Source of the DNA: Ashinkailepas kermadecensis
Lineage: Eukaryota; Arthropoda; Thecostraca; Neolepadidae
Direction of reading: 5' to 3'
Assembly: GCA_034440615.1 (NCBI GenBank)
Contig: JAOTOM010004137.1
Span: 62,001-126,000, forward strand
DNA length: 64,000 nt
Made by a program: the position numbers and the translations under genes. Below the pieces are notes generated by a model. It worked only from the letters and a program-made list of their open reading frames with translations. It did not search any database and had not been told where the DNA came from. This document shows positions 1 to 64,000 of the stretch, piece after piece (positions within the stretch are counted from its first letter, which is position 1; each line of letters begins with the position of its first letter).

Positions 1-23
1 ACTGCGTTGGTCATGCAGCGCCC
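1..23 (-). repeat. Tail-only retroposon fragment (family D), cut by window edge
   Basis: The first 23 bases end in TCATGCAGCGCCC. They match the distal part of the short repeat seen complete at 6972-7031 and 39101-39154. Only this end is in the window, so the assignment is tentative. Confidence 0.4.
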
Positions 24-887
24 AGCAGCAGCGAATCCGAGCAACTCTGGAGCTCACAGGCCACTGTGCACCACTCGAGGCAGTCGCGTGAAGTCTGACC
101 GTAATCAGATGGGGCACGCGACCAGCCACACAGAGTTTGTGTAATCGCAACCACAGACAGCAGCATCTCTCCGGCTCCAGTCAACAATGAATCAGGGCGG
201 ATGCAGACCCATGTCGGCTACCAACAACAACACGAGGATGAGCCATCGCTCCGAAAAATATGTGTAAACGAGGCGCCGGTGTTGGGATACGTGAACACTG
301 ACCAGTTCCCATATATCATCGAGCTATGCGTTACTATGCATCAACGTTTGCGAAGCTCATCGCTTGCAAGTCTTGCTTTGAAAGCGTATCGTGTGCTCCT
401 ATAGCAAATGATACGCTTGCAGGGCGCACTAGCAAGTGTCCACGTGCATAACATGCACGCATTTCGGCACATGCTGACCGCTACACGGCAACACTGATAC
501 CTCCCCAGCAGTGAGTCTAAATTCGGTGACCTAGGTAGAAAATGACGCCCAACAGCGAACATATTTACATATTGCAACTGCAAAGGTTGGATATTCTTAA
601 ATCTCAAACTGGAGGCTGGATACTGACCTGAATCTGCGTTGTGACTGCTTATATAGCCTGCATTTCCCTATCACAAATAGTGCCCAATTTGTTCTTTTTA
701 AATAGTTTTCATGTTCTTTCTTAAATGTCTGGGCGGATCATGAACTTCGCCGTTTGTAACTTAACATCATTTCACATCGCATGCAAGGAAATTGTGCACC
801 TTTTACCTACATCTGACGCTCAACCAGAAACTGATTCGGACACACCGCTCCCCAGAGCGTGACCGACGAGTCCGCAGCAACACCCAC
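24..887. other. Intron 3 of the BTBD7-like gene (part); no other feature seen
   Basis: This stretch lies downstream of the exon 3 donor of the BTBD7-like gene. It has mixed base composition and no long open frame, tandem repeat or retroposon that I recognise. The next BTB-domain exon must lie beyond the left edge. Confidence 0.5.
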
Positions 888-1105
888 CTGTGCACGGCGA
901 ACACGCAGCCCTGGTAGACGAGGTCGACGTCGGCGCAGTACCGGCTCTGGTAGAGCTCGCACAGGTCCTGCTGGCACGACGAGGCGAGCGGCCGGGCGGC
1001 GGCCGCGCACGCGGTCAGCTCCTTCAGCATGCCCAGCGCCCGGTACTCCTCACTGAGCGCGCGCACGTCTCGCGCCGGCCAGTCGCAGATGTACTCGCGG
1101 ATCAC
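888..1105 (-). CDS. BTBD7-like protein, coding exon 3 (start of first BTB/POZ domain)
   Basis: The exon encodes 72 codons plus two bases. It reads VIREYICDWPARDVRALSEE at the start and YCADVDLVYQGCVFAVHR at the end. The spacing and residues follow vertebrate BTBD7, where a (R)ELLxGWDVRDVNALVEEY segment precedes a YCTDVDLIFQ...CFPVHR BTB motif (from memory of the family). BTBD7 has two BTB domains and a BACK region and acts in epithelial remodelling; this exon covers the linker and the first beta/alpha elements of BTB-1. The acceptor is TTGTCAG|GTGATC at 1106-1107. The donor is CACAG|GTGGGT, splitting the last Arg codon after two bases. The phase fits exon 2 exactly. The remainder of the gene lies left of the window. 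Family assignment is by eye but strong. Confidence 0.85.
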
Positions 1106-1153
1106 CTGACAACCGAGACACCACTGCGCTCCAGGACCAGATCACCGCAGGAG

Positions 1154-1200
1154 TGTGGTGGTGGTGGTGGTGGTGATGGTGGTGGTGGTGGTGGTGGTGT
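1154..1200. repeat. (GGT)n/(CAC)n trinucleotide tract
   Basis: An almost pure GGT tract with one GAT interruption. It lies about 50 bp upstream (minus strand) of the exon 3 acceptor of the BTBD7-like gene, so in the pre-mRNA it is a (CAC/CAU)n run near the acceptor. Confidence 0.95.
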
Positions 1201-1351
1201 AGTAGTTGGTGTAGTGGTTGGCGCTTTAGCACGCGCCGACTGCCGGGTAATTTTACGCCGATAGCACGCGTGTCAGTGAACTCCCGGATTATCTGCGTGC
1301 ACAGGTGTGAAAGCATCCGTGTTCGTCTGGTAGAATAAATCATACCGTAGT

Positions 1352-1949
1352 ATCACCTTGGTGAAGTGGATCCCTGGATACATCTAGTAGTCAAGGTAAA
1401 CTGGATGCACCTTGATGCAGTTCTGGTGGAAATGTTGGTCGACCTTCGTGTAGACCTGGTGCAGCTACTGGATTAACCTTGGCGTGGTTCTGGGTGCAGT
1501 TCTGGACCAACTTTGGCGTGGTCCTGATGTACATATTAGCCAACTTAAGCGTGGTTCTGGATGCAGTTCTGGGCTCACTGGTGTTGTCCTGATGTACGTA
1601 TTAGGCCACCTTGGTGTGGTACTGGGTGTAGTTATGGGCTCACATTGCCGGGGTCCTGCGCGTAGATATGGGCTCACCTTGACGTGGTCCTGGGTGTAGA
1701 TATGGGCTCACCTTGATGTGGTCCTGGGTGTAGTTGTGGGCTCACCTTGACGTGATCCTGGGTGTAGTTATGGGCTCACCTTGATGTGGTCCTGGGTGTA
1801 GTTATGGGCTTACCTTGACGTGGACCTGGGTGTAGATACGGGCTTACCTTGACGTGGCCCTGGGTGTAGTTGTGGCCCCACCTCGATGTGACCATGTGTG
1901 TAGCTATGGGCTCACCTTGACGTGATCCCGGATGTAGTTACGGACTCAC
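1352..1949 (-). repeat. ~34-bp minisatellite built from the exon 2 splice donor
   Basis: About 17 units of roughly 34 bp, degenerate to the left and regular to the right. Read on the minus strand, most well-preserved units contain CACGTCAAG|GTGAGCCC or a one- or two-base variant, including GTAAGC. The exon 2 donor itself reads CACGCCAAG|GTGAGTCC. The array therefore begins at the real exon/intron border and fills much of intron 2 with donor-like copies. Confidence 0.9.
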
Positions 1950-2040
1950 CTTGGCGTGATCCTGGGTCTTGTGGTGCCGCCGCCGCCGCCCTAATCTCCG
2001 CCGGAGCGTCGCAAAGCCGCTCATTTTCTTCTTGTCACGA
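1950..2040 (-). CDS. BTBD7-like protein, coding exon 2 (basic linker)
   Basis: This 91-bp exon encodes RDKKKMSGFATLRRRLGRRR followed by RHHKTQDHAK. It matches the BTBD7 N-terminal basic region, which in vertebrates contains a DKKK...SGLATLKKKF...DHAKQ pattern (recalled, not searched). The acceptor is GTACACAG|TCGTG at 2041-2042; the donor is GCCAAG|GTGAGT. Exon 1 ends with two bases of a Gly codon that this exon completes, and the exon ends in phase 0, as exon 3 needs. It is too short to be found as a stand-alone open frame. The region is very Arg/Lys-rich and could bind membranes or act as a nuclear signal (inference). Confidence 0.85.
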
Positions 2041-2458
2041 CTGTGTACGTCAGGGCAGATGATTGGTCACGGATGACCGACTACATGTGCTGTGCACGGC
2101 AGATGAGCAACGCGAGGGCAGAGGGCAGAGAGCACAATCGACACACATCGGCCGGGTGTCACCGAAACCGACCGTGGCTCGCTAATACCTGCTATGGGCC
2201 CACGACACAGCTCGGGTGGGTCATGGGAGATCGGTCGGATGCCACAGAAAACATCACATTAGTCAATGTGATCAGTTGAAAAGGGACGTTCTGGACCCAT
2301 TGTCTCTAGCAGAGCCGGTGTTGATTTATTAAGGTGAAAGGATCTGTCACAGGACCAACATGGCCTTACTGACAGACGGATATTTGCCGGTGTAAGGTCG
2401 AAAGTGGTCCGTGTCGCGAGTCACAGCCGCAGCGATGTCCACCGCCGTCGGCACTCAC
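2041..2458 (-). other. Intron 1 of the BTBD7-like gene
   Basis: A 418-bp GT-AG intron bounded by the donor GG|GTGAGT at 2453-2458 and the acceptor TACACAG at 2041-2047. It contains no tandem array, unlike introns on either side. No other feature is seen. Confidence 0.7.
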
Positions 2459-2610
2459 CCGTGGCGCTTCTGGTAGGCGGGCGCCAGCACGCTGCCGCTG
2501 CTGTTGGCCTTGACGTGGTACTGCGGCGGGTAGGGCGCCGCCGCACCTCCGCCCGCCAGCCCCGACGGCACGTGCAGCGACGTGGGCACCGCACTGTGCG
2601 CCTGACCCAT
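2459..2610 (-). CDS. BTBD7-like protein, first coding exon (start codon)
   Basis: The exon encodes 50 residues plus two bases of a Gly codon, starting MGQAHSAVPTSLHVPSG and ending AYQKRHG. The start was chosen because the ATG sits in GCGCC-ATG-G, a good Kozak context. MGxxxS at the N-terminus is a potential N-myristoylation signal, as in the MGANAS start of vertebrate BTBD7 (recalled). The donor GG|GTGAGT is strong and its phase matches exon 2. The 5'UTR likely begins at an acceptor about 38 bp upstream (CCCGCAG|GCGG), so at least one non-coding exon should lie to the right. The residue sequence between the start and exon 2 is low-complexity Ala/Gly/Pro/Tyr and not conserved as far as I can tell. 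Confidence 0.75.
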
Positions 2611-2639
2611 GGCGCCGCTCACCGGCTGACCGACTCAGG

Positions 2640-3056
2640 AGCGTTGCATCGCCGCCTGCGGGCGGGCACGGTGAGCAGTTCAGAGACCACCGCCGCCTGC
2701 GGGCACGGTAGGCAGGTCAGACAGAAGCCGCCGCCGCCCGCGGGCAGGCAGGTCAGACACAGGCCACTGCCGAATGCGCACGGGCACGGTAGGCAGGTCA
2801 GGCAGAGGCCACCGTGCCTGCGGGCAGGCACGGTAGGCAGGTCAGACAGCGGCCACCGCCGTCTGCGGGCGGGCACGGTAGGCAGGTCAGACAGCGGCCA
2901 CCGTCGCCTGCGGGCGGGCACGGTAGGCAGGTCGGACAGCCGCCACCGCCACCTGCGGGTGGGCACGGGGTAGGCAGGTCAGGCAGAGGCCACCGTCGCC
3001 TGCGGGCGGGCACGGTAGGCAGGTCTGACAGCGGCCACCGCCGCCTGCGGGCGGAC
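2640..3056 (-). repeat. ~45-bp minisatellite carrying an acceptor-like motif
   Basis: Roughly nine units, with period near 42-45 bp. On the minus strand each unit carries a pyrimidine-rich segment ending in CCGCCCGCAG|GCGG or a close variant. The unit next to exon 1 provides the probable 3' splice site in front of the start codon (CCCGCAG|GCGGCGATGC). The array therefore multiplies the acceptor-like region of the BTBD7-like gene. Confidence 0.9.
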
Positions 3057-3245
3057 TCTGTTTTCGAATGGGTACAGGCCAGAGGAAAATTTGTCTAATC
3101 CAAAAATATTATACCTGAAGTCTTGAACACACGGAATAAATTGCATTCCATCGTGTTACCTTTTGCGGAAAGATGCAACCTTTCAGGTTAATTAGTTATA
3201 AATGCATGCAGAATTACGGGTAGACAGGTCACTACAAGTGCGACC

Positions 3246-3410
3246 GAGGGGCGACTAGTCAAAAGATAAGATGCTCATCTCCAAACAGAAAGGTTGAAGG
3301 TTCGAGTCCCACCTGTCGCTGCTTTTCGTCCGCGATCAGTTGGCGTGAAACACCGACGAAGCTATGCGTAACCAGAGCCGTTGACGCGTCGTAAAACCAA
3401 TAACGAACAA
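3246..3410 (+). mobile_element. tRNA-derived SINE, family A (diverged copy)
   Basis: The order is a tRNA-like head with GGTTCGAGTCCCACC (B box), a body with CCGCGATCAGTTGGCGTGA, and a tail with TCGTAAAACCAATAACG. It is the same organisation as the better copies at 6793-6951 and 28928-29090. Confidence 0.85.
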
Positions 3411-4297
3411 ATCTTAACATCCCCGTAAGTGGGTTACGTGGGCCACTAATAACCAACAGTCGACGCTATATTTTCTCAGTTATTTCAACAATTTTAGATT
3501 GCCTCTATGGTACACAAAAGACCCAAAAGGATACCGTTCTATGCTTCACAGCTATTGTCTACGATGCTCTCCTTGACCTTCGTCCGGGCTGGGAGCAAGA
3601 GTCACTGACGCCAAAAAGAAATGGTGAATAAAAACAAAACTAAATGCATGCTGAAGGGCACTTTGGCATCCAAATACTCATAACATGAAAAATCAACAGA
3701 TCTGCCATGATAAACGTCCAATAAAAGATTCTTCCTCTAACTACTAGCGAATACCAGTTAATGACAATCATTTTGCAAACCTATTTTACCTGCTGTAAGG
3801 ACTTCAAAGTGTTCTAACATAAGACCATCCGGTGAACAAACTTTGAGGTGGTATGGTAATAAATGAGCATCACTGATCCATATTCAAAAATGCTACTGCA
3901 TGGTAAGAAGGGAAATTACTTCATCCTGATGCAGAAGTAGTTAGGAGGCAAAAATAAACAATGAATTTAATGCAGTACAGTTCTAAATAATGTAATTAGG
4001 AGGATTCCAACATAATACTTGCATGACACCTGTTTTGTGTATGCTCTTTTCAGGTTCATCACAGTTTCATGTCACATGGTAAGGTGGGCATGCAAAAATA
4101 TTTGTTATGGTGGAGGCAAAAATGGATGAATATCTCATACTAGGTGCGAATTAACAATATCAGTAAATTTTTGGGATTTGTACTTTTGTACTTTGCAACA
4201 AAAACAGTTTTAGTTTGGTGCAGTGGCCACCAACATTACACAGATCTGAAACTGAAGGGGATTAACATTAGCTACAATTTAGGAGAAAAGGAAGTCT

Positions 4298-4516
4298 AAA
4301 AAAAAAAGGAAACAAACAAAAAAAGTTTTTTAAAATAAAAAATTTCCAACCCCTTTTTTTTAAAAAAAAAAAAAAATAAAAAAAACTTTTAAAAAAAAAA
4401 AAAAATTAAAACAAAAAAAAACCACAAAAAAAAAAAATTTTGCCACCCCAAAAAAAATTATAAAAAAAAAAACCCCCAAAAATTTGGGAAAAAAAACCCC
4501 CAAAAAAAAAAAAAAA

Positions 4517-4558
<42 letters not shown>

Positions 4559-4582
4559 AAAAAAAAAAATAAAACAAAAAAA
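4298..4582. repeat. Poly-A-dominated homopolymer tract
   Basis: Nearly 300 bp consist of A runs of up to about 40, separated by short runs of T, C or G (CCCC, TTTT, GGG). True poly-A tails and microsatellites do not look like this. A consensus error or collapsed low-quality assembly is likely. Confidence 0.85.
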
Positions 4583-6792
4583 CCAAACCATTACATATTC
4601 AAACACCCAAGCTTTCAGTCAGCCAATTAAATTATAAATGTCATCTATGGAAAGAAGGTGTAACAACACATACATTATGAAAACAACCATACAAACATAC
4701 CTACAACTATATAATTGCTCATTCATGAAAAGTGACCCATAAGCCAAATTTTGATCAGCAATTTGGATAACATGGTGCAATCTGCAGCACCAACTTTGAT
4801 GGCAACCTCCCACTCATGGGTTGGCATATAATACACCATAGAATACCCCAACAACCACTCACTGCATCTGAAAATGTCACAAGAAGTAATGCATTTGCTG
4901 CCTGCCAAAACCTGCTGATCTGTGAAAACAGGCAGCTTAGATGGCTTGTACATTGCAACATATGGGTTACAACTTTATTTGACACAAATCATGCAAAACA
5001 CGCCCAACAAATTTCGTGGCCTTATTTCTTTCCCAAGATAGCTGAATTTTCTCAAGTTGAGAAGTGACCTTTTCAACATTGAGAAAGGAACAAAGTTTTG
5101 TAATGAATGGAACTAAACCCATAACACAGCTCCCCAGCCTGATATTCTGCTGTTGTTGCCTAAGATCACAGATTGCAGGTCAAAATTATAATGATTTAAC
5201 TTCAATTTTATAAACTAAGTAGAACCTGATGGCAACTGGGCTAAATGGTAAGACTGGGAACTTGTTTAAATATGACATCTCAGCAGTGGCATAAGCGAAA
5301 CGAAACCAGCTTAACCAAACATAGCCAAAGTCCATTGGTCTACCCCAGTGATGCATTAGTGGGGTGGGTTAGCAGAATGATGCAAGTTTGATTAGGCTAC
5401 ATTTGGCAGAATAGCATAAGCTTACTCTGGCTAGTCCGGGTAGAATGGCATAAAGTTTGATATAACATGTCGGGCGAACTGCCAATGCTGCATTCTCAGT
5501 ACAGCCTGCCATCACCAAGCATGGACCATGGCAATGTTAAAATAATAGTTTTTCGTCAGGTGCAAGATGTTCAAACGTGTATGGTAGGATGTCGAAATTG
5601 GACATGGAAACTCATTTTGAGCCAATAGTGTACTGATAAGTCCATGCTTTCTGTTTAACTCTGGGGGCACCTACTACAGGGATACCTATGCTAATAATAA
5701 CAATGGAAATACCATGGTATCAACAGATGGCATTGTTTAACAGATCATAGATAATCTCTCTACCTGGATGTGTGTGACGAGATACTTGTGTATCACAATC
5801 TGTAATGGTGAGCACAAGCATGATACCTATTCATGAAATACTCTTAGAAACAAGTCATGGATACTTCTTAAGCACACATCAACAGGCACAATGTCAATAC
5901 TTCCTTCGAAAGGATGTCTATTCAGTGCTCAGAAATGGTATATTCCACCCTATTTCATGAATAATTTATCACTGGAGGGAGGTTGATTCAGCATTTCACT
6001 AGGTGGTGTTTTCAAACCATTTTCTTTATTAACACTAGAGTATGGAGATCTTCATTGCTGCAACTTCCTATCACCATATCAGTTACAAGATTCTGCTCTT
6101 TCATCAAGCAACACAAATTGGACAGAACTTTCATGCTGGCTCTTTGGTGCCAATATCATAATCTTTGCCTTGTTGCATATTTATTGGCTTTGATGAACTT
6201 AGGCCCAATACTAGCCTGGGCAAAGTCCATAGAATAGTCATAGCACATAAAATAAACACAATGCAAAACACAAGACAATTCAGTACATCTGCGAGCATAT
6301 TCCCTGCCTAAACCGGAACAAGTTCCATAAGAAAATGAATACTGATTGGCCAGACTACAAAATGCATATCACTGTTGGCTTTGACATGATTTCATCAGTG
6401 TGATAGTGCCCAGAAGCCAGCTATTGTGCACTACATTCTGAAGCATGCATTGCACATGTGCATACACCATGGATAGTGCACATGCAGCAGTCCATTAATT
6501 GTGCATACCATTTGCATATACCAGCTTGGTGTATGGGTACAGTAAGTAGGCGGTTGGGCAGCTACTGCAGCTTCAATACAAGTTATCCATCACATTAACT
6601 GTGACTTTCACTCAATCTATCTACAAAATATATCTGAGCTACATAATCAATTTAACCTACACATAGTTGTGCATGTCTTACTGCAACATTGTTCTCTAAT
6701 CTTGCATAAATGGGAGTAATCTGCAACACCAACATGTACCATAATCTTCTACCCATGATTATTGAGTAACTTCCCAAATACATATCCTTCTG

Positions 6793-6951
6793 GTTGGTTA
6801 TTGGTTTTACGACACGTCGACCGTTGTGTCATGTAGCGTCGCTAATCTCTCACGCCGATTGGTCGCGGGCGAAGAGTAGCGACAGGTGAGACTCGAACCC
6901 ACAACCTTTCGATTGTGAGACGAGCATCTTACCCCTAGACCACTCGTCCCC
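6793..6951 (-). mobile_element. tRNA-derived SINE, family A, intact with target-site duplication
   Basis: A 159-bp element flanked by the perfect 14-bp direct repeat TACATATCCTTCTG (6779-6792 and 6952-6965). On the minus strand the head reads GGGACGAGTGGTCTAGGGGT and has a B-box-like GGTTCGAGTCTCACC. The body contains CGCGACCAATCGGCGTGAGA and the tail ends TAAAACCAATAACCAACC. It keeps its CpGs although it sits in the CpG-poor block, so it is a young insertion. Confidence 0.95.
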
Positions 6952-6971
6952 TACATATCCTTCTGCTTGAG

Positions 6972-7031
6972 TTAGTTAGTTAGTTATTAGGGCTTTAGGG
7001 CGCATCGACTACATCGGTCATGTAGCGCCCA
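6972..7031 (-). mobile_element. 60-bp tail-only retroposon (family D) with target-site duplication
   Basis: The segment TTAGTTAGTTAGTTATTAGG...CATGTAGCGCCC is flanked by the perfect 15-bp repeat ATCCTTCTGCTTGAG (6957-6971 and 7032-7046). It resembles only the 3' end of family A, so it looks like a severely 5'-truncated copy. The family A SINE at 6793-6951 later landed in the same target, a few bases away. Confidence 0.85.
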
Positions 7032-8164
7032 ATCCTTCTGCTTGAGCACACAGCAAGTACTAGAGCTGCCACAATTAGATCTGCATGCTGAGAGAATATT
7101 GGTAACATTTCCTACTCTTCTTCAGCTGGATGACAAAATTGCTTGATACCATTATAAATTTGCATTGTCAATTTATAATAGCATGGAACTTAAATTTCCA
7201 CAAGCAACGTTCAGTAGAACAGTAGAACAATATCCATAGCATTATTTCATTGGGATCACAGCTCTTTTTTATGGAGCAAAACACTGAATTGTGTGTGAAA
7301 TCTAATCAGGCTTATGCATTATCAGCTTCCATAACCTGGCATTAGCAATCATAAATCAGGTTAGTTCCTATAATTAATGGCTGCTTGTGGGTTGCAACAG
7401 ATGCTTAGGATTGAATGTGTTGATGGTGGTGATTTGTGGCATTAGGCAGCTTCTGTGTTTTTCCTATGTGTGGAGGCTTGTATGCTGATTGCACAGGCAT
7501 TGCCAATGCAACTTAATTAAAATATCAGTGTTGCTATTTAACACCAATATTTTGGTTTGCCCTAACAATGGTCACCAACTTCACTTTCCGATGTTGCACA
7601 AGATGCCAAGCTCCTTTCAAAGAAAGTATGTGGCCTAATATTTTAGAGTACACCAGGCATTTTAGCTCTGGTGGAGACCCCTGTATACTATAAACTGCCA
7701 ATGCATTGACCTATAATTCACCAATAATTAGCATCCATATGTCACAAGTTAGCATTGGATCTGTAATTACATGAAAGTAAGATGGCTCAACCTGTTCCAT
7801 ATTCACATGATTATCCCTAAATCAATTGCAATCTCCTTGTAGCCTCTAAGAACCATGCAAGCTAATCTAGCATCACCTGAAGTGGAATGATTCTTTTAGA
7901 AAATTGGATTAAGTTTGCAAATAATGCTCTCACAAATGACATTATCTCCTGTTGATCACCATACCCAAAACTGGTCACAGTGGCACAATGGACACACATT
8001 AAGCACTGTCATAATGCCAAGAAATACCAAAAATGTCAGTGATGTGACCATGTGATGTCAAGCTTGGTGATCACTAAGCAGGCCTGATATCCACTTGCCC
8101 AGCCTGAGTCAATAAACATAAACAATTATAATATGACAACAATTCTCTCATTTAACTTGATGAC

Positions 8165-8318
8165 AAAGCTTTGGAAGAAACTTTGACTCTTGACCACAAG
8201 ATCGTGGGTTCGAATCCCAGAACTGGCGTGATTACCGAGTTTACCCGCTACCAATCAGCGTGAGAGGTTGGGGATGCTGTATGGCCATCGGTTGGATGCA
8301 TCATAAAATAACCCAAAG
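8165..8318 (+). mobile_element. tRNA-derived SINE, family B, CpG-decayed copy
   Basis: The tRNA-like head includes CTCTTGACCACAAGATCG and GTGGGTTCGAATCCCAGAAC. The body and tail follow family B (compare 52960-53110), but many CpGs of other copies are TpG or CpA here, for example ATCGG to ATCAG and GCGTCG to GCATCA. It is older than the neighbouring 6793-6951 SINE. Confidence 0.85.
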
Positions 8319-10787
8319 TTCTTCTAGACATTTATTGATCTTCATACTTTTGGACACGGACGAAATGTGGTAGGATAGCACAGATGCAAGACCAGCTGTT
8401 CAACTTCTATGTGCATGTCACTAATATCTTCCTAATCAATCAAATTTCTCCAAGCTTCTAATATGTATACTTTTTATGAGCTTGGACAAGATAGGTAGGT
8501 AACTGAATGATTGTTATTGAGGCTTATGGGCTGGTCTTCAGGATTTGGTAATCTGCTACTGCACACCAGTCCAATATATTTGGAATAACACACCACCACA
8601 AACATAGGCATGGCTTCTCAGCATGCTAAAAAATTATGGGGCAAGTTGGCCACCTCTTTACAAGGAATGTCATAAAGCTAATGGTAGATAACTCCAAAAA
8701 TGCTCAGGCATTATGGCTTTAACAATGACATAGGTAGCTGCACCAAGGAGCACAAAGATATTCTGCACATGATAAGAATGTTATTGAAGTGGAATTTGAC
8801 ACAAACCTGGACATTTCTGACAGCATGTGCTAAATGCACTGGCCTGCATTTCAGAGAACATGACTTCAACTTTTGGAACAGACCAGCATACATGAGCCCA
8901 TACTGATAGGACTGCCACCAATTAGATCCAATGAAGACTGCTGTGCTTTGCAGATTGCTATGAGTACTGAGTACATCATACATCTGTACATCTGACACAG
9001 CAAAAGAGAATCAGCATGGTTGACTCACAACCAGTGCAAGTTTAGGCACATAAATCACAACCCTAAAAAAATAATTATACTGTAACCACTTCAACCACTG
9101 CTGTCACACACACATGCAGCAGCCGAGGTCTTGTGCCTATGCCATAACTCACTTGGCTATGTGTTCAAATTTCCCATAGGTTATGATGTTATTAAAACCA
9201 TGCACATATTGATTGCCTGACAGTTAGGCTACACAACAGAAAACAAACTAACACAGTTCATATCAAGCTGTGGTCTCTGGCAACTTGAGGCCACCTATGG
9301 AAAACATTGTTTTTTCCCCCACCATATAAGCTTCCGGTAGCACCCATCAGAGTTGCCAGACTTGGAGAACACTGCAACTAGGATGCATGTGCATGCTCTT
9401 ACCAGTTAGCATCCAGGCACACACCCTGCATCATATCCCTAGACTGAGGAAATTGGCAGGTAGTTTGTAGTCCATTGTTGATGGTGTGTCAGATTGAGCA
9501 CTGAAGGATGGTAGCAAGTGGAATGATCATCATAGGTTCTTAACTAGCTAAGAGCTTACATAGCTGCAAGGTTCTTTAGCTTCTACAAATTTAAGTCTTA
9601 AAAGTGTAGTGTAGGGCCACTGGAGGTAGATGGTGAAATAGTGGTTGATGATTGTGATATAGTGGAGTCCTTAAGCAAACAATTATCAGTCTTTTCTAAA
9701 AAGGACTCTGGTACATTGGACACAAGTCAGAGTTATGCCATGGTAGGTGGTAGGTTGGAGGCTCTTGCAATAACTAGAAAAACTGTTGCAGAATATAAAA
9801 GCTCAATAATCACACAAATGTCAAATACAATGACCTCAATAAATAGTCAGTTCACCAAAAAAGAACATAATATATATTCAAATACCTTTAAAAATGACCT
9901 GAAGGAATACTAACACTGCAGATACATGTGCTATTCATTCTTTTCCCACTAAAATATGGGGAAAGAATCTGGGGAATATGGAGTTTGGGTGGGTTAATAC
10001 ATTATGAAGAATAGGGCAAAACTGCCCTGAAAAACAACTCCTAAACTAGGATACTTATGTTGTATCACATATAACATACTGATGTTGGATGACCTAATGC
10101 CCACTGATATTGCATTGCTTAAAGCCTACCTATGTTGGATATTATAATATTGTCACCAGAGGTGTATATACATCATCCACTGTGTCCTACATGGTGTCAT
10201 TTTAACCAGTGAATATCTCACTTACATGCAACCTCCAATTTGTTCTGGACTTCTAAATAAATACCTTAAACATCATAATAAATGTGTGCCTTAGAGTGTA
10301 TCATGAATTTTTGGAATCATCTTTCCAATACCATGCTTATGAATGTGACTAAGATGATGGGGCCACTCACTTCCTGTGCAAATGCCTATTTTTCAGCTGG
10401 TGAACAAAATAACACCAAAAAAGAGGTCTTGCATTAGGTAACATGGCATACAAAGTTATGCTTAAAAGAGAAAGAGCAGCATAACATAACCTGACCTCCC
10501 TAAGGATAAAAATCCAAAACAAATTGAAAAATTTGAAACAATCTTCTCTGATAATTTTTCAGATGAAAAACCCAATCCACCCTAACCTATTCTAGCATAA
10601 CCTGTTTGTGAAGAGAAACAAGTTCCAAAATAAAATTATGTTATTTTTTTTTGGGGGGGGGGGGAAATTTCCCAACAAAAAAAAACAAAACTAACATTGT
10701 TTGTTTGCTTCATGGAGGAAAACTATGTGCAAAACTTGCCTTAGAACATCTCAAAGCAAAATAATACAAACATTTTTTACAAATATC

Positions 10788-10880
10788 TTTTTATTGTCCA
10801 ACAACTGGATAAAAATACCAAGTTGGTGAATGGTACAAATAACATGGCAGGGTGGCCAATTCTGTGTGACATCAAATTTA
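10788..10880 (+). repeat. Diverged repeat, CpG-poor copy
   Basis: Shares CCAACAACTGGATAAAAA and GGCAGGGTGGCCA with 11928-12023. Positions that are CpG in the other copy are TpG or CpA here. It is the CpG-decayed member of the pair. Confidence 0.8.
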
Positions 10881-11927
10881 TGCCACTCTTTAGTCCTAGT
10901 TGTTCAAAAATTTGTATAGTCCCATCCCAGCTTAGTTCAGCTTAGTACAAGAAAACTTATCACATGAATTTTCTCTATAAAGCAGAGGTTAGACCAGGCA
11001 AGGTTAAGGTTTTTAATAAAATTTTGAAATCTGAGCATTAAAAATAATTCAAACCATGTCTTTTGAAAAATAAAATTGTGCCACATTGGATTGGGCTTGG
11101 TTTTACCCATTTTACATTATTCTTAATCATATAGTTACTAGGTACCCACTGACATTGCTGCATTATTTTACTTGCCAACTGAAGTGTGTACTTATGCCAG
11201 AAGTGAGTGGCCTTAAGTGGTCTTAGGCACATGAATATGATTGTCAATTTTTGTTAAGTGTTGCATCTGAAGTAAAATACATTTACCCCAAAATAACAAT
11301 TACCTCATTATGTGATGTGAGCAATGGAGCTTGTCTTGTCAGCAGCACTAGTTTCATTTTACCTAGGTAAGAGGTAAATGTGAATAGCTTGCTCATGTGG
11401 TTTCCCAAAGCAAGGGTAGGTAGGTACCTAGGCACAGAAAGAAGTTGCTAGGAGGGCTTGAACAAGTCCAGTTCATACATTCTTGCCTTGTAATTTGTGG
11501 AGGGCAGGTTGGTCATAAATAGTATAAAACAGACACGAAGAGGTGCCTTAATTCAAATTAGGACATAGGTAATTAGTGCCTAGGGCCTACTGCTCTGATT
11601 ATTGGTACCTGGGTCTTGTAATGAGGCAATATGCTACTGCAACATGCTGCAGTTATACGCAAAACTTCCGCAGAAAATATTAAGGATAACCAACCCCACC
11701 ACTTCAATCATGGAACCGGATTTCTGAACTTAGTTTTGGGAGGAACCTCACCTGGTAAATTGAAATGCTGATACAGTTGCAATTAACAATTCCTGCTTAG
11801 CTGTAAAGGAATGAATGGCACCGAAAACATTTGCTTCCTCACCTGCGTTCAATGTTGTCTCCACTCGCACGAACCTCCTACAACGTCCACCTCTGGAAAA
11901 CTCACAGTATTCAGCAATATCTACCTC

Positions 11928-12023
11928 CTTTTACCGTCCAACAACTGGATAAAAACATCAAGGTGACGAATGATGCGCATAACATTGCAGGGTGGCCATT
12001 CCTGTGTGTGACGTCGATAATGA
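11928..12023 (+). repeat. Diverged repeat, CpG-containing copy
   Basis: This is the partner of 10788-10880, with ACCGTCC, GACGAATGATGCGCAT and GACGTCGAT, where the other copy has CpG-decayed variants. It lies just outside the CpG-poor block. I do not recognise the family. Confidence 0.8.
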
Positions 12024-13190
12024 GTTTCAGTGGAAATGATTTAAGTAATATTTTACAGCCAATATAGATATTTCTTTCTTACAAATATCGGGAAGTAATT
12101 GTTAGTCAATTTCGTTGTACCGATTTATACTAGCTGGATAATATAAGTCTCAGTGTTCACCACTACAGCAATCTGGCGTGTGCCCCACCTATACATTATA
12201 GTTAATACCCATAGTGTATGTTTTGTCCACAAGATGTCGGGGCAGATCGGAATGTTCTCAGAGTTGAGCCAGTTGTGAGCTACGCCTCGCCTGTTTCAAG
12301 CTTTACGGCCGTCCGATGTCCGTCTAAGGCAGAAAAAAGTCAAGAATCGTAGGCACTCCGAACAGCTACGTTCTCGACGGACGTCGGAGGTACGTTTATG
12401 GCACAGTTGTATCATATTGTACATGCATAAATTTCACTAAATGTCGACACAAATGTCATTTTTAGATGGACTTAAAACGGACGTCAATTGTCGCCTCGGA
12501 GTTGCTGTTACGCACGCACGCTCCCGTCAAAAACGGGTGCCGCCAGGCGATGTTAGGGACGTCTGACAGATGTCAGACGTCTGTCAGACCTAAAGCGGAC
12601 GCGGTAACAAGCTTTGCAGGGATTGCATAATGGAGGATACTTTCACGATATGAGAGCGCCTTTTCCTGATTCTTCCATGGAAACTCGCCTTGTGTAGGCA
12701 TCGCACGGTCCCTCCTTTAACATTGACCTCCCCACTCCCTGAGATTACCCTGACCAGAACTATCAAAAAAATAATAATCACTTAGTGGAGACCAAGCAGA
12801 AAATTAATACAATGGACAATATATATGCTGAAAAAAAATTGGTGAAAACGCAGCCAAGAGGGGGAAGGGGGGGGGGGGCACAGGATAAGGGCAAATCCAG
12901 GAATTTTCATGGGGGTGGAGAGGCACATTTCCTCGGAAGGGCGTCTTCGACGGAAAACAAACTCGTTAAGCAGGGGGAGGATATTGGGGGTGCACTCGAA
13001 CATACGGAAGGGACGCTTTTCCTTCCCTTTGCCATTTCCCTTAGAAGATGAAAGTCTTTGCCTGAAAAATCCTTTAAGCGCTGGGGCAGGGGAGGGTGGG
13101 GGTTGGTGCATTCCTGAAGCCTTCGTGAAATAATTCCCTTATCGGAGTCGGATGGGGAGGGGCATCACATTTCAATGGGGTGGGGGAGGG
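12024..13190. other. Intergenic/intronic sequence with G-rich patches
   Basis: No gene is recognised. The stretch 12550-12600 has short self-complementary GTCTGACAG/CTGTCAGAC motifs. From about 12855 to 13190 it is G-rich with runs of 6-12 G, similar in texture to the subterminal parts of the hAT-like MITEs in this window, but I could not define ends. Confidence 0.4.
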
Positions 13191-13200
13191 CGTGTTCTTA

Positions 13201-13912
13201 TGCGCCCTGTATCCGCCCCTGGCACAAGGGTTATGTGCCCTGTATCCGCCCCTGGCACAAGGGACACGTACCCGTCCTTTAGCCGCCTTATGTGCCCTGT
13301 ATCCGCCCCTGGCACAAGGGACACGTACCCGTCCTTTAGCCGCCTTATGTGCCCTGTATCCGCCTCTGGCACAAGGGACACGTACCCGTCCTTTAGCCGC
13401 CTTATGTGCCCTGTATCCGCCCCTGGCACAGGGGACACGTACCCGTCCTTTAGCCACCTTATGTGCCCTGTATCCGCCTCTGGCACAAGGGACACGTACC
13501 CGTCCTTTAGCCGCCTTATGTGCCCTGTATCCGCCCCTGGCACAGGGGACACGTACCCGTCCTTTAGCCGCCTTATGTGCCCTGTATCCGCCTCTGGCAC
13601 AGGGGACACGTACCCGTCCTTTAGCCGCCTTATGTGCCCTGTATCCGCTCCTGGCACAAGGGACACGTACCCGTCCTTCAGCCGCCTTATGTGCCCTGTA
13701 TCCGCCCCTGGCACAAGGGACACGTACCCGTCCTTTAGCCGCCTTATGTGCCCTGTATCCGCCCCTGGCACAAGGGACACGTACCCGTCCTTCAGCCGCC
13801 TTATGTGCCCTGTATCCGCCCCTGGCACAAGGGACACGTACCCGTCCTTTAGCCGCCTTATGTGCCCTGTATCCGCCTCTGGCACAGGGGACACGTACCC
13901 GTCCTTTAGCAC
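13201..13912. repeat. 57-bp frame-preserving minisatellite
   Basis: About 12.5 copies of a 57-bp unit containing GTATCCGCCCCTGGCACAAG and GGACACGTACCCGTCCTTTA. Copies differ by a few substitutions in different combinations (CCCCTGG/CCTCTGG, ACAAGG/ACAGGG). Because 57 is divisible by three and the unit lacks stops in several frames, long open frames of 19-residue repeats exist on both strands. This is a length effect and not evidence of a protein. Confidence 0.97.
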
Positions 13913-14690
13913 CAAAGCTGACTTTGGGACCTATTGACACGACCCGATGATCCAATCCAGGACCTGCGAACCGGTTCACTGTGGCGGGCGGGGCCTCATT
14001 CCGACGACTTTGGGCGTTCCTGCCGCCAGCTGGAGCCGCTTCAGGCGCCAACGGTCCCTTTCAACAGCCAGGGAGGTGCTTGGCCGGGCATGGACTCCGC
14101 CTGCGGCGGAACACCCCCGGCAGTGACCACTGTCGAAAGTCTGTGATCGGAGCGCCTTGCGGCGTCCCGCGTCAGGGCCCCAACGCTGCCGTCAGCCTCT
14201 CCGGAGCTCCCGGAACACCGAGTTTAGAAGAGTCTTCCGGAGTGTTTCCTACCTCTGAAAAGGTAGGAAGCACTTTGGAACCTAGAAGTCGAGTCACAGA
14301 CTAGCCCGGAGTTTGGTATAGTGTGGGTCTCCTTCAAGGACTCGGGGATCACAAGTTGCGTGGTGCCCCTGGCTTCACCGGAGGTAGGAGTCGCTCCTTT
14401 CTCCCCTTTTCTGTTATATCTTAATATTTGTGTTAACCCTGCATTGACCGGGAGGGGGGGGGGTCAAATATTTCCCCTGCTGATCTCGAGAACAGCTGGG
14501 CCGATACAAATTCAAACGGCAATCGACAGCACAGTGACGTCTCAGAGCACATATGCGAGAACATTCAGAGAACAATGTGTCTTAAGTGTGCATTGAGGCT
14601 GTCCCAGGGCTGTCGAGCCGCCACGCTGCCGCGGCTACCAGGCGGATCGGCACCACGCCGCACCCACGTGGCATGCACTGCGGTGGGGGA
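13913..14690. other. No recognised feature
   Basis: GC-rich at first (to about 14300), then mixed. Short open frames on both strands lack splice-site support or recognisable motifs. A run of ten G lies near 14452-14462. Confidence 0.4.
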
Positions 14691-14694
14691 AGTC

Positions 14695-17200
14695 GGGGTA
14701 AGTTGAGCCAATTTTTACTTAAGACGGCCTTGAGCGCATGTGGTGATACAGATTGATTATTTGTTTTCATGTTCTGAAAGAGTGTCCTTTCGGGAACAAA
14801 TGAGACGCAGAATTCTTTTTTTCTGAAACAATTATAAATCGGTAATATTTTTAGTTGTTCTGAAGTATCGCCCTTGTCTCAACTTACCCCAGGCGTGGGG
14901 AAAGTTGTCCTAGTGGTGGGGTAAGTTGGTCACAAGCCTTATTTATGTCAACAAATGCTGGAACGACTACTGGAAGGCGTTACTTTTAGTTTTTCAGGCT
15001 TTCTATGGTCACTTTTTGTCACCTCACGTGTTCTGGTGGGAAAACATGAAAACTATCACAAAATGCCACGTGATATACTTCGACCTAGATTTTCACGGAC
15101 CTTTTATCTAGTAGTGTCACACCATAACTCATAAGACAGCAATCTGCTCAACGCCAATAGGCTGAACAATTACATGCCAATTTATGTCATGTTTCATGAG
15201 AAAAACATAAGCAACAAGCAATACATAAATAGACCACGGCTCATCCAGGGCTCATCTTTCCCCGGTCGCGATTGCTCAACTAGCCCCATACCCACCTCAC
15301 TTCAAATAAAATATGGCTGCCCATCTCCTGATCATACCACGCCAAAGCGACTTGGGTGGATATCAAGACAAAGCACATGTCTAGAATTGTGTACTATGAT
15401 CCGAAGCCTATCTATTGCCAATTAAGTAAAATAAAACATTTCCCAGTCAAGGAAAGATTACTTTAAATCAATACAAAATTCAATGCTCACCAGATATCTT
15501 CTACCCTGGCCCCACGTCCAACCAAACATGGAGACTGTCTTCGAAGTATCGGCAGGTGGCTTACAAGTTCTCATGACACCATAGGAGGTGAGATAATGTG
15601 GGTGGCTCAACTTACCTAGAGGCTCAAATAACCTCACTTTCCTCTACATTTCAAGCCATAGCTAAATGAGTTTTGTATATAGTTGCTTGGCATTTGGCAC
15701 AGACGTTCTTCAGTATTTTCCTGTGCTTGTCTCCTGGAAATTGTGAAGATTAGACTTCAAATTTCGAGTGTAATTTTCACTCCATCTTTTTTTGCTTTGG
15801 TGTACCAATATTTCAAAGTGGAATATTAAAGCAAAACAACTGCATAACAAACTAATTATACACTAATTGTCCTTCGTTTCCTGTTTACAGATATAAAATA
15901 TCTTCATTCGTTCGGTTTCTACGTAATGTGTGTGCACCGACGCGTTGTTGTCGAAATTTGGCAAACGTGATGCTACTCAGACAACACCGACTCCTGACCT
16001 ATCATGACCTCATCGTATTTACCTTTGGCAAAATTTCGTGTAGATATCTCAACGTGTTTTCAAGTTGTCACGAATATCCGACAGGGGGCGGATTCCCGGC
16101 GTTGACCGGGAATTAAGTAGGGAAGACCGGATCCAGTTGATACAATTTTTGCGAAACTCAAAACAGCTCATCACTTTGGAAGGGTAGCGAGGAGATAGCT
16201 GCACCTATGCCAAGCCTAAGCCCTCTAGTATCATCTCGGATAATTATTTTTTCCGTGGCGTCCTCTGGGTCTTCCATCAGAAAGCAAAACATCGCACAAC
16301 TTCCGGTTTATCAACTTTCCCCGCTATATGGGTAAGTTGTAACTGACAATGGGGTAAGTTGATAACATGCAAGTTAAATACAATATGCCGTCTATAAGTG
16401 GCATTAGCTTACGCCGTCTGAAAGGTCCATATTCAACCTTTACATTAATAATACTGCTTTGAGTCCTGGCTAATCATAGCTCATGGCTTAAGCCATTTAC
16501 GGAATGCGCAAACGTTCATTTCGTAGCTGCACATTTTCCTTCCTTCAGTCTTTTCCGTCGGGTGATCAATGCCCGTATAAATATTGAATAAGATTATCTT
16601 GAAACAGTTCTAGCAAACACCTCAATAACAATGCGCAATTCTGTGGTTATTTTACTTCATTACCGGTCCACAAAACGTTGACACAGGCTGATGTTGATAC
16701 AGGCTTAATAAGTTGATGCAGGCTGTATCACTTTACCCCGAAGGTTTTCCGGTACAGGCTGCACTATGTTATGCACCATGTTATGCAACATTGCGAGTAC
16801 AGCGTAGCGGCGAACGATTAAAGCATTTCACCGTTGCACAGCTGAGAGGAAGTGGTAATGATAACAGACACCTAAAATGTTAGCAAGTGGACGTCAAATT
16901 CGAAATTATGGTCGAAGCACAGACATTAAAATTTTACTTTCGCACCAAAAATGTGCCACATCGTCACCATTCCGCAGCCGCGAGTCGAAAGGACCTGCGC
17001 TTGGTTTTGTCGCGAGAAGAGGGTGCCAGCAGCAACATGTGTAGTAACCATGTATATACACTAATTGTATACAATATATATACAGTATACAATATATATA
17101 TATATACAATATACAATATATACATGTCAATTGGCTTCACACTTTTGGAGCAAATGCTGTTATATCAACCATCCCGTGTATCAACTAGCCCCGGTCTCCC
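14695..17200. repeat. Dispersed GGGGTAAGTTG motif region, possible old transposon
   Basis: The motif GGGGTAAGTTG or its complement recurs at about 14695, 14880, 14918, 15607, 16330 and 16351. Looser CAACTAGCCCC versions are at 15275 and 17179. The first copy points rightward and the last leftward, which is compatible with inverted termini of a decayed element of about 2.5 kb. No transposase was recognised. Confidence 0.4.
17048..17128. repeat. (TA)n-rich microsatellite
   Basis: ATATATAC units alternate with GTATACA in a self-complementary tract of about 80 bp. Confidence 0.9.
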
Positions 17201-17799
17201 TTACACATGCTAGCTGGCTTGGCACCAAATATGCTGTGATTCAGTTGGTTTTTGGTAGTAGCGTGTCTATTAGTCTAAATGTTGGCTTGAAATAGGTACT
17301 ATATTGGCAAAATAAGAAATATTTATATGTATAAGTGCATAAATGAAGGCACTCGCTTTTAAGCTTTGCCCCTACTACTGTCAGTATGCACCCGGGAACT
17401 ATCGAAGGAGCCTGCAGACTCATGTGGAGTTTTTTTTATTAAAACAAATCATAACTTAATAAACCCTTCCAAATATATGGAAGTCCCAGCTGGCTTACGA
17501 CAGGATATAGGCACCTAGGCAGTGTCTGGGAGACCATGTGTCATTTTCCACACGAACCTTCGCTTCGCACAATGCACGTCACACATGGGTGGATAATTGC
17601 ATTATTTTACGGGTGCCTCTGCACCCCCGAAATCTGCCGAGCACCTCTGAAGCTTAACCCAACATCTCTATGGTAAAGCGCACCGAAAAGTTTCCGGGCC
17701 TGTTGTAGTCAACAGAAAGGCACCCCTGAAAATGTATGCAACTCTCCACCAGTGACGTCACAGCTAAGGGCATGTTCGGCGCATCGATCATACCTGCGG

Positions 17800-18090
17800 A
17801 CAAAGTGTGCGCCGCCGCCGTCACCCCGGTTCGCTGGTTGCGCCGCGGTTTGGCCCTCCGTATGACACTTTAATCGCTGCCGCCATCTTGTTTGCGGCGC
17901 GGTCGCATCAAAGCGAATCAATAAAAATGGCTGGCTCTATCGGTCACGTATAAATAGAGCTGTGAGAGCGGCGGCCGTATATCAGGCCGGCCATAAAGCT
18001 GCCAGCGCGTCGACTAATTGGCCAACGTCTGACGGCGCCGAGCCGGTCCGGCCCTGCCGCCACAGGCCCCGCCGCTGCGACCGCCGGCAC
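17800..18090. promoter_or_regulatory. GC-rich island with TATA-like box and homeodomain-type sites
   Basis: CpG-rich sequence contains TATAAATAG at 17949-17957, preceded by GGTCACG. CAATAAA is at 17929-17935, CCATAAA at 17991-17997, and the YY1/PHO-like GCCATCTT near 17882. It resembles the other islands in this window. The TATA box could serve a plus-strand promoter, but no downstream gene is recognised. Confidence 0.4.
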
Positions 18091-18117
18091 GACCGCCGGT
18101 ACTGGCCCGGCGCTCAG

Positions 18118-18292
18118 AGGTCTGGGTCCGGGTCCGGTCTGGGTCACGTATGGGTCTGGGTCCGGTCTGGGTCCGGGTCCGGTCTGGGTCCCGTATGGGT
18201 CTGGGTCCGGTCTGAGTCAGGGTCCGGGTCCGGTCCGGGTCTGGGTCCGGTCTGGGTCCGGGTCCGAGTCCGGGTCCGGCTTTTGGTCCGAG
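18118..18292. repeat. GGGTCCGG/GTCTGG minisatellite
   Basis: Repeats of about 6, 12 and 18 bp alternate GGGTCTGG, GGGTCCGG and CGTATGGG. The structure is higher-order and GC-rich. Confidence 0.9.
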
Positions 18293-18931
18293 TGCGGCTC
18301 AGTGATTCATGTTCAGATCCGGGGTTCGGGTAGAGGCTCCAGGTCCAGGAAGAACCTTAGTGCGAGCTGCTGGAAGACGCGCGGCGCGTGTACGCATGGA
18401 TGCGATAGTTTGGATTTACCAGTCGGAGCATAATTCTGATCACACGTGCGGTGAGTGGAGTCATCCCAACGGTTGGTCAGGCACGAGAGAGGAGCCTCAG
18501 AAATTATTGAGAGCGCCCAACAATGCATAGCTGATGAACTAAAACACATTGGATGGGCTGCCCAAGGAACTTACACAGAGCCCATGTTGAAGCCTAAGTA
18601 GTGCTGGCCCGAGGATGCTGTCATGCGAGGAGAACTCGCTTCCGTGTGCTGATGTGATCGTGATAGTTTCCAGTGCGTCTACTGATCTGAGCGTGCTGGT
18701 CTCAGCGGTACGACCATCGCCAGAAACTTCACACGCAAAAGAGTCGATTACTCGGGGCACTTTGATCTGCTTGCGTTAGCGAAAGCTCCAACTGAACTGG
18801 ACTGACCAAAGCTTCAAGTGTTGATCGGAGTGATTTTATTGAGTGTGTTGACCCGAGTGTCTTGATTTGAGTGTTCTAATTTGAGTGCGTTGACATGAAG
18901 CAATGGCTGGAGACCCCGGGTGGGGGGGGAG

Positions 18932-19110
18932 CAGAGGCGCAGCCAAGGGGGCACGGGGGCCCGCCCATAGCATCCAAAAATGTCACCAGATCAAACGAGA
19001 CGTTTTGAAATTTCCACTACGCAAAATAATATATTTTCTGCGGAACCTTTCTTTATCTCATTCCATGTTTCGGGGCATGCCCCCTTAGGAAAAATCCGGC
19101 TGCGCCACTG
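18932..19110. mobile_element. Short hAT-like MITE
   Basis: The left end is CAGAGGCGCAGCCAAGG and the right end is the complement of CAGTGGCGCAGCCGGAT. These form imperfect terminal inverted repeats with the CAGNGGCG start common in hAT/Tip100-type transposons (recalled). The element is 179 bp with G-rich subtermini and no coding capacity. I found no convincing 8-bp target duplication, so the class is uncertain. Confidence 0.6.
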
Positions 19111-21300
19111 GTCGGGGTCCGAACCCCAGGTTACTCCACAAATGTTAATTTGTCATTTTCTCTCCTCAGGCTGAAAATATGGATTGATAATAAACATTTG
19201 GACCCCTGTCTCGGTGAGAGATCTCCAGCCTTGTCTGAAGCCAAAGCACGTTGTTTTGTACCATGAGAGCTGGCCAGTTGCATTGCTCCGCGTCCGAGCG
19301 TGTCGGTGTAACCAACCTCTCCAGATAAAAACTCACCGTACAGGACCTCGCCTCTCCAGATAAAAACTCACCGTACAGGACCTCCTATTAAACGGGCATG
19401 GAGACGATTGGCGGGGCTCATTCTACCGCATAAGGTCTGGAAACTAAAAGGGCTAGCGAAGCTGAAGTTTCACCTTTCGGGGAATACTGCAAAAAGTGAA
19501 AGGGTCCAAATAAAATGGTCAATATAAAATGAAATGAGAGAAATGAAATTGATGGGTCTGGTAAACACGCTAGAATGAATTTGTTAAATTGACGGATGCA
19601 GGTGATACTACCGTAGTGTATATCAATCCAATGAGATCGGCCCTTTTGTAGAACCTTAATCTGATTTGAATTGGTGAGACGTGACGGGATTTTCATTCTG
19701 AACTAAGCTTCTTATTATCGAGGGATCAGTCACTTCGAGCTTGATTTGATATCCCTAGGGCACAGCAACAACGTCGCAAAAATCGCATCTCGTGGTCTGA
19801 TTCAAATCGACAGCGTTAATCTCGTTGGCTGGCTGGTTGATGATAAATGTTGATATGCTTAATGCGACACAACATGAAGCTTGGTGTCATCAGCGAACAA
19901 ACACCAGAACAAAGTTCGGATTTTCGTTTCAATATTCCAGAAAAAATGGAAACTGGAGCACCATTATTTATAGATATACGTGCAATGTCTTTCAAATTAT
20001 ATAGTAGGGTCAAGTAGGAGTCAAGTCGGGTCAAGGAACATTCCCCTTTGCATTCCATAAAACTTGGCGAAGCCCTGGATCACTATGAAAGATGATGAAC
20101 CACAACATTGCAGTTCTGGTTGGCCACCGGGGTCAGAGTTACGGACTGCCGAGCTGGGGCCTATTGTGTCACCGGCCCACGGGGTCAAAATTAGTGTAGT
20201 TTCACAACGGATGAGCCTACAGGATGAATTTTGCCGAATTCATCATTTGGGGAAGCACAACTCTTTTACATATACGAACATGTTTCATGAACATGCCATT
20301 AAATTAGTGTATGCCGTTGGAAGAACAAGCTGTAAAAAATGTAAGTATATAAGTTTTGTGCGTATCACATGCTCAGTTATATTTTGTCTCAATATGCAGT
20401 CATATCAGTGCAGTATATATGGTAGGTGTATCCCGGTAATGGGAATTGGAAGCTTGTCGGGCTGCAGTATCGTCAATTATCTAACGCCAGCCGACAGTTT
20501 CAACTGACGGTCGACGTTTGCAATAGCTCTACCTATCTCGTTTTAGTGAAGCGCAGTGCATTCCTTCATCCAGTGACCAAAACTGTCACCTATTTGTTTT
20601 ATCCGCATGGACTTTATTACTTCAAAGTTCAGGAGTTTTAACTGGAGAAGCTTTATGGAAGCGGCAACGTAAGAAGAACCGCATTTTCCTAGAAGCAAAT
20701 GACCCACGTTTCGTCCGCAGGCATCTTGAAGAAGGCTTGGCCCGAAATGTTTGTGATTTGCTTCTCAGAAAATATAATTTGTCTTACGCTGCCACTTCCA
20801 TACGTCAAAGTTACAGCATATTTAGCAGACATCGGAGTAGATCATTAGCACCGTGGTGAAAGCACACCACGGTCTGGTCCGTCCGACTAGGTATGTCAGA
20901 CTAACTAGGTCTGTCAGATCTATCGTGCTTAACAATAGCCATGCCACATTCAAAGTAGCAAGGATAAAACAAGGCCCAATGAATGAATGACTGGCCGCGC
21001 ATTTTAACATCCCAGATTCTGAAGGCGGGTATCTGAAGGTGTTCAGAGGGCATCTATGAACAATCCGGCTCCCCATTTCTGTCTGCTTCTCACAGACGAC
21101 GCGACTGTCACGCGCGTCGGATCTGAATGGGGGGGGGGACAAACTGACTTTATGAGGCGATTCCAGTCCAAGGTACGAGAAAACTAGAGTCCCATCCGAG
21201 ACGAAAATTGCTCGTATGGAAATCTTCCGGTAGCGAAGCAGCACGGAAGGTAAATAGAGCAAGACATAGGGAAGAAAGTGTGACGTCTTTCCTCTCAGGA
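19111..21300. other. No gene recognised; one short tandem duplication
   Basis: A 35-bp unit with CTCCAGATAAAAACTCACCG occurs twice in tandem at about 19316-19384. The longest open frame (20064-20507, plus) has no motif or exon-like borders. The rest is unremarkable mixed sequence, with nine consecutive G at about 21131. Confidence 0.4.
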
Positions 21301-21306
21301 GGACAG

Positions 21307-21333
21307 TCGTTCGACCCAGCCTGGGTCGAACGA
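21307..21333. repeat. 27-bp near-perfect palindrome
   Basis: Arms TCGTTCGACCCAG and CTGGGTCGAACGA are perfectly complementary over 13 bp with a single central base (21320). Confidence 0.95.
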
Positions 21334-21715
21334 TCCCCAGGCTAGCACTACCTTTGCATACGTTGCACTACCTCCTGGACTGCCTCCCTCTGGACCGCCC
21401 AGATGCGGTCCTACTCCACCACACTGGCGAAGCCCACGCTGCAATAATTGTATGTGATTTAACTAGGGTCCAGGGCTAAATAAAGTCAAGACCCTAACGG
21501 TGAGGCGAAGGACCGCACTTCCGAGCGGCGATAAGACGGGAGCGGCAGACGCTTTTATCTGGAGGGAAGGGGAGCTCGGGAGAGGGTCAGGCGGAAACGG
21601 CCTGGACACACAGTCTGTTGGCAAATGCAGCGGACGGAGAACAATCCACCGCATCACCAGAGACCGACTTCTTCCGTCGTCGACCTTTCTTCTCCGCAAG
21701 CGTCCGTCCTTCGTC

Positions 21716-22156
21716 GGTGCTGCCAGATCCCATGCCGTCCGTGTGTTGCCAGATCACATGCCGTCTGAATCGACAGATCCTGTGCCGTCCGTGTCGCCAG
21801 ATCCCACGCCGTCCGTGTCACCAGATCCCATGCCGTCCGTGTCACCAGATCGCATGCCGTCCGTGTCGCCAGATCCCATGCCGTGTCCGTGTTGCCAGAT
21901 CACATGCCGTTCGTGCTGCCAGATCCCATGCCGTCCGTGTGTTGCCAGATCACATGCCGTCCGAATCGACAGATACTGTGCCGTCCGTGTCGCCAGATCC
22001 CACGCCGTCCGTGTCACCAGATCCATGCCGTCCGTGTCGCCAGATCCCATGCCGTCCGTGTCGCCAGATCCCATGCCGTGTCCGTGTTGCCAGATCCCAT
22101 GCCGTGTCCGTGTTGCCAGATCACATGCCGTTCGTGTTGCCAGATCCCGTGCATCA
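21716..22156. repeat. ~24-bp minisatellite (CAGATCCCATGCCGTCCGTG)
   Basis: About 18 units with variants at the end (GTCGC, GTTGC, GTGTTGC), also arranged in a higher-order duplicate. On the plus strand the first unit follows a pyrimidine-rich stretch and ends CTGCCAG|ATCCC, so it looks like a splice acceptor. No flanking exon could be verified. Confidence 0.95.
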
Positions 22157-22673
22157 AACTGCGCCGTATGAGTCAGTCGTGAAGAACAATCAAATCAACC
22201 ACAGCCTGCTTTTACGACTCGGTCATCAGTTCTCGGCGGGTAGATTGATCGACTCAAGCTAATGGCCGAAACTTTAGGGCCTGCTGCGCACTCGCTAGTT
22301 TCTATGCAAACGAACCAAGTAAATACCAACCACTTTGCTAACGAGCAGGCTATTAGCATGACAAAACCAGGAACCTCGCTACAGCACCATTCTACTACAG
22401 GACCTCGTCTAACAAGATTTGAAGGGCCGCTACAATTGACTCGAATTTGGCCAAGTCTCAGCCTTTCGAGCTCCTGCGCTCTGACACCTCCTCCCCGCCC
22501 CCAGTACTGCCTAATCGATGCGAAATTCGACCTGACTGAGGGCGATCAGGGTGTGTGTGTCGTGTGCGAGGCACAACCCCGCAGTTAACATGCTAGCTGC
22601 CAGAAGTGTTTATAGGGCATCGACAAGCTCGATAAGTGCCATGGCACAATATGTTATATTTATCGGAAAAGAG

Positions 22674-22708
22674 CACCAACGTTTCGGCCCAAAGTCGAAA
22701 CGTTGGTG
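22674..22708. repeat. Perfect 13-bp inverted repeat with 9-base loop
   Basis: CACCAACGTTTCG and CGAAACGTTGGTG face each other around GCCCAAAGT. The repeat can form a stable DNA or RNA hairpin. There is no T run behind it. Confidence 0.95.
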
Positions 22709-22811
22709 GGAAATGTCAGAGGGGACCCTGTCATGCCACCAGGCGCCTACTGTGCAACGATATGTAGGCTCGCGTGTGAAGTGTCTACTCATGACACAAC
22801 ACCCCAGCTGA

Positions 22812-23022
22812 TAATGGTGCCAGCCCGCATCTGGTAATGGTGCCAGTCCGTAGCTGGCAATGGTGCCAGCCTGCAGCTGGTAATGGTGCCAGTCCGTAGC
22901 TGGCAATGGTGCCAGCCTGCAGCTGGTAATGGTGCCAGCCTGCAGCTGGTAATGGTGCCAGTCCGTAGCTGGCAATGGTGCCAGCCTGCAGCTGGTAATG
23001 GTGCCAGCCCGCAGCTGGAAAT
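22812..23022. repeat. ~25-bp minisatellite (GCAGCTGGTAATGGTGCCAG)
   Basis: About nine units alternate two variants, CCTGCAGCTGGTAATGG and CCGTAGCTGGCAATGG. Each has a CAGCTG or TAGCTGG core. Confidence 0.95.
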
Positions 23023-23862
23023 CGTACTGACATTCATGTGGTGAATGTATTGGCCTTCAGCCAATAACGGCACTATCTCCCCCAATATGGGCGTAGTAGT
23101 GGTCTGAGAAGCGGGGAGACCAGAGCCGATTTTGGGGCCAATTGTTTCCCGTCAGCGCCATATAGGGTGAATGGTTGAGGTCTGATCAATGTAGGGGGCA
23201 TGGCTCCTCTGCCCCTCCCCACCCTGTTCCGTCACTCATGATCGCAATCGAGATGTACGAAGGTCTTCGTGTTTGGCTGAAGACCGGGAGCTATCGAAAG
23301 ACACAGTTTTTGAAGAAAAAAATAATGCTCTTTGTACTAACGACACACACAAGCCAAAAACTCGAGTAAAAGCGTACTGAGTAACATGCAAAGCAATTTG
23401 TTCACAAAGTACATCATGCTGAACGTCATTTTCTTGCATAACTGCACCAAAATATTCCTCTCTTCGACTACATTTATAACATTCATGGTCAACTCCGGCA
23501 CCACTGTGTAATACTGACGGTGGTATTCTGCCCACAATGGCATCGAATTTATGGCTTATAACATGATGTTAGGTCACATGGTAAGACGTTTTGTTTAAGC
23601 ACGTTGATGCATTGTTCCCGCAACAGGACAAACCATCAAAACACCACATATGTCATTACGCACGTCACCTCTCAGCCTATATATCAAACTTGAAGTAGAA
23701 AGAACTAGGAATGGTTTGATGGGGAGGTTTGAGATGGCTGAAAATGTTATCACAGCTTATGTCTTCAACCTTGGCCATGCTGAAGCCTTGAAGATCACAA
23801 AAGGTCAACCCAGTGACATGACGTTCATCTTGGGAAAAGACAGATCGGGATAATACATATAT

Positions 23863-23950
23863 ACGTGCGTGCGTGCGTGCGTGTGTGTGTGTGTGTGCGT
23901 GCGTGTGTGTGTGTGTAGGTGTGTTTGTGTGTGTGTGTGCGTGTGTGCGT

Positions 23951-23994
<44 letters not shown>

Positions 23995-24012
23995 ATTTGT
24001 GTGTGTGTGCAT
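23863..24012. repeat. (GT)n microsatellite with GC variants
   Basis: About 150 bp of alternating GT and GC dinucleotides with rare interruptions, potentially Z-DNA forming. Confidence 0.97.
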
Positions 24013-24555
24013 GTGTCACGTGGTATGATCAGTCAAGCACATTCAAGCTTGAATAGCCCCGGTACATCACTTTTGAAGAATACACATTGTGTTCCCAAGA
24101 AGAACTGATAGGGCACTGACACATCTTTGTAAACCGGCCAGCTTCAGACGTCGTGGCCGGCCCCTAGATCACGCTGGGACAACATAAAGATTGACAATAG
24201 GACTATTTCAGCCTTCGCGTACGTGCACACTGCGTGGAAAACAATTCCACAGAAAGGTCAGATCAGGTCAAATAAGGTCGGGTCACCACCGTTCATTGGT
24301 TGACCACCCAACATCATGCCGTACGACTCAGGCGGCGCTGACACTGAGTTGAGCTACGAGGAACGGCAACATTCTGTATAAGACGGCATTCAATAAAAGA
24401 AACCGAGTTCTTGCTGGGGTGGCTTTATGAGCCAGGGTCCTATTCCTAAGCAGAGCTTGTTGCGTGAACCCTGGCCCCACCACCTGATCCATGAATTCTA
24501 GTTCAACGGCAGAATGTTGACCGTAAGGTTAACGTGCCGTCAATGCACCGACACG

Positions 24556-24718
24556 GCCGCCCCGGTAGCTCGTCCCCGGTCTTATCGAACCAGTTGCCAA
24601 CTGACCCTCCCAGCCGGGGACTAAATGCGAGCGCGCGAAGCGACTCGAACCCTGTGTTGCCAGGACAGGGGAGAACAGTGCAGGCCAGCGCTCTAGCCAA
24701 CTGAGCTACCGGGGCGGC
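24556..24718 (-). mobile_element. tRNA-like foldback element with 16-bp perfect inverted termini
   Basis: On the minus strand it starts GCCGCCCCGGTAGCTC, continues AGTTGGCTAGAGCGCTGG (tRNA A-box region) and contains GGGTTCGAGTC (B box). It ends GAGCTACCGGGGCGGC, the exact complement of its first 16 bases. The transcript could close into a stem. It is not a normal tRNA because the B box is displaced by an insert and there is no acceptor stem in the right place. It could be a SINE head with an inverted partial second head. Confidence 0.7.
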
Positions 24719-25825
24719 ATTGCGTAGAATGTACGTGATTCTTGATCTGAGCTATGCCATTCACCTTTGACGTATTATAAACCAGAATGCTCATTGCCTG
24801 CTTATTTTAATTTTCGGCGTCAAAATAACCCCAAATTCATGTTTTCCCACCAAATGCGGTAAAAAGATGGTAATTGATCTAAACTCACCTCAATACATTG
24901 ATCTTAGGGGTCACGAGAGCCCCCACCGCCGTCGAGGGCTAAAGACCTGACCGATTTGACGTGTGCTTTTACCAGGATGCTAACTAATAAACTCCGTGCA
25001 ACTAAGCGGACCTCTAGCGAAATGAAGTCACACTGACGTAATAAAGCAATATTTGCAGATTAACGAACGAGTAAATAACCCACGATTATATTCACTCCTC
25101 ATTAAAAAGACCAAATCGTGTTGAAATTCGTTAAAAGCTGCTTGATAACGATATCGTAGACGTTGATTGGCAGTTAATTAACATTGATAGCATAAATGCA
25201 TCGTGATACACATAGGCGAAATGCGAGGCGGTTCTGCGGGAAAGGACATGTCTCCAAGTTTCGGAAACGTTCTAGTTCGTTCCCTGCAGTTGTCGGACTG
25301 GTTCCTCTCAGTTTTGCTTTACGAAAAAAATTAGTTGATCTCCCATTTCTACATGTTTGTGATGAAAAACCTCCTTTTTCGTCTCTTCTATTCGTTGTCG
25401 AAGTATGCTGATTGTGGGCTGAAAAGGTCGTTTTAATACATTTGGCATAAATTATGAACCAATAGTTGAAGTACTGCTTCACAAGCTGTGCAACCATTGA
25501 CATTGATTCGGGCCCCGAATCGCAATAAGCTTGCGAGCGCAATGCAGGCGCGTTTCGCATGTTCAAACACGCTGGTTGGCACTGCGCTCATCCGTCTTGA
25601 CCAGTGTTCCTGAGTTGGATGCGAACAGGATCGGCGCGACAGCTCGACATTTTCACGTGAATTCTGGGTAATCATGTGTGTTTGTGCAATCAGTAGGTAT
25701 ATGAGAACCTCAAATGCATCGACTCATATTGTGACGTAATCTTGGCAAATGTGGAGCTTTGAAGAATTATCGGTGGCACCACAGGCGTTTTTTAAAATTA
25801 CTTCATTCACCTCATTCAGTACCTA

Positions 25826-25945
25826 AAAGGCAGAGGCTCAATCAGGAGAAGGCGGGGGCCCGCCACCATTAAGAAAAAAATATTACACCAGATCAAACAA
25901 GCAATCTTTCGGATTTGCGCAACGCTAAGCCAGAAATATTCGACA
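25826..25945. mobile_element. Fragment related to the hAT-like MITE at 18932-19110
   Basis: Shares GCAGAGGC, GGGGGCCCGCC and CACCAGATCAAAC in the same order as the left half of 18932-19110. The right terminus is missing. Confidence 0.55.
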
Positions 25946-26114
25946 GGCAAAGCGCGCCGAAAGTGGCTGGTTCCAGCTCAATAGAGGAGTCTTCGGAGTT
26001 ATTGAGGTTCAGCTGGGAATAGGGACGGGAACTGGGAGTTGGAGAGGCCTCTTGAAACTGGAGGGGCCCTGGATACTAGAATGGCCATTTGACGCTGGAG
26101 GAACCCCTTAAAGC

Positions 26115-26283
26115 TGGAGGGCCATTGAGGATGGTGGGACAGCCTGAATTGAAGCTGGAGGGCCATTGAGGCTGGTGGGACAGCCTGAATTGAAGCTGGA
26201 GGGCCATTGAGGTTGGTGGGACTGCTTGAATTGAAGCTGGAGGGACATTGAGGCTGGTGGGACAGCCTGAATTGAAGTTTGAG
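26115..26283. repeat. ~43-bp tandem repeat
   Basis: Four units of GAAGCTGGAGGGCCATTGAG followed by GCTGGTGGGACAGCCTGAAT. Looser GAAACTGGAGG sequences flank it. Confidence 0.95.
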
Positions 26284-26946
26284 GGGCTCTTGAAGCAGAA
26301 GGATCTCTTAAAACTGGAAACTTAGCTGCATGCATGGCCTGGAAACTCTTAGCTGCATGGCCTCATATAGTTCGATTATCCCTGCAGGGGTTTGATGGCC
26401 TCTGGAGGGAGAAGGATGTCTGGAGCTCGGGTGCCCTGGGATATAGAGGAATCCGGCAATTGGACAATTTTAGAGACCTCTGATATTTGTATGAACCGCA
26501 GACTTCTTTGATCCCCAGCAATAACTTCCAATAGTACCCCAATATAGAGGCTTAGCAGCAGCGCGGGCAGACGCCCCCCCCCCCCCCACCGCCACTGACC
26601 CGAACAGTGGGTTGGCACAGAAAACAGCACAGCACAGCAAACAGCAACGATATAGAGCGCCCAACACTGATCCAGGTGCTCAGGTTCAGCTTGAGCGCAC
26701 CGACACAGCAGCTGACAGTAGCCAACAGCGGCTCAACAGCTCCAAATCACTGGACACACTAATGTATCAAGGACTAATTCTTGAGTCCTGACTTAGACTA
26801 TGTCTTGAGGTACTCCGAAGTTTGACCCCTTCATGAAGTCTTACCCCTGAGACGACATCCTCGAGAGAGTTCACACAATCCAAACTAAGCAGTTCAGAAG
26901 TATGCAACAGCTTGCAGCGTTTTAGTTCGGACAATTTTCGTACTGT

Positions 26947-26947
26947 A

Positions 26948-26972
<25 letters not shown>
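26947..26972. repeat. (CT)13 microsatellite
   Basis: An uninterrupted CT dinucleotide run. Confidence 0.95.
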
Positions 26973-26978
<6 letters not shown>

Positions 26979-27109
26979 ACATATTTTTGGGATCTACCCA
27001 CACTGTTTCAAACGTTGACACATTCATTGCGCCGAAATAGTATTTTTGTGGGGGAGAGCATTGAGCACCCATTGTTAATTACTCCCACTTCAATTATAAT
27101 ATTCCGGCT

Positions 27110-27258
27110 GGTCTCCTAGCTGCCAAGCAACCCTTCCCCTCATTGGAAAAAAATGGTCATCAAACCCATACAAAAATGTTCAAAATATATCTACACACTG
27201 CGTAAATTTATAATTTTCTTCGGTCTGCCCCAGTCAAATAATCCTGGCTGCGCCCCTG
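27110..27258. mobile_element. Right end of a hAT-like MITE
   Basis: Ends TCCTGGCTGCGCCCCTG, the complement of a CAGGGGCGCAGCC terminus like that of 18932-19110. The left end was not located with confidence. Confidence 0.4.
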
Positions 27259-28702
27259 CCAGATTAACCGAAGCGCACAAGTTGTTAACTTCATGCTTTG
27301 AATAGCTATTTATTGTACTGGACCGCATATGGAGTCAAACAATATAATTTAAGAAGGTTGGTGGGCACGAAGATGCCAAAATTAAATCTTCAGAGCTCAA
27401 CTTTCTTCTCCATATGCCAAAATTTTATCGTTTGAGCTCGACCAAGTCAAAGGTTAGATCAGGGTCACCTGCTTCAAGCATGCAGTTTTTAAAAAGTTTG
27501 GCAGATGACCACTATTATTAATATTCACCTACATTGGTCTATTTAGTTCGCAGAGACAACCTTTTTCGGCTGTTTATTCGATGACCCAAGATAACCATTC
27601 AGTTACTTACAACTTTGATCCGGAGGTCACCCAGGGCTTTTGTGGACATGCAAGTTCATGGTACCCTGCAGGCCCATGAAGTTGTACATACAATCCAAAG
27701 GAGCAAACCCAAGTGTCCAATTGTTAATCCGATTTGACGTGAAATGACCCAATGACATACACTATATTTGCTCGGTTCGGCTCGAAGGCAGCTTTGTTCG
27801 GCGGGTTAGTATCCCAGCAGCCGCAGGCGGGCGCCCACGGCGTCCAGCGCACGGAATGACCGTGGATGTTGCGGATCGAGGCGCCGAGGGTTGTGGGCCA
27901 TCGGGACGGATGCTGTACTCAAACTGCGGCCCGAACAGACTCGCGCGCAATATGGTGCTGCACCGCAGCCCTGGGCTTGCAGATGGTTCGGTGGATCCAT
28001 GCATGAAATGAATGTTTCTGCATTCATACACAGGGATAATTCGATCCGCTACATATTAATTATGCACCTCCTGAATCGATGAAAACATGAACGATTAATA
28101 GTCAAATAATTCGCTTCCTATGCCTTCCTAGAGTTTGCTTTTACGTGCAGCATACGCTATGTTGCGACATATACGTAGGACGTCGTAACATATGCGACAT
28201 GTGTTACAAGGCATGGCGTGGTCGGCATCTCCGGGAACTTTGCTCTAGCCATAATTGGGGTGGGGGTGGGGGTGGAGAAATTCAAACTTTGGGATATTTT
28301 CTTCAATGCAACACAGATAGGCGTACTCTTAATGTTGCATTCAACATATTGGAAATACAACGTTATCGATGGCGAAGGCATCAGGAAATATTCCTGTAGG
28401 TACCTCCTCAAATACAAATGGTGAAGGATTCTATATTCGACTACCCACCGATTTGGTTATGGGACACGAAATCAATAGAAAAATACTTACCTCTGCGCTG
28501 TTTCTGTACGAAACATTGTATCCCGTGCTGGCACTAAGTTCCTCACGCTGGTGGGCCTTTGTTTGCCGCATAGGTCTTACAGCTTTTGGCGTTAGAATTT
28601 CCGATGTACACTCTGGCCCCAGGGGCAGCTAAGCCTGGTCTAATACGGCACAATGGTATACCATTGTACCGAATTGTATTTTATTGTATTGTATACTATT
28701 GC
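27259..28702. other. No recognised feature
   Basis: Mixed AT-rich sequence with a short GC-rich segment at 27800-27960. Open frames are short and lack motifs. Confidence 0.4.
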
Positions 28703-28844
28703 ATGAGCAACACCATAGCACTGGCCATGTCAGGTCCGCAGCGGCACCATCAGAATGGTCATCGGTGACGCCAATGAGCAACACCATAGCACTGACCATG
28801 TCCGGTCCGCAGCGGCACCATCAGAATGGTCATCGGTGACGCCC
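28703..28844. repeat. Two 71-bp tandem units
   Basis: ATGAGCAACACCATAGCACT begins each unit and GGTCATCGGTGACGCC ends it. The copies differ at only a few positions. Confidence 0.95.
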
Positions 28845-28927
28845 ACCAGCCGGAGCACTTGCCAACTCAGCTTTTGTTTGTGTTGTGCTAAATACTGTAT
28901 GTGAGATGCATCACGAAGCGGGATTGG

Positions 28928-29090
28928 GGACGAGTGGTCTAGGGGTAAGATGCTCGTCTCACAATCGAAATGTTGTGGGTTCGAGTCTCACCTGTCGCTA
29001 CTCTTCGCCCGCGACCAATCGGCGTGAGAGATTGGCGACGCTACATGATTCAACGGTCGACGTGTCGTAAAACCAATAACCAACCAACCA
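28928..29090 (+). mobile_element. tRNA-derived SINE, family A, full copy with target-site duplication
   Basis: A 163-bp element flanked by the perfect 15-bp repeat ACGAAGCGGGATTGG (28913-28927 and 29091-29105). The head has GAGTGGTCTAGGGGTAAGAT and GGTTCGAGTCTCACC. The body has CCCGCGACCAATCGGCGTGA and the tail ends CCAATAACCAACCAACCA. It is the best reference for the family in this window. Confidence 0.95.
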
Positions 29091-29721
29091 ACGAAGCGGG
29101 ATTGGCGTAACGCTTTGAATGTCTGGATTGGGTGAGAAGGATTTTCGAACTATTGAATTCGTAGATCATAATACTCGGTGCTTGGAAACTTGGAACTTTC
29201 GTACTTACACGAATTTTGACATGCTAGTTGAGAAATATTAGCGAAATAAATCGAACCACCGAGACGTGGGGTGCAGTTCCACATATGTCGAATGCATACA
29301 TTCTGCGTAAATAGGAGTAGTAAGTTTTCTTCGATTACGGTATACATAACTACCTTTATAACTGGAAGGAGAAGGCTGGAAATAATAATCCATACATCTT
29401 GGTTTTCATCGAAGAGGAAAATGTTTGGGTCGCATGGTCAAACATTACCATGTCACTTTCCAGTGGGAAAAGGGATAAGAATTACCAGACTACATGCACA
29501 AGGAGAGGTTAATGTTCTCGGCCGCCAAAAATCCAGAACATTGTGCTTCTTTTTTTCAGTTTCGCTTCGTAGTGTTGTCGACCGTGTACTGTGCCGGTAG
29601 CGGCAGCACTATGCACTATGCAGGCCAACGCGGTCGCAAACGACAAACCCATCTAGTCTTGTTTATTGCGATTGACGGCTGAATGAAATTCGAGAGCATG
29701 GCTGACAACAGCGTGCATGCG

Positions 29722-29962
29722 GAGTGCACAGTCGTTCGCCCGACCGGGTACAAGTATCGAGAGGCATCGGCCAGGTACCGGTACCGAGAGGTACTGGCTG
29801 GGGGCACCGGTACCGAGAGCTATCGGCCGGGTACCGGTACTGAGAGGTATCATCGGCCGGGCACGGGTACCGAGAGGTATTGGCCGGATACCGGTACAGA
29901 GAGGTATTGGCCGGGGGTACCGGTACCGAGAGCTATCGGTCGGGTACCGGTACCAGGCGTAT
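29722..29962. repeat. GGTACCG-rich minisatellite
   Basis: Units of about 26-30 bp contain GGGTACCGGTACCGAGAG and TATCGGCCGG. The GGTACC palindrome recurs in most units. Confidence 0.9.
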
Positions 29963-30194
29963 CGGCACCGAGAGGCGGTACATGTCAAAGGAAATCTCGC
30001 AGGAGTACGTCAGCACCGCGGGTGGCAGCTCACTCAAATTACATAAATTATCGACAAAGCCCAGTCAGCCTGGGGTCCGCGTGCCGCGCACCACCGGACA
30101 CGCACGAACATTGTCTTCTTGCACACTACAAGGCACTGGATTATACAACGCACGCGCGCACACAACAAGAATCGCCTCGCTCTTGACTGGGACG

Positions 30195-30900
30195 ACAGTT
30201 CGCTCTCACCTTGTCCCCGACCGACCCGCCGACGCCGGAGGGCCGCTCGGTCCGGCGGTCGCGGGTCGCGCCCAGCGGCAGGAAACGGAGCCGCCGGCCA
30301 CCGCACGTCGGCGCCGACGCCGGCGTTTCGACGTTTCGGACCGGCGCCGGCGAATTAACGCGGATGCACTGGCCGGCTCATTTCCGCACGTCCCGCGGGC
30401 TCAATTCCGCAGCAGCGGTTAATTCCTGCCGCCGGCCGAGGGACGCGGCACAACAATGCGGCGCGATTGGCGCCGTTTCGGCGGCGATTAGCGCGCCAAC
30501 CGACGCGCCGGCCGTCGGCTCCCACGAGACGAGTTTTGAACGTGCCCGCCTAGGCGGCGGCGCCAATTAAGTGGCGCCGCGCCGGCCGGTCGACATTGCC
30601 GGTTGGCGGCGTCGTCGACGGCCAGTTGAAGGCAACGACAAGATCGTCTGCCGGCGAGCCGGCAGAGAGCCGACGACGGCAGGGCGACGCGGAATGACCT
30701 GACGAGCACGAGGACCGGCCGAAACCGGCGGGAACCGGCGGCACAAGGCACCGGCCGGAAACGGACGAAACGAACCGAACCGGCGGGAAACCGACGGAAT
30801 GGCGGGGAACTGACGGAATGGCGGGAAGCCGAGGGAAGCAGAAGCAGCCGAATATTGCTCGAATCGGTCGCCGCCGATGACGAGCACGAATACCGACTGC
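30195..30900. promoter_or_regulatory. CpG-rich island 3' of the Caudal gene
   Basis: Very GC-rich, CpG-rich sequence with isolated AT-rich cores such as GAATTAACG, GTTAATTCC, CGATTAGCG and CCAATTAAG, typical of homeodomain binding. No exon structure is evident. It lies about 0.5 kb beyond the Caudal stop codon and could be a downstream enhancer or another gene's promoter (inference). Confidence 0.35.
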
Positions 30901-31430
30901 GGTGAAGATTCCGCCGGCGGAGATCAGCTACATAATGCCTTCAAAGGGCGCCACTGAATATCAGCTCAGGGGGAGAGGGGGCGTGGAGTAGAATGCAGAG
31001 CACACGCACAGACAACGTCATGCTGGAGTGCAAGTGCAGAGACAATAACTAACGGACGAAACGAGCCCGTCACGAAACGAGCGCCGACTCGATCAGTGGT
31101 GGCCGCAATCCACAGAGTCGGCGACGCCACCCTGGCTGAGATTCGCGCGCCTGCCGGCAACGGCCGGCTATGTCCACTGTACAGGTCTAGACGATTAACG
31201 GGCTGCCCATCAACACTACTTCAACCGGGCCAATATCACGCGCGGGCCTCGGCCGACCGTCGGCCACGTCCTGTCCGAAGACGCCGCGCCGCCGACCGGC
31301 ACTCGTCCCTCCAGTCCAACGCAACACTCAACGACGCGCTCACCCTCGGGTGTCCCGTGCGTCCCGCGTGCTGGCGCGACCACAAGGGCGACGGCGGTCA
31401 CTCCACGGAGCGTCCAACACGGCGAGCCTC

Positions 31431-31691
31431 CTAAAACGCCGGCTCGCCGTCGCGCGGCTCGCTCTTGGTGACGACGTGCTGGTGCTGCTGCTGGTGCTGC
31501 TGGTGCTGCTGATGCGGCTGCTGGTGCTGCTGGTGCGGCTGCGGCGCCATCTCGGCGTGCATGCCGACACCGGGCGCCATGGCGTGCCGGGGGAACCGGC
31601 CGGCGTCCACCTGGCCGGCGTCCACCGCCACCGGCGCCGTCGGGCCGGTCGACTGTCGGGTGAAGGCCGCCGGCAGCAGACCGTGCACCCC
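31431..31691 (-). CDS. cad: Caudal/Cdx homeobox protein, C-terminal exon
   Basis: The exon gives 86 residues and TAG. It starts GVHGLLPAAFTRQSTGPT, continues with a Pro/Ala/Met segment, then a Gln/His-rich run of repeated PHQQHQQ, and ends VVTKSEPRDGEPAF. The acceptor is CCGCCGGCAG|GGGGTG in phase 0, which matches the phase-0 donor at 33550. Gln/His-rich low-complexity C-terminal regions are common in arthropod Caudal proteins and are probable activation regions. A SINE sits a few tens of bases upstream of the acceptor and supplies part of the CT-rich tract. No nearby polyadenylation signal was seen; the nearest AATAAA on this strand is near 29660. Confidence 0.85.
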   Translation of the reverse strand, partial: GVHGLLPAAFTRQSTGPTAPVAVDAGQVDAGRFPRHAMAPGVGMHAEMAPQPHQQHQQPHQQHQQHQQQHQHVVTKSEPRDGEPAF

Positions 31692-31721
31692 CTGCCGGCG
31701 GACACGCAGCGGTCAGCAGAG

Positions 31722-31905
31722 AAGAAGAGCAAGAAGAACCGTGCGTTCTTTTACGACGCATTCAACCGCTAGGTCATTTAGTGTCGCCAGCCTCTCACCC
31801 CGATTGGTCGCGGGTGGACTCAGTAATGCCGTCGGTTGTGAGATTCGAACCCACAATCTTGCGATCAAGAGTCCGACGCCCTACCAACTGAGCTACCGTG
31901 GCCCC
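31722..31905 (-). mobile_element. tRNA-Lys-like SINE (family B) next to the last Caudal acceptor
   Basis: On the minus strand the head reads GGTAGCTCAGTTGGTAGGGC and GGACTCTTGATC, then GTGGGTTCGAATCTCAC, resembling tRNA-Lys(CTT). The body has CCCGCGACCAATCGGGGTGA and the tail ends in a GTTCTT-rich stretch. A 15-bp direct repeat with one mismatch, CTCTRCTGACCGCTG, flanks it (31707-31721 and 31906-31920). The insertion lies 31 bp upstream of the last Caudal exon. Confidence 0.85.
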
Positions 31906-31920
31906 CAGCGGTCAGTAGAG

Positions 31921-32380
31921 GCGGGGCGCACCAGGCATGAGCCAAGCTGGTCAGGAGACGCGGAGCGCACCAGGCAGGGGTCAAGCCGGTCACGAGACGC
32001 GGGGCCCACCAGGCAGGAGTCAAGCTGGTAACAAGACGCGGGGCGCACCAGGCAGGAGACGCGGGGCGCACCAGGCAGGGGTCGAGCCGGTCACGAAACG
32101 CGGGACGCACCAGGCAGGAGTCAAGCTAGTCAGGAGAGGCGGGGCGCACCAGGCAGGAGTCAAGCCGGTCAGGAGAGGCGGGGCGCACCAGACAGGAGTC
32201 AAGCCGGTCAGGAGAGGCTGGGCGCACCAGGCAGGAGTCAAGCCGGTCAGGAGAGGCGGGGCGCACCAGACAGGAGTCAAGCCGGTCAGGAGAGGCTGGG
32301 CGCACCAGGCAGGGGTCAAGCCGGTCACGAGACGCGGGACGCACCAGGCAGGAGCCAAGTCGGTCGGGAAACGGCGAGAC
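31921..32380. repeat. ~39-bp minisatellite upstream of the last Caudal exon
   Basis: About 12 units contain AGGCGGGGCGCACCAGGCAG and GAGTCAAGCCGGTCAGGA. Looser copies run on to about 32800. On the minus strand each unit has the CTCTCCTGACCGGCTTG motif, which resembles CTCTGCTGACCGCTGCG just in front of the real acceptor. Confidence 0.9.
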
Positions 32381-32861
32381 ACACCTGCAAGGAGAAGCTG
32401 GATGCAGCGGTCAGGAGATGGGAAACCAGACCGGCTAGGGGAAGGGAGACACACCTGTCAGGATACGCTGAGACGCACCACTCAGGAGACATGTAGACAG
32501 GGAGGAACGTCTGTCCAGAGACGTGGATGCACATCGGTCAGGAGGTTGGAAATGAGACTGGCCAGGAGAAGCGAAGACATGTCGTCAGGAAATTCCGAGA
32601 CACACCACTCAGGACACAGACTGCTTGAGAGACGGGAGTCCATTTCAAGAGACGCGGAGGCACACGGGCAGGAGACGTGTGGACACTGATCAGGAGGGAA
32701 ACTGGTCATGGGACATAATAGTCTAGTGGTCAGGAGGCGTGGGGACACGCTAGAAGACGGGGAATCACACCGATCATGAGATGTGGAGACACACTGATCA
32801 GGAGATGCATGTATTTGCACGCCACCACGCTGTTCTAGCAGGCTCACTGAACATGCGCTTT

Positions 32862-32925
32862 GTTTGTTTATTGATTGCTTACTACAGCTTAGGGGGCATC
32901 GACTACCAAGGCCATTTTGCACCAA
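32862..32925 (-). mobile_element. Tail-only retroposon (family D)
   Basis: TTGTTTATTGATTGCTTACT...GGGGGCATCGACTACCAAGGCC matches the family D order seen at 39101-39154, more diverged. No clear target duplication. Confidence 0.6.
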
Positions 32926-33296
32926 TGAACATCCACTTTCCTGCTCCTACGATGCTCTGACAGGCTAACTGAACTTCTCCGTGAGTATTATGGTCAGCTT
33001 AAATCCACTCGCCTACATGACACCGTAATAGTTAAAATTGTTGCATGGCCGCTTAGCTACATGAGAAAGAACTGCAACTGATATGAATGGACACCATGCA
33101 ATGACAGATGCCTGTTGTAGCTGCACCGGTAAGAGGTGGAACTGCTGCGATCAGAGAGCCAGCTGCCATGGTGCGAAGCTGGACTATTGACGGTGAGACT
33201 CCAGGGAGTCGCCTGGTGCTCGTGCTGTCGATCTCCTCGCTCACTGGCGGCTCAATTCATGGGGATCTTTCACGAGGAAATCAACGCAAGTCTGCG

Positions 33297-33549
33297 AATT
33301 GAACGTCCACCTGCGGGTGAATGTAGCCGAATTGAATGTCCACCTGCGGGTGGGTGGGTGGGAGTGATCGAATTTAACGTTCACCTGCGGGTGGGAGTGG
33401 TCGAATTGAATGTTCACCTGCAGGTGGGAGTGGTCGAATTGAATGTCCACCTGCGGGTGGGAGTGGCGGAATTGAATGTTTACATGCGGGTGGGAGTGAC
33501 CGAATTAAATGTTCACCTGCAGGTGGGAGTGGCCGAATTGAATGTTCAC
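33297..33549 (-). repeat. 33-bp minisatellite built from the second homeobox exon donor
   Basis: Eight units, the eighth lying partly in the exon. On the minus strand each reads CACTCCCACCTGCAG|GTGAAC or a close variant (CCGCAG|GTGGAC, TGCAT|GTAAAC). The last unit contains the true exon end CATCTGCAG|GTGAAC. The 33-bp period keeps reading frame, so use of the next donor would add 11 residues without a shift; a stop (TAA) appears in the third unit in that frame. Confidence 0.95.
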
Positions 33550-33711
33550 CTGCAGATGGGAGTGACCGAGGCCGTTCATTTGGATGTCGGGCGCCGGCTG
33601 GGCCTGCTGCTGGATGTCTATCATCTGCGACATCTGCCGCTTCGCCGTCTCTTCCATCCGGCGTTTTTGCTTGCGCTCCTTGGCGCGCCGGTTCTGGAAC
33701 CAGATCTTCAC
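33550..33711 (-). CDS. cad: Caudal/Cdx homeobox protein, homeodomain helix 3 exon
   Basis: The exon encodes 54 residues. It begins VKIWFQNRRAKERKQKRRME, which is recognition helix 3 of a Caudal/Cdx homeodomain: V45, W48, F49, Q50, N51, A54, K55, E56 and R57. The IWFQNRRAKERK string is diagnostic for Cad/Cdx. It continues with a Gln/Met-rich stretch (MIDIQQQAQPAPDIQMNG). The acceptor CGCCCGCAG|GTGAAG and donor CTGCAG|GTGAAC are both phase 0, matching the exons on either side. The donor lies inside an eight-copy minisatellite, so alternative donor choice is possible. Confidence 0.95.
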
Positions 33712-34159
33712 CTGCGGGCGACAGCGGCAGCTCAATCAACAGGACGCGGATGGTCAGACATGAGGCGAAGGAGGAACACGTGGTTGGCTGGACTGCAGGA
33801 AGCATTGGCAAACAGGGGACAGAGTGTTGTGTGAAGTAAGGTAGGCAAGCAAACAATTGCGGCAAATAGTAAGTTAAATCATCGCTTTGGGTGGACGTAG
33901 CCATTTGACGAGCGCTTCTTCATGGTGAGCTAATTATTAATCTGACAATTCCTAGTACTTCAGCTTAGCCTTGGAGATGCTGTGGCAGGTGCTGTGAATT
34001 TGTATCCACACGAATTGGAAGGAAATTTGTCTTCCCGCTGCCATCTCCCTACTTCCCTCATCTGGATGGGGAAGTATGGTGGAATGTTTTGAAGCTGGTC
34101 GTCATATCGACAAGTCAGTCATATCAGTAGTTCGTTCATTCGGTGGGCATCAGTGAAAA

Positions 34160-34551
<392 letters not shown>

Positions 34552-34977
34552 AGAAAACCGATATGCCTTGAGTCTCAAATAAGATGCAACGTAAGTGACA
34601 TTGTCACGACCTGCTATGCTGGGTGTTGTAATATTGCAATATGCAATATTACGAATAGCATGCCAAAAATAGCAAAAATAGCGAATAGCATGCCAAAAAT
34701 CTTTGAAATGTGGATTTTATCATCAAGTTGTTCAATGTGACAAGCTTTGCTGGCTGGAATGTTGAAATGTGCCTCACAGGACGCATGATGCTTGTCATCA
34801 TTAGGTTTTCATAAATTTTGTGTTTATTAAAACATCGAAGTAATATCAACAGAAAGACCGCTTGAAAGACCGGCATATATTCCGAGTGCGGCCCAAAAGC
34901 CTGCCGGTCCTGACCGGGCTTTCGGTCCTTGCATTTGCCACCTCCAGTCACGATTCATGTGCATCTCAAGTTGCATG

Positions 34978-35497
34978 CTGAGTTCCGCATGTGGTGGGCG
35001 GAGGCGGCGGGGCCATGTCGGGTTCCGCATGTGGTGGGCGGAGGCGGCGGGGCCATGTCGTGTTCCGCCTGTGGTGGGCGGAGGCGGTAGGGTAATGTTG
35101 AGTTCTGCATGTGGTGGGCGGAGGCGGCAGGGTCATGCTGAGTTCCGCCTGTGGTGGGCGGAGGCGGCAGGGCCATGTCGGGTTCCGCCTGTGGTGGGCG
35201 GAGGCGGCGGGGCCATGTTGAGTTCCGCCTGTGGTGGGCGGAGGCGGCGGGGCCATGTCGGGTTCCGCCTGTGGTGGGCGGAGGCGGCGGGGCCATGTCG
35301 GGTTCCGCATGTGGTGGGCGGAGGCGGCGGGGCCATGTTGAGTTCCGCATGTGGTGGGCGGAGGCGGCGGGGCCATGTCGGGTTCCGCCTGTGGTGGGCG
35401 GAGGCGGCGGGGCCATGTCGGGTTCCGCCTGTGGTGGGCGGAGGCGGCGGGGCCATGTCGTGTCCCGCCTGTGGTGGGCGGAGGCGGCAGGGTCGCG
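34978..35497. repeat. 40-bp GC-rich minisatellite in the Caudal homeodomain intron
   Basis: Thirteen units of GTTCCGCCTGTGGTGGGCGG followed by AGGCGGCGGGGCCATGTCGG. On the minus strand each unit contains a C-rich tract ending CCACCACAG|GCGG or CCACCACATGCGG. The first form is acceptor-like in transcriptional orientation. Confidence 0.97.
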
Positions 35498-35499
35498 TG

Positions 35500-35900
35500 G
35501 TCCGGTCAGCCACCGGCGCGGCGGCGGCGGCGCTGCCGGTCGGGCCGGCCGCCGCGCGTCCTTGGCTCTGTTAGCGCCCGCCATTAACACCCGGGTACCG
35601 GCGACCCCACGTACGAGCGCGGCCGCGCCGCTCCCGCCGGAATGTCGCGTCCGGCGCGGCGCTGATTCAGCCGCCGGAGTCGGCGCCGCCGACGCCCGTC
35701 GCGCTCGCGCTGGACGCGCCATTGATCGGACGACGATTTATTGTGCTCGGACGTTGTCGGCGACATTCCTGGCGCCGCGCGTCGGCGGCGGCGGTTCCGA
35801 CGCGTGGCCAGATGTGTCGGCGACCGTAGCGTCTCACACGGCCACCGGCCGACTCCGGACGCGTGCGGAACACATGCTCCGCATTTTACTGCCGTCCTTG
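35500..35900. promoter_or_regulatory. CpG-rich island inside the Caudal intron
   Basis: GC-rich sequence contains the Cdx/AbdB-type site TTTATTG at 35737-35743, CCATTAACA near 35580 and CATTGATCGG near 35719. It resembles the other islands in the window and has no exon support. Candidate intronic enhancer. Confidence 0.35.
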
Positions 35901-36186
35901 TCGACATTCCCGGCCGTCGGACATGCATATGGCGCCCGGCCGCGCACTCCAGAAGTCGCCCTGCTGAACGCATGGACCGTGGGTGAACTGTGCGCTATTG
36001 TCAGCGTGCCAGCGCGCCTTGTGGAATCCAGTGGCGGAGCTTAATGCTCGCTTCGAAGGGTCAGCAGATGTAGTACCATATAATAAAGCTATCAAAGCTG
36101 CAACGTTTTCCAGGAAGTCCACGGTTTTGGACGTATCCGGGTTCCATGGGTATTTACTACAGCTACTTGGTTGCCCCTTCATCGCT

Positions 36187-36262
36187 GGTTGGTTGGTTGG
36201 TTATTGGTTTTTACGACACGTCGACCGTTGAGTCATGTAGCGTCGCCAATCTCTCACGCCGA
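36187..36262 (-). mobile_element. 5'-truncated SINE (family A tail) with target-site duplication
   Basis: Only the last 76 bp of the family remain, flanked by the perfect 14-bp repeat GCCCCTTCATCGCT (36173-36186 and 36263-36276). The loss is from the 5' end, as in target-primed reverse transcription. Confidence 0.95.
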
Positions 36263-36794
36263 GCCCCTTCATCGCTAGGCTCCGAGAAAATTGCAATTAC
36301 TTGTTTAGGCACAAGCTTAGTTGGGATAATTTCCGTTCCCTTCCCACTCCCCATCCTACCCTCCGATGCGCCGGTGTAGGTAGCCCAATACCGTCATTTG
36401 ACACTTTGATGAGTTGAGTGCATTTATTACATCTTCGTACTAGATAGATGTGTTCGGCTTAGGGCATACACGGAAATGTCGCTTCAGTGAGCAAAGCATG
36501 CAATACGCATTTTGGGAGCCCACCTATTTTCCACGGAGGTTCAAACAAGCTGCATTTATCTGTCGTAATGCGGAGATATGGGTTTGCGGGAAATGGGCCA
36601 GAGCAAATACAATTTTCCGTCATTTCAGCCGAACGTAGGAGGGCGCGAACGATCGTCGAGCAGTTCGAACGCCATTGCGAAGTCCTTTTCTTCTTTGCAA
36701 CGTCCGTGGGACAAGCTAAGAAATAATTATAAGTGGGCCTTTTTCCTCATCATGCTCCCACGTCTATGGCCGTCTATAGCCAAGCAACCACATC

Positions 36795-36926
36795 ATTCAC
36801 CTGTCGGTCGGTGAGGCACCAAACCACCAGCTACCTGTCGGTCTGTGAGGAATCAAACCACCCACCTGTCTGTCCGTGAGGAACGAAACCATCCACCTTC
36901 GGTATCTGAGGAGCCAAGCCACCCAC
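36795..36926 (-). repeat. ~31-bp minisatellite built from the first homeobox exon donor
   Basis: After the real donor ACAG|GTGGGT come four more units of 30-34 bp. Three of them end again in GACAG followed by GTGGGT, GTAGCT or GTGAAT. One has GAAG|GTGGAT. The units copy the last bases of the exon (CTCACAGACCGACAG) plus the start of the intron. Confidence 0.93.
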
Positions 36927-37072
36927 CTGTCGGTCTGTGAGACCAAGGATGCGCGACAACTCCAGCTTGCGCTTGATGGTGATGTAGTTGTTGTATCGGA
37001 ACTCCTTCTCCAGCTCCAGGCGCTGTCCGTCGCTGTACACCACTCTGTACTTGTCCTTGGTGCGTGTCTTGC
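36927..37072 (-). CDS. cad: Caudal/Cdx homeobox protein, homeodomain helices 1-2 exon
   Basis: A 146-bp exon encodes (G)[22 protein letters not shown] and [20 protein letters not shown]. With KDKYRVVY at positions 1-8 and Q44 as the last residue, this is the Caudal/Cdx homeodomain start; the preceding GKTRT is also Caudal-typical. Caudal binds TTTATKG DNA and drives posterior and gut development (family knowledge). The acceptor GTTCACAG|GCAAG needs one base from the upstream exon; the donor ACAG|GTGGGT is phase 0. G11 and the N23-N24 pair differ from the commonest residues I remember. The WMKK-type hexapeptide is not in this exon. Confidence 0.95.
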
Positions 37073-37089
37073 CTGTGAACAGAACTCCA

Positions 37090-37258
37090 CGTCAGCTGAC
37101 GTCCAGTGATGCCATAGCCACACACCAGAGCGTTATCGGATATCCACCGTCAGCTGACGTCCAGTGATGCCATAGCCACACACCAGAGCGTTATCGGATA
37201 TCCACCGTCAGCTGACGTCCAGTGATGTCATAGCCACACACCAGAGCGCTACCGGATG
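37090..37258. repeat. 58-bp tandem repeat just upstream of the homeobox exon
   Basis: Three near-identical units start CGTCAGCTGACGTCCAGTGA and end CAGAGCGTTATCGGATATCC. The array begins 17 bp from the exon's acceptor, without copying the acceptor itself. It contains the palindrome GTCAGCTGAC and TGACGTCC. Confidence 0.97.
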
Positions 37259-38340
37259 CTACCTGTCCGTGTCCTGAACACTGTCGAGGCCCAGCAAGAC
37301 ATTTTACACGTGAAAACACTGTAAATACACACCAGCACAGGCCATCACACGTCACAACGCCTTTGTATTCGCCAAAGACGGCGGGATGTGGTGTGTTCGC
37401 ATCGTGACCGCATCCCGCCAGCTGGGAAAACGCGTCCAGAACACACCGACCTGGCCAACGCAGACTGGCGCTGCAGCCTTCCAATTTTTGGGGCAACGAC
37501 GCATCGTCGAACGGGCGGTACCCGACGGGCGCAATCCCACCGGCAGTGCACTTGCGCAAACACAACCGCTGTTGTCGCAACACACTGGCAGTTTAGCTAA
37601 TGCTGTGCGGCGGGGGCGGCTCCCGGACGTCAGCGGTAGATAGGCATCTTCGCTTCGGATCAGGCGGAACAACAAACCGGCGCTTCCGCGCCGGCGGCCA
37701 CGCCGGCAGCTGTGGCGCCGACACCCTCACGCCGACACCCTCACGCCGACACCCTCGCGCCGACACCCTCGCGTCGACCGACAATGCGCCGCACGACCGA
37801 TCGCAGCGCTGCCCATCGCGCCACGGAAGTCCGGACAATTCTGCCAGAAATGACGTGCCGGTGTTTGTCTCCAACTACCGCAGGAGATAGATGCATTAAC
37901 AAACCCGCTCTGTGGGCGGATAGGGATATCTGGCAACAAGGCCGGACCCGGGCTACTGTCTAGGGGCGAGCTAACCGTTTCGGAAAGGTCAAATGCTCGG
38001 GGGAGGGGGCGAGATGCCTGCATCCAACTTGCAGGAACATCCCGTATTTTGAATGCTTCAGTCTTGGATACGGCTGTAAACTTCCAATGTTTGCGGTTGT
38101 GCACACAACTGCTGGAAGTCGCGCACAACCGCATGCTTGTACATTCAGTCATCTGTGGATAAGGCGGGAGAAGAAAGGGACGGCCCCGTTGCCACCACCC
38201 GATCGGAACCATATTTGTCTTGAGTCATTGCTTCTTCGCACCTAACGCTCGTCAGTAGGCAGAAGCCCAGTGCCACTAGAGGCCAACTGAACTTGTCTCC
38301 GCCTGCGTTGGGCGGCGCGACGGGCTGCATTGTCTCCCCC
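37259..38340. other. Caudal upstream/intron sequence; short CGCCGACACCCT array
   Basis: No exon could be verified. Four or five 12-15 bp units of CGCCGACACCCTC lie at about 37722-37775. A WMQ-containing open frame near 38020 lacks Caudal context. Confidence 0.45.
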
Positions 38341-38342
38341 GA

Positions 38343-38665
38343 CACCGTGACGGATGTCCGGCGGCGGCGGTCCCGACGTCGGCTGTCCCGGACACCCGCC
38401 GCGGACATCGTGGCGGATATTCGGCGGCGGCGCCCCCGACGTCGGCTGTCACGGACACCCGCCGCGGACATCGTGGCGGATGTCCGGCGGCGCCCACGAC
38501 GTCGGCTGTCCCGGATACCCGCCGCGGACATCGTGGCGAATGTCCGGCGGCGCCCACGACGTCGGCTGTCCCGGACACCCGCCGCGGACATCGTGGCGGA
38601 TGTCCGGCGGCGCCCCCGACGTCGGCTGTCCCGGACACTCGCCGCGGACATCGTGGCGGCGGTAA
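38343..38665. repeat. ~60-bp minisatellite (CCGCGGACATCGTGGCGGAT)
   Basis: Five units contain GACGTCGGCTGTCCCGGAC and CCGCCGCGGACATCGTGGCG, with small internal differences. Confidence 0.97.
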
Positions 38666-38769
38666 AACAGCACGCGTGCCGCGTGTTCGTGTTCGGGGTA
38701 ATCGACCGGTGGCGCCGGCGACTGGCTCAAACCCGGTCTGGCCGACAACGCTGTCGTCAAACCTGCACC

Positions 38770-38985
38770 ATTCCGACTGGGGCTGGTGAGTGCTGTGTCC
38801 GAGCCATTCCGACCGGGGCTGGTTAGATCTGTGTCCGAGCCATTCCGACCGGGGCTGGTCAGATCTGCACCTGAGCTATTCCGACTGGGGCTGGTTAGGG
38901 CTGCGTCCGAGCCATTCCGACCGGGGCTGGTCAGGGCCGCGTCCAAGTAATTCCGACCGGGGCTGGTCAGATCTTCTTCGAGGAA
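38770..38985. repeat. ~33-bp minisatellite (GAGCCATTCCGACCGGGGCT)
   Basis: Six units. On the plus strand the first unit reads GGGGCTG|GTGAGTGCTG, a donor-like sequence that later copies change to GGTTAG or GGTCAG. No matching upstream exon was recognised. Confidence 0.95.
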
Positions 38986-39100
38986 GTGGCGGTGATCGGC
39001 GTCCCCCGATCTTCCCCGGTGCATCAATTATCTTGCCGGGCACTATTATCTTGCTATGCTAGCATGTTACTATCATTATGTTATGTTACTATAGTATTAT

Positions 39101-39154
39101 TGATTGATTATTTGGGTTTAAAGGCGCGCCAACTACAGGGTCATTTGGCGCCCA
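39101..39154 (-). mobile_element. 54-bp tail-only retroposon (family D) with target-site duplication
   Basis: TGATTGATTATTTGGGTTTA...TTTGGCGCCC is flanked by TTACTATAGTATTAT (39086-39100) and TTACCATAGTATTAT (39155-39169), a 15-bp duplication with one mismatch. Confidence 0.85.
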
Positions 39155-39403
39155 TTACCATAGTATTATATTGCATGGTGTGCAAACTGTGCGCCGTATA
39201 GTGCACTGCACTGTACGGCCTTCAGTGTGCACACGGCGTGGGACCGATGCAGGACCGGTGGCGCCGGTGTGTCTGCAGGCAGGCTGCTGGCGAGAAACGA
39301 ACGTCAACGGCCGCTGCCATTCTGACGGAGGAAGCGAACCAGGGAGAGGAGGTGTTGTGGCGGTGCCGTGACGTACAGCTGGCGCTCGGTGTCCGAGTAC
39401 GAT

Positions 39404-39580
39404 GTGCACATCTCACAGGAGTTGTGCACACCTCACAGGAGTTGTACACACCTCACAGGAGTTGTACACACCTCACAGGAGTTGTACACACCTCATAGGA
39501 GTTGTGCACACCTCACAGGAGTTGTACACACCTCACAGGAGTTGTACACACCTCACAGGAGTTGCACACGCCTCATAGGA
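39404..39580. repeat. 22-bp minisatellite (CACCTCACAGGAGTTGTACA)
   Basis: Eight units. Each plus-strand unit has an acceptor-like CCTCACAG|GAG, and each minus-strand unit a donor-like TCCT|GTGAGG. Confidence 0.97.
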
Positions 39581-39859
39581 GCTGTCGTCGCATAGCTGTT
39601 CCGTCCAAACTGCTTCTACGCTAGAATTGAACGAAAATTATATTGAAAGCAAACCCTTCCACCCCCATTTTAAGGGACAACATTAGTAGACAACACGCTT
39701 GTCCCCATGCAATGGCTAGTCTTGCCATACGAGGAATATCTCACCTACAGCTTCGTCCAAGTCAACCAACATTGAACACAAAGCGGACGTCATGTCTGAA
39801 TATTTCGAAATTGATTTGTAACCGTACGTAATCTGTAGCCAGCCATGTGTCGCAACGCA

Positions 39860-40345
39860 ACCACCTCACCAATCGCGCCGCGGATCGCCGGCGGGGGCGG
39901 TCCGACGCGGCGGCGCACCGGCGGCGGCCGGCCGGCCGGCGGCGCGGTCGTGTCGCCGGCCGCCGCCGCGCGCACAACAATGCTCCACCATTCAGCTTGT
40001 CATCGATCGGGGCGGCGCGGCGCGCCCAGCGCCTAATGCCGCAATAAAGGCGTGAGAGCGCCAGTGTCAACACGGTATTTACGCGCGGCGGCGCGGCGGC
40101 CGCGCGCTGCCGCGCGCTAGTGTCGCCGCCGGCCCGGTCACGTGCTCGCAGCATTAGCGCGCGGCCAGCTGGCGTTCGGCGCCGGGCTCGGCCGCTGTAA
40201 CGGGTGGTAACGGTGCGGCCGCCGAACTGTGGCCCCCGGCGGTCGGCCGCCGGCTGCGGCACGGCCGGACGGCATTTCACGCGGCAGGGACGTGACCGGA
40301 CCTGGACGATTTCGTCACGAAGTTAGCTGCTGGTGTGACTTGAGT
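39860..40345. promoter_or_regulatory. CpG-rich island with Cdx/AbdB-type site
   Basis: GC-rich sequence with CAATAAA at 40042-40048, CCTAATGCC, GCATTAGCG and CATCGATCGG. No exon structure. Candidate cis-regulatory element. Confidence 0.35.
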
Positions 40346-41469
40346 TCGCCGCTCTGCCGCGTTGATAGGCGGCGAGTGGCGACGTCCCGCCCAGCAGCGA
40401 ACTGGTCTCGATACGGCGGCATTTCAATTTGTTGATCAATCGCTATGAATCGATGAATAATGAATCAATGCGAAATGACGAGTCAGTGACAACGCTATGA
40501 CCCCACGGAGCCAGAGCCGGGAAATGAGGCGGTAGGTACTTCCCGGTACAAGAGCCGGGAGACGGGGAGGTTGGCTAGGACTGCTCGGTTTGTAGAAGGC
40601 TCGACATCACCAGCTTTCCCCAGGAACTGAAACGGGTTAATCAAGGATGCCACCACCTGAAACGGTGCTTATTTCCGCGGGACAGAAACAGTGCTTACTT
40701 CCACTCCTCGAGGATTAAAAAATGGAATATATTACAGCTCATCTGAAATCGAAAAGTGCAGTATGAAAGATTCTCCGAACATAAATGAATGAATATTATT
40801 TTGCTAATGTTCAATTCATATTCTATGACTGGTGTCTGTTTTCTTGAAGCAGATCGGTACCGGAAGAGAAGCGTGGTGGTGCATACACACTGCACAATAT
40901 ATATGAACACCGTGGTCTTCGGAGCATTACAACAGAGAAACCTTAGTATTCCTAAGCGGTAGGCAGTTCATTTCTCATCCCTTAAGGAGTGCTCTTCCCA
41001 ATAGACGATGCCCAGGATCACATATTGCACTCTCTCTCATCAGTGGCTTGCTCCTCCCCCTCTTGAAAATTCCGGCTGCAAGCCTGGGCACGTACGGAAT
41101 GACATAAGCACCCATGTTCCGTGTTTCTGCTCTATTCAGCGCGTGCCACACTAATTTAGATAGTACCGATACGACACCATGCATACAAGAAATATCTCGC
41201 AACATGGATCCTCTCTGGTCCGTGAAGTCGGCCGGCCAGATGCGCCAATGACGGAAGAAAAACGCAAGTTGTACGTTTGAAATGATCAACCATATGCAGA
41301 AAGCATAGGAATTGCTTCGATTGCAGACAATGTCCGTACGAGGCACGTTTTCGGCTGCCTGGCCGCCGCCAGCGATCTGCGTCCAGCCAGCTCGCCTACC
41401 TATCCAGACAATGCCAGCATGTACAGTGTAGCGTTTACCATGAGCGTCGCAGAAGAAAATCCAATTCAA
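40346..41469. other. No recognised feature
   Basis: Mixed sequence with a direct repeat around AGAGCCGGGA (40512-40560). The minus-strand open frame over 40975-41502 has no motif. Confidence 0.4.
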
Positions 41470-41608
41470 CTGATAGGTCATATCGCGTCGGCAACCTCTC
41501 ACGCCATTTAGTTGCGGGTGGACTCGGCAACCCCGCCGGCTGTGGGATTCGAACCCACAATCTCACGACACGAGTCCAACGGCCTATCGGCCGAGCTACC
41601 GCAGCCCC
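41470..41608 (-). mobile_element. tRNA-derived SINE, family B
   Basis: The head contains GGTAGCTCGGCCGATAGGCC and GTGGGTTCGAATCCCAC; the body contains CCACCCGCAACTAAATGGCG. The tail is shortened. Confidence 0.85.
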
Positions 41609-41619
41609 GACCCAACCCA

Positions 41620-42130
41620 GCGTCGCCACGGCGTCTGGGACGACCCGGCGTCGTCCGACGCCCGTGGCAACACCCACACACAGCACTCCCAGCACCTGAA
41701 CACCGCACGTTCCGCCGGCCACGCCAAGCCGCGCCCGGACCCTAATCCGACGCGCCGCCACGCCGGCGACCGACCCGCGAGCCCCTGTCATAAATCCTTC
41801 GCGCCGCGAGCGCCGTCGCCGCGCGGTGACGCGCGCGCCGCCGCGAATCTAATCTCGCGCTCGGCCGCCGATCTGCCGGTAAACATGGCGGCGGGCTTGA
41901 TCTGCGCCGCTATCGCCGTCGCCAGACTCCCAGCAGCGCGTATTAGCCGCCGTATCGCGCGCCGCGCCGCCGTAATTGAATCCGAGAGCGCATGATCGCG
42001 AGTCGCGCACGATCGAGCCGAGCCGCGAGCCGCCTCGTCGGCGCGGGATGCCGGCGTTCTGATTGGCCGGTCGCCGCCGCCCGTGCCGAACACGCATGAC
42101 GTCACGGCGAGCTTTGACATTGGTGGTCGC
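41620..42130. promoter_or_regulatory. CpG-rich island
   Basis: GC-rich block with CATAAAT near 41790, GTATTAGCC, CGTAATTGAA, CTAATCTCG and ACATGGCGGC. No exon recognised. Similar architecture to the other islands. Confidence 0.35.
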
Positions 42131-42491
42131 GCGGTGCGATATGGGATGTTGCGGCTCCGCAGCGCCCATGGACGGTGGAACCACTTGGCTCTTCGGAGAC
42201 GCTGAGGCGTGGCACTCGCCCTGGCTTGAACTCAACTCAACGTCAACCCGGGGAGTTGGTGCTGTAGCGAAGCTTCTTCACATGTCGCTTGATTTCCGGC
42301 CCAGCGCTCTATACACTGAGCTAACTATTGCACTACGAACTAACTTACAAGCCATTATGGGTCAAAATATAAACTTGGATAACCTTAGTCAAAAGAAAAC
42401 AGAGGTTGGTGGGAAGGTTGGCACTATCTAGTCACTAATCTGAATGAGTCTAACCGTAGCCGCCATAGCAATTCCATATCAATCCTTGACG

Positions 42492-42716
42492 TATCATCGC
42501 ACTCGGCCGGCTCCCCTAGCATTTATTTCCAGTGTCGTCAGATCATCGTCTTCAAGAAAAATAAATCCTTCCACAAAACATCATGTCTTTATGTCTCTAT
42601 GTCTTTATGTCTTTGACATAAACCCTCGTATCCTCGCACTCGGCCGGCTTCCCTAGCATTGTTTTCCAGTCTCGTTAGATCATCTTCAAGAAAAATAATT
42701 CCTTCCACAAAACATC
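42492..42716. repeat. Two ~90-bp direct repeats, 138 bp apart
   Basis: CGCACTCGGCCGGCT, CCCTAGCATT and CCTTCCACAAAACATC occur in the same order at about 42492-42582 and 42630-42716. CATGTCTTTATGTCTCTATG lies between. Confidence 0.9.
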
Positions 42717-43179
42717 TCATAAAAATGACTCTAAAGAAATGACAAATTTATTGTGGAATCACGGGAGATGGAAATTATTTTAGCCGAAAGTTTTGGATGG
42801 CGAAACAGGATTTGACGACAGTGGAGAAATATAGCGAAGCAAATTTCAACGCTCCTTACGTATTTTTTGCGATAGTGGTAAACCAGAATGGCATACATTC
42901 GTTGATAACTGACGTGCATCGGTTTTGTTATTGGAAATACTTTTTATGAAGCACGGCACAGGCACAGGGAAGCTTCAGGTATAGGACGCGAAGCCTGCCA
43001 AAACACAGCTTCCATGGGTGGGGCCAGGCCTATGTCCGTGCACCCGCCTGAACACCGGGAAGACCGTGGCGGTCCCTCCAAATAAAATAGTGGCATCCGA
43101 TCATCGCGCAAGTTCTAACGCAGCCATCATCGCGCAACAGCCGCGACGACGCGACACCTTTCCGTTCCGGACTACGCGA

Positions 43180-43530
43180 GTGCCAGGCGGCGCAGTCTAC
43201 CACCCGAACGGCTCGGACCGGATGACCATTTGAGCCGAGACGGGACCGCAGCGGACACTCAGCAGGTCGCCGCCTCTCGGAAGGAGGCGCGGGCAGGCAG
43301 ATGGGGTGAGAGGGACATCGGACGCGTGACCCTGAATGGCGACTCGGCGGTGGCCGTGTCGTGCCGCTCAATGCCGCCGGCTTCTGGCGCCCCACCGCCG
43401 ACCGCGCCGGGCCGCTGAGTTGGCGCCGGCGCCGGCCGACAATGGCGCGCCGAGTGAGCTCGCGGCGGCGGTCCGGCCGGACAAAGCGACCGCACCGTCC
43501 GGCGGCCGTCTAACGGCGGCTTTACGACGT
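43180..43530. promoter_or_regulatory. CpG-rich island without clear homeodomain site
   Basis: GC-rich, CpG-rich and without repeats or verified exons. It continues into a short open frame (plus, 43559-43987) of unknown meaning. Confidence 0.25.
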
Positions 43531-43844
43531 CCCCGCGGAGTGATACAAGCGGTACAGATTGCGGAGGTTTAACTCTCGGAGACGAGTACCTGCACCCGAG
43601 GGCGGGGAACCGGTGGGCGGGGGTGGAGGTGACGGTGCCCGGCCCCCAGCCTTGGACGAGTTTAACATCGATGCTATGGGCATTGAATTCGTAGAGAGAA
43701 TCGACCTCAAAGCGACTCTCGTCCTCAGATTTGAAACAGCTCCCGCGCCACTGCCTGCACCGGCGGCATCGTCATCCGGGAAGGTGGTGATGACTGTCTC
43801 ACAAGGGATTCGTAGAAGTCCACGTGATGTCCGCGATGTCCATC

Positions 43845-43950
43845 AACGTGTGAATGTCCTTTCACGTCTACGTGTCAACGGATGTCCTTTCACGTCTACT
43901 TGTCAACGAATGTTCTTTGACGTCCACGTGAAAGGACATTCGTGTTGCGG
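43845..43950. repeat. Direct and inverted repeats of GTCCTTTCACGT
   Basis: GATGTCCTTTCACGTCTAC occurs twice with a diverged third copy (GTTCTTTGACGTCCAC). An inverted copy, ACGTGAAAGGACATTCG, closes the array and can form a hairpin. Confidence 0.9.
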
Positions 43951-44925
43951 TGTGTCACCGCGGTATACTCGTGGGGAAGCTACTTAAGCACGCCTGGCTG
44001 GCGATGCTAAGCAACACACCACTACCATAAACACCGCGAGTGCCTCGTTGGCGTTGCAAGGTAGCTTTGTTCCACACCCAGCCAGGCAGCATCGACTTTT
44101 GATGACGTTCAGGTTGGTCACCCGAAGCGTGTACTCCGCTAGCAGCGAATTCAGGGGTACATGCTTCTTGAAACCATTATAAAGATCGTGGATGTTGCAC
44201 TGAATCCGGCAGGAGTCCGCCGGCACCCTCCACAGTGCACCTCAGTGCCAGTGGTTTAGACGATAGCTCGAGGCGTGCAGTTTGTGAGTAATACGTGATC
44301 ATCACGTCGAACGCAAAGCTGTTCATTCCTTGGAGGGCCAGCTCACCACCGATAGGTCACTGGGAGGCGTGCGTGACACGATCTTTCCAATGAATTACAT
44401 AAGGTTTAATTTCATTCCAGGCAACGTTACATAACTTGTGCGGGAGAAATAAAAAATGGCCAACAAGAGATTACCAACCTAAATAACAGTGGTGCAAATT
44501 TGCCACCACAAATGCATTATTGCATCTTAATGCGATATTTGGGAGTGCTATCGCCCTTCTGTGATCACTAGGTACTCATTAAATCGCATGTAATCACATG
44601 GTATTCATTAAAGTCACTGCATCATTTGCTGCTAAGGATTGTTTTGTGGTTTTGAAAATATACGGGGTGCTTTGAAAGCTGAATCACCAAAAGCTGCTCA
44701 CCTGACCACGAATGATCACACACAATTCACTCTGACGGCCGAAAGGTCACCGCTCACCGCCTCTGCAGTCTAGTGCATACCACCGACGACTCCGGCAATC
44801 ACATCATAACTCCATCCACCGTTGACGAGCGATAACTGCATTCAATAACCACGCGTCGGCCATATACCTTCCCAGCCAACACCGCCAGAGTAACGACAGT
44901 GTATTGTCAGTGTATTACCCGAATT
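43951..44925. other. No recognised feature
   Basis: Mixed, partly AT-rich sequence; no repeat, retroposon or exon identified. Confidence 0.4.
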
Positions 44926-45250
44926 GTTGCCGGGGAGCAATCGGCCATCGCATGCCTTATTCATGCGCGATCGAAGCCGACAGCGACGGGGCTTCGGCCG
45001 GGCCGTCACGAGGCGCGCGGCGCGTAACGCCGACCCGCCCGCTTTACAGCCCCAATAAAAACAAAAAATCCATCCGGCGGCCGGCCGAATGCCTCAAATG
45101 GAATCCAAGATGGCGGCGCGCAGCTAATCAGCCGACCGGCGGCGGGATTGTGGCGCGTCGGCGGCGACAGCGGCGCGGTCTGCTGCCGCGCGCACGGGCC
45201 CGGCGCTCGCCAGCTCCGCCGGAGCCGACGGCGACCGAAGCGGAAGACTG
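44926..45250. promoter_or_regulatory. CpG-rich island with TTTATTG and YY1/PHO-like sites
   Basis: CAATAAA is at 45053-45059 and AAGATGGCGGC at 45108-45118, close together in GC-rich DNA, with GCTAATCAGC beside them. The combination is typical of the islands in this window. Confidence 0.4.
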
Positions 45251-45789
45251 AATGCCACTCTGTGCAAAGCTCGAAGGCTGCCTCCGTGGCATGGTATGGT
45301 GAGGCGCTGCTTCACCACGAATCTTGCTCATGTTTTGGAAAGCGTTCGCGGTCGCGACGTACCCGACATAAATTCGCTTTGAAATACGCGACAGGAGTGC
45401 GTGTAGAAATGACCAAGAGAGGAACAAGTTTTATTCTCAACTTCCATAAGAATATATTTTCCCTAAACTCCTATGGAGCTCTCCAATGTTTCCTCATAAT
45501 TACAGATGGTGGTACCTTTGCAGTGAGGTGTTGTCCGGCCTTTTGACATAGATTACTGTACGTGTACGACGACAGTATTACATCTAACCAGGGACTAATA
45601 ACTTGAAGTTTATGCTGCGCTCAAGAATCACCTGTTAGCACTGCGGCTCCCCTATGACAATACGAGGTGGGGGTGGGTGTGGGGGGTCAGTGGTGGATGG
45701 CGGATGCATCACAGCAGGTCATAAAGCGGAAGTGGGGGATGCGCATCATCGCGCAACACAAGCGGACATCGTAAATGGCCAGTGGCTAT

Positions 45790-45970
45790 GGGAAGAACCT
45801 TGGGCTCTTTTATGACGCATTCGACTGATGGGCCATATAGCGTCGCCAACCTCCCACGCCGATTGGTCGCGGGTGGACTCGGCACTCCCGCTGGCTCTGG
45901 GCTTCGAGCCACGAGCTTACGATCAAGAGTGGACCGCCCTACCTAGAAGAGTGGACTGGGCTACCGCGAC
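45790..45970 (-). mobile_element. tRNA-derived SINE, family B, with internal duplication
   Basis: The body has GATTGGTCGCGGGTGGACTC and the tail TATGACGCATTCGACTG in plus orientation. The tRNA head is degenerate and contains a duplicated AAGAGTGGACYG segment. Confidence 0.8.
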
Positions 45971-46079
45971 CGCCGCAAACCCTGCATCTGCCCGGACGGG
46001 CCCAGAGCTGCCCAGGGGCCGGCGAAAATTCCGCACGTACGGAGGCCGCTGTTCTGGCAGACGTGCGGACACCGCCCAC

Positions 46080-46195
46080 GTCTGTGTTCTCAGACGTGCA
46101 GAAATAGCTCGCCTGTGTTTTCAAACGTGCGGAGATAGCTCGTCTGTGTTCTCAAGCGTACGGAAGTAGTCCGTCTGTGTTCTGAGGCGTGCGGG
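46080..46195. repeat. ~31-bp minisatellite (CGTCTGTGTTCTCAAACGTG)
   Basis: Four to five units contain GTCTGTGTTCT, ACGTGCGGA and ATAGCTC. Confidence 0.93.
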
Positions 46196-46964
46196 AATGA
46201 TGTTCCCAGATTTTAGTCCGGTCGTATCTGGAACGTCGTAAAATAGCGCAGTACGCCACAGCAGTAGTGCATCGCAGGGGTGTGGCCTCGAATGTGGATG
46301 TTGGGGATGAAATGGGTCATGATTTACGTGAGACTGTGAGAGGGGACTAAGGGAAAATGATGCAATGCTAAGATGTGTTGCTGCCATTTTACTTGTCCTT
46401 TTCAAACGCACGCTTAAAAATCCTTCATTATTTGGCTGTAGGACATCACATGAATAATGGTCGTGTGTTAAAATGGAATAACATGCCTATTTGTGTAAAA
46501 AAGGTCGTTGTGGCCACCACCTCTGCCACACGCATGAGCCACCCATCAATCTCCCAATAGTATTTCTGTTCAGCGGGGTGGTGCTCAAGCGCTCCGCCAC
46601 AAACTAGAAGCTCTGGAAGGCTTCTTGGATCGATTATGTCCATTACTGGAATATTAGGTGTCGGAATTGTTGGAACGTATCCCCCTGTTCCCCCTGTGGC
46701 GAGCCTCTGCTGGTGGTGCGCGGCCAATGCTAGACAAAAGAGACGCAAGTAAGCTCTTTCAAATCAGTTTGGTATGTAACAAAGTTGGTTTTGGGGCATC
46801 TAAATCCCAGCCATTCAGTCCCTTCCCGGCGCGCGCCGCCGCCGTTGCCAGTGGGTGATGGGATTGTCAGTGGGTGATGTAGGACAAGTGATTATATTAT
46901 GGGAACCCTATGGACCGGCGTGTCTATGATGTCTATGCCAGCTGTCAATGGGCTGCGGTGAATT

Positions 46965-47068
46965 GAACGTCGTGTGTCACTAGAGTGTCGGGCGCTGTGT
47001 CGCTAGTGTGTCGGGCGCTGTGTCGCTAGAGTGTCGGGCGCTGTGTCGCTAGTGTGTCGGGCGCTGTG
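46965..47068. repeat. 23-bp minisatellite (TGTGTCGCTAGAGTGTCGGG)
   Basis: Four tandem units alternate CTAGAGTG and CTAGTGTG. Confidence 0.95.
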
Positions 47069-48320
47069 TCGCTAGATCAGCGGCTGCAGTACCGAGCCTC
47101 TACCAGTCAGCCGATTGTTGTGGAACAACGTCCGGTGAAATGCTGACAGCTCACTGTGCGACGCCAGGCCGACGCGGGCCTGGATGAAAGTGCACTCTCA
47201 GCACCGTTTCCCACGGAGGGACCGTTGTGCTGAGATCAGAGTCTGTCTCTGATATCTCAGAGCGATGTCGCGTCCTCTGCAGTACAGTGCACGGGGTTCG
47301 AGAGAGCCATTGTGCTCTCTAGACTGTGAGTTACCTCGAACGCGCCGCAAGGGCCCTCAGTCATTCTCTGGCTATCTTGGACGAACGGTTGTCGGGGGCG
47401 GTCGCCCCTCAGGCGGCTCGCCGCCGCCTAGCCAGCCCTGGCCCCACAGAGGTACGTCGGACTCTGCCTGAGAGTCACTACATCTGTCGAGATGTAGTTC
47501 TCTGATAGAAACTGTTGCACCTGTCTATCGAAAATGAAGCTACATTGTTAACGCTATATCACGCTGCGCATTAATGCCTAATCTTCGTTTCGTGGCCATT
47601 TATCCGTTGACTAATATGCACAATATAGAAGTGCTGGCTTTGGAAGTGCGTGTCAGGTGTGCAGATCAGAGCTCGGAGATGGAAGGCTTCGAACCATTGA
47701 ATTTAACCGGGGTCTTAAATATCGTCCAACGCTGAGGTACCCTAAACTATCAACGTGCCAGAAGAGTTTCCCCCTTCAGGGATGGCCCTGAAAACTCCCC
47801 TACAGGTATATGTACCTCTTTAAGCTCTTTTTGTAGCATTTCGACTGTTATTTTTGTCTCATCAGGCCTGCGATTCAAACTTTTGGAAACAAAGGTTAGG
47901 GGTGCACCATGCAAGCCGAAGGGGCGATTTTTTAGCCCCGGATACATGTGCGTCCTTACAGTTTCACAGTTCCACCCTGGAACAGCATTGCTGCTATCAT
48001 GTAAGTCCAAGCAGCAGATTTGCCTCCCGTCGAGTTAAGCTGCCAGAGCAACACAAAGCGTACCGCTTCAGCCTGCACGTGGATTCTCGAACAAAAAGCG
48101 TATCACTCCGGCCAGCACGTGGATCCCCAGCGTTCCTGCGTGCCACCAGATGAGCGCCACAGGACATAATGGTTCGCCACATCTGGGACTCACAATTTCA
48201 CATTTTAAACGCATCTTCTTTGGCGAAAAATGAGAGCGTGAATGAAAAGAAAAATAACCCAAAAAGCGTGGGTCTTTGCCGACATGTTGGTAAGTACATG
48301 CACCCCTCACCCACACCCCT
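47069..48320. other. No recognised feature
   Basis: Mixed sequence; no repeats or verified exons. Confidence 0.4.
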
Positions 48321-48334
48321 GCACTGAACCACCC

Positions 48335-48405
48335 CCACAGCAGCACAGCACAGCCCCACAGCAGCACAGCACAGCCCCACAGCAGCACAGCACAGCCCAA
48401 CAGCA
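48335..48405. repeat. 20-bp minisatellite (AGCAGCACAGCACAGCCCCAC)
   Basis: Four units; on the minus strand it begins about 15 bp behind the GTGAGC donor of the candidate exon at 48434. Confidence 0.93.
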
Positions 48406-48433
48406 GCACAACGTTCACAGCTCACCGGCAGGG

Positions 48434-48592
48434 TGACCGTGGTCCGGCGAGCCTCCCCCTGCAGGTGGCTCGTGCGGAGCCGCCTGCAGGTCGGCAGAGC
48501 GGGCAGCCCGCGCGTGGCACAGCACCCGGGCCCAGTACAGCAGGTAGCCGAGCGAGGCGGCCCCGGAGCAGGACAACAGCATGCTCGCCACC
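48434..48592 (-). CDS. Candidate exon of unknown gene (possible upstream Caudal exon)
   Basis: A GC-rich open frame runs into a strong donor CTGCCG|GTGAGC (actual exon end near 48428). In one frame it reads MLLSCSGAASLGYLL, then a Gly/Pro-rich end (PAGGGSPDHGHPAG). That frame ends with one base left over, and the next Caudal exon needs exactly one base to complete a Gly codon (G|GC). [11 protein letters not shown] would then resemble the PGKTRTKDK of other Caudal proteins. Against it, there is no WMKK hexapeptide, the 5' border is undefined, and the 11-kb distance makes a chance match possible. Confidence 0.25.
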
Positions 48593-48769
48593 GCAACGTG
48601 TCCACCACTGAGGCGCCCCGCACCGCGCCGGCCCGCACACCCCCTGTCGCACTGTTCCCCAGCCTCCCCTCGCCGCCAGCGGCCCAGAAACCCAATCTGG
48701 AACACATGAACGTGTTGATCTAAGGCGGCGGCTCCCAAACCGGCCGCCGTACTGCCACGCCACTGCTGG

Positions 48770-48862
48770 CCGCGCTATGGCACCACCACGTGGGCGGCGG
48801 TCTCCGGCACCACCACGTCTACGGCACCACCACGTGGGCGGCGGTCTCCGGCGGGGGTGGTG
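48770..48862. repeat. Tandem GGCACCACCACGTGGGCGGC units
   Basis: Two and a half copies of a ~60-bp unit with GGCACCACCACGT and GGCGGTCTCCGGC. Confidence 0.85.
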
Positions 48863-48956
48863 CCGGGTCATGCCCACGCCTGACCAGCCCCAGCGAAGGA
48901 CTTGCTGCTCACATCCAGCAGGGGTGACAGTCACGCTGTTGCCTGACCTGCTGCTT

Positions 48957-49030
48957 CTCAGGGGAGTCGAACCTGCGACCATTTGGTTGCCGAAGCAACG
49001 CTTGCTCGAGCTTTGCAGACTCGCACGTGG
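48957..49030 (-). mobile_element. tRNA-like remnant
   Basis: On the minus strand AGCTCGAGCAAGCGTTGC resembles an A-box region, and GCAGGTTCGACTCCCCTG is a B box. There is no full cloverleaf and no SINE body that I recognise. Confidence 0.4.
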
Positions 49031-49884
49031 CACAAAATGCCGTGAGAGGTGTCAGTGACACCTTCACGTGTGCGGTGTGCATACATTAAACTCGAGCTGT
49101 GAGCACTTCAACCGTCAACAACGTACGTGTGTCGACGTTGGGGGACGCTCAAGTTCGCACATTGGCATAACTCGGTAGGTTTGAGGGACACTGGGCAAGG
49201 GTGGGTGTGGGCACGGGGTTGACCGTCAAACCGACACCCTTCCATCGGCGTCAGTCCGTTTCAACTATAAATCAGGCAAGCAAGTGTGGACGGCCACCGC
49301 CGGAACAGACGGCGCCGCGACTCGCAGGGCGCCACCTCGCGACCACCATGTCGTTCGCCACCCTCCTCTTTATAGTTGCCTCGTCACCCAGCGTGGGTTG
49401 TTTGCTTCTCCCCAAAAAGCTGGGATAAGACTGAAGGTCGCATGCCAGTCAGACACCGAAGGTCAGTCTTTACGAGACCGCCTCGGCCGTTCTCGCGTCT
49501 GGAGATCTCGAGTTCGAAGCTCGCTGGGTCAACGAATCTCCACTGAACCTACGACGAACCAGAAGGGAAGTTTGCACCTTTGATTGAGATATTGTCTCCT
49601 AACGCTGATTTGGCTCATAATGCTTTTAATGTTTAATATCGGACCATTCATAACTGCACTGGGAATGATCGGTAGTGATGCATAATGCATGCGCTGCCTT
49701 CCCCGATCAACACATCACATGTTGGTGGTGCAAAAAAACCAATACCCAAAGAAAACGAAAAAAAAAACAAACAGCCAGAATAAAGCATCGCAATCTGTGG
49801 TACATCACCCACTACCGTTCCCAGACGCTGTGCCGTCATAGAGGTGCAATTGCGAACGTCACCGATCGTCACCATCCGACCGGT

Positions 49885-50035
49885 CCAGACTGGGCTGGAC
49901 TGGGCTGGACTGACCTGGGCTGGGCTGGGCTGGGCTGGGCTGGGCTGGACTGGGCTGGACTGGGCTGGACTGGGCTGGACTGGGCTGGACTGGGCCGGAC
50001 TGGGCTGGACTGGGCTGGACCCGACTGGACGGCAC
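49885..50035. repeat. 10-bp minisatellite (CTGGGCTGGA)n
   Basis: About 15 decamers, some shortened to CTGGG pentamers. A diverged GACCGGCCCGGATC array follows at 50100-50225. Confidence 0.97.
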
Positions 50036-50225
50036 TTGGCATCACTGGACACCTGACGAAGCTCACGGATTTGACGAGACGGACTGAACCAGCCCTGATC
50101 TTGGACTTGCCCGGATCAGCTTGGACCGGCCCGGATCAGTTCAGACCGGCCCGGATCGCCTCGGACCGGCCCGAGTCGGCTCGGTCCGGCTCGAGTCGGT
50201 TTGCACCGTCCCGGGTCGGCTGGGA

Positions 50226-50640
50226 CCGCGCTGCGCACGCCCGGACCCGGCCGCGCCCGGCCTGCCGCGTCCGACCGGCCCAAGCCCGACCATGCCCGAC
50301 CTGCCCGGCTCGCCGGTGTCAGAGTGACCGGCCGCCCGGACGAGACGAGCCGCGTCGGCATGCGGCTGGCGCTCGGCGGCCGCTGCCGCCGCCGCCGCCG
50401 CCCGCCGGCACACACCACGCATTTTATTGTCGCCATTCAAATGCAATAAAATGCTGATGCCTCGATCCCGGCGTATTTGAGCGCCACTAAAGCCATGATG
50501 AGTCGAATCGCCGACCGCGGGGTAAACACCGACTCGCGCCGCTCGTGTTTGGCCACACTGATTGGTGTGCCCTCGACGCGTCCGCTGGAGGACGCCATCG
50601 CCACGGGCGCCGACGGCCTGCGAACGGAGATGAGCGCCAT
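50226..50640. promoter_or_regulatory. CpG-rich island with paired TTTATTG sites
   Basis: TTTATTG at 50423-50429 and CAATAAA at 50444-50450 form an inverted pair with CGCCATTC between them, in GC-rich DNA. This is a good candidate Cdx/AbdB-type response element. No exon evidence. Confidence 0.4.
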
Positions 50641-50724
50641 TGCAAGGCTGCGCAGGATTGCGGCTCTTTTACAACGACTGCAAGCCTGTTGTACAGAATC
50701 CAGAAGGCATTGTGCTGGCTGGTC

Positions 50725-50880
50725 GGAATTGGTTTTTACGACGCGCCGACTGTTGTCATATAACGTCGCCAATTTCTCACGCTGATTGGTCGAGAGCGAG
50801 GAGCGGCGGCAGGCAGGACTTCAATCCAGAGTCGTTCTGTTGGGGACGAGCGTCGTACCTCTTGACTAGGTACTCACTCC
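50725..50880 (-). mobile_element. SINE, family A, diverged
   Basis: In plus orientation the tail GGTTTTTACGACGCGCCGAC and body CTCACGCTGATTGGTCGAGA are clear. The tRNA head is eroded but ends near GGGGACGAGC. Confidence 0.8.
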
Positions 50881-50944
50881 ATAAGGAGCTGGGATGGGGA
50901 TGGTTGAGGAAAGTATTAGTTGCACCCTGCTTTGGCCTCGTAGT

Positions 50945-51310
50945 ACTACCCGCGCCACCTCACGGCGGTTATCAGCACCAATACCCAGGCCACACCAAGG
51001 CGGTTCCCAGTACCAATACCCGCGCTACCTCACGCCGGTTCCCAGCACCAATACCCACGCCACCACACGGCGGTTCTCAGCACCAATACCCGTGCCAACT
51101 CACGGCGGTTCCCAGCACCAATATCACCCGCATCACACCAGTGCGGTTCCCAGCACCAATATCCGCGCCACACCACGGCGGTTCCCAGCACCTATACCCA
51201 CGCCGGTTCCCAACACCAATAGCCGCGCCACCCCACGGCAGTTCCCAGCACCAATAGCCGCGCCACACCACGCCCACGGCGGTTCCCGGCACCAATAGCC
51301 GCGCCACCTC
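50945..51310. repeat. ~35-bp minisatellite (CGGTTCCCAGCACCAATACC)
   Basis: Ten units contain GCGCCACCTCACGGCGGTT or a variant, with some units shortened to about 18 bp. Confidence 0.95.
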
Positions 51311-51450
51311 ACGGCGTCAATTTGTGGGCCGACCAGGCCGCCGCGCTGCCCGGCCCCATAAATGTCGCACAGCTCGCGGCCGCGCCGAGCGCCGCAAATT
51401 GAGATGGAAGGGCCCAGATAAGGCGGCTCGGCGCCGCCATCGCCGCACTT
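51311..51450. promoter_or_regulatory. Small CpG-rich island
   Basis: CCATAAA at 51357-51363, CAAATTGAG and AGATAAGG lie in GC-rich DNA. It resembles the other islands on a smaller scale. Confidence 0.3.
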
Positions 51451-52959
51451 TTTGTGTGTGCCGCCCAGCAGGTCGGCCGGCTGCCGGAGTGGGGAAAGAG
51501 CCGACTCTTTTTTCGCGGCGTCGGCAGAGCGAGACGGGCGTTTTTTTTCCTGTGCACGGTCTGGATTTCTGTGGGTCGATGTGACGGAACGTGGAGACCG
51601 AGCTGGCGTGTCGGCCCCACATGCAGTCTGGGTCTGCTCGTGGCTCGTGTCCGGGTCTACAACCGGGAAGTGACTTTATTTAGTGGGCGTCGGGTTCGTT
51701 TTCCACCGAAACGTTTTGTGATCCCTCTAACGACAGTGGGAGTTCAAGAGGTGCCGATAATTCAAAGTAACTGAATGGTGAGCTAATTGGTTTGGACATT
51801 TGGGCTTTTAGGCATATCGGCTTCCATGACAATGTAGCGTCCATAAGGGCGAGCTGATGCGTAGTCAAGTTAGGTATACTATTTCAATCCTGCATGCAAT
51901 CGAACTGAGCACATGCCGTGGCCACCACGCAATTAGACATCAAGCGACAGAACATCGGCTGGTGAGAATATCACATTTCCGAGCGAAAGAATGCACAGAC
52001 CTCGAAATATATAGAAAAGAGACAAGAACATAGTGATACAAGGGGGCTGGGGATGCGCGGGGGTGGGGGAGCGGATAAAGAGCCAGGTGATAAGTAAGGA
52101 CCAGGTAGAACATAATAGTATTTTTACCTCAGAATGTTGGTTGGTGGTGATAGATTGTTGTTGTAGGTCTCTCCTACTAATTTGGCCATTTTGCGCTCAT
52201 CCATAGTGATGGAAATGCGTACGTAAAGCAAGCTAGTTAGGAATATAATTCAATCACATGGAGTTTCACGTCCCAAAGGTACGGGGGATTGGACCAGAAT
52301 CAATCAACATCAGATCGTTTCCCGAAATCACTTCGTGCGCCCGAAGTGATGTCTGCACTCATCGGCAAGCTGCAGGCGTGAGATAAGGCTATGACAACCA
52401 GAGAGCGGCGTCTTGCACGTAGAGTGCAAAGGCTAAACCATTCCATCTTCATGGCAACTTGAAATAATTCACATCTCCCCACAACGTACAACTCCATGCT
52501 CTCTTCTGAAAGTTTCCTGTGAATGCTTCCCTACGCACAGGTAATCAGTGGTGAAGCTGTAGTACCCTCAGAGGTGACAGCTTGGCAAGAACTGAATAGC
52601 TCTCACCGGACTGAGCTTCCGATTCATGAAAGCCTTGCAAAAGAGCCTGGGTGCGCGTTTTGTGGAGTAATTCGCTGTGCCCAAGTAGTTGATCCTGAAA
52701 ACTAGATATGTACGGTTCTTTTGGTCTTCGGCGTTTTGTTTTTGTTCAGAGGCGCTTCTCTACTTGTGTCATACATAGGGTACCCGGATAGCATTTGGAG
52801 CCGCCACTACTTCTTGCGTGACTCTATGACGCCTGAGTATAAGGGGTAGATGGGTAATTATCGGTAGTGTTGAAGTAGCTATTGGCAGTGTTCCGGAAAA
52901 TATTGATTGAGCTCGCGCACTACGAAGAATATCCAAAACGACACCAGTCAGTCGCCAAA
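51451..52959. other. No gene recognised; one family D remnant
   Basis: A diverged family D tail lies at about 51791-51843 (GGGCTTTTAGGCATATCGGC and ATGTAGCGTCC). The segment 52300-52500 has a short broken reading frame of transposon-like appearance. Nothing else is seen. Confidence 0.4.
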
Positions 52960-53110
52960 CTGAGGGTTAGATTTTGGTCGTAAGATCGTGGGTTCGAATC
53001 CCGAAACCGCCGGGATTGCCGAGTCCACCCGCGACCAAACTGCGTGAGAGTGCTTGTGCTTGGCGATGCTTGTGACCCAGCAGTCGAATGCGTCGCAAAA
53101 GGACCCAAGC
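52960..53110 (+). mobile_element. tRNA-derived SINE, family B
   Basis: Contains GTGGGTTCGAATCCCGAAAC, CGAGTCCACCCGCGACCAAA and the tail CAGTCGAATGCGTCGCAAAA. The left part of the tRNA head is diverged. Confidence 0.88.
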
Positions 53111-53266
53111 ACCTACCTCCCTACCGGAAGGATGACTTTTCATACGGCCAAATAAGCTGCAATGATCCTGGTGCATGCAAGTGATGCATGGGTTAAGGAA
53201 TGCGGTGAAGATGCCTTGTGTGACATGTGCTTCGCTATTACCCACGCCCGACACAAGCGCGTGGCG

Positions 53267-53350
53267 CAACAGCCCACATCTTCACATCGGGTGGAGATGT
53301 GGAGCCACATCTTCACGTCGGGTGGAGATGTGGAGCCACATCTTCACGTC
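53267..53350. repeat. ~31-bp tandem repeat (CACATCTTCACGTCGGGTGG)
   Basis: Two and a half units of CACATCTTCACGTCGGGTGG followed by AGATGTGGAGC; also self-complementary around CACATCT/AGATGTG. Confidence 0.93.
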
Positions 53351-53508
53351 GCGCCCTTCAGCAACGGCACAACATCGGAGACCTACCAGTTTCGCACATC
53401 ACTGATGCTTCGAATTTCCACAGAAGCAAGCCAGGTGTGTCTGGTGAAGCAAACCTGCTCTTGTGCGGATTATTTTAGTAAAACGGAATAAAATAACTAT
53501 CTAAGGAA

Positions 53509-54030
53509 GGACAGAGGTGAGTTCATTTAAACGTGATAGTTCATTCTATGATGAATTTAATAAAAAGTTGTGCACGGTTCTTCTGAATGCAGATGATCTC
53601 TGGTGCTTCTGAAAAATACTGATCTTTGCTAAAATCCTTACATCCAGGACAATGCTACTGATTATGGAATAATCTGCAGATTACCCACAATAGGCAAGGT
53701 CAGGTTTGGGATTAATTCGCTGTGTACATGGAAAGCAGGATATGTTTATTATATATGAAGACATAAAGTAAAACTGCAACCTTCCGTGACACATAATACA
53801 AACTTCCATCGCTTTACTGCATCATAATCAATTACAATAATGCAAACAATTCAGAACGTATTACTAAATTAAGCTAATGTAACATCAACATTGTCAGTGG
53901 GATGAAGGTCGGAGAAAAACAATAGCTCAACCCATTACGTTTAATAGGCGAGCTCAATCATCGAAATTGATTGAGAGAGCCAAGCACATTACTGATCATC
54001 AGGACGAATTAGTCGTCGCCCTCTCCCAAG
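53509..54030. mobile_element. 522-bp insertion flanked by an 18-bp direct repeat
   Basis: AAATAACTATCTAAGGAA occurs at 53491-53508 and 54031-54048 without mismatch. The segment between is AT-rich, has no long open frame and lacks terminal inverted repeats, which suggests a retroposed sequence. Family unknown. Confidence 0.6.
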
Positions 54031-54048
54031 AAATAACTATCTAAGGAA

Positions 54049-54879
54049 AGAGGAGGAAACACCACCGGTTAAGACGTGAACCAAATGTGGGTTCAGAAGA
54101 GAAGCCGTCTATGGAATGCAAGTTGAAACTATCACTTTGCTGCTGTGTAGTGAAGACGCAAGCACGTTTATTGTTTTCCTTAGTGTGCTGATTAGATGAA
54201 AAACGCTAATGAAATGTTATATTCCAAAATATAGTGTTTCCCATCCTAGTGACAAAACGTCAACGTTGATGTATATATCATAGCTCAGTAAGAGACAACT
54301 ATAGTTGCTCTTTCTCTGCCTTGAACAACCACAGCTGTCCCCAACAATTTATCCATAAATAAATTGTGTCCCCCATGTCCCCAGATCATGTCCCCCAAAT
54401 CTACTGTCGGTGGCGTCGCCGATGCAGAAGACGAACTCATTTGGCGGGCTACCGCTGCAGAACGCATACACGCTACGCCGCGGGGCGCATTCATGATCAG
54501 CGCTGAACACACTGACGGGGCAGGCCGACGATTGTGTCTGCCATGCGGTGGCATGGCTTTTGACAAGCGCACACCACGCACTCCGCTGAATCGCAGCTGA
54601 CATGACAGTCCCCGCACCGATGATTTACAGTCGTCATCATCGCCGCCGAGTGTCGGTCGATGCGCCGTGATCCGCGCGGACTCGCGGGAGCAGCCCACAA
54701 ATCAGCGCCGATTGATGCTGTGCCTACGACAGCCAACAGCACCGGCAAGCCAATTAAAATGAACAATAAGGCAGTGGCACCGAGTTCAAATCAGTGTCCC
54801 AAGCGCTTAGCGCTGGAGCTGATAGCGCGGGTGCTGACTGTGACTCTGGCGCTGCGGGTGTTTTCTTAAAGTGCGTGTG
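54049..54879. other. No recognised feature
   Basis: Two overlapping minus-strand open frames (54285-54766) have no motif and no splice support. One starts with a hydrophobic run (FILIGLPVLLAVVG), probably by chance. Confidence 0.35.
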
Positions 54880-55620
54880 TGGGCGCGAGCCGCCACCTGA
54901 CAAAACCCGACACCTCCACCGCAGCGGCGACGGCGGCGGCGCGAGACAAGCCGGCGCATGCCGTTTTCAATCGGCAGCGGGCGGCCGTCGACGCTCGCCC
55001 GGCGCCCGGCGCCCGCCGCTCCCCTCGGCAGACAATCAAAAAGTGATTGGTTGACGGAGTGGTTCGGCGCGCGGCTCAATTACGCCGCCGGTCCCCGGAG
55101 GCGCCGGCGGCGTCCCCACTGTCAAACTGTGCCGCACGGGCGCCCTGGGGAGCGGCGACAATTTTACAAGCCCCGCGACTTGTGAAATTGTGTAGTAATG
55201 TCTCGTTCAGCCGCGGGCCGACGGAGCCGGACGTGTCGTCGCGCCCGACACCATCTGTGGGCCGGGTCGGGTCGTGCGGCCGCCGGTGACCACCGGCTCG
55301 GCAGCCGCCGACCGTATATTTTCAATCGACGCGGACCACTGACGCGCGAGATGGTCCCCCTGCCGCTACCTTAGGTCCCGAATTCTTCCAGGGAGCGGCG
55401 CATAAATCTTGTCGGCGGCCGGTGAGAAAAGGCCGGCGAACGTCTCTGTTTGGCGGCGGCCGCACTAAAACGTCGCGCCGAATGAGTCAAGGGTGGTAAA
55501 ACGGCCACTCGGCTTCGGCGGCCGCCCGTTTCGGGTGGGCTTTATGTCAGAGCGCGTCGACAAATGGAGGAAGCGACGCCGAGACGCGTTTTGTGGGGAG
55601 GCAAAGGTTTTATGGCGGGT
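54880..55620. promoter_or_regulatory. CpG-rich island, ~740 bp
   Basis: GC-rich DNA with isolated CAATCGGC, GTGATTGGTT, CTCAATTACG, TTTCAATCGA, GCATAAATC and CTTTATGTC motifs. No exon structure. Candidate regulatory element. Confidence 0.35.
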
Positions 55621-56619
55621 TTTTGTGTCGCCAGGGATTCATGGGTGCGTGCTTTGACAGCGTGTTTGACAACAGAGTAGGTGGGCGGTGTTGGGGACGT
55701 GCCGGCGCGTTTCCCGCCATCGGCGGTAACTCTCCCGCCACGCCTGGTGGCCTTTGCCCGTCGACAGTGGGCCATTCAGAGCGGACGTGGTCAAGTGGGT
55801 GCACTGTGTTACGCTGCATTGCACATCACACAGGCCAACTGTGGGGCAGCTCCGTGTGACAGATGAACATTGGTGTAAAAACGACAGGCGGAGCGGGGAA
55901 GGGGAACAGCGAGAAGATTGAGTCATCTTTACGTCAGCGCTGTGAAGTTGAAGGTAAAATAGGCAAAATGACTTTGACCCTCGTCTGTCTCTAGTAATTC
56001 CAGCAACTCAGCCTGGGTTGGTCATATGCGTTAACTAACACATCCTTTTATCAGACAAAACTTGGATTTCTACTAGATTAATTATCCGGCTCTCGAATGG
56101 AATTTGTTATCTAGTCGTAAAATATCCACCCTTGACCCTGCATAATGAAACTTTTAGCCACATCACTGGATCCCTCCGAATTTCCTGCAAGTGAGGGTGC
56201 GAATCAACCGAATTCTTCGAAACAGACGCATTTATTTGATCGGGCGCAAAAAGAACTTCATTTGTCGTTCTTCATTTAAAACTTCAGAACTCGCTCCTCC
56301 GAAGTCTAACTCCACGAACGAAGCCTCATCTCATCTGGTGTATGGCATATGACACCATGGAACAAATTATGCGTAAAGTCTACCGTCAATCGAGTCGGCC
56401 TAGCATTGCAATTCGGTCGTTGCCTTTCGCCGCGCTGCCTGAGCGGACAGCCGTGCAGTAAACCGCGTGACCCGGGGTGACCTTTCGGGAGAGCGTGCGG
56501 GCGGCGGCGCTCGCGTGACCGGCTCCACGCTCGGCGGTATCGTCCAGCACCGCACTGCTCCACGTAGGTTGGCGTATGGGCGGGTCAGCACGCACTGCCC
56601 ACCTGGTCACGTTCCGGCC
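55621..56619. other. No recognised feature
   Basis: Mixed composition; nothing identified. Confidence 0.4.
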
Positions 56620-57068
56620 CCCCGACCTCGCCGGCCCCAGGTCGGTATCATCAGCGCTAGCCGGCCTGCTCGGTCGCCTCAGTCCCAGGTCGGTATCCTC
56701 AGCCCTAACTCGACTTGTCGACCTTCCCGGCCCCAGCCCGATATCCCCGGCCCCAGCTCGGCTTTCTCGACTTCTCTGTCCCCAGCTTGACCTTCTCGGC
56801 TTCTTCGGCCTCAGTTCGGCACCCCCTGTCCCGACCCGATATCTCCAGCTCAAGCTCGGCCAGTCTCGGCCTCCCCTGCCCAACCCGGTATCTATCCTCA
56901 GCTCAAGCTCGGCCTCCCCGGCCCAGCCAGGTATCTATCCCCAGCTTCAGCTCGGCCTGTCTCGGCCTCCCCGGCCCCAGCCCGGTATCCCCAGCTCCAG
57001 CTCGGCTGTCTCAGTCTCCCCATCCTCAGCTCCAGCTCGGCCTGCCTCAGTCGAGCTCGGCCTGCGCG
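56620..57068. repeat. ~24-bp degenerate minisatellite (CCCCAGCTCGGTATCCTCAG)
   Basis: About 18 diverged units contain CCCAGCTCGG, GGTATCC or CTCGGCCT. The strand is strongly pyrimidine-rich. Confidence 0.9.
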
Positions 57069-57270
57069 GGCGGCGGCGTGCGCGAGCGATGATGGGCGCC
57101 AGGCGGCCATTTTACGACGGCCCCGTCGAGTGTAATCAGATACGGTGGTACGCGACGGGCCGACGCACGGCCGCGTCGGCTCCGACGGCCGTCGGGGACT
57201 CATTAGCGCCAGGTGAACCCACTTGCACAGATTGAAATAACACCGCCGGCGGCCATTCGGAAATGGTGCC
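57069..57270. promoter_or_regulatory. CpG-rich island with YY1/PHO-like site
   Basis: GGCCATTTTACGAC near 57106, GTGTAATCAG and ACTCATTAGCGCC in GC-rich DNA. It continues the island pattern. Confidence 0.35.
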
Positions 57271-57599
57271 GGCGCTGCCAGGCCGGCAGGGAGGCGGCCG
57301 ACACAGCTTGTTGTCCTCACACCCGTACTATTTGACCAACGTCTCTCGAGCTACACATCTTTGATAGGCAGGTTGAGATGGAACACCTAACACCACAATT
57401 TGGTTTAAAGGCTAAGCATTTACGTCAAAAACTCATCAGACTTTAGCAAGACAAAGCACGTCACACTTCTCCTCGATCGATAGGCTGGCGTCGGCCACAA
57501 TCAATGACTCGTTGGTGGTGCACACATGGGTGTAGGCTTCTGAAAATCATTGGGAGGGCGCACAATACCTGAAGGCAATGGGCAGGCCCATATGGATTT

Positions 57600-57725
57600 G
57601 AGGTGTGTATGGGGGGGGGGGGCATACCACGAAGGGTCCCATGCTAAAAGTTGAAATTATTAGAGGAGGAGGCAAAGCCAACATGGGGGAGGTGCCCTTC
57701 CAAAACATGCAAAGCTACACCACTA
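57600..57725 (+). repeat. Dispersed repeat E, copy 1
   Basis: CATGCTAAAAGTTGAAATTA, GGCAAAGCCAACATGGGGG and a run of 12 G match, in opposite orientation, the sequence at 60845-60985. Confidence 0.8.
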
Positions 57726-57879
57726 GCGTACCTACCAAAATGAGAAGAAGAGAGAAAGGGTGGCATCACGCATCCTCAAGTGTTCAGAATCTCAGCCAGA
57801 CACCGCCCCACACCAGCGGTTTTCACCGGTTCCAGCGGTTTCAGAAATCAAGCCGACTTGGTGTCCGTCTCGGCGCATT

Positions 57880-58400
57880 TCGTCGCTGGCCGGCCGCAGC
57901 CGGCCCCGATTTGGCCGGCCGGCCAAGATGGCTGCTATGTAAATGCGGCGCTCGGCGGTCGGCGGCGGCCGCCAGAAACGGCGCCGACGCCGAACGCGGC
58001 GCAATAAACCACTTTCTTTTCAATTAGCGTGTAATTATTCGGCTCGGTTTCCCAGCGCGGCCGGCCGTGCAGCGCCAACAATGGCTGCCGGGGCATTGTG
58101 GCTGCGGCCGGCCGGCCAGCGCCGCCGCCGTCGCCGCCGGCACTGGCCGGCTTTATGGCTTTATTAGGCGGCCGACGCGGCCGTCGCGGCCGCCGCGCTG
58201 CGGCCTCGTCGGCTCCGCGGCCGCCGCGGTCGCCGTGCTCCGCGGCCGGCGCGCGCCGCCCGGCCGGCGGAGGCGTCCCCGAGCTGTCCCGGCTGCTGGT
58301 GCTGGTGCCCGGCTCCAGGACGGCGGCCATTTTGTGTGCGGTGCGGACGAAACCGACGTCATACACCGGCGAAACCGACAACGACACGTCTGAGAAACTC
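57880..58400. promoter_or_regulatory. CpG-rich island dense in Cdx-type and YY1/PHO-type sites
   Basis: Contains AAGATGGC at 57925-57932, CAATAAA at 58002-58008, CAATTAGCGTGTAATTATTC, TTTATGG at 58152-58158 followed by TTTATTA, and GCCATTTT at 58326-58333. A long minus-strand open frame (57935-58576) spans it but has the composition expected of GC-rich DNA and no motif. Best candidate enhancer or Polycomb-type element in the window (inference). Confidence 0.45.
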
Positions 58401-60840
58401 GCGTCTGCTCTGGGTCTCAGCAGTTTGTTCGATAATTCGGGAATACTTGGAATTGCTAACGTCGTCGAAAAACTGAATCGAATGGTGGCGGTAAAGGTGT
58501 TCCTGATCATGGTAATTGCATTGCCGATGGGTAGTTCTTGACTGGGTGATTGGATCGGCTTCTTTCCTGGAACCACTGGATTAATTCATACTTGCGCTGC
58601 CCCAGCATGGGATCGGCAAACTATCCCTGCCTTCTGACCAGTTAATGTCCTAAATATTGCATTGCATTGTAAATAAGCAAATTTTTGAATCTTATTACCC
58701 GGGAATATGGTGCTGTTAAGTAGCCCCTACAAAACATGCGCACACCGGACATTATGCGCAACATGGCCATGCGCACCTCATGAAATTTGAAACGGAAATC
58801 TACTGAGGCTCTCTGAAATGCATGCTAAATGTTTTTTGTCTTCATCATACCAAAACAAGTTTTTCGACAAACAAACCATTTGGGAATGTATTTACTGTGA
58901 AGTGGTTTCACGTAAGCTGATGCAGTAAGAACTCTCCTGCTGAAAATCAGACCGTGATTCACCACACCGACAATTATTTTGGAATCCACAGCCATTGCAG
59001 CATGGTTCGACCCGTGGGGCCATTCCAACAACTAATTGGTATGTACCTACCATGCGCAAGGAGAGCAAAATCGTTGTGTGCTAGCAACGCACCCATACAG
59101 TGAATGTTCTTCGAACACTATTGGATACTTGTACATACCTGTTTGAGAGTGCGTGGGCATGACTGGTGTTTGCAAAACGCCCGCAAGATAAAGACTGATC
59201 CTTAGTTAGTTATTTGGGCTTTAGGGCGCATCGCCCATGCTGTTTGAGTTGGCCTTAGGGCGCAATCCAAATGTCCCACGTAATAAGTAGCATGAGACGC
59301 TTCACGACATACTTATCGAACTCGCGCCCTTTACATCCACCCTTGGGCCGAACAAATCCCGCCATTATGACCAAGTACTGTAGTATTCAATTCAGCAAAC
59401 ACCGAGGCTTTATTGCAGTGGGTGGGCAATATTCGGGGTGAATTATGGGCAGCATTTATCTTAGTGAAGTAGGTGTTAATATATCACGCCAGTGTGATGG
59501 TTCAGTCTGGGAATTGTAAAATGTACGCACAATTGTAATAAAATGATGAGTAGGACCACTTCGACGGGAATAAAAGTTTACAGCTCGGGGCATTCCATAA
59601 GAGCAAACATCGGGGTCGTATACTACGATTATTTTAGTACAGGACAATATACTAGCACGGAACAGGAGATAGGCATAATAAACTCGTGACGTAGTTCACG
59701 GATTTCCCTTAAGTTGAATGAACATCCTGGTTGCTGAACTGAAGTCTCTTCGGCCAAATCTAGCTGTTTCAAAACAACGGCATGCTTTTCATCACCAACA
59801 CGAAAACAGCACCGCAGCGAAGTTGGGGACTGGTGCGCTCCTGGTTCAAAATTGCACCAGTCAAGAACTCTGCTGGGCGTGTGTAATGCAGCAGAGAAGA
59901 AATTAGTTCTACACGCAATATAATTAATGGTGGCAATGAGCTGAAAACAGGATTAAGAATCGCTTGTATAGAGCCTGTCGATACGGTTTTCATTGCATTG
60001 TTTGAATGCGTTGTTATGAGAAATGCACTGCCAATGCTGATAATAACAGGTATTCTGTATTCAAGGTCATCTAGCAATTTGCGTTTCAACTAAAATTACA
60101 TCCATCGACTCCACACAGCGATGTTGAGATTATATGAATCTGCATGAGGAAAAATGCGTGCCATGGACATTTCCATCCGCTTAGCTGTGTTCCACACGTA
60201 TGTATGAATAGTAGCTGCAAGAACAGTAAGCTTTCTGTTCATTGGCAAGCTACGTGATGCTGACTTGAACTAGGATTCCGGACAAATATTCGCGAGGCAT
60301 GTCCGTGGCCAGAACCAATTGGACATTGTTCGCCACAGGAGACTCTGATTGCACGCAATTCGTACCTACAGGTACGCACTCATCGCATGATGTTCATAGA
60401 GTATAACTTCGGCGATGCCAAAAATTCACAAAGCTTACACTTTGTAGCCATTTGAAACAGTTTGTGAAGACAAAAGTTCTCAGGAATAGGGTTCGTGAAA
60501 ATAACCGTTCACACCGCGAACAGTTCGCATGCAAAGGTTTGCAGGCAAGGGTTTGCACCGGGTAAAATTCGCAGCATAATGCTGACCATGCAGGGTAAAG
60601 CGAGCCAGGCGGATTGGCTGGCGAATTTCTGAGCGGACTGATGCCGTCGGGGTAGGGGTGGGGATCAGGTCACTCGGCTACTCGGGCTACTCCGGAGACT
60701 GATTGGTTATTGGGGTTTCGGGGCGTCGACGCGTCGGCCATGCGGCGCCCTACTCCTCAGGCTACTCGGGTCACAGAGCGGCCAAGGCCACTCGAGTGAA
60801 TAGACGTTGAAGGTGCCACCGATCCGACAACGATATATAG
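58401..60840. other. AT-rich sequence; two family D remnants
   Basis: Family D tails lie at about 59202-59238 (TTAGTTAGTTATTTGGGCTT) and 60701-60750 (GATTGGTTATTGGGGTTTCG, CATGCGGCGCCC). Short direct repeats of GTTTGCA lie at 60530-60560. No gene recognised. Confidence 0.45.
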
Positions 60841-60844
60841 ATAT

Positions 60845-60985
60845 AGCTCATTACCAGGGGTGTTTTTATATTCTTTTGATGGGGCAAGTGCCCCCTGGAT
60901 GTTGGCTTCCCCCCTCCAATAACTTCAGCTTTTAACATGAAACCATATGGAATGTGCCCCCAATCCATTTGGGCCTGTCCATTGC
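60845..60985 (-). repeat. Dispersed repeat E, copy 2
   Basis: Inverted relative to copy 1. CATGTTAAAAGCTGAAGTTA and GGGGAAGCCAACATCC are shared on the minus strand. C-rich runs flank it, including ten C near 61022. Probably a non-autonomous transposon of unknown class. Confidence 0.8.
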
Positions 60986-61554
60986 CTCCGTGTAATCTCC
61001 ATTGCCTTCATGTATTTTGCTCCCCCCCCCACCACCAAAAAAAAGCTTTCAGAAATCAACACCCGTGCTCCGCACCTTTTATGAGTTGTCATTCATTGCC
61101 ACATGATGGGGGTTTATTGCCACCGAGGGGATGGGAGTTGGCTGTTACCTTAATCAGTGAGTTTTCTAAGCTATGGACACCAAGTCGTTTGAGATAGCGC
61201 TTTTAAATTTCACCTATCTGATGCTGCATCTGTGGTGCATACTTTGATTCACAGAAATAAGTCTGGTGACGCCTCGTCTATTTGGCTGTCCTGTGAACTA
61301 TGCTATATAATCAGCACTTTCACAAGGCTTCGAGGCACGTTTGGATACTTCAGAAAAGAAGCTTATGCACCGTCAAAAAGCTGAATATGTCCAAGAAAAT
61401 GTGTGAAGAAGTCCGGAACTTACGGCACTGCTTGCCAACGATCGAGTTTTAAGTGCAACCAGAGGTGCCTTGAACCACGCTTGACGTTACCTCGCCCGGT
61501 AGCACAGAGCGCCACTCTCATAGTTATCAGAGGGCACACCACTGTGCGTGCGCG

Positions 61555-61710
61555 AAGACGGTGCCAAAGCCGTCCTGGGGCCATGCCGTGACGGGCCATG
61601 TGATTCCTGGAGCGGGCCAGATCGGCGCTACAACAGCGAGCCTGGCCGCAGGCGGTGCCAAAGCCGCCCCGGGGCCATGCGGTTGCTGGAGCGGGCCAGA
61701 GTCGGCGTCA
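61555..61710. repeat. Two diverged ~108-bp tandem units
   Basis: CGGTGCCAAAGCCGYCC, GGGGCCATGC and CTGGAGCGGGCCAGA recur in order. Confidence 0.85.
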
Positions 61711-61719
61711 GAGCGTCGA

Positions 61720-61800
61720 GCCCGTCCGGACCGTTACCTAATTCCCGTCGCCGACAATGGCTCAATAAAACCGAGCGCTCTGTGAGCGTGAGGAAACATC
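61720..61800. promoter_or_regulatory. Small island with Cdx-type site
   Basis: CAATAAA at 61763-61769 and CCTAATTCCC lie in GC-rich DNA. Confidence 0.25.
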
Positions 61801-62860
61801 CGCCGTGCCGTTTCGGCTCATCTGCGACGTGAGATGGCGCGGCGGCGTTCCCACACCGCGCGGCTCCGCCACTGCCTTCGACGCGGCCTGAGGCGTTCAG
61901 GCCCACTTCTGCTGCCGGTAGCTGGCGAAGTAACCGTCCCGTCTCATCCGAAACACTCGTGGAACATTTGGCGGTGCTCAATGTTTCCTCATTGGTTGTC
62001 AATTTGTCCACGACCGAATTGCTAAGGCTCTGGATTGTTTGACGTTCGGTGCAGAGTCTACGTGATGCCAATGGATGCTGGTAAGTTCTGTTGCGTTTAT
62101 GTTTTGGAGGCACTGGCTGAATCATTTCTGGAGGAGCTAAATTGTGTCCAAAAGAACCGGATTATTTGAATATATGCAAGCTATTGCTGCTGTCCTGTTT
62201 TAAAGGTTTTGGATGGTTCCAGGTGTTGTGAGTTTTCAGAGCGCTGGGTACTGGGTGCTATGCTAAGGTATTGTGCCAGCTCTGACCATGATGAGAGTAC
62301 AAATGCTATAACGATGCAGATTAAGGAGATTCCAGACGAATGTGGGCGAGAAAATCCCCACGATATAGTATAGGATCGGGCATGCTACCTGGGTCCGACA
62401 GTGCTTTCCAATAATTTTTAAGAGAGACACACACGTCATAATCACGACAGCCGGGCCTTCGAACTGCGAATAAGAAATGAAGCTAGATCTGTGACAGTCA
62501 CCACCACTCGCCTTTCACACAGCGACACACGTCCGTCGCCTGACAGGTCAGTTAATCATGTCTGTTCGCGTCTAGTCAACCTCAATTACAACACTCGCGC
62601 TCCAAATGCCAAGTGCCTTGCCCAATTCCATCGACAGTCACCAGCTGCCTGCCAGTCCCGGCCGGTCAGTCTCCAGCCCGACACCTGCTTCAGTCGTGAC
62701 GCAGCTGCCGTGTGCCTCGGCTTGAACGGTGCGAAACGCTGGTCATTGTGTCACGCGAGTCCCGAGCGGTGTGGCTCGACTCGGGAGCGTGGTGTGCTCG
62801 GCAGTCGGGAGCGTTCAGCAGACTGAGAACGGTCTGGCTCTGGGAATCTGCTCCCATCAG
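61801..62860. other. No recognised feature
   Basis: A 165-codon minus-strand frame (61628-62125) has a plausible composition but no motif, known domain or splice support. Confidence 0.35.
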
Positions 62861-62864
62861 CTGT

Positions 62865-63000
62865 CAAACCGTCTGGGAGCCGCTCTCCACAGCCGGACAG
62901 CTGTCCGGGAACCGTTCTCCACAGCCGGACAGATGTCTGGGAGCCGCTCTCCACAGCCGGACAACTATCTGGGATGCCGCTCTCGACGATTGTCCAGCTG
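62865..63000. repeat. 33-bp minisatellite (CTCTCCACAGCCGGACAGCT)
   Basis: Four units contain GGGAGCCGCTCTCCACAGCC and GGACAGNTGTCTG. Plus-strand units have CTCTCCACAG|CCGG, acceptor-like. Confidence 0.95.
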
Positions 63001-63007
63001 TCTCCGG

Positions 63008-63168
63008 TTCCTTTACGACACATTCGACTGCCTGGCTGTGCCGTGTCGTCAACCTCTAACGCAGATAGGTCGCAGATGGACTCGGTAATCCCACCGATTG
63101 TGGGATTCAAACTCACGATCTTACGATCAAGAGCCGAACATCCTACGAACGGAGCTACAGCGACCATG
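63008..63168 (-). mobile_element. tRNA-derived SINE, family B
   Basis: In plus orientation the tail TTTACGACACATTCGACTGC, body CAACCTCTAACGCAGATAGG and head ACGATCTTACGATCAAGAGC are present. Moderately diverged. Confidence 0.88.
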
Positions 63169-63309
63169 TCCAGCTGTCTGGAAGACCACCCTAAACGACT
63201 GTCCAGCTGCCCGGGCGACCATATCTTCGGCCGTATAGCAGCTGTCTAGGAGCTCAACAGCCATCAGTGGACCTGGTCGGTTGACGTAGACCTTTGTCAG
63301 TCACCATAG

Positions 63310-64000
63310 TTGCAGCAGCAGGAGGCAGGGTACGGTGCCGGGAGCCGGGCGGCAGCAGCAGGCAACATGGTACGGTGCCGAGAGCTGGGCGGCAGCAGCA
63401 GGCGGCGGGGTGCGGTGCCGGGAGCTGGGCGGCAGCAGCAGGCGGCGGGGTACGGTGCCGGGAGCTGGGCTGCAGCAGCAGGCGGCGGGGTACGGTGCCG
63501 GGAGCTGGGCTGCAGCAGCAGGCGGCGGGGTACGGTGCCGGGAGCTGGGCGGCAGCAGCAGGCGGCGGGGTACGGTGCCGGGAGCCGGGCTGTAGCACCA
63601 GGCGGCGGGGTGCGGTGCCGGGAGCTGGGCTGCAGCAGCAGGCAGCAGCAGGCGGCGGGGTACGGTGCCGGGAGCTGGGCTGCAGCAGCAGGCGGCGGGG
63701 TACGGTGCCGGGAGCTGGGTTGCAGCAGGCGGCGGGGTGCGGTGCCGGGAGCTGGGCGGCAGCAGCAGGCGGCGGGGTACGGTGCCGGGAGCCGGGCTGT
63801 AGCACCAGGCGGCGGGGTGCGGTGCCGGGAGCTGGGCTGCAGCAGCAGGCAGCAGCAGGCGGCGGGGTACGGTGCCGGGAGCTGGGCTGCAGCAGCAGGC
63901 GGCGGGGTGCGGTGCCGGGAGCTGGGCTGCAGCAGCAGGCGGCGGGGTGCGGTGCCGGGAGCTGGGCTGCAGCAGCAGGCAGCAGCAGGCGGCGGGGTAC
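63310..64000. repeat. 40-bp GC-rich minisatellite running off the window
   Basis: About 17 units of GCTGGGCTGCAGCAGCAGGC plus GGCGGGGTACGGTGCCGGGA, with units expanded or shortened by AGCAGC steps. On the minus strand each unit contains CCGCCTGCTGCTGCAG|CCC, acceptor-like. It continues past 64000. Confidence 0.97.

Follow-up and report, generated by a model that had tools for sequence, protein, structure and literature searches.

The closest described counterparts of the arrays reported here are the mirage minisatellites of amphioxus, which the excerpted reports place in Adh3, the globin genes BflGb6 and BflGb9, troponin C, and PGBD5 (PMC3087553, PMC3902484). As far as those excerpts go, amphioxus and the barnacle alike carry minisatellite-like copies of an exon–intron boundary in ordinary genes, with many units containing AG/GT; the amphioxus units measure 10–72 bp in Adh3, 150–160 bp in the globins, and 60 and 108 bp in PGBD5, whereas the barnacle units measure 31–34 bp (PMC3087553, PMC3902484). 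The same excerpts describe amphioxus mirages at both types of boundary and report normal splicing, whereas the three barnacle arrays all lie at donors, belong to an arthropod, and are known from DNA alone (PMC3087553, PMC3902484). The amphioxus Adh3 mirage is also reported to change in copy number.

Human genes in segmental duplications likewise have tandem units of approximately 30 bp at exon–intron boundaries; there, however, repeat number differs among recent paralogues and novel introns occur, whereas the barnacle introns are old and none is new (PMC2812944). The excerpted account of intron gain in the potato RdRp gene describes the duplication of an AGGT-bearing segment, which resembles the barnacle arrays in that a boundary was duplicated together with its splice signals; in contrast, no new intron is evident between duplicated AGGT copies in the barnacle, and the array-bearing introns occupy the sites expected from Cdx and BTBD7 homologues (PMC4974935). 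The prawn lectin gene Rlec, also from a crustacean, has tandem units of 30/33 bp, but these lie in coding exon 2 and are translated, with boundary copies undescribed in the excerpt, whereas the barnacle arrays span donors (PMC7536079). A worm minisatellite near alternative exons is, judging from its excerpt, a separate matter from boundary copies (PMC4039745). No barnacle or arthropod mirage was found among the literature matches listed, which were compared by title and the start of the abstract and came from outside subscription journals.

Donor-spanning arrays in the Cdx and BTBD7-like genes

The window (the whole stretch of 64,000 nucleotides that was analyzed) carries minus-strand portions of two barnacle-like crustacean genes, Cdx/caudal and a BTBD7-like gene. 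In Cdx/caudal, the exon at 36927–37072 encodes the first part of the homeobox (...LGLTDRQ); it shared 98% identity over 50 aa with Pollicipes Cdx in tblastn, and its six best PDB matches were CDX1/CDX2. The exon with the second homeobox portion (VKIWFQNRRAKERKQ...NGLGHSHLQ) was placed by tblastn at 33550–33711, with a donor fixed by the reading HLQ|GVHGL in both the Amphibalanus and Pollicipes proteins, and the joined Cdx/caudal exons matched the Pfam Homeodomain at 7.8e-20. The terminal coding exon (GVHGLLPAAF...KSEPRDGEPAF*; 31431–31691, tblastn) has an acceptor without an array. A tblastn search of the window with the Pollicipes N-terminus did not recover Cdx exon 1.

The first coding exon of the BTBD7-like gene (MGQAHSAVPTS...YQKRHG; 2459–2610, minus strand, with the ATG at 2610) matched protein P0002 with 53% identity over 58 aa (4e-9), and its donor has no repeat copies. 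Coding exon 2 (RDKKKMSGFATLRRR...TQDHAK; 1950–2040, minus strand) was assigned from phase agreement with exons 1 and 3. What we take to be the corresponding stretch of human BTBD7 matched the exon 2–3 join without gaps at 48%, and the exon 2 donor is fixed by phase and by this match, a weaker case than Cdx. Coding exon 3 (VIREYICDWPARD...GCVFAVHR; 888–1105, minus strand) shared 93% identity over 73 aa with P0001; the similarity breaks off at both borders, and both borders lie outside arrays.

Homology and phase thus define ten junctions in the window, five donors and five acceptors. The donors at 36926.5, 33549.5, and 1949.5 lie inside arrays, whereas all of the acceptors lie outside. All three arrays were delimited by TRF on the minus strand. 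Array 1 (36798–36941; 31-bp unit) contains the authentic donor at 36926 and four downstream copies, with a unit of 15 nt of exon end (CTCACAGACCGACAG) and a GT donor, the intron contributing approximately 16 nt overall. Array 2 (33295–33569; 33-bp unit) contains the authentic donor at 33549 and seven downstream copies, each unit combining approximately 20 nt of exon end with approximately 13 nt of intron including the donor. Array 3 (1476–1967; 34-bp unit) contains the authentic donor AAG|GTGAGT at 1949 and 12 listed downstream copies, with 18–23 nt of exon end and 11–16 nt of intron including the donor. In every case, the repeat copies run from the exon into the intron, reaching 15–23 nt into the exon, which bears out the donor arrays that an earlier note on this DNA had placed at 1950, 33550, and 36927. 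That note had also called the unit sequences unrelated, and we detected no mutual relation among them either (best ungapped identities of 0.41–0.50, P = 0.07–0.39 against shuffled sequences).

With the authentic donor counted, the listed donor positions number 5, 8, and 13 in arrays 1, 2, and 3, and AG|GT stands at the junction in 5/5, 7/8, and 11/13 of them, respectively; measured from the exon-side start, the junction falls at approximately 0.48, 0.61, and 0.53–0.68 of the unit length. In a donor-anchored alignment, identity to the exon-side copy was 74–90% for 17 of the 23 listed downstream copies and 0.56–0.73 for the remaining six, which include one out of register. Donors were scored with a generic matrix for animal splice sites. 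The authentic donor of array 3 scored 12.3, compared with at most 11.2 in all 12 listed copies, whose donors grow weak toward the far end; in array 2, the authentic donor scores 7.4, a value shared by three of its downstream copies. These descriptions apply to one haplotype. The exons are known from homology, independently of the arrays, so the exon end gave rise to the copies and not vice versa.

Acceptors and other arrays in the window

The earlier note had proposed that tandem arrays nucleate at exon borders generally, acceptors included, and had asked whether the repeat units include the junction. They do so at the three donors and at no homology-fixed acceptor (0/5), and proximity of arrays to borders is at chance level (see below); as a rule for exon borders in general, the proposal is not supported. 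An array does adjoin the acceptor at 37073: a 58-bp × 3 intronic array (37086–37257, minus strand, TRF) ends 13.5 bp from the junction at 37072.5, but its unit excludes the acceptor. The array said to adjoin the acceptor at 31692 could not be upheld, as the repeat nearest to 31691.5 is a two-copy 15-mer within the exon, at a distance of 65.5 bp, and a tRNA-like match (31832–31898) separates this acceptor from the large array at 31910. A (GTG)n microsatellite lies 49.5 bp from the acceptor at 1105.5. For the acceptor array proposed at 2650, the recurrence holds: a GC-rich array with a 45-bp unit, upstream of the BTBD7-like start codon (2655–3054, minus strand; TRF 2746–3054 plus imperfect copies down to 2655), carries ...CCCGCAG|G in most of its units, and the sequence at 2655.5 is repeated within the array at 20/24 matches. 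It is a possible candidate for a 5'-UTR acceptor array. None of 45 arrays passed a branch-site and pyrimidine test for acceptors, a home-made test, uncalibrated on true acceptors and with little power.

Arrays at 21716, 34978, 38770, 39404, 62865, and 63310 had been suggested to mark unseen exons. Their best donor scores were −6.3 (21722), 1.7 (34982), 0.9 (38768), 4.6 (39403), −5.8 (62871), and 0.8 (63311), with shuffle P values of 0.10 to 0.91, that is, no more donor-like than shuffled units. Apart from the mirages, one of 42 array consensus units reached a donor score of at least 5, compared with 1.2 expected from shuffled units; this was the two-copy unit at 19316–19384 (minus strand ACG|GTGAGT, score 6.1, P = 0.03), beside which no coding exon was seen by eye. 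Six-frame Pfam scans of 37074–64000 yielded just one sub-threshold match, Lamprin, located on the GACTGGGCTG repeat, and minus-frame scans of 3100–31000 (excluding 18099–18499) yielded two, TrAA12 and NFLD, both also sub-threshold. With donor scores at the shuffle level and no above-threshold profile match in the scanned frames and ranges, we rejected these arrays as markers of unseen exons.

Chance, selection, or a process at working donors

Proximity of arrays to exons was not a usable statistic. Minisatellites cover 13% of the window, and proximity therefore did not exceed chance: five of the ten junctions had a tandem repeat no more than 60 bp away compared with 2.22 expected under circular shift (P = 0.10, within this window), three of the ten lay within a minisatellite compared with 1.29 expected (P = 0.17), and shifts of whole arrays gave P = 0.09–0.19 across all six settings. 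These values agree with the reading that, in a minisatellite-rich genome, some arrays cover splice sites by chance, with exonic arrays purged by selection so that borders are left; moreover, a single window, picked for its striking look, is what we have. This reading, which addresses the location of the arrays at donors and not their nature, is possible, but we consider it doubtful, given that the fair count is of original units. When one original unit was seeded per array, three junctions were spanned compared with 0.23 expected (P = 0.0018), the expectation ranging over 0.15–0.29 and P from 0.0034 to 0.0005 at TRF cut-offs of 30 to 150, and from 0.0027 to 0.0009 with local jitter of 0.5–5 kb; the statistic is robust to cut-off and local density, and covers three events in two genes of one window, chosen after the fact. 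A TRF-free recurrence measure found 3/10 junctions compared with 12.5% of positions at 19/24 matches, and 4/10 compared with 16.1% at 17/24 matches, but it tallies copies and so shares the weakness of the whole-array count. The counts of original units support the conclusion that array units span donors more often than random array seeding gives. The excess of donors over acceptors within arrays (3/5 vs 0/5) was not significant (P = 0.083).

Donor-like decoys bear both on chance and on a process linked to transcription or splicing, in which R-loops, polymerase paused at 5' splice sites, or U1-bound nascent RNA would cause donors to break and be re-copied, so that arrays would originate at true donors rather than at sequences resembling them. 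At a score of at least 3.3, 7 of 121 decoys (5.8%) lay in non-mirage arrays compared with 3/5 authentic donors (Fisher P = 0.0034), a contrast that argues against chance and for such a process. The unrelated unit sequences and the junction positions within the units given above also speak for the process. However, the contrast is weak against the strongest decoys, with significance lost at a score of at least 5.8 (2/14, P = 0.084) and 0/7 at a score of at least 7 (P = 0.046); nothing in this DNA points to R-loops or breaks, the events number only three, and neutral tolerance plus chance is simpler. We therefore regard this process as rather unlikely. Selection for repeated donors, for example for stronger U1 recruitment or regulated isoforms, seems more improbable still. 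It would draw on possible in-frame inserts of 11 residues (VNIQFGHSHLQ; exon 33550–33711) and 10 residues (exon 36927–37072), as the first extra unit is in frame and open in both Cdx arrays and its donor in array 2 scores the same as the authentic one. Yet no such insert occurs in the Amphibalanus or Pollicipes Cdx proteins, an insert within the Cdx homeodomain should ruin it, readthrough beyond the authentic donor of array 3 meets a stop after VSP, and the donors at the far end of that array are weak.

Origin and meaning of the barnacle mirages

The reading we prefer is that the three arrays are mirage minisatellites, tandem duplications with the 5' splice site in the unit, which probably arose by slippage or unequal exchange and were tolerated. 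Each unit contains the exon–intron boundary, many units keep their AG/GT signals in arrays 1, 2, and 3, and the boundary is fixed independently of the repeat, by two barnacle proteins in Cdx and by BTBD7 homology in the other gene. Across the array-bearing joins, the joined exons match the Cdx proteins of Amphibalanus and Pollicipes and the human BTBD7 stretch, making an extra intron unnecessary. An initial short duplication across the donor, through replication slippage or unequal exchange, would have been enlarged by the usual minisatellite turnover. Such an array may be tolerated, as the exon-adjacent copy retains the entire exon and a working donor and the rest would be intron. A duplication over an acceptor would more often add extra sequence to the mRNA, and donor arrays should therefore survive more often. 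The exon-side donor is probably the one used in this species, although this draws on orthologues, which may themselves be array-free, and tolerance alone leaves the equal scores of three array 2 copies unexplained. The data also suggest that donors may be mutational hotspots.

The amphioxus-type mirage minisatellite is thus found here in an arthropod. Cdx is a developmental regulator, and with eight consecutive candidate donors behind a single exon, four of them equal-scoring, it provides a natural experiment on how splice sites are chosen. If the pattern is genome-wide, mirages would be a recurrent outcome across distant animals, and would offer a direct test of donor choice among near-identical neighbors and of the idea that boundary duplications contribute to intron gain. 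We put forward only tentatively that true 5' splice sites in barnacles are birthplaces of minisatellites, which would arise at working donors and not at donor-like sequence and would give many genes spare donors. In that case, mirages would be general in animals and not an oddity of amphioxus, and would provide a steady supply of alternative donors and new introns.

Two genes and their splice junctions

The window consists of animal DNA in which the exons are short. Three Cdx/caudal exons on the minus strand (36927-37072, 33550-33711, and 31431-31691) were joined into one protein for searches, which gave a Pfam Homeodomain match (7.8e-20) and, in PDB, solved CDX1/CDX2 structures as the six best matches. 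The top two matches in a protein search were from Amphibalanus amphitrite (65% identity, 99% of query), which carries the name NK1-related factor yet has a Cdx homeobox, and a caudal-like protein of Pollicipes pollicipes (64% identity, 100% of query; 98% over 50 aa in the first homeobox exon, 36927-37072); among the best 120 of 2,559 matches, these two barnacle proteins led the remaining 118 by far (E-value 2.8e-62 vs 1.5e-28). The Cdx matches make a cirripede the very probable source of the DNA. Cdx exon 1 was not found in 37073-64000 with the Pollicipes N-terminus as the query; either the first intron exceeds 27 kb or exon 1 has diverged, and the Amphibalanus Cdx model differs in its N-terminal part too. 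A long (AG)n/(AT)n microsatellite (34160-34548) lies in the intron separating the two homeobox exons.

A second gene, near the left window end on the minus strand, is putatively BTBD7-like; Pfam and PDB searches gave its protein no name. Its joined exons 2 and 3 give a gap-free match (48%, 101 aa) to a presumed stretch of human BTBD7. P0001, a protein from a 74.8-kb contig, shares 93% identity with exon 3 over 73 aa, and the two part ways at both exon borders.

Homology and reading phase placed 10 junctions, all on the minus strand: donors at 2458.5, 1949.5, 887.5, 36926.5, and 33549.5, and acceptors at 2040.5, 1105.5, 37072.5, 33711.5, and 31691.5. HLQ/GVHGL (slashes mark junctions), found in both barnacle Cdx proteins, fixes donor 33549.5, and the uninterrupted homeodomain LTDRQ/VKIWF fixes donor 36926.5 and acceptor 33711.5; donor 1949.5 was set by DHAK/V against what we take to be DHAKQ in BTBD7.

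Arrays that repeat exon ends and donors

Three of the five donors are repeated beyond their exon, each together with the exon end. BTBD7-like exon 2 (1950-2040) reads ACCCAGGATCACGCCAAG/GTGAGTCCG, followed by copies such as ACCCAGGATCACGTCAAG/GTGAGCCCA at a spacing of mostly 34 bp (array 1476-1967; 13 donor positions, counting the authentic one). Cdx exon 36927-37072 reads CTCACAGACCGACAG/GTGGGT, with four further copies at a 30-34 bp spacing (array 36798-36941), and exon 33550-33711 reads CACTCCCATCTGCAG/GTGAACATT, with seven further copies spaced mostly by 33 bp (array 33295-33569). Exon-like sequence in the three units ends 15 to 23 nt into the exon, which puts the junction roughly half to two thirds of the way along the unit. 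The five homology-fixed acceptors all lie outside arrays, and donors 887.5 and 2458.5 are at least 267 bp from the nearest TRF array; a 45-bp array, traced by eye, reaches to 197 bp from donor 2458.5.

The unit of array 33295-33569, CACCCGCAG/GTGAACATT, is similar to the acceptor of its own exon, CGCCCGCAG/GTGAAGATC (33702-33720), and a stretch nearby matches 17 of the 24 bases that surround this acceptor. A single AG/GT might let each unit act as either donor or acceptor, or the likeness might be a chance one between splice signals.

Chance, excess, and the proposed unseen exons

Arrays of period at least 9 make up 13.0% of the window. Circular shifts would place 1.29 of the 10 junctions inside an array, and three were observed there (P = 0.17); five were no more than 60 bp from a tandem repeat of any kind, against 2.22 expected (P = 0.10). 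The proximity statistic of the earlier note therefore shows no significant excess over chance. Since only one unit per array is original, the fair question is how often the original unit spans a junction. When each of 45 arrays was reduced to one seed unit, three spanned a junction vs 0.23 expected (P = 0.0018, which, like every P value here, is optimistic because a single gene contributes two of the three arrays and the window was picked after reading). Shifting seed units only locally, by 0.5 to 5 kb, gave P values of 0.0027 to 0.0009, and TRF cut-offs from 30 to 150 gave 0.0034 to 0.0005. Decoys, namely donor-like sequences on either strand that are not in exons, with each array and strand counted once, fell within other arrays in 7/121, 2/36, 2/14, and 0/7 cases at scores of at least 3.3, 5, 5.8, and 7, respectively; compared with these, the 3/5 authentic donors gave one-sided Fisher P values of 0.0034, 0.0086, 0.084, and 0.046. 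Within this window, the proposed rule that arrays nucleate at exon borders is supported at three donors and is not supported for exon borders in general.

The earlier note further proposed that six other arrays may mark unseen exons, in which case their units should look like donors. A donor score of at least 5 occurred in one of 42 consensus units from arrays other than the three at donors, vs 1.2 expected from shuffled units; the six named arrays scored between -6.3 and 4.6, and in a six-frame scan of 37074-64000 no domain passed its Pfam cut-off. The proposal is not supported. Array 19316-19384 (35-bp unit, two exact copies) has a minus-strand donor-like ACG/GTGAGT, and no coding exon was recognised beside it; it is either a candidate non-coding 5' exon of the left-end gene or a chance occurrence.

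Three tRNA-like matches (6884-6944, 28933-28993, and 31832-31898; Rfam tRNA, 30.8-36.1 bits), one of them between the Cdx terminal exon and a 39-bp array, are possibly tRNA-derived SINEs. The 57-bp x 12 array at 13198-13910 (96% matches), open in two plus and two minus frames for about 250-330 codons, is probably a young array rather than a gene, and the 10-bp GACTGGGCTG x 13 array (49888-50020) matches Lamprin weakly and below threshold in each of the three plus frames, probably a composition effect.

Relation to mirages and probable tolerance at donors

In amphioxus, minisatellites with a unit spanning an exon-intron boundary are called mirages; such tandem duplications are reported in Adh3, globins, troponin C, and PGBD5, with regular splicing, unstable copy number, and a proposed role in intron gain (PMC3087553, PMC3902484). 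The three donor arrays have the same anatomy. Similar boundary repeats are reported for human genes in segmental duplications (PMC2812944), and 30/33-bp repeats for a prawn lectin family, but inside an exon (PMC7536079). Among the papers listed in literature searches, outside subscription journals and judged by titles and abstract starts, there was no mirage in a barnacle or other arthropod. We therefore file the arrays as the known mirage kind, in another phylum than amphioxus.

Of the donors in the BTBD7-like array, the authentic one scores highest and those of the last copies are weak, and reading through the authentic donor gives VSP and then a stop. In both Cdx arrays, the reading frame stays open through the first extra unit, so that the next donor, if used, would insert 10 or 11 residues; this insert is absent from the Amphibalanus and Pollicipes Cdx proteins. 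The numbers, from three events, point to working donors as possible hot spots of array birth as well. The difference between donors (3/5) and acceptors (0/5) is not significant alone (P = 0.083). A duplication running from inside an exon end into the intron would leave a first copy in which the exon adjoins a full donor, and the sequence downstream of that copy would be removable as intron, whereas a duplication that fell within the exon body or spanned an acceptor would tend to alter the mRNA. With the first copy intact and the rest removable, donor-spanning duplications could persist and grow like any minisatellite, and such tolerance at donors is the most likely explanation of why three donors and no acceptors were hit.
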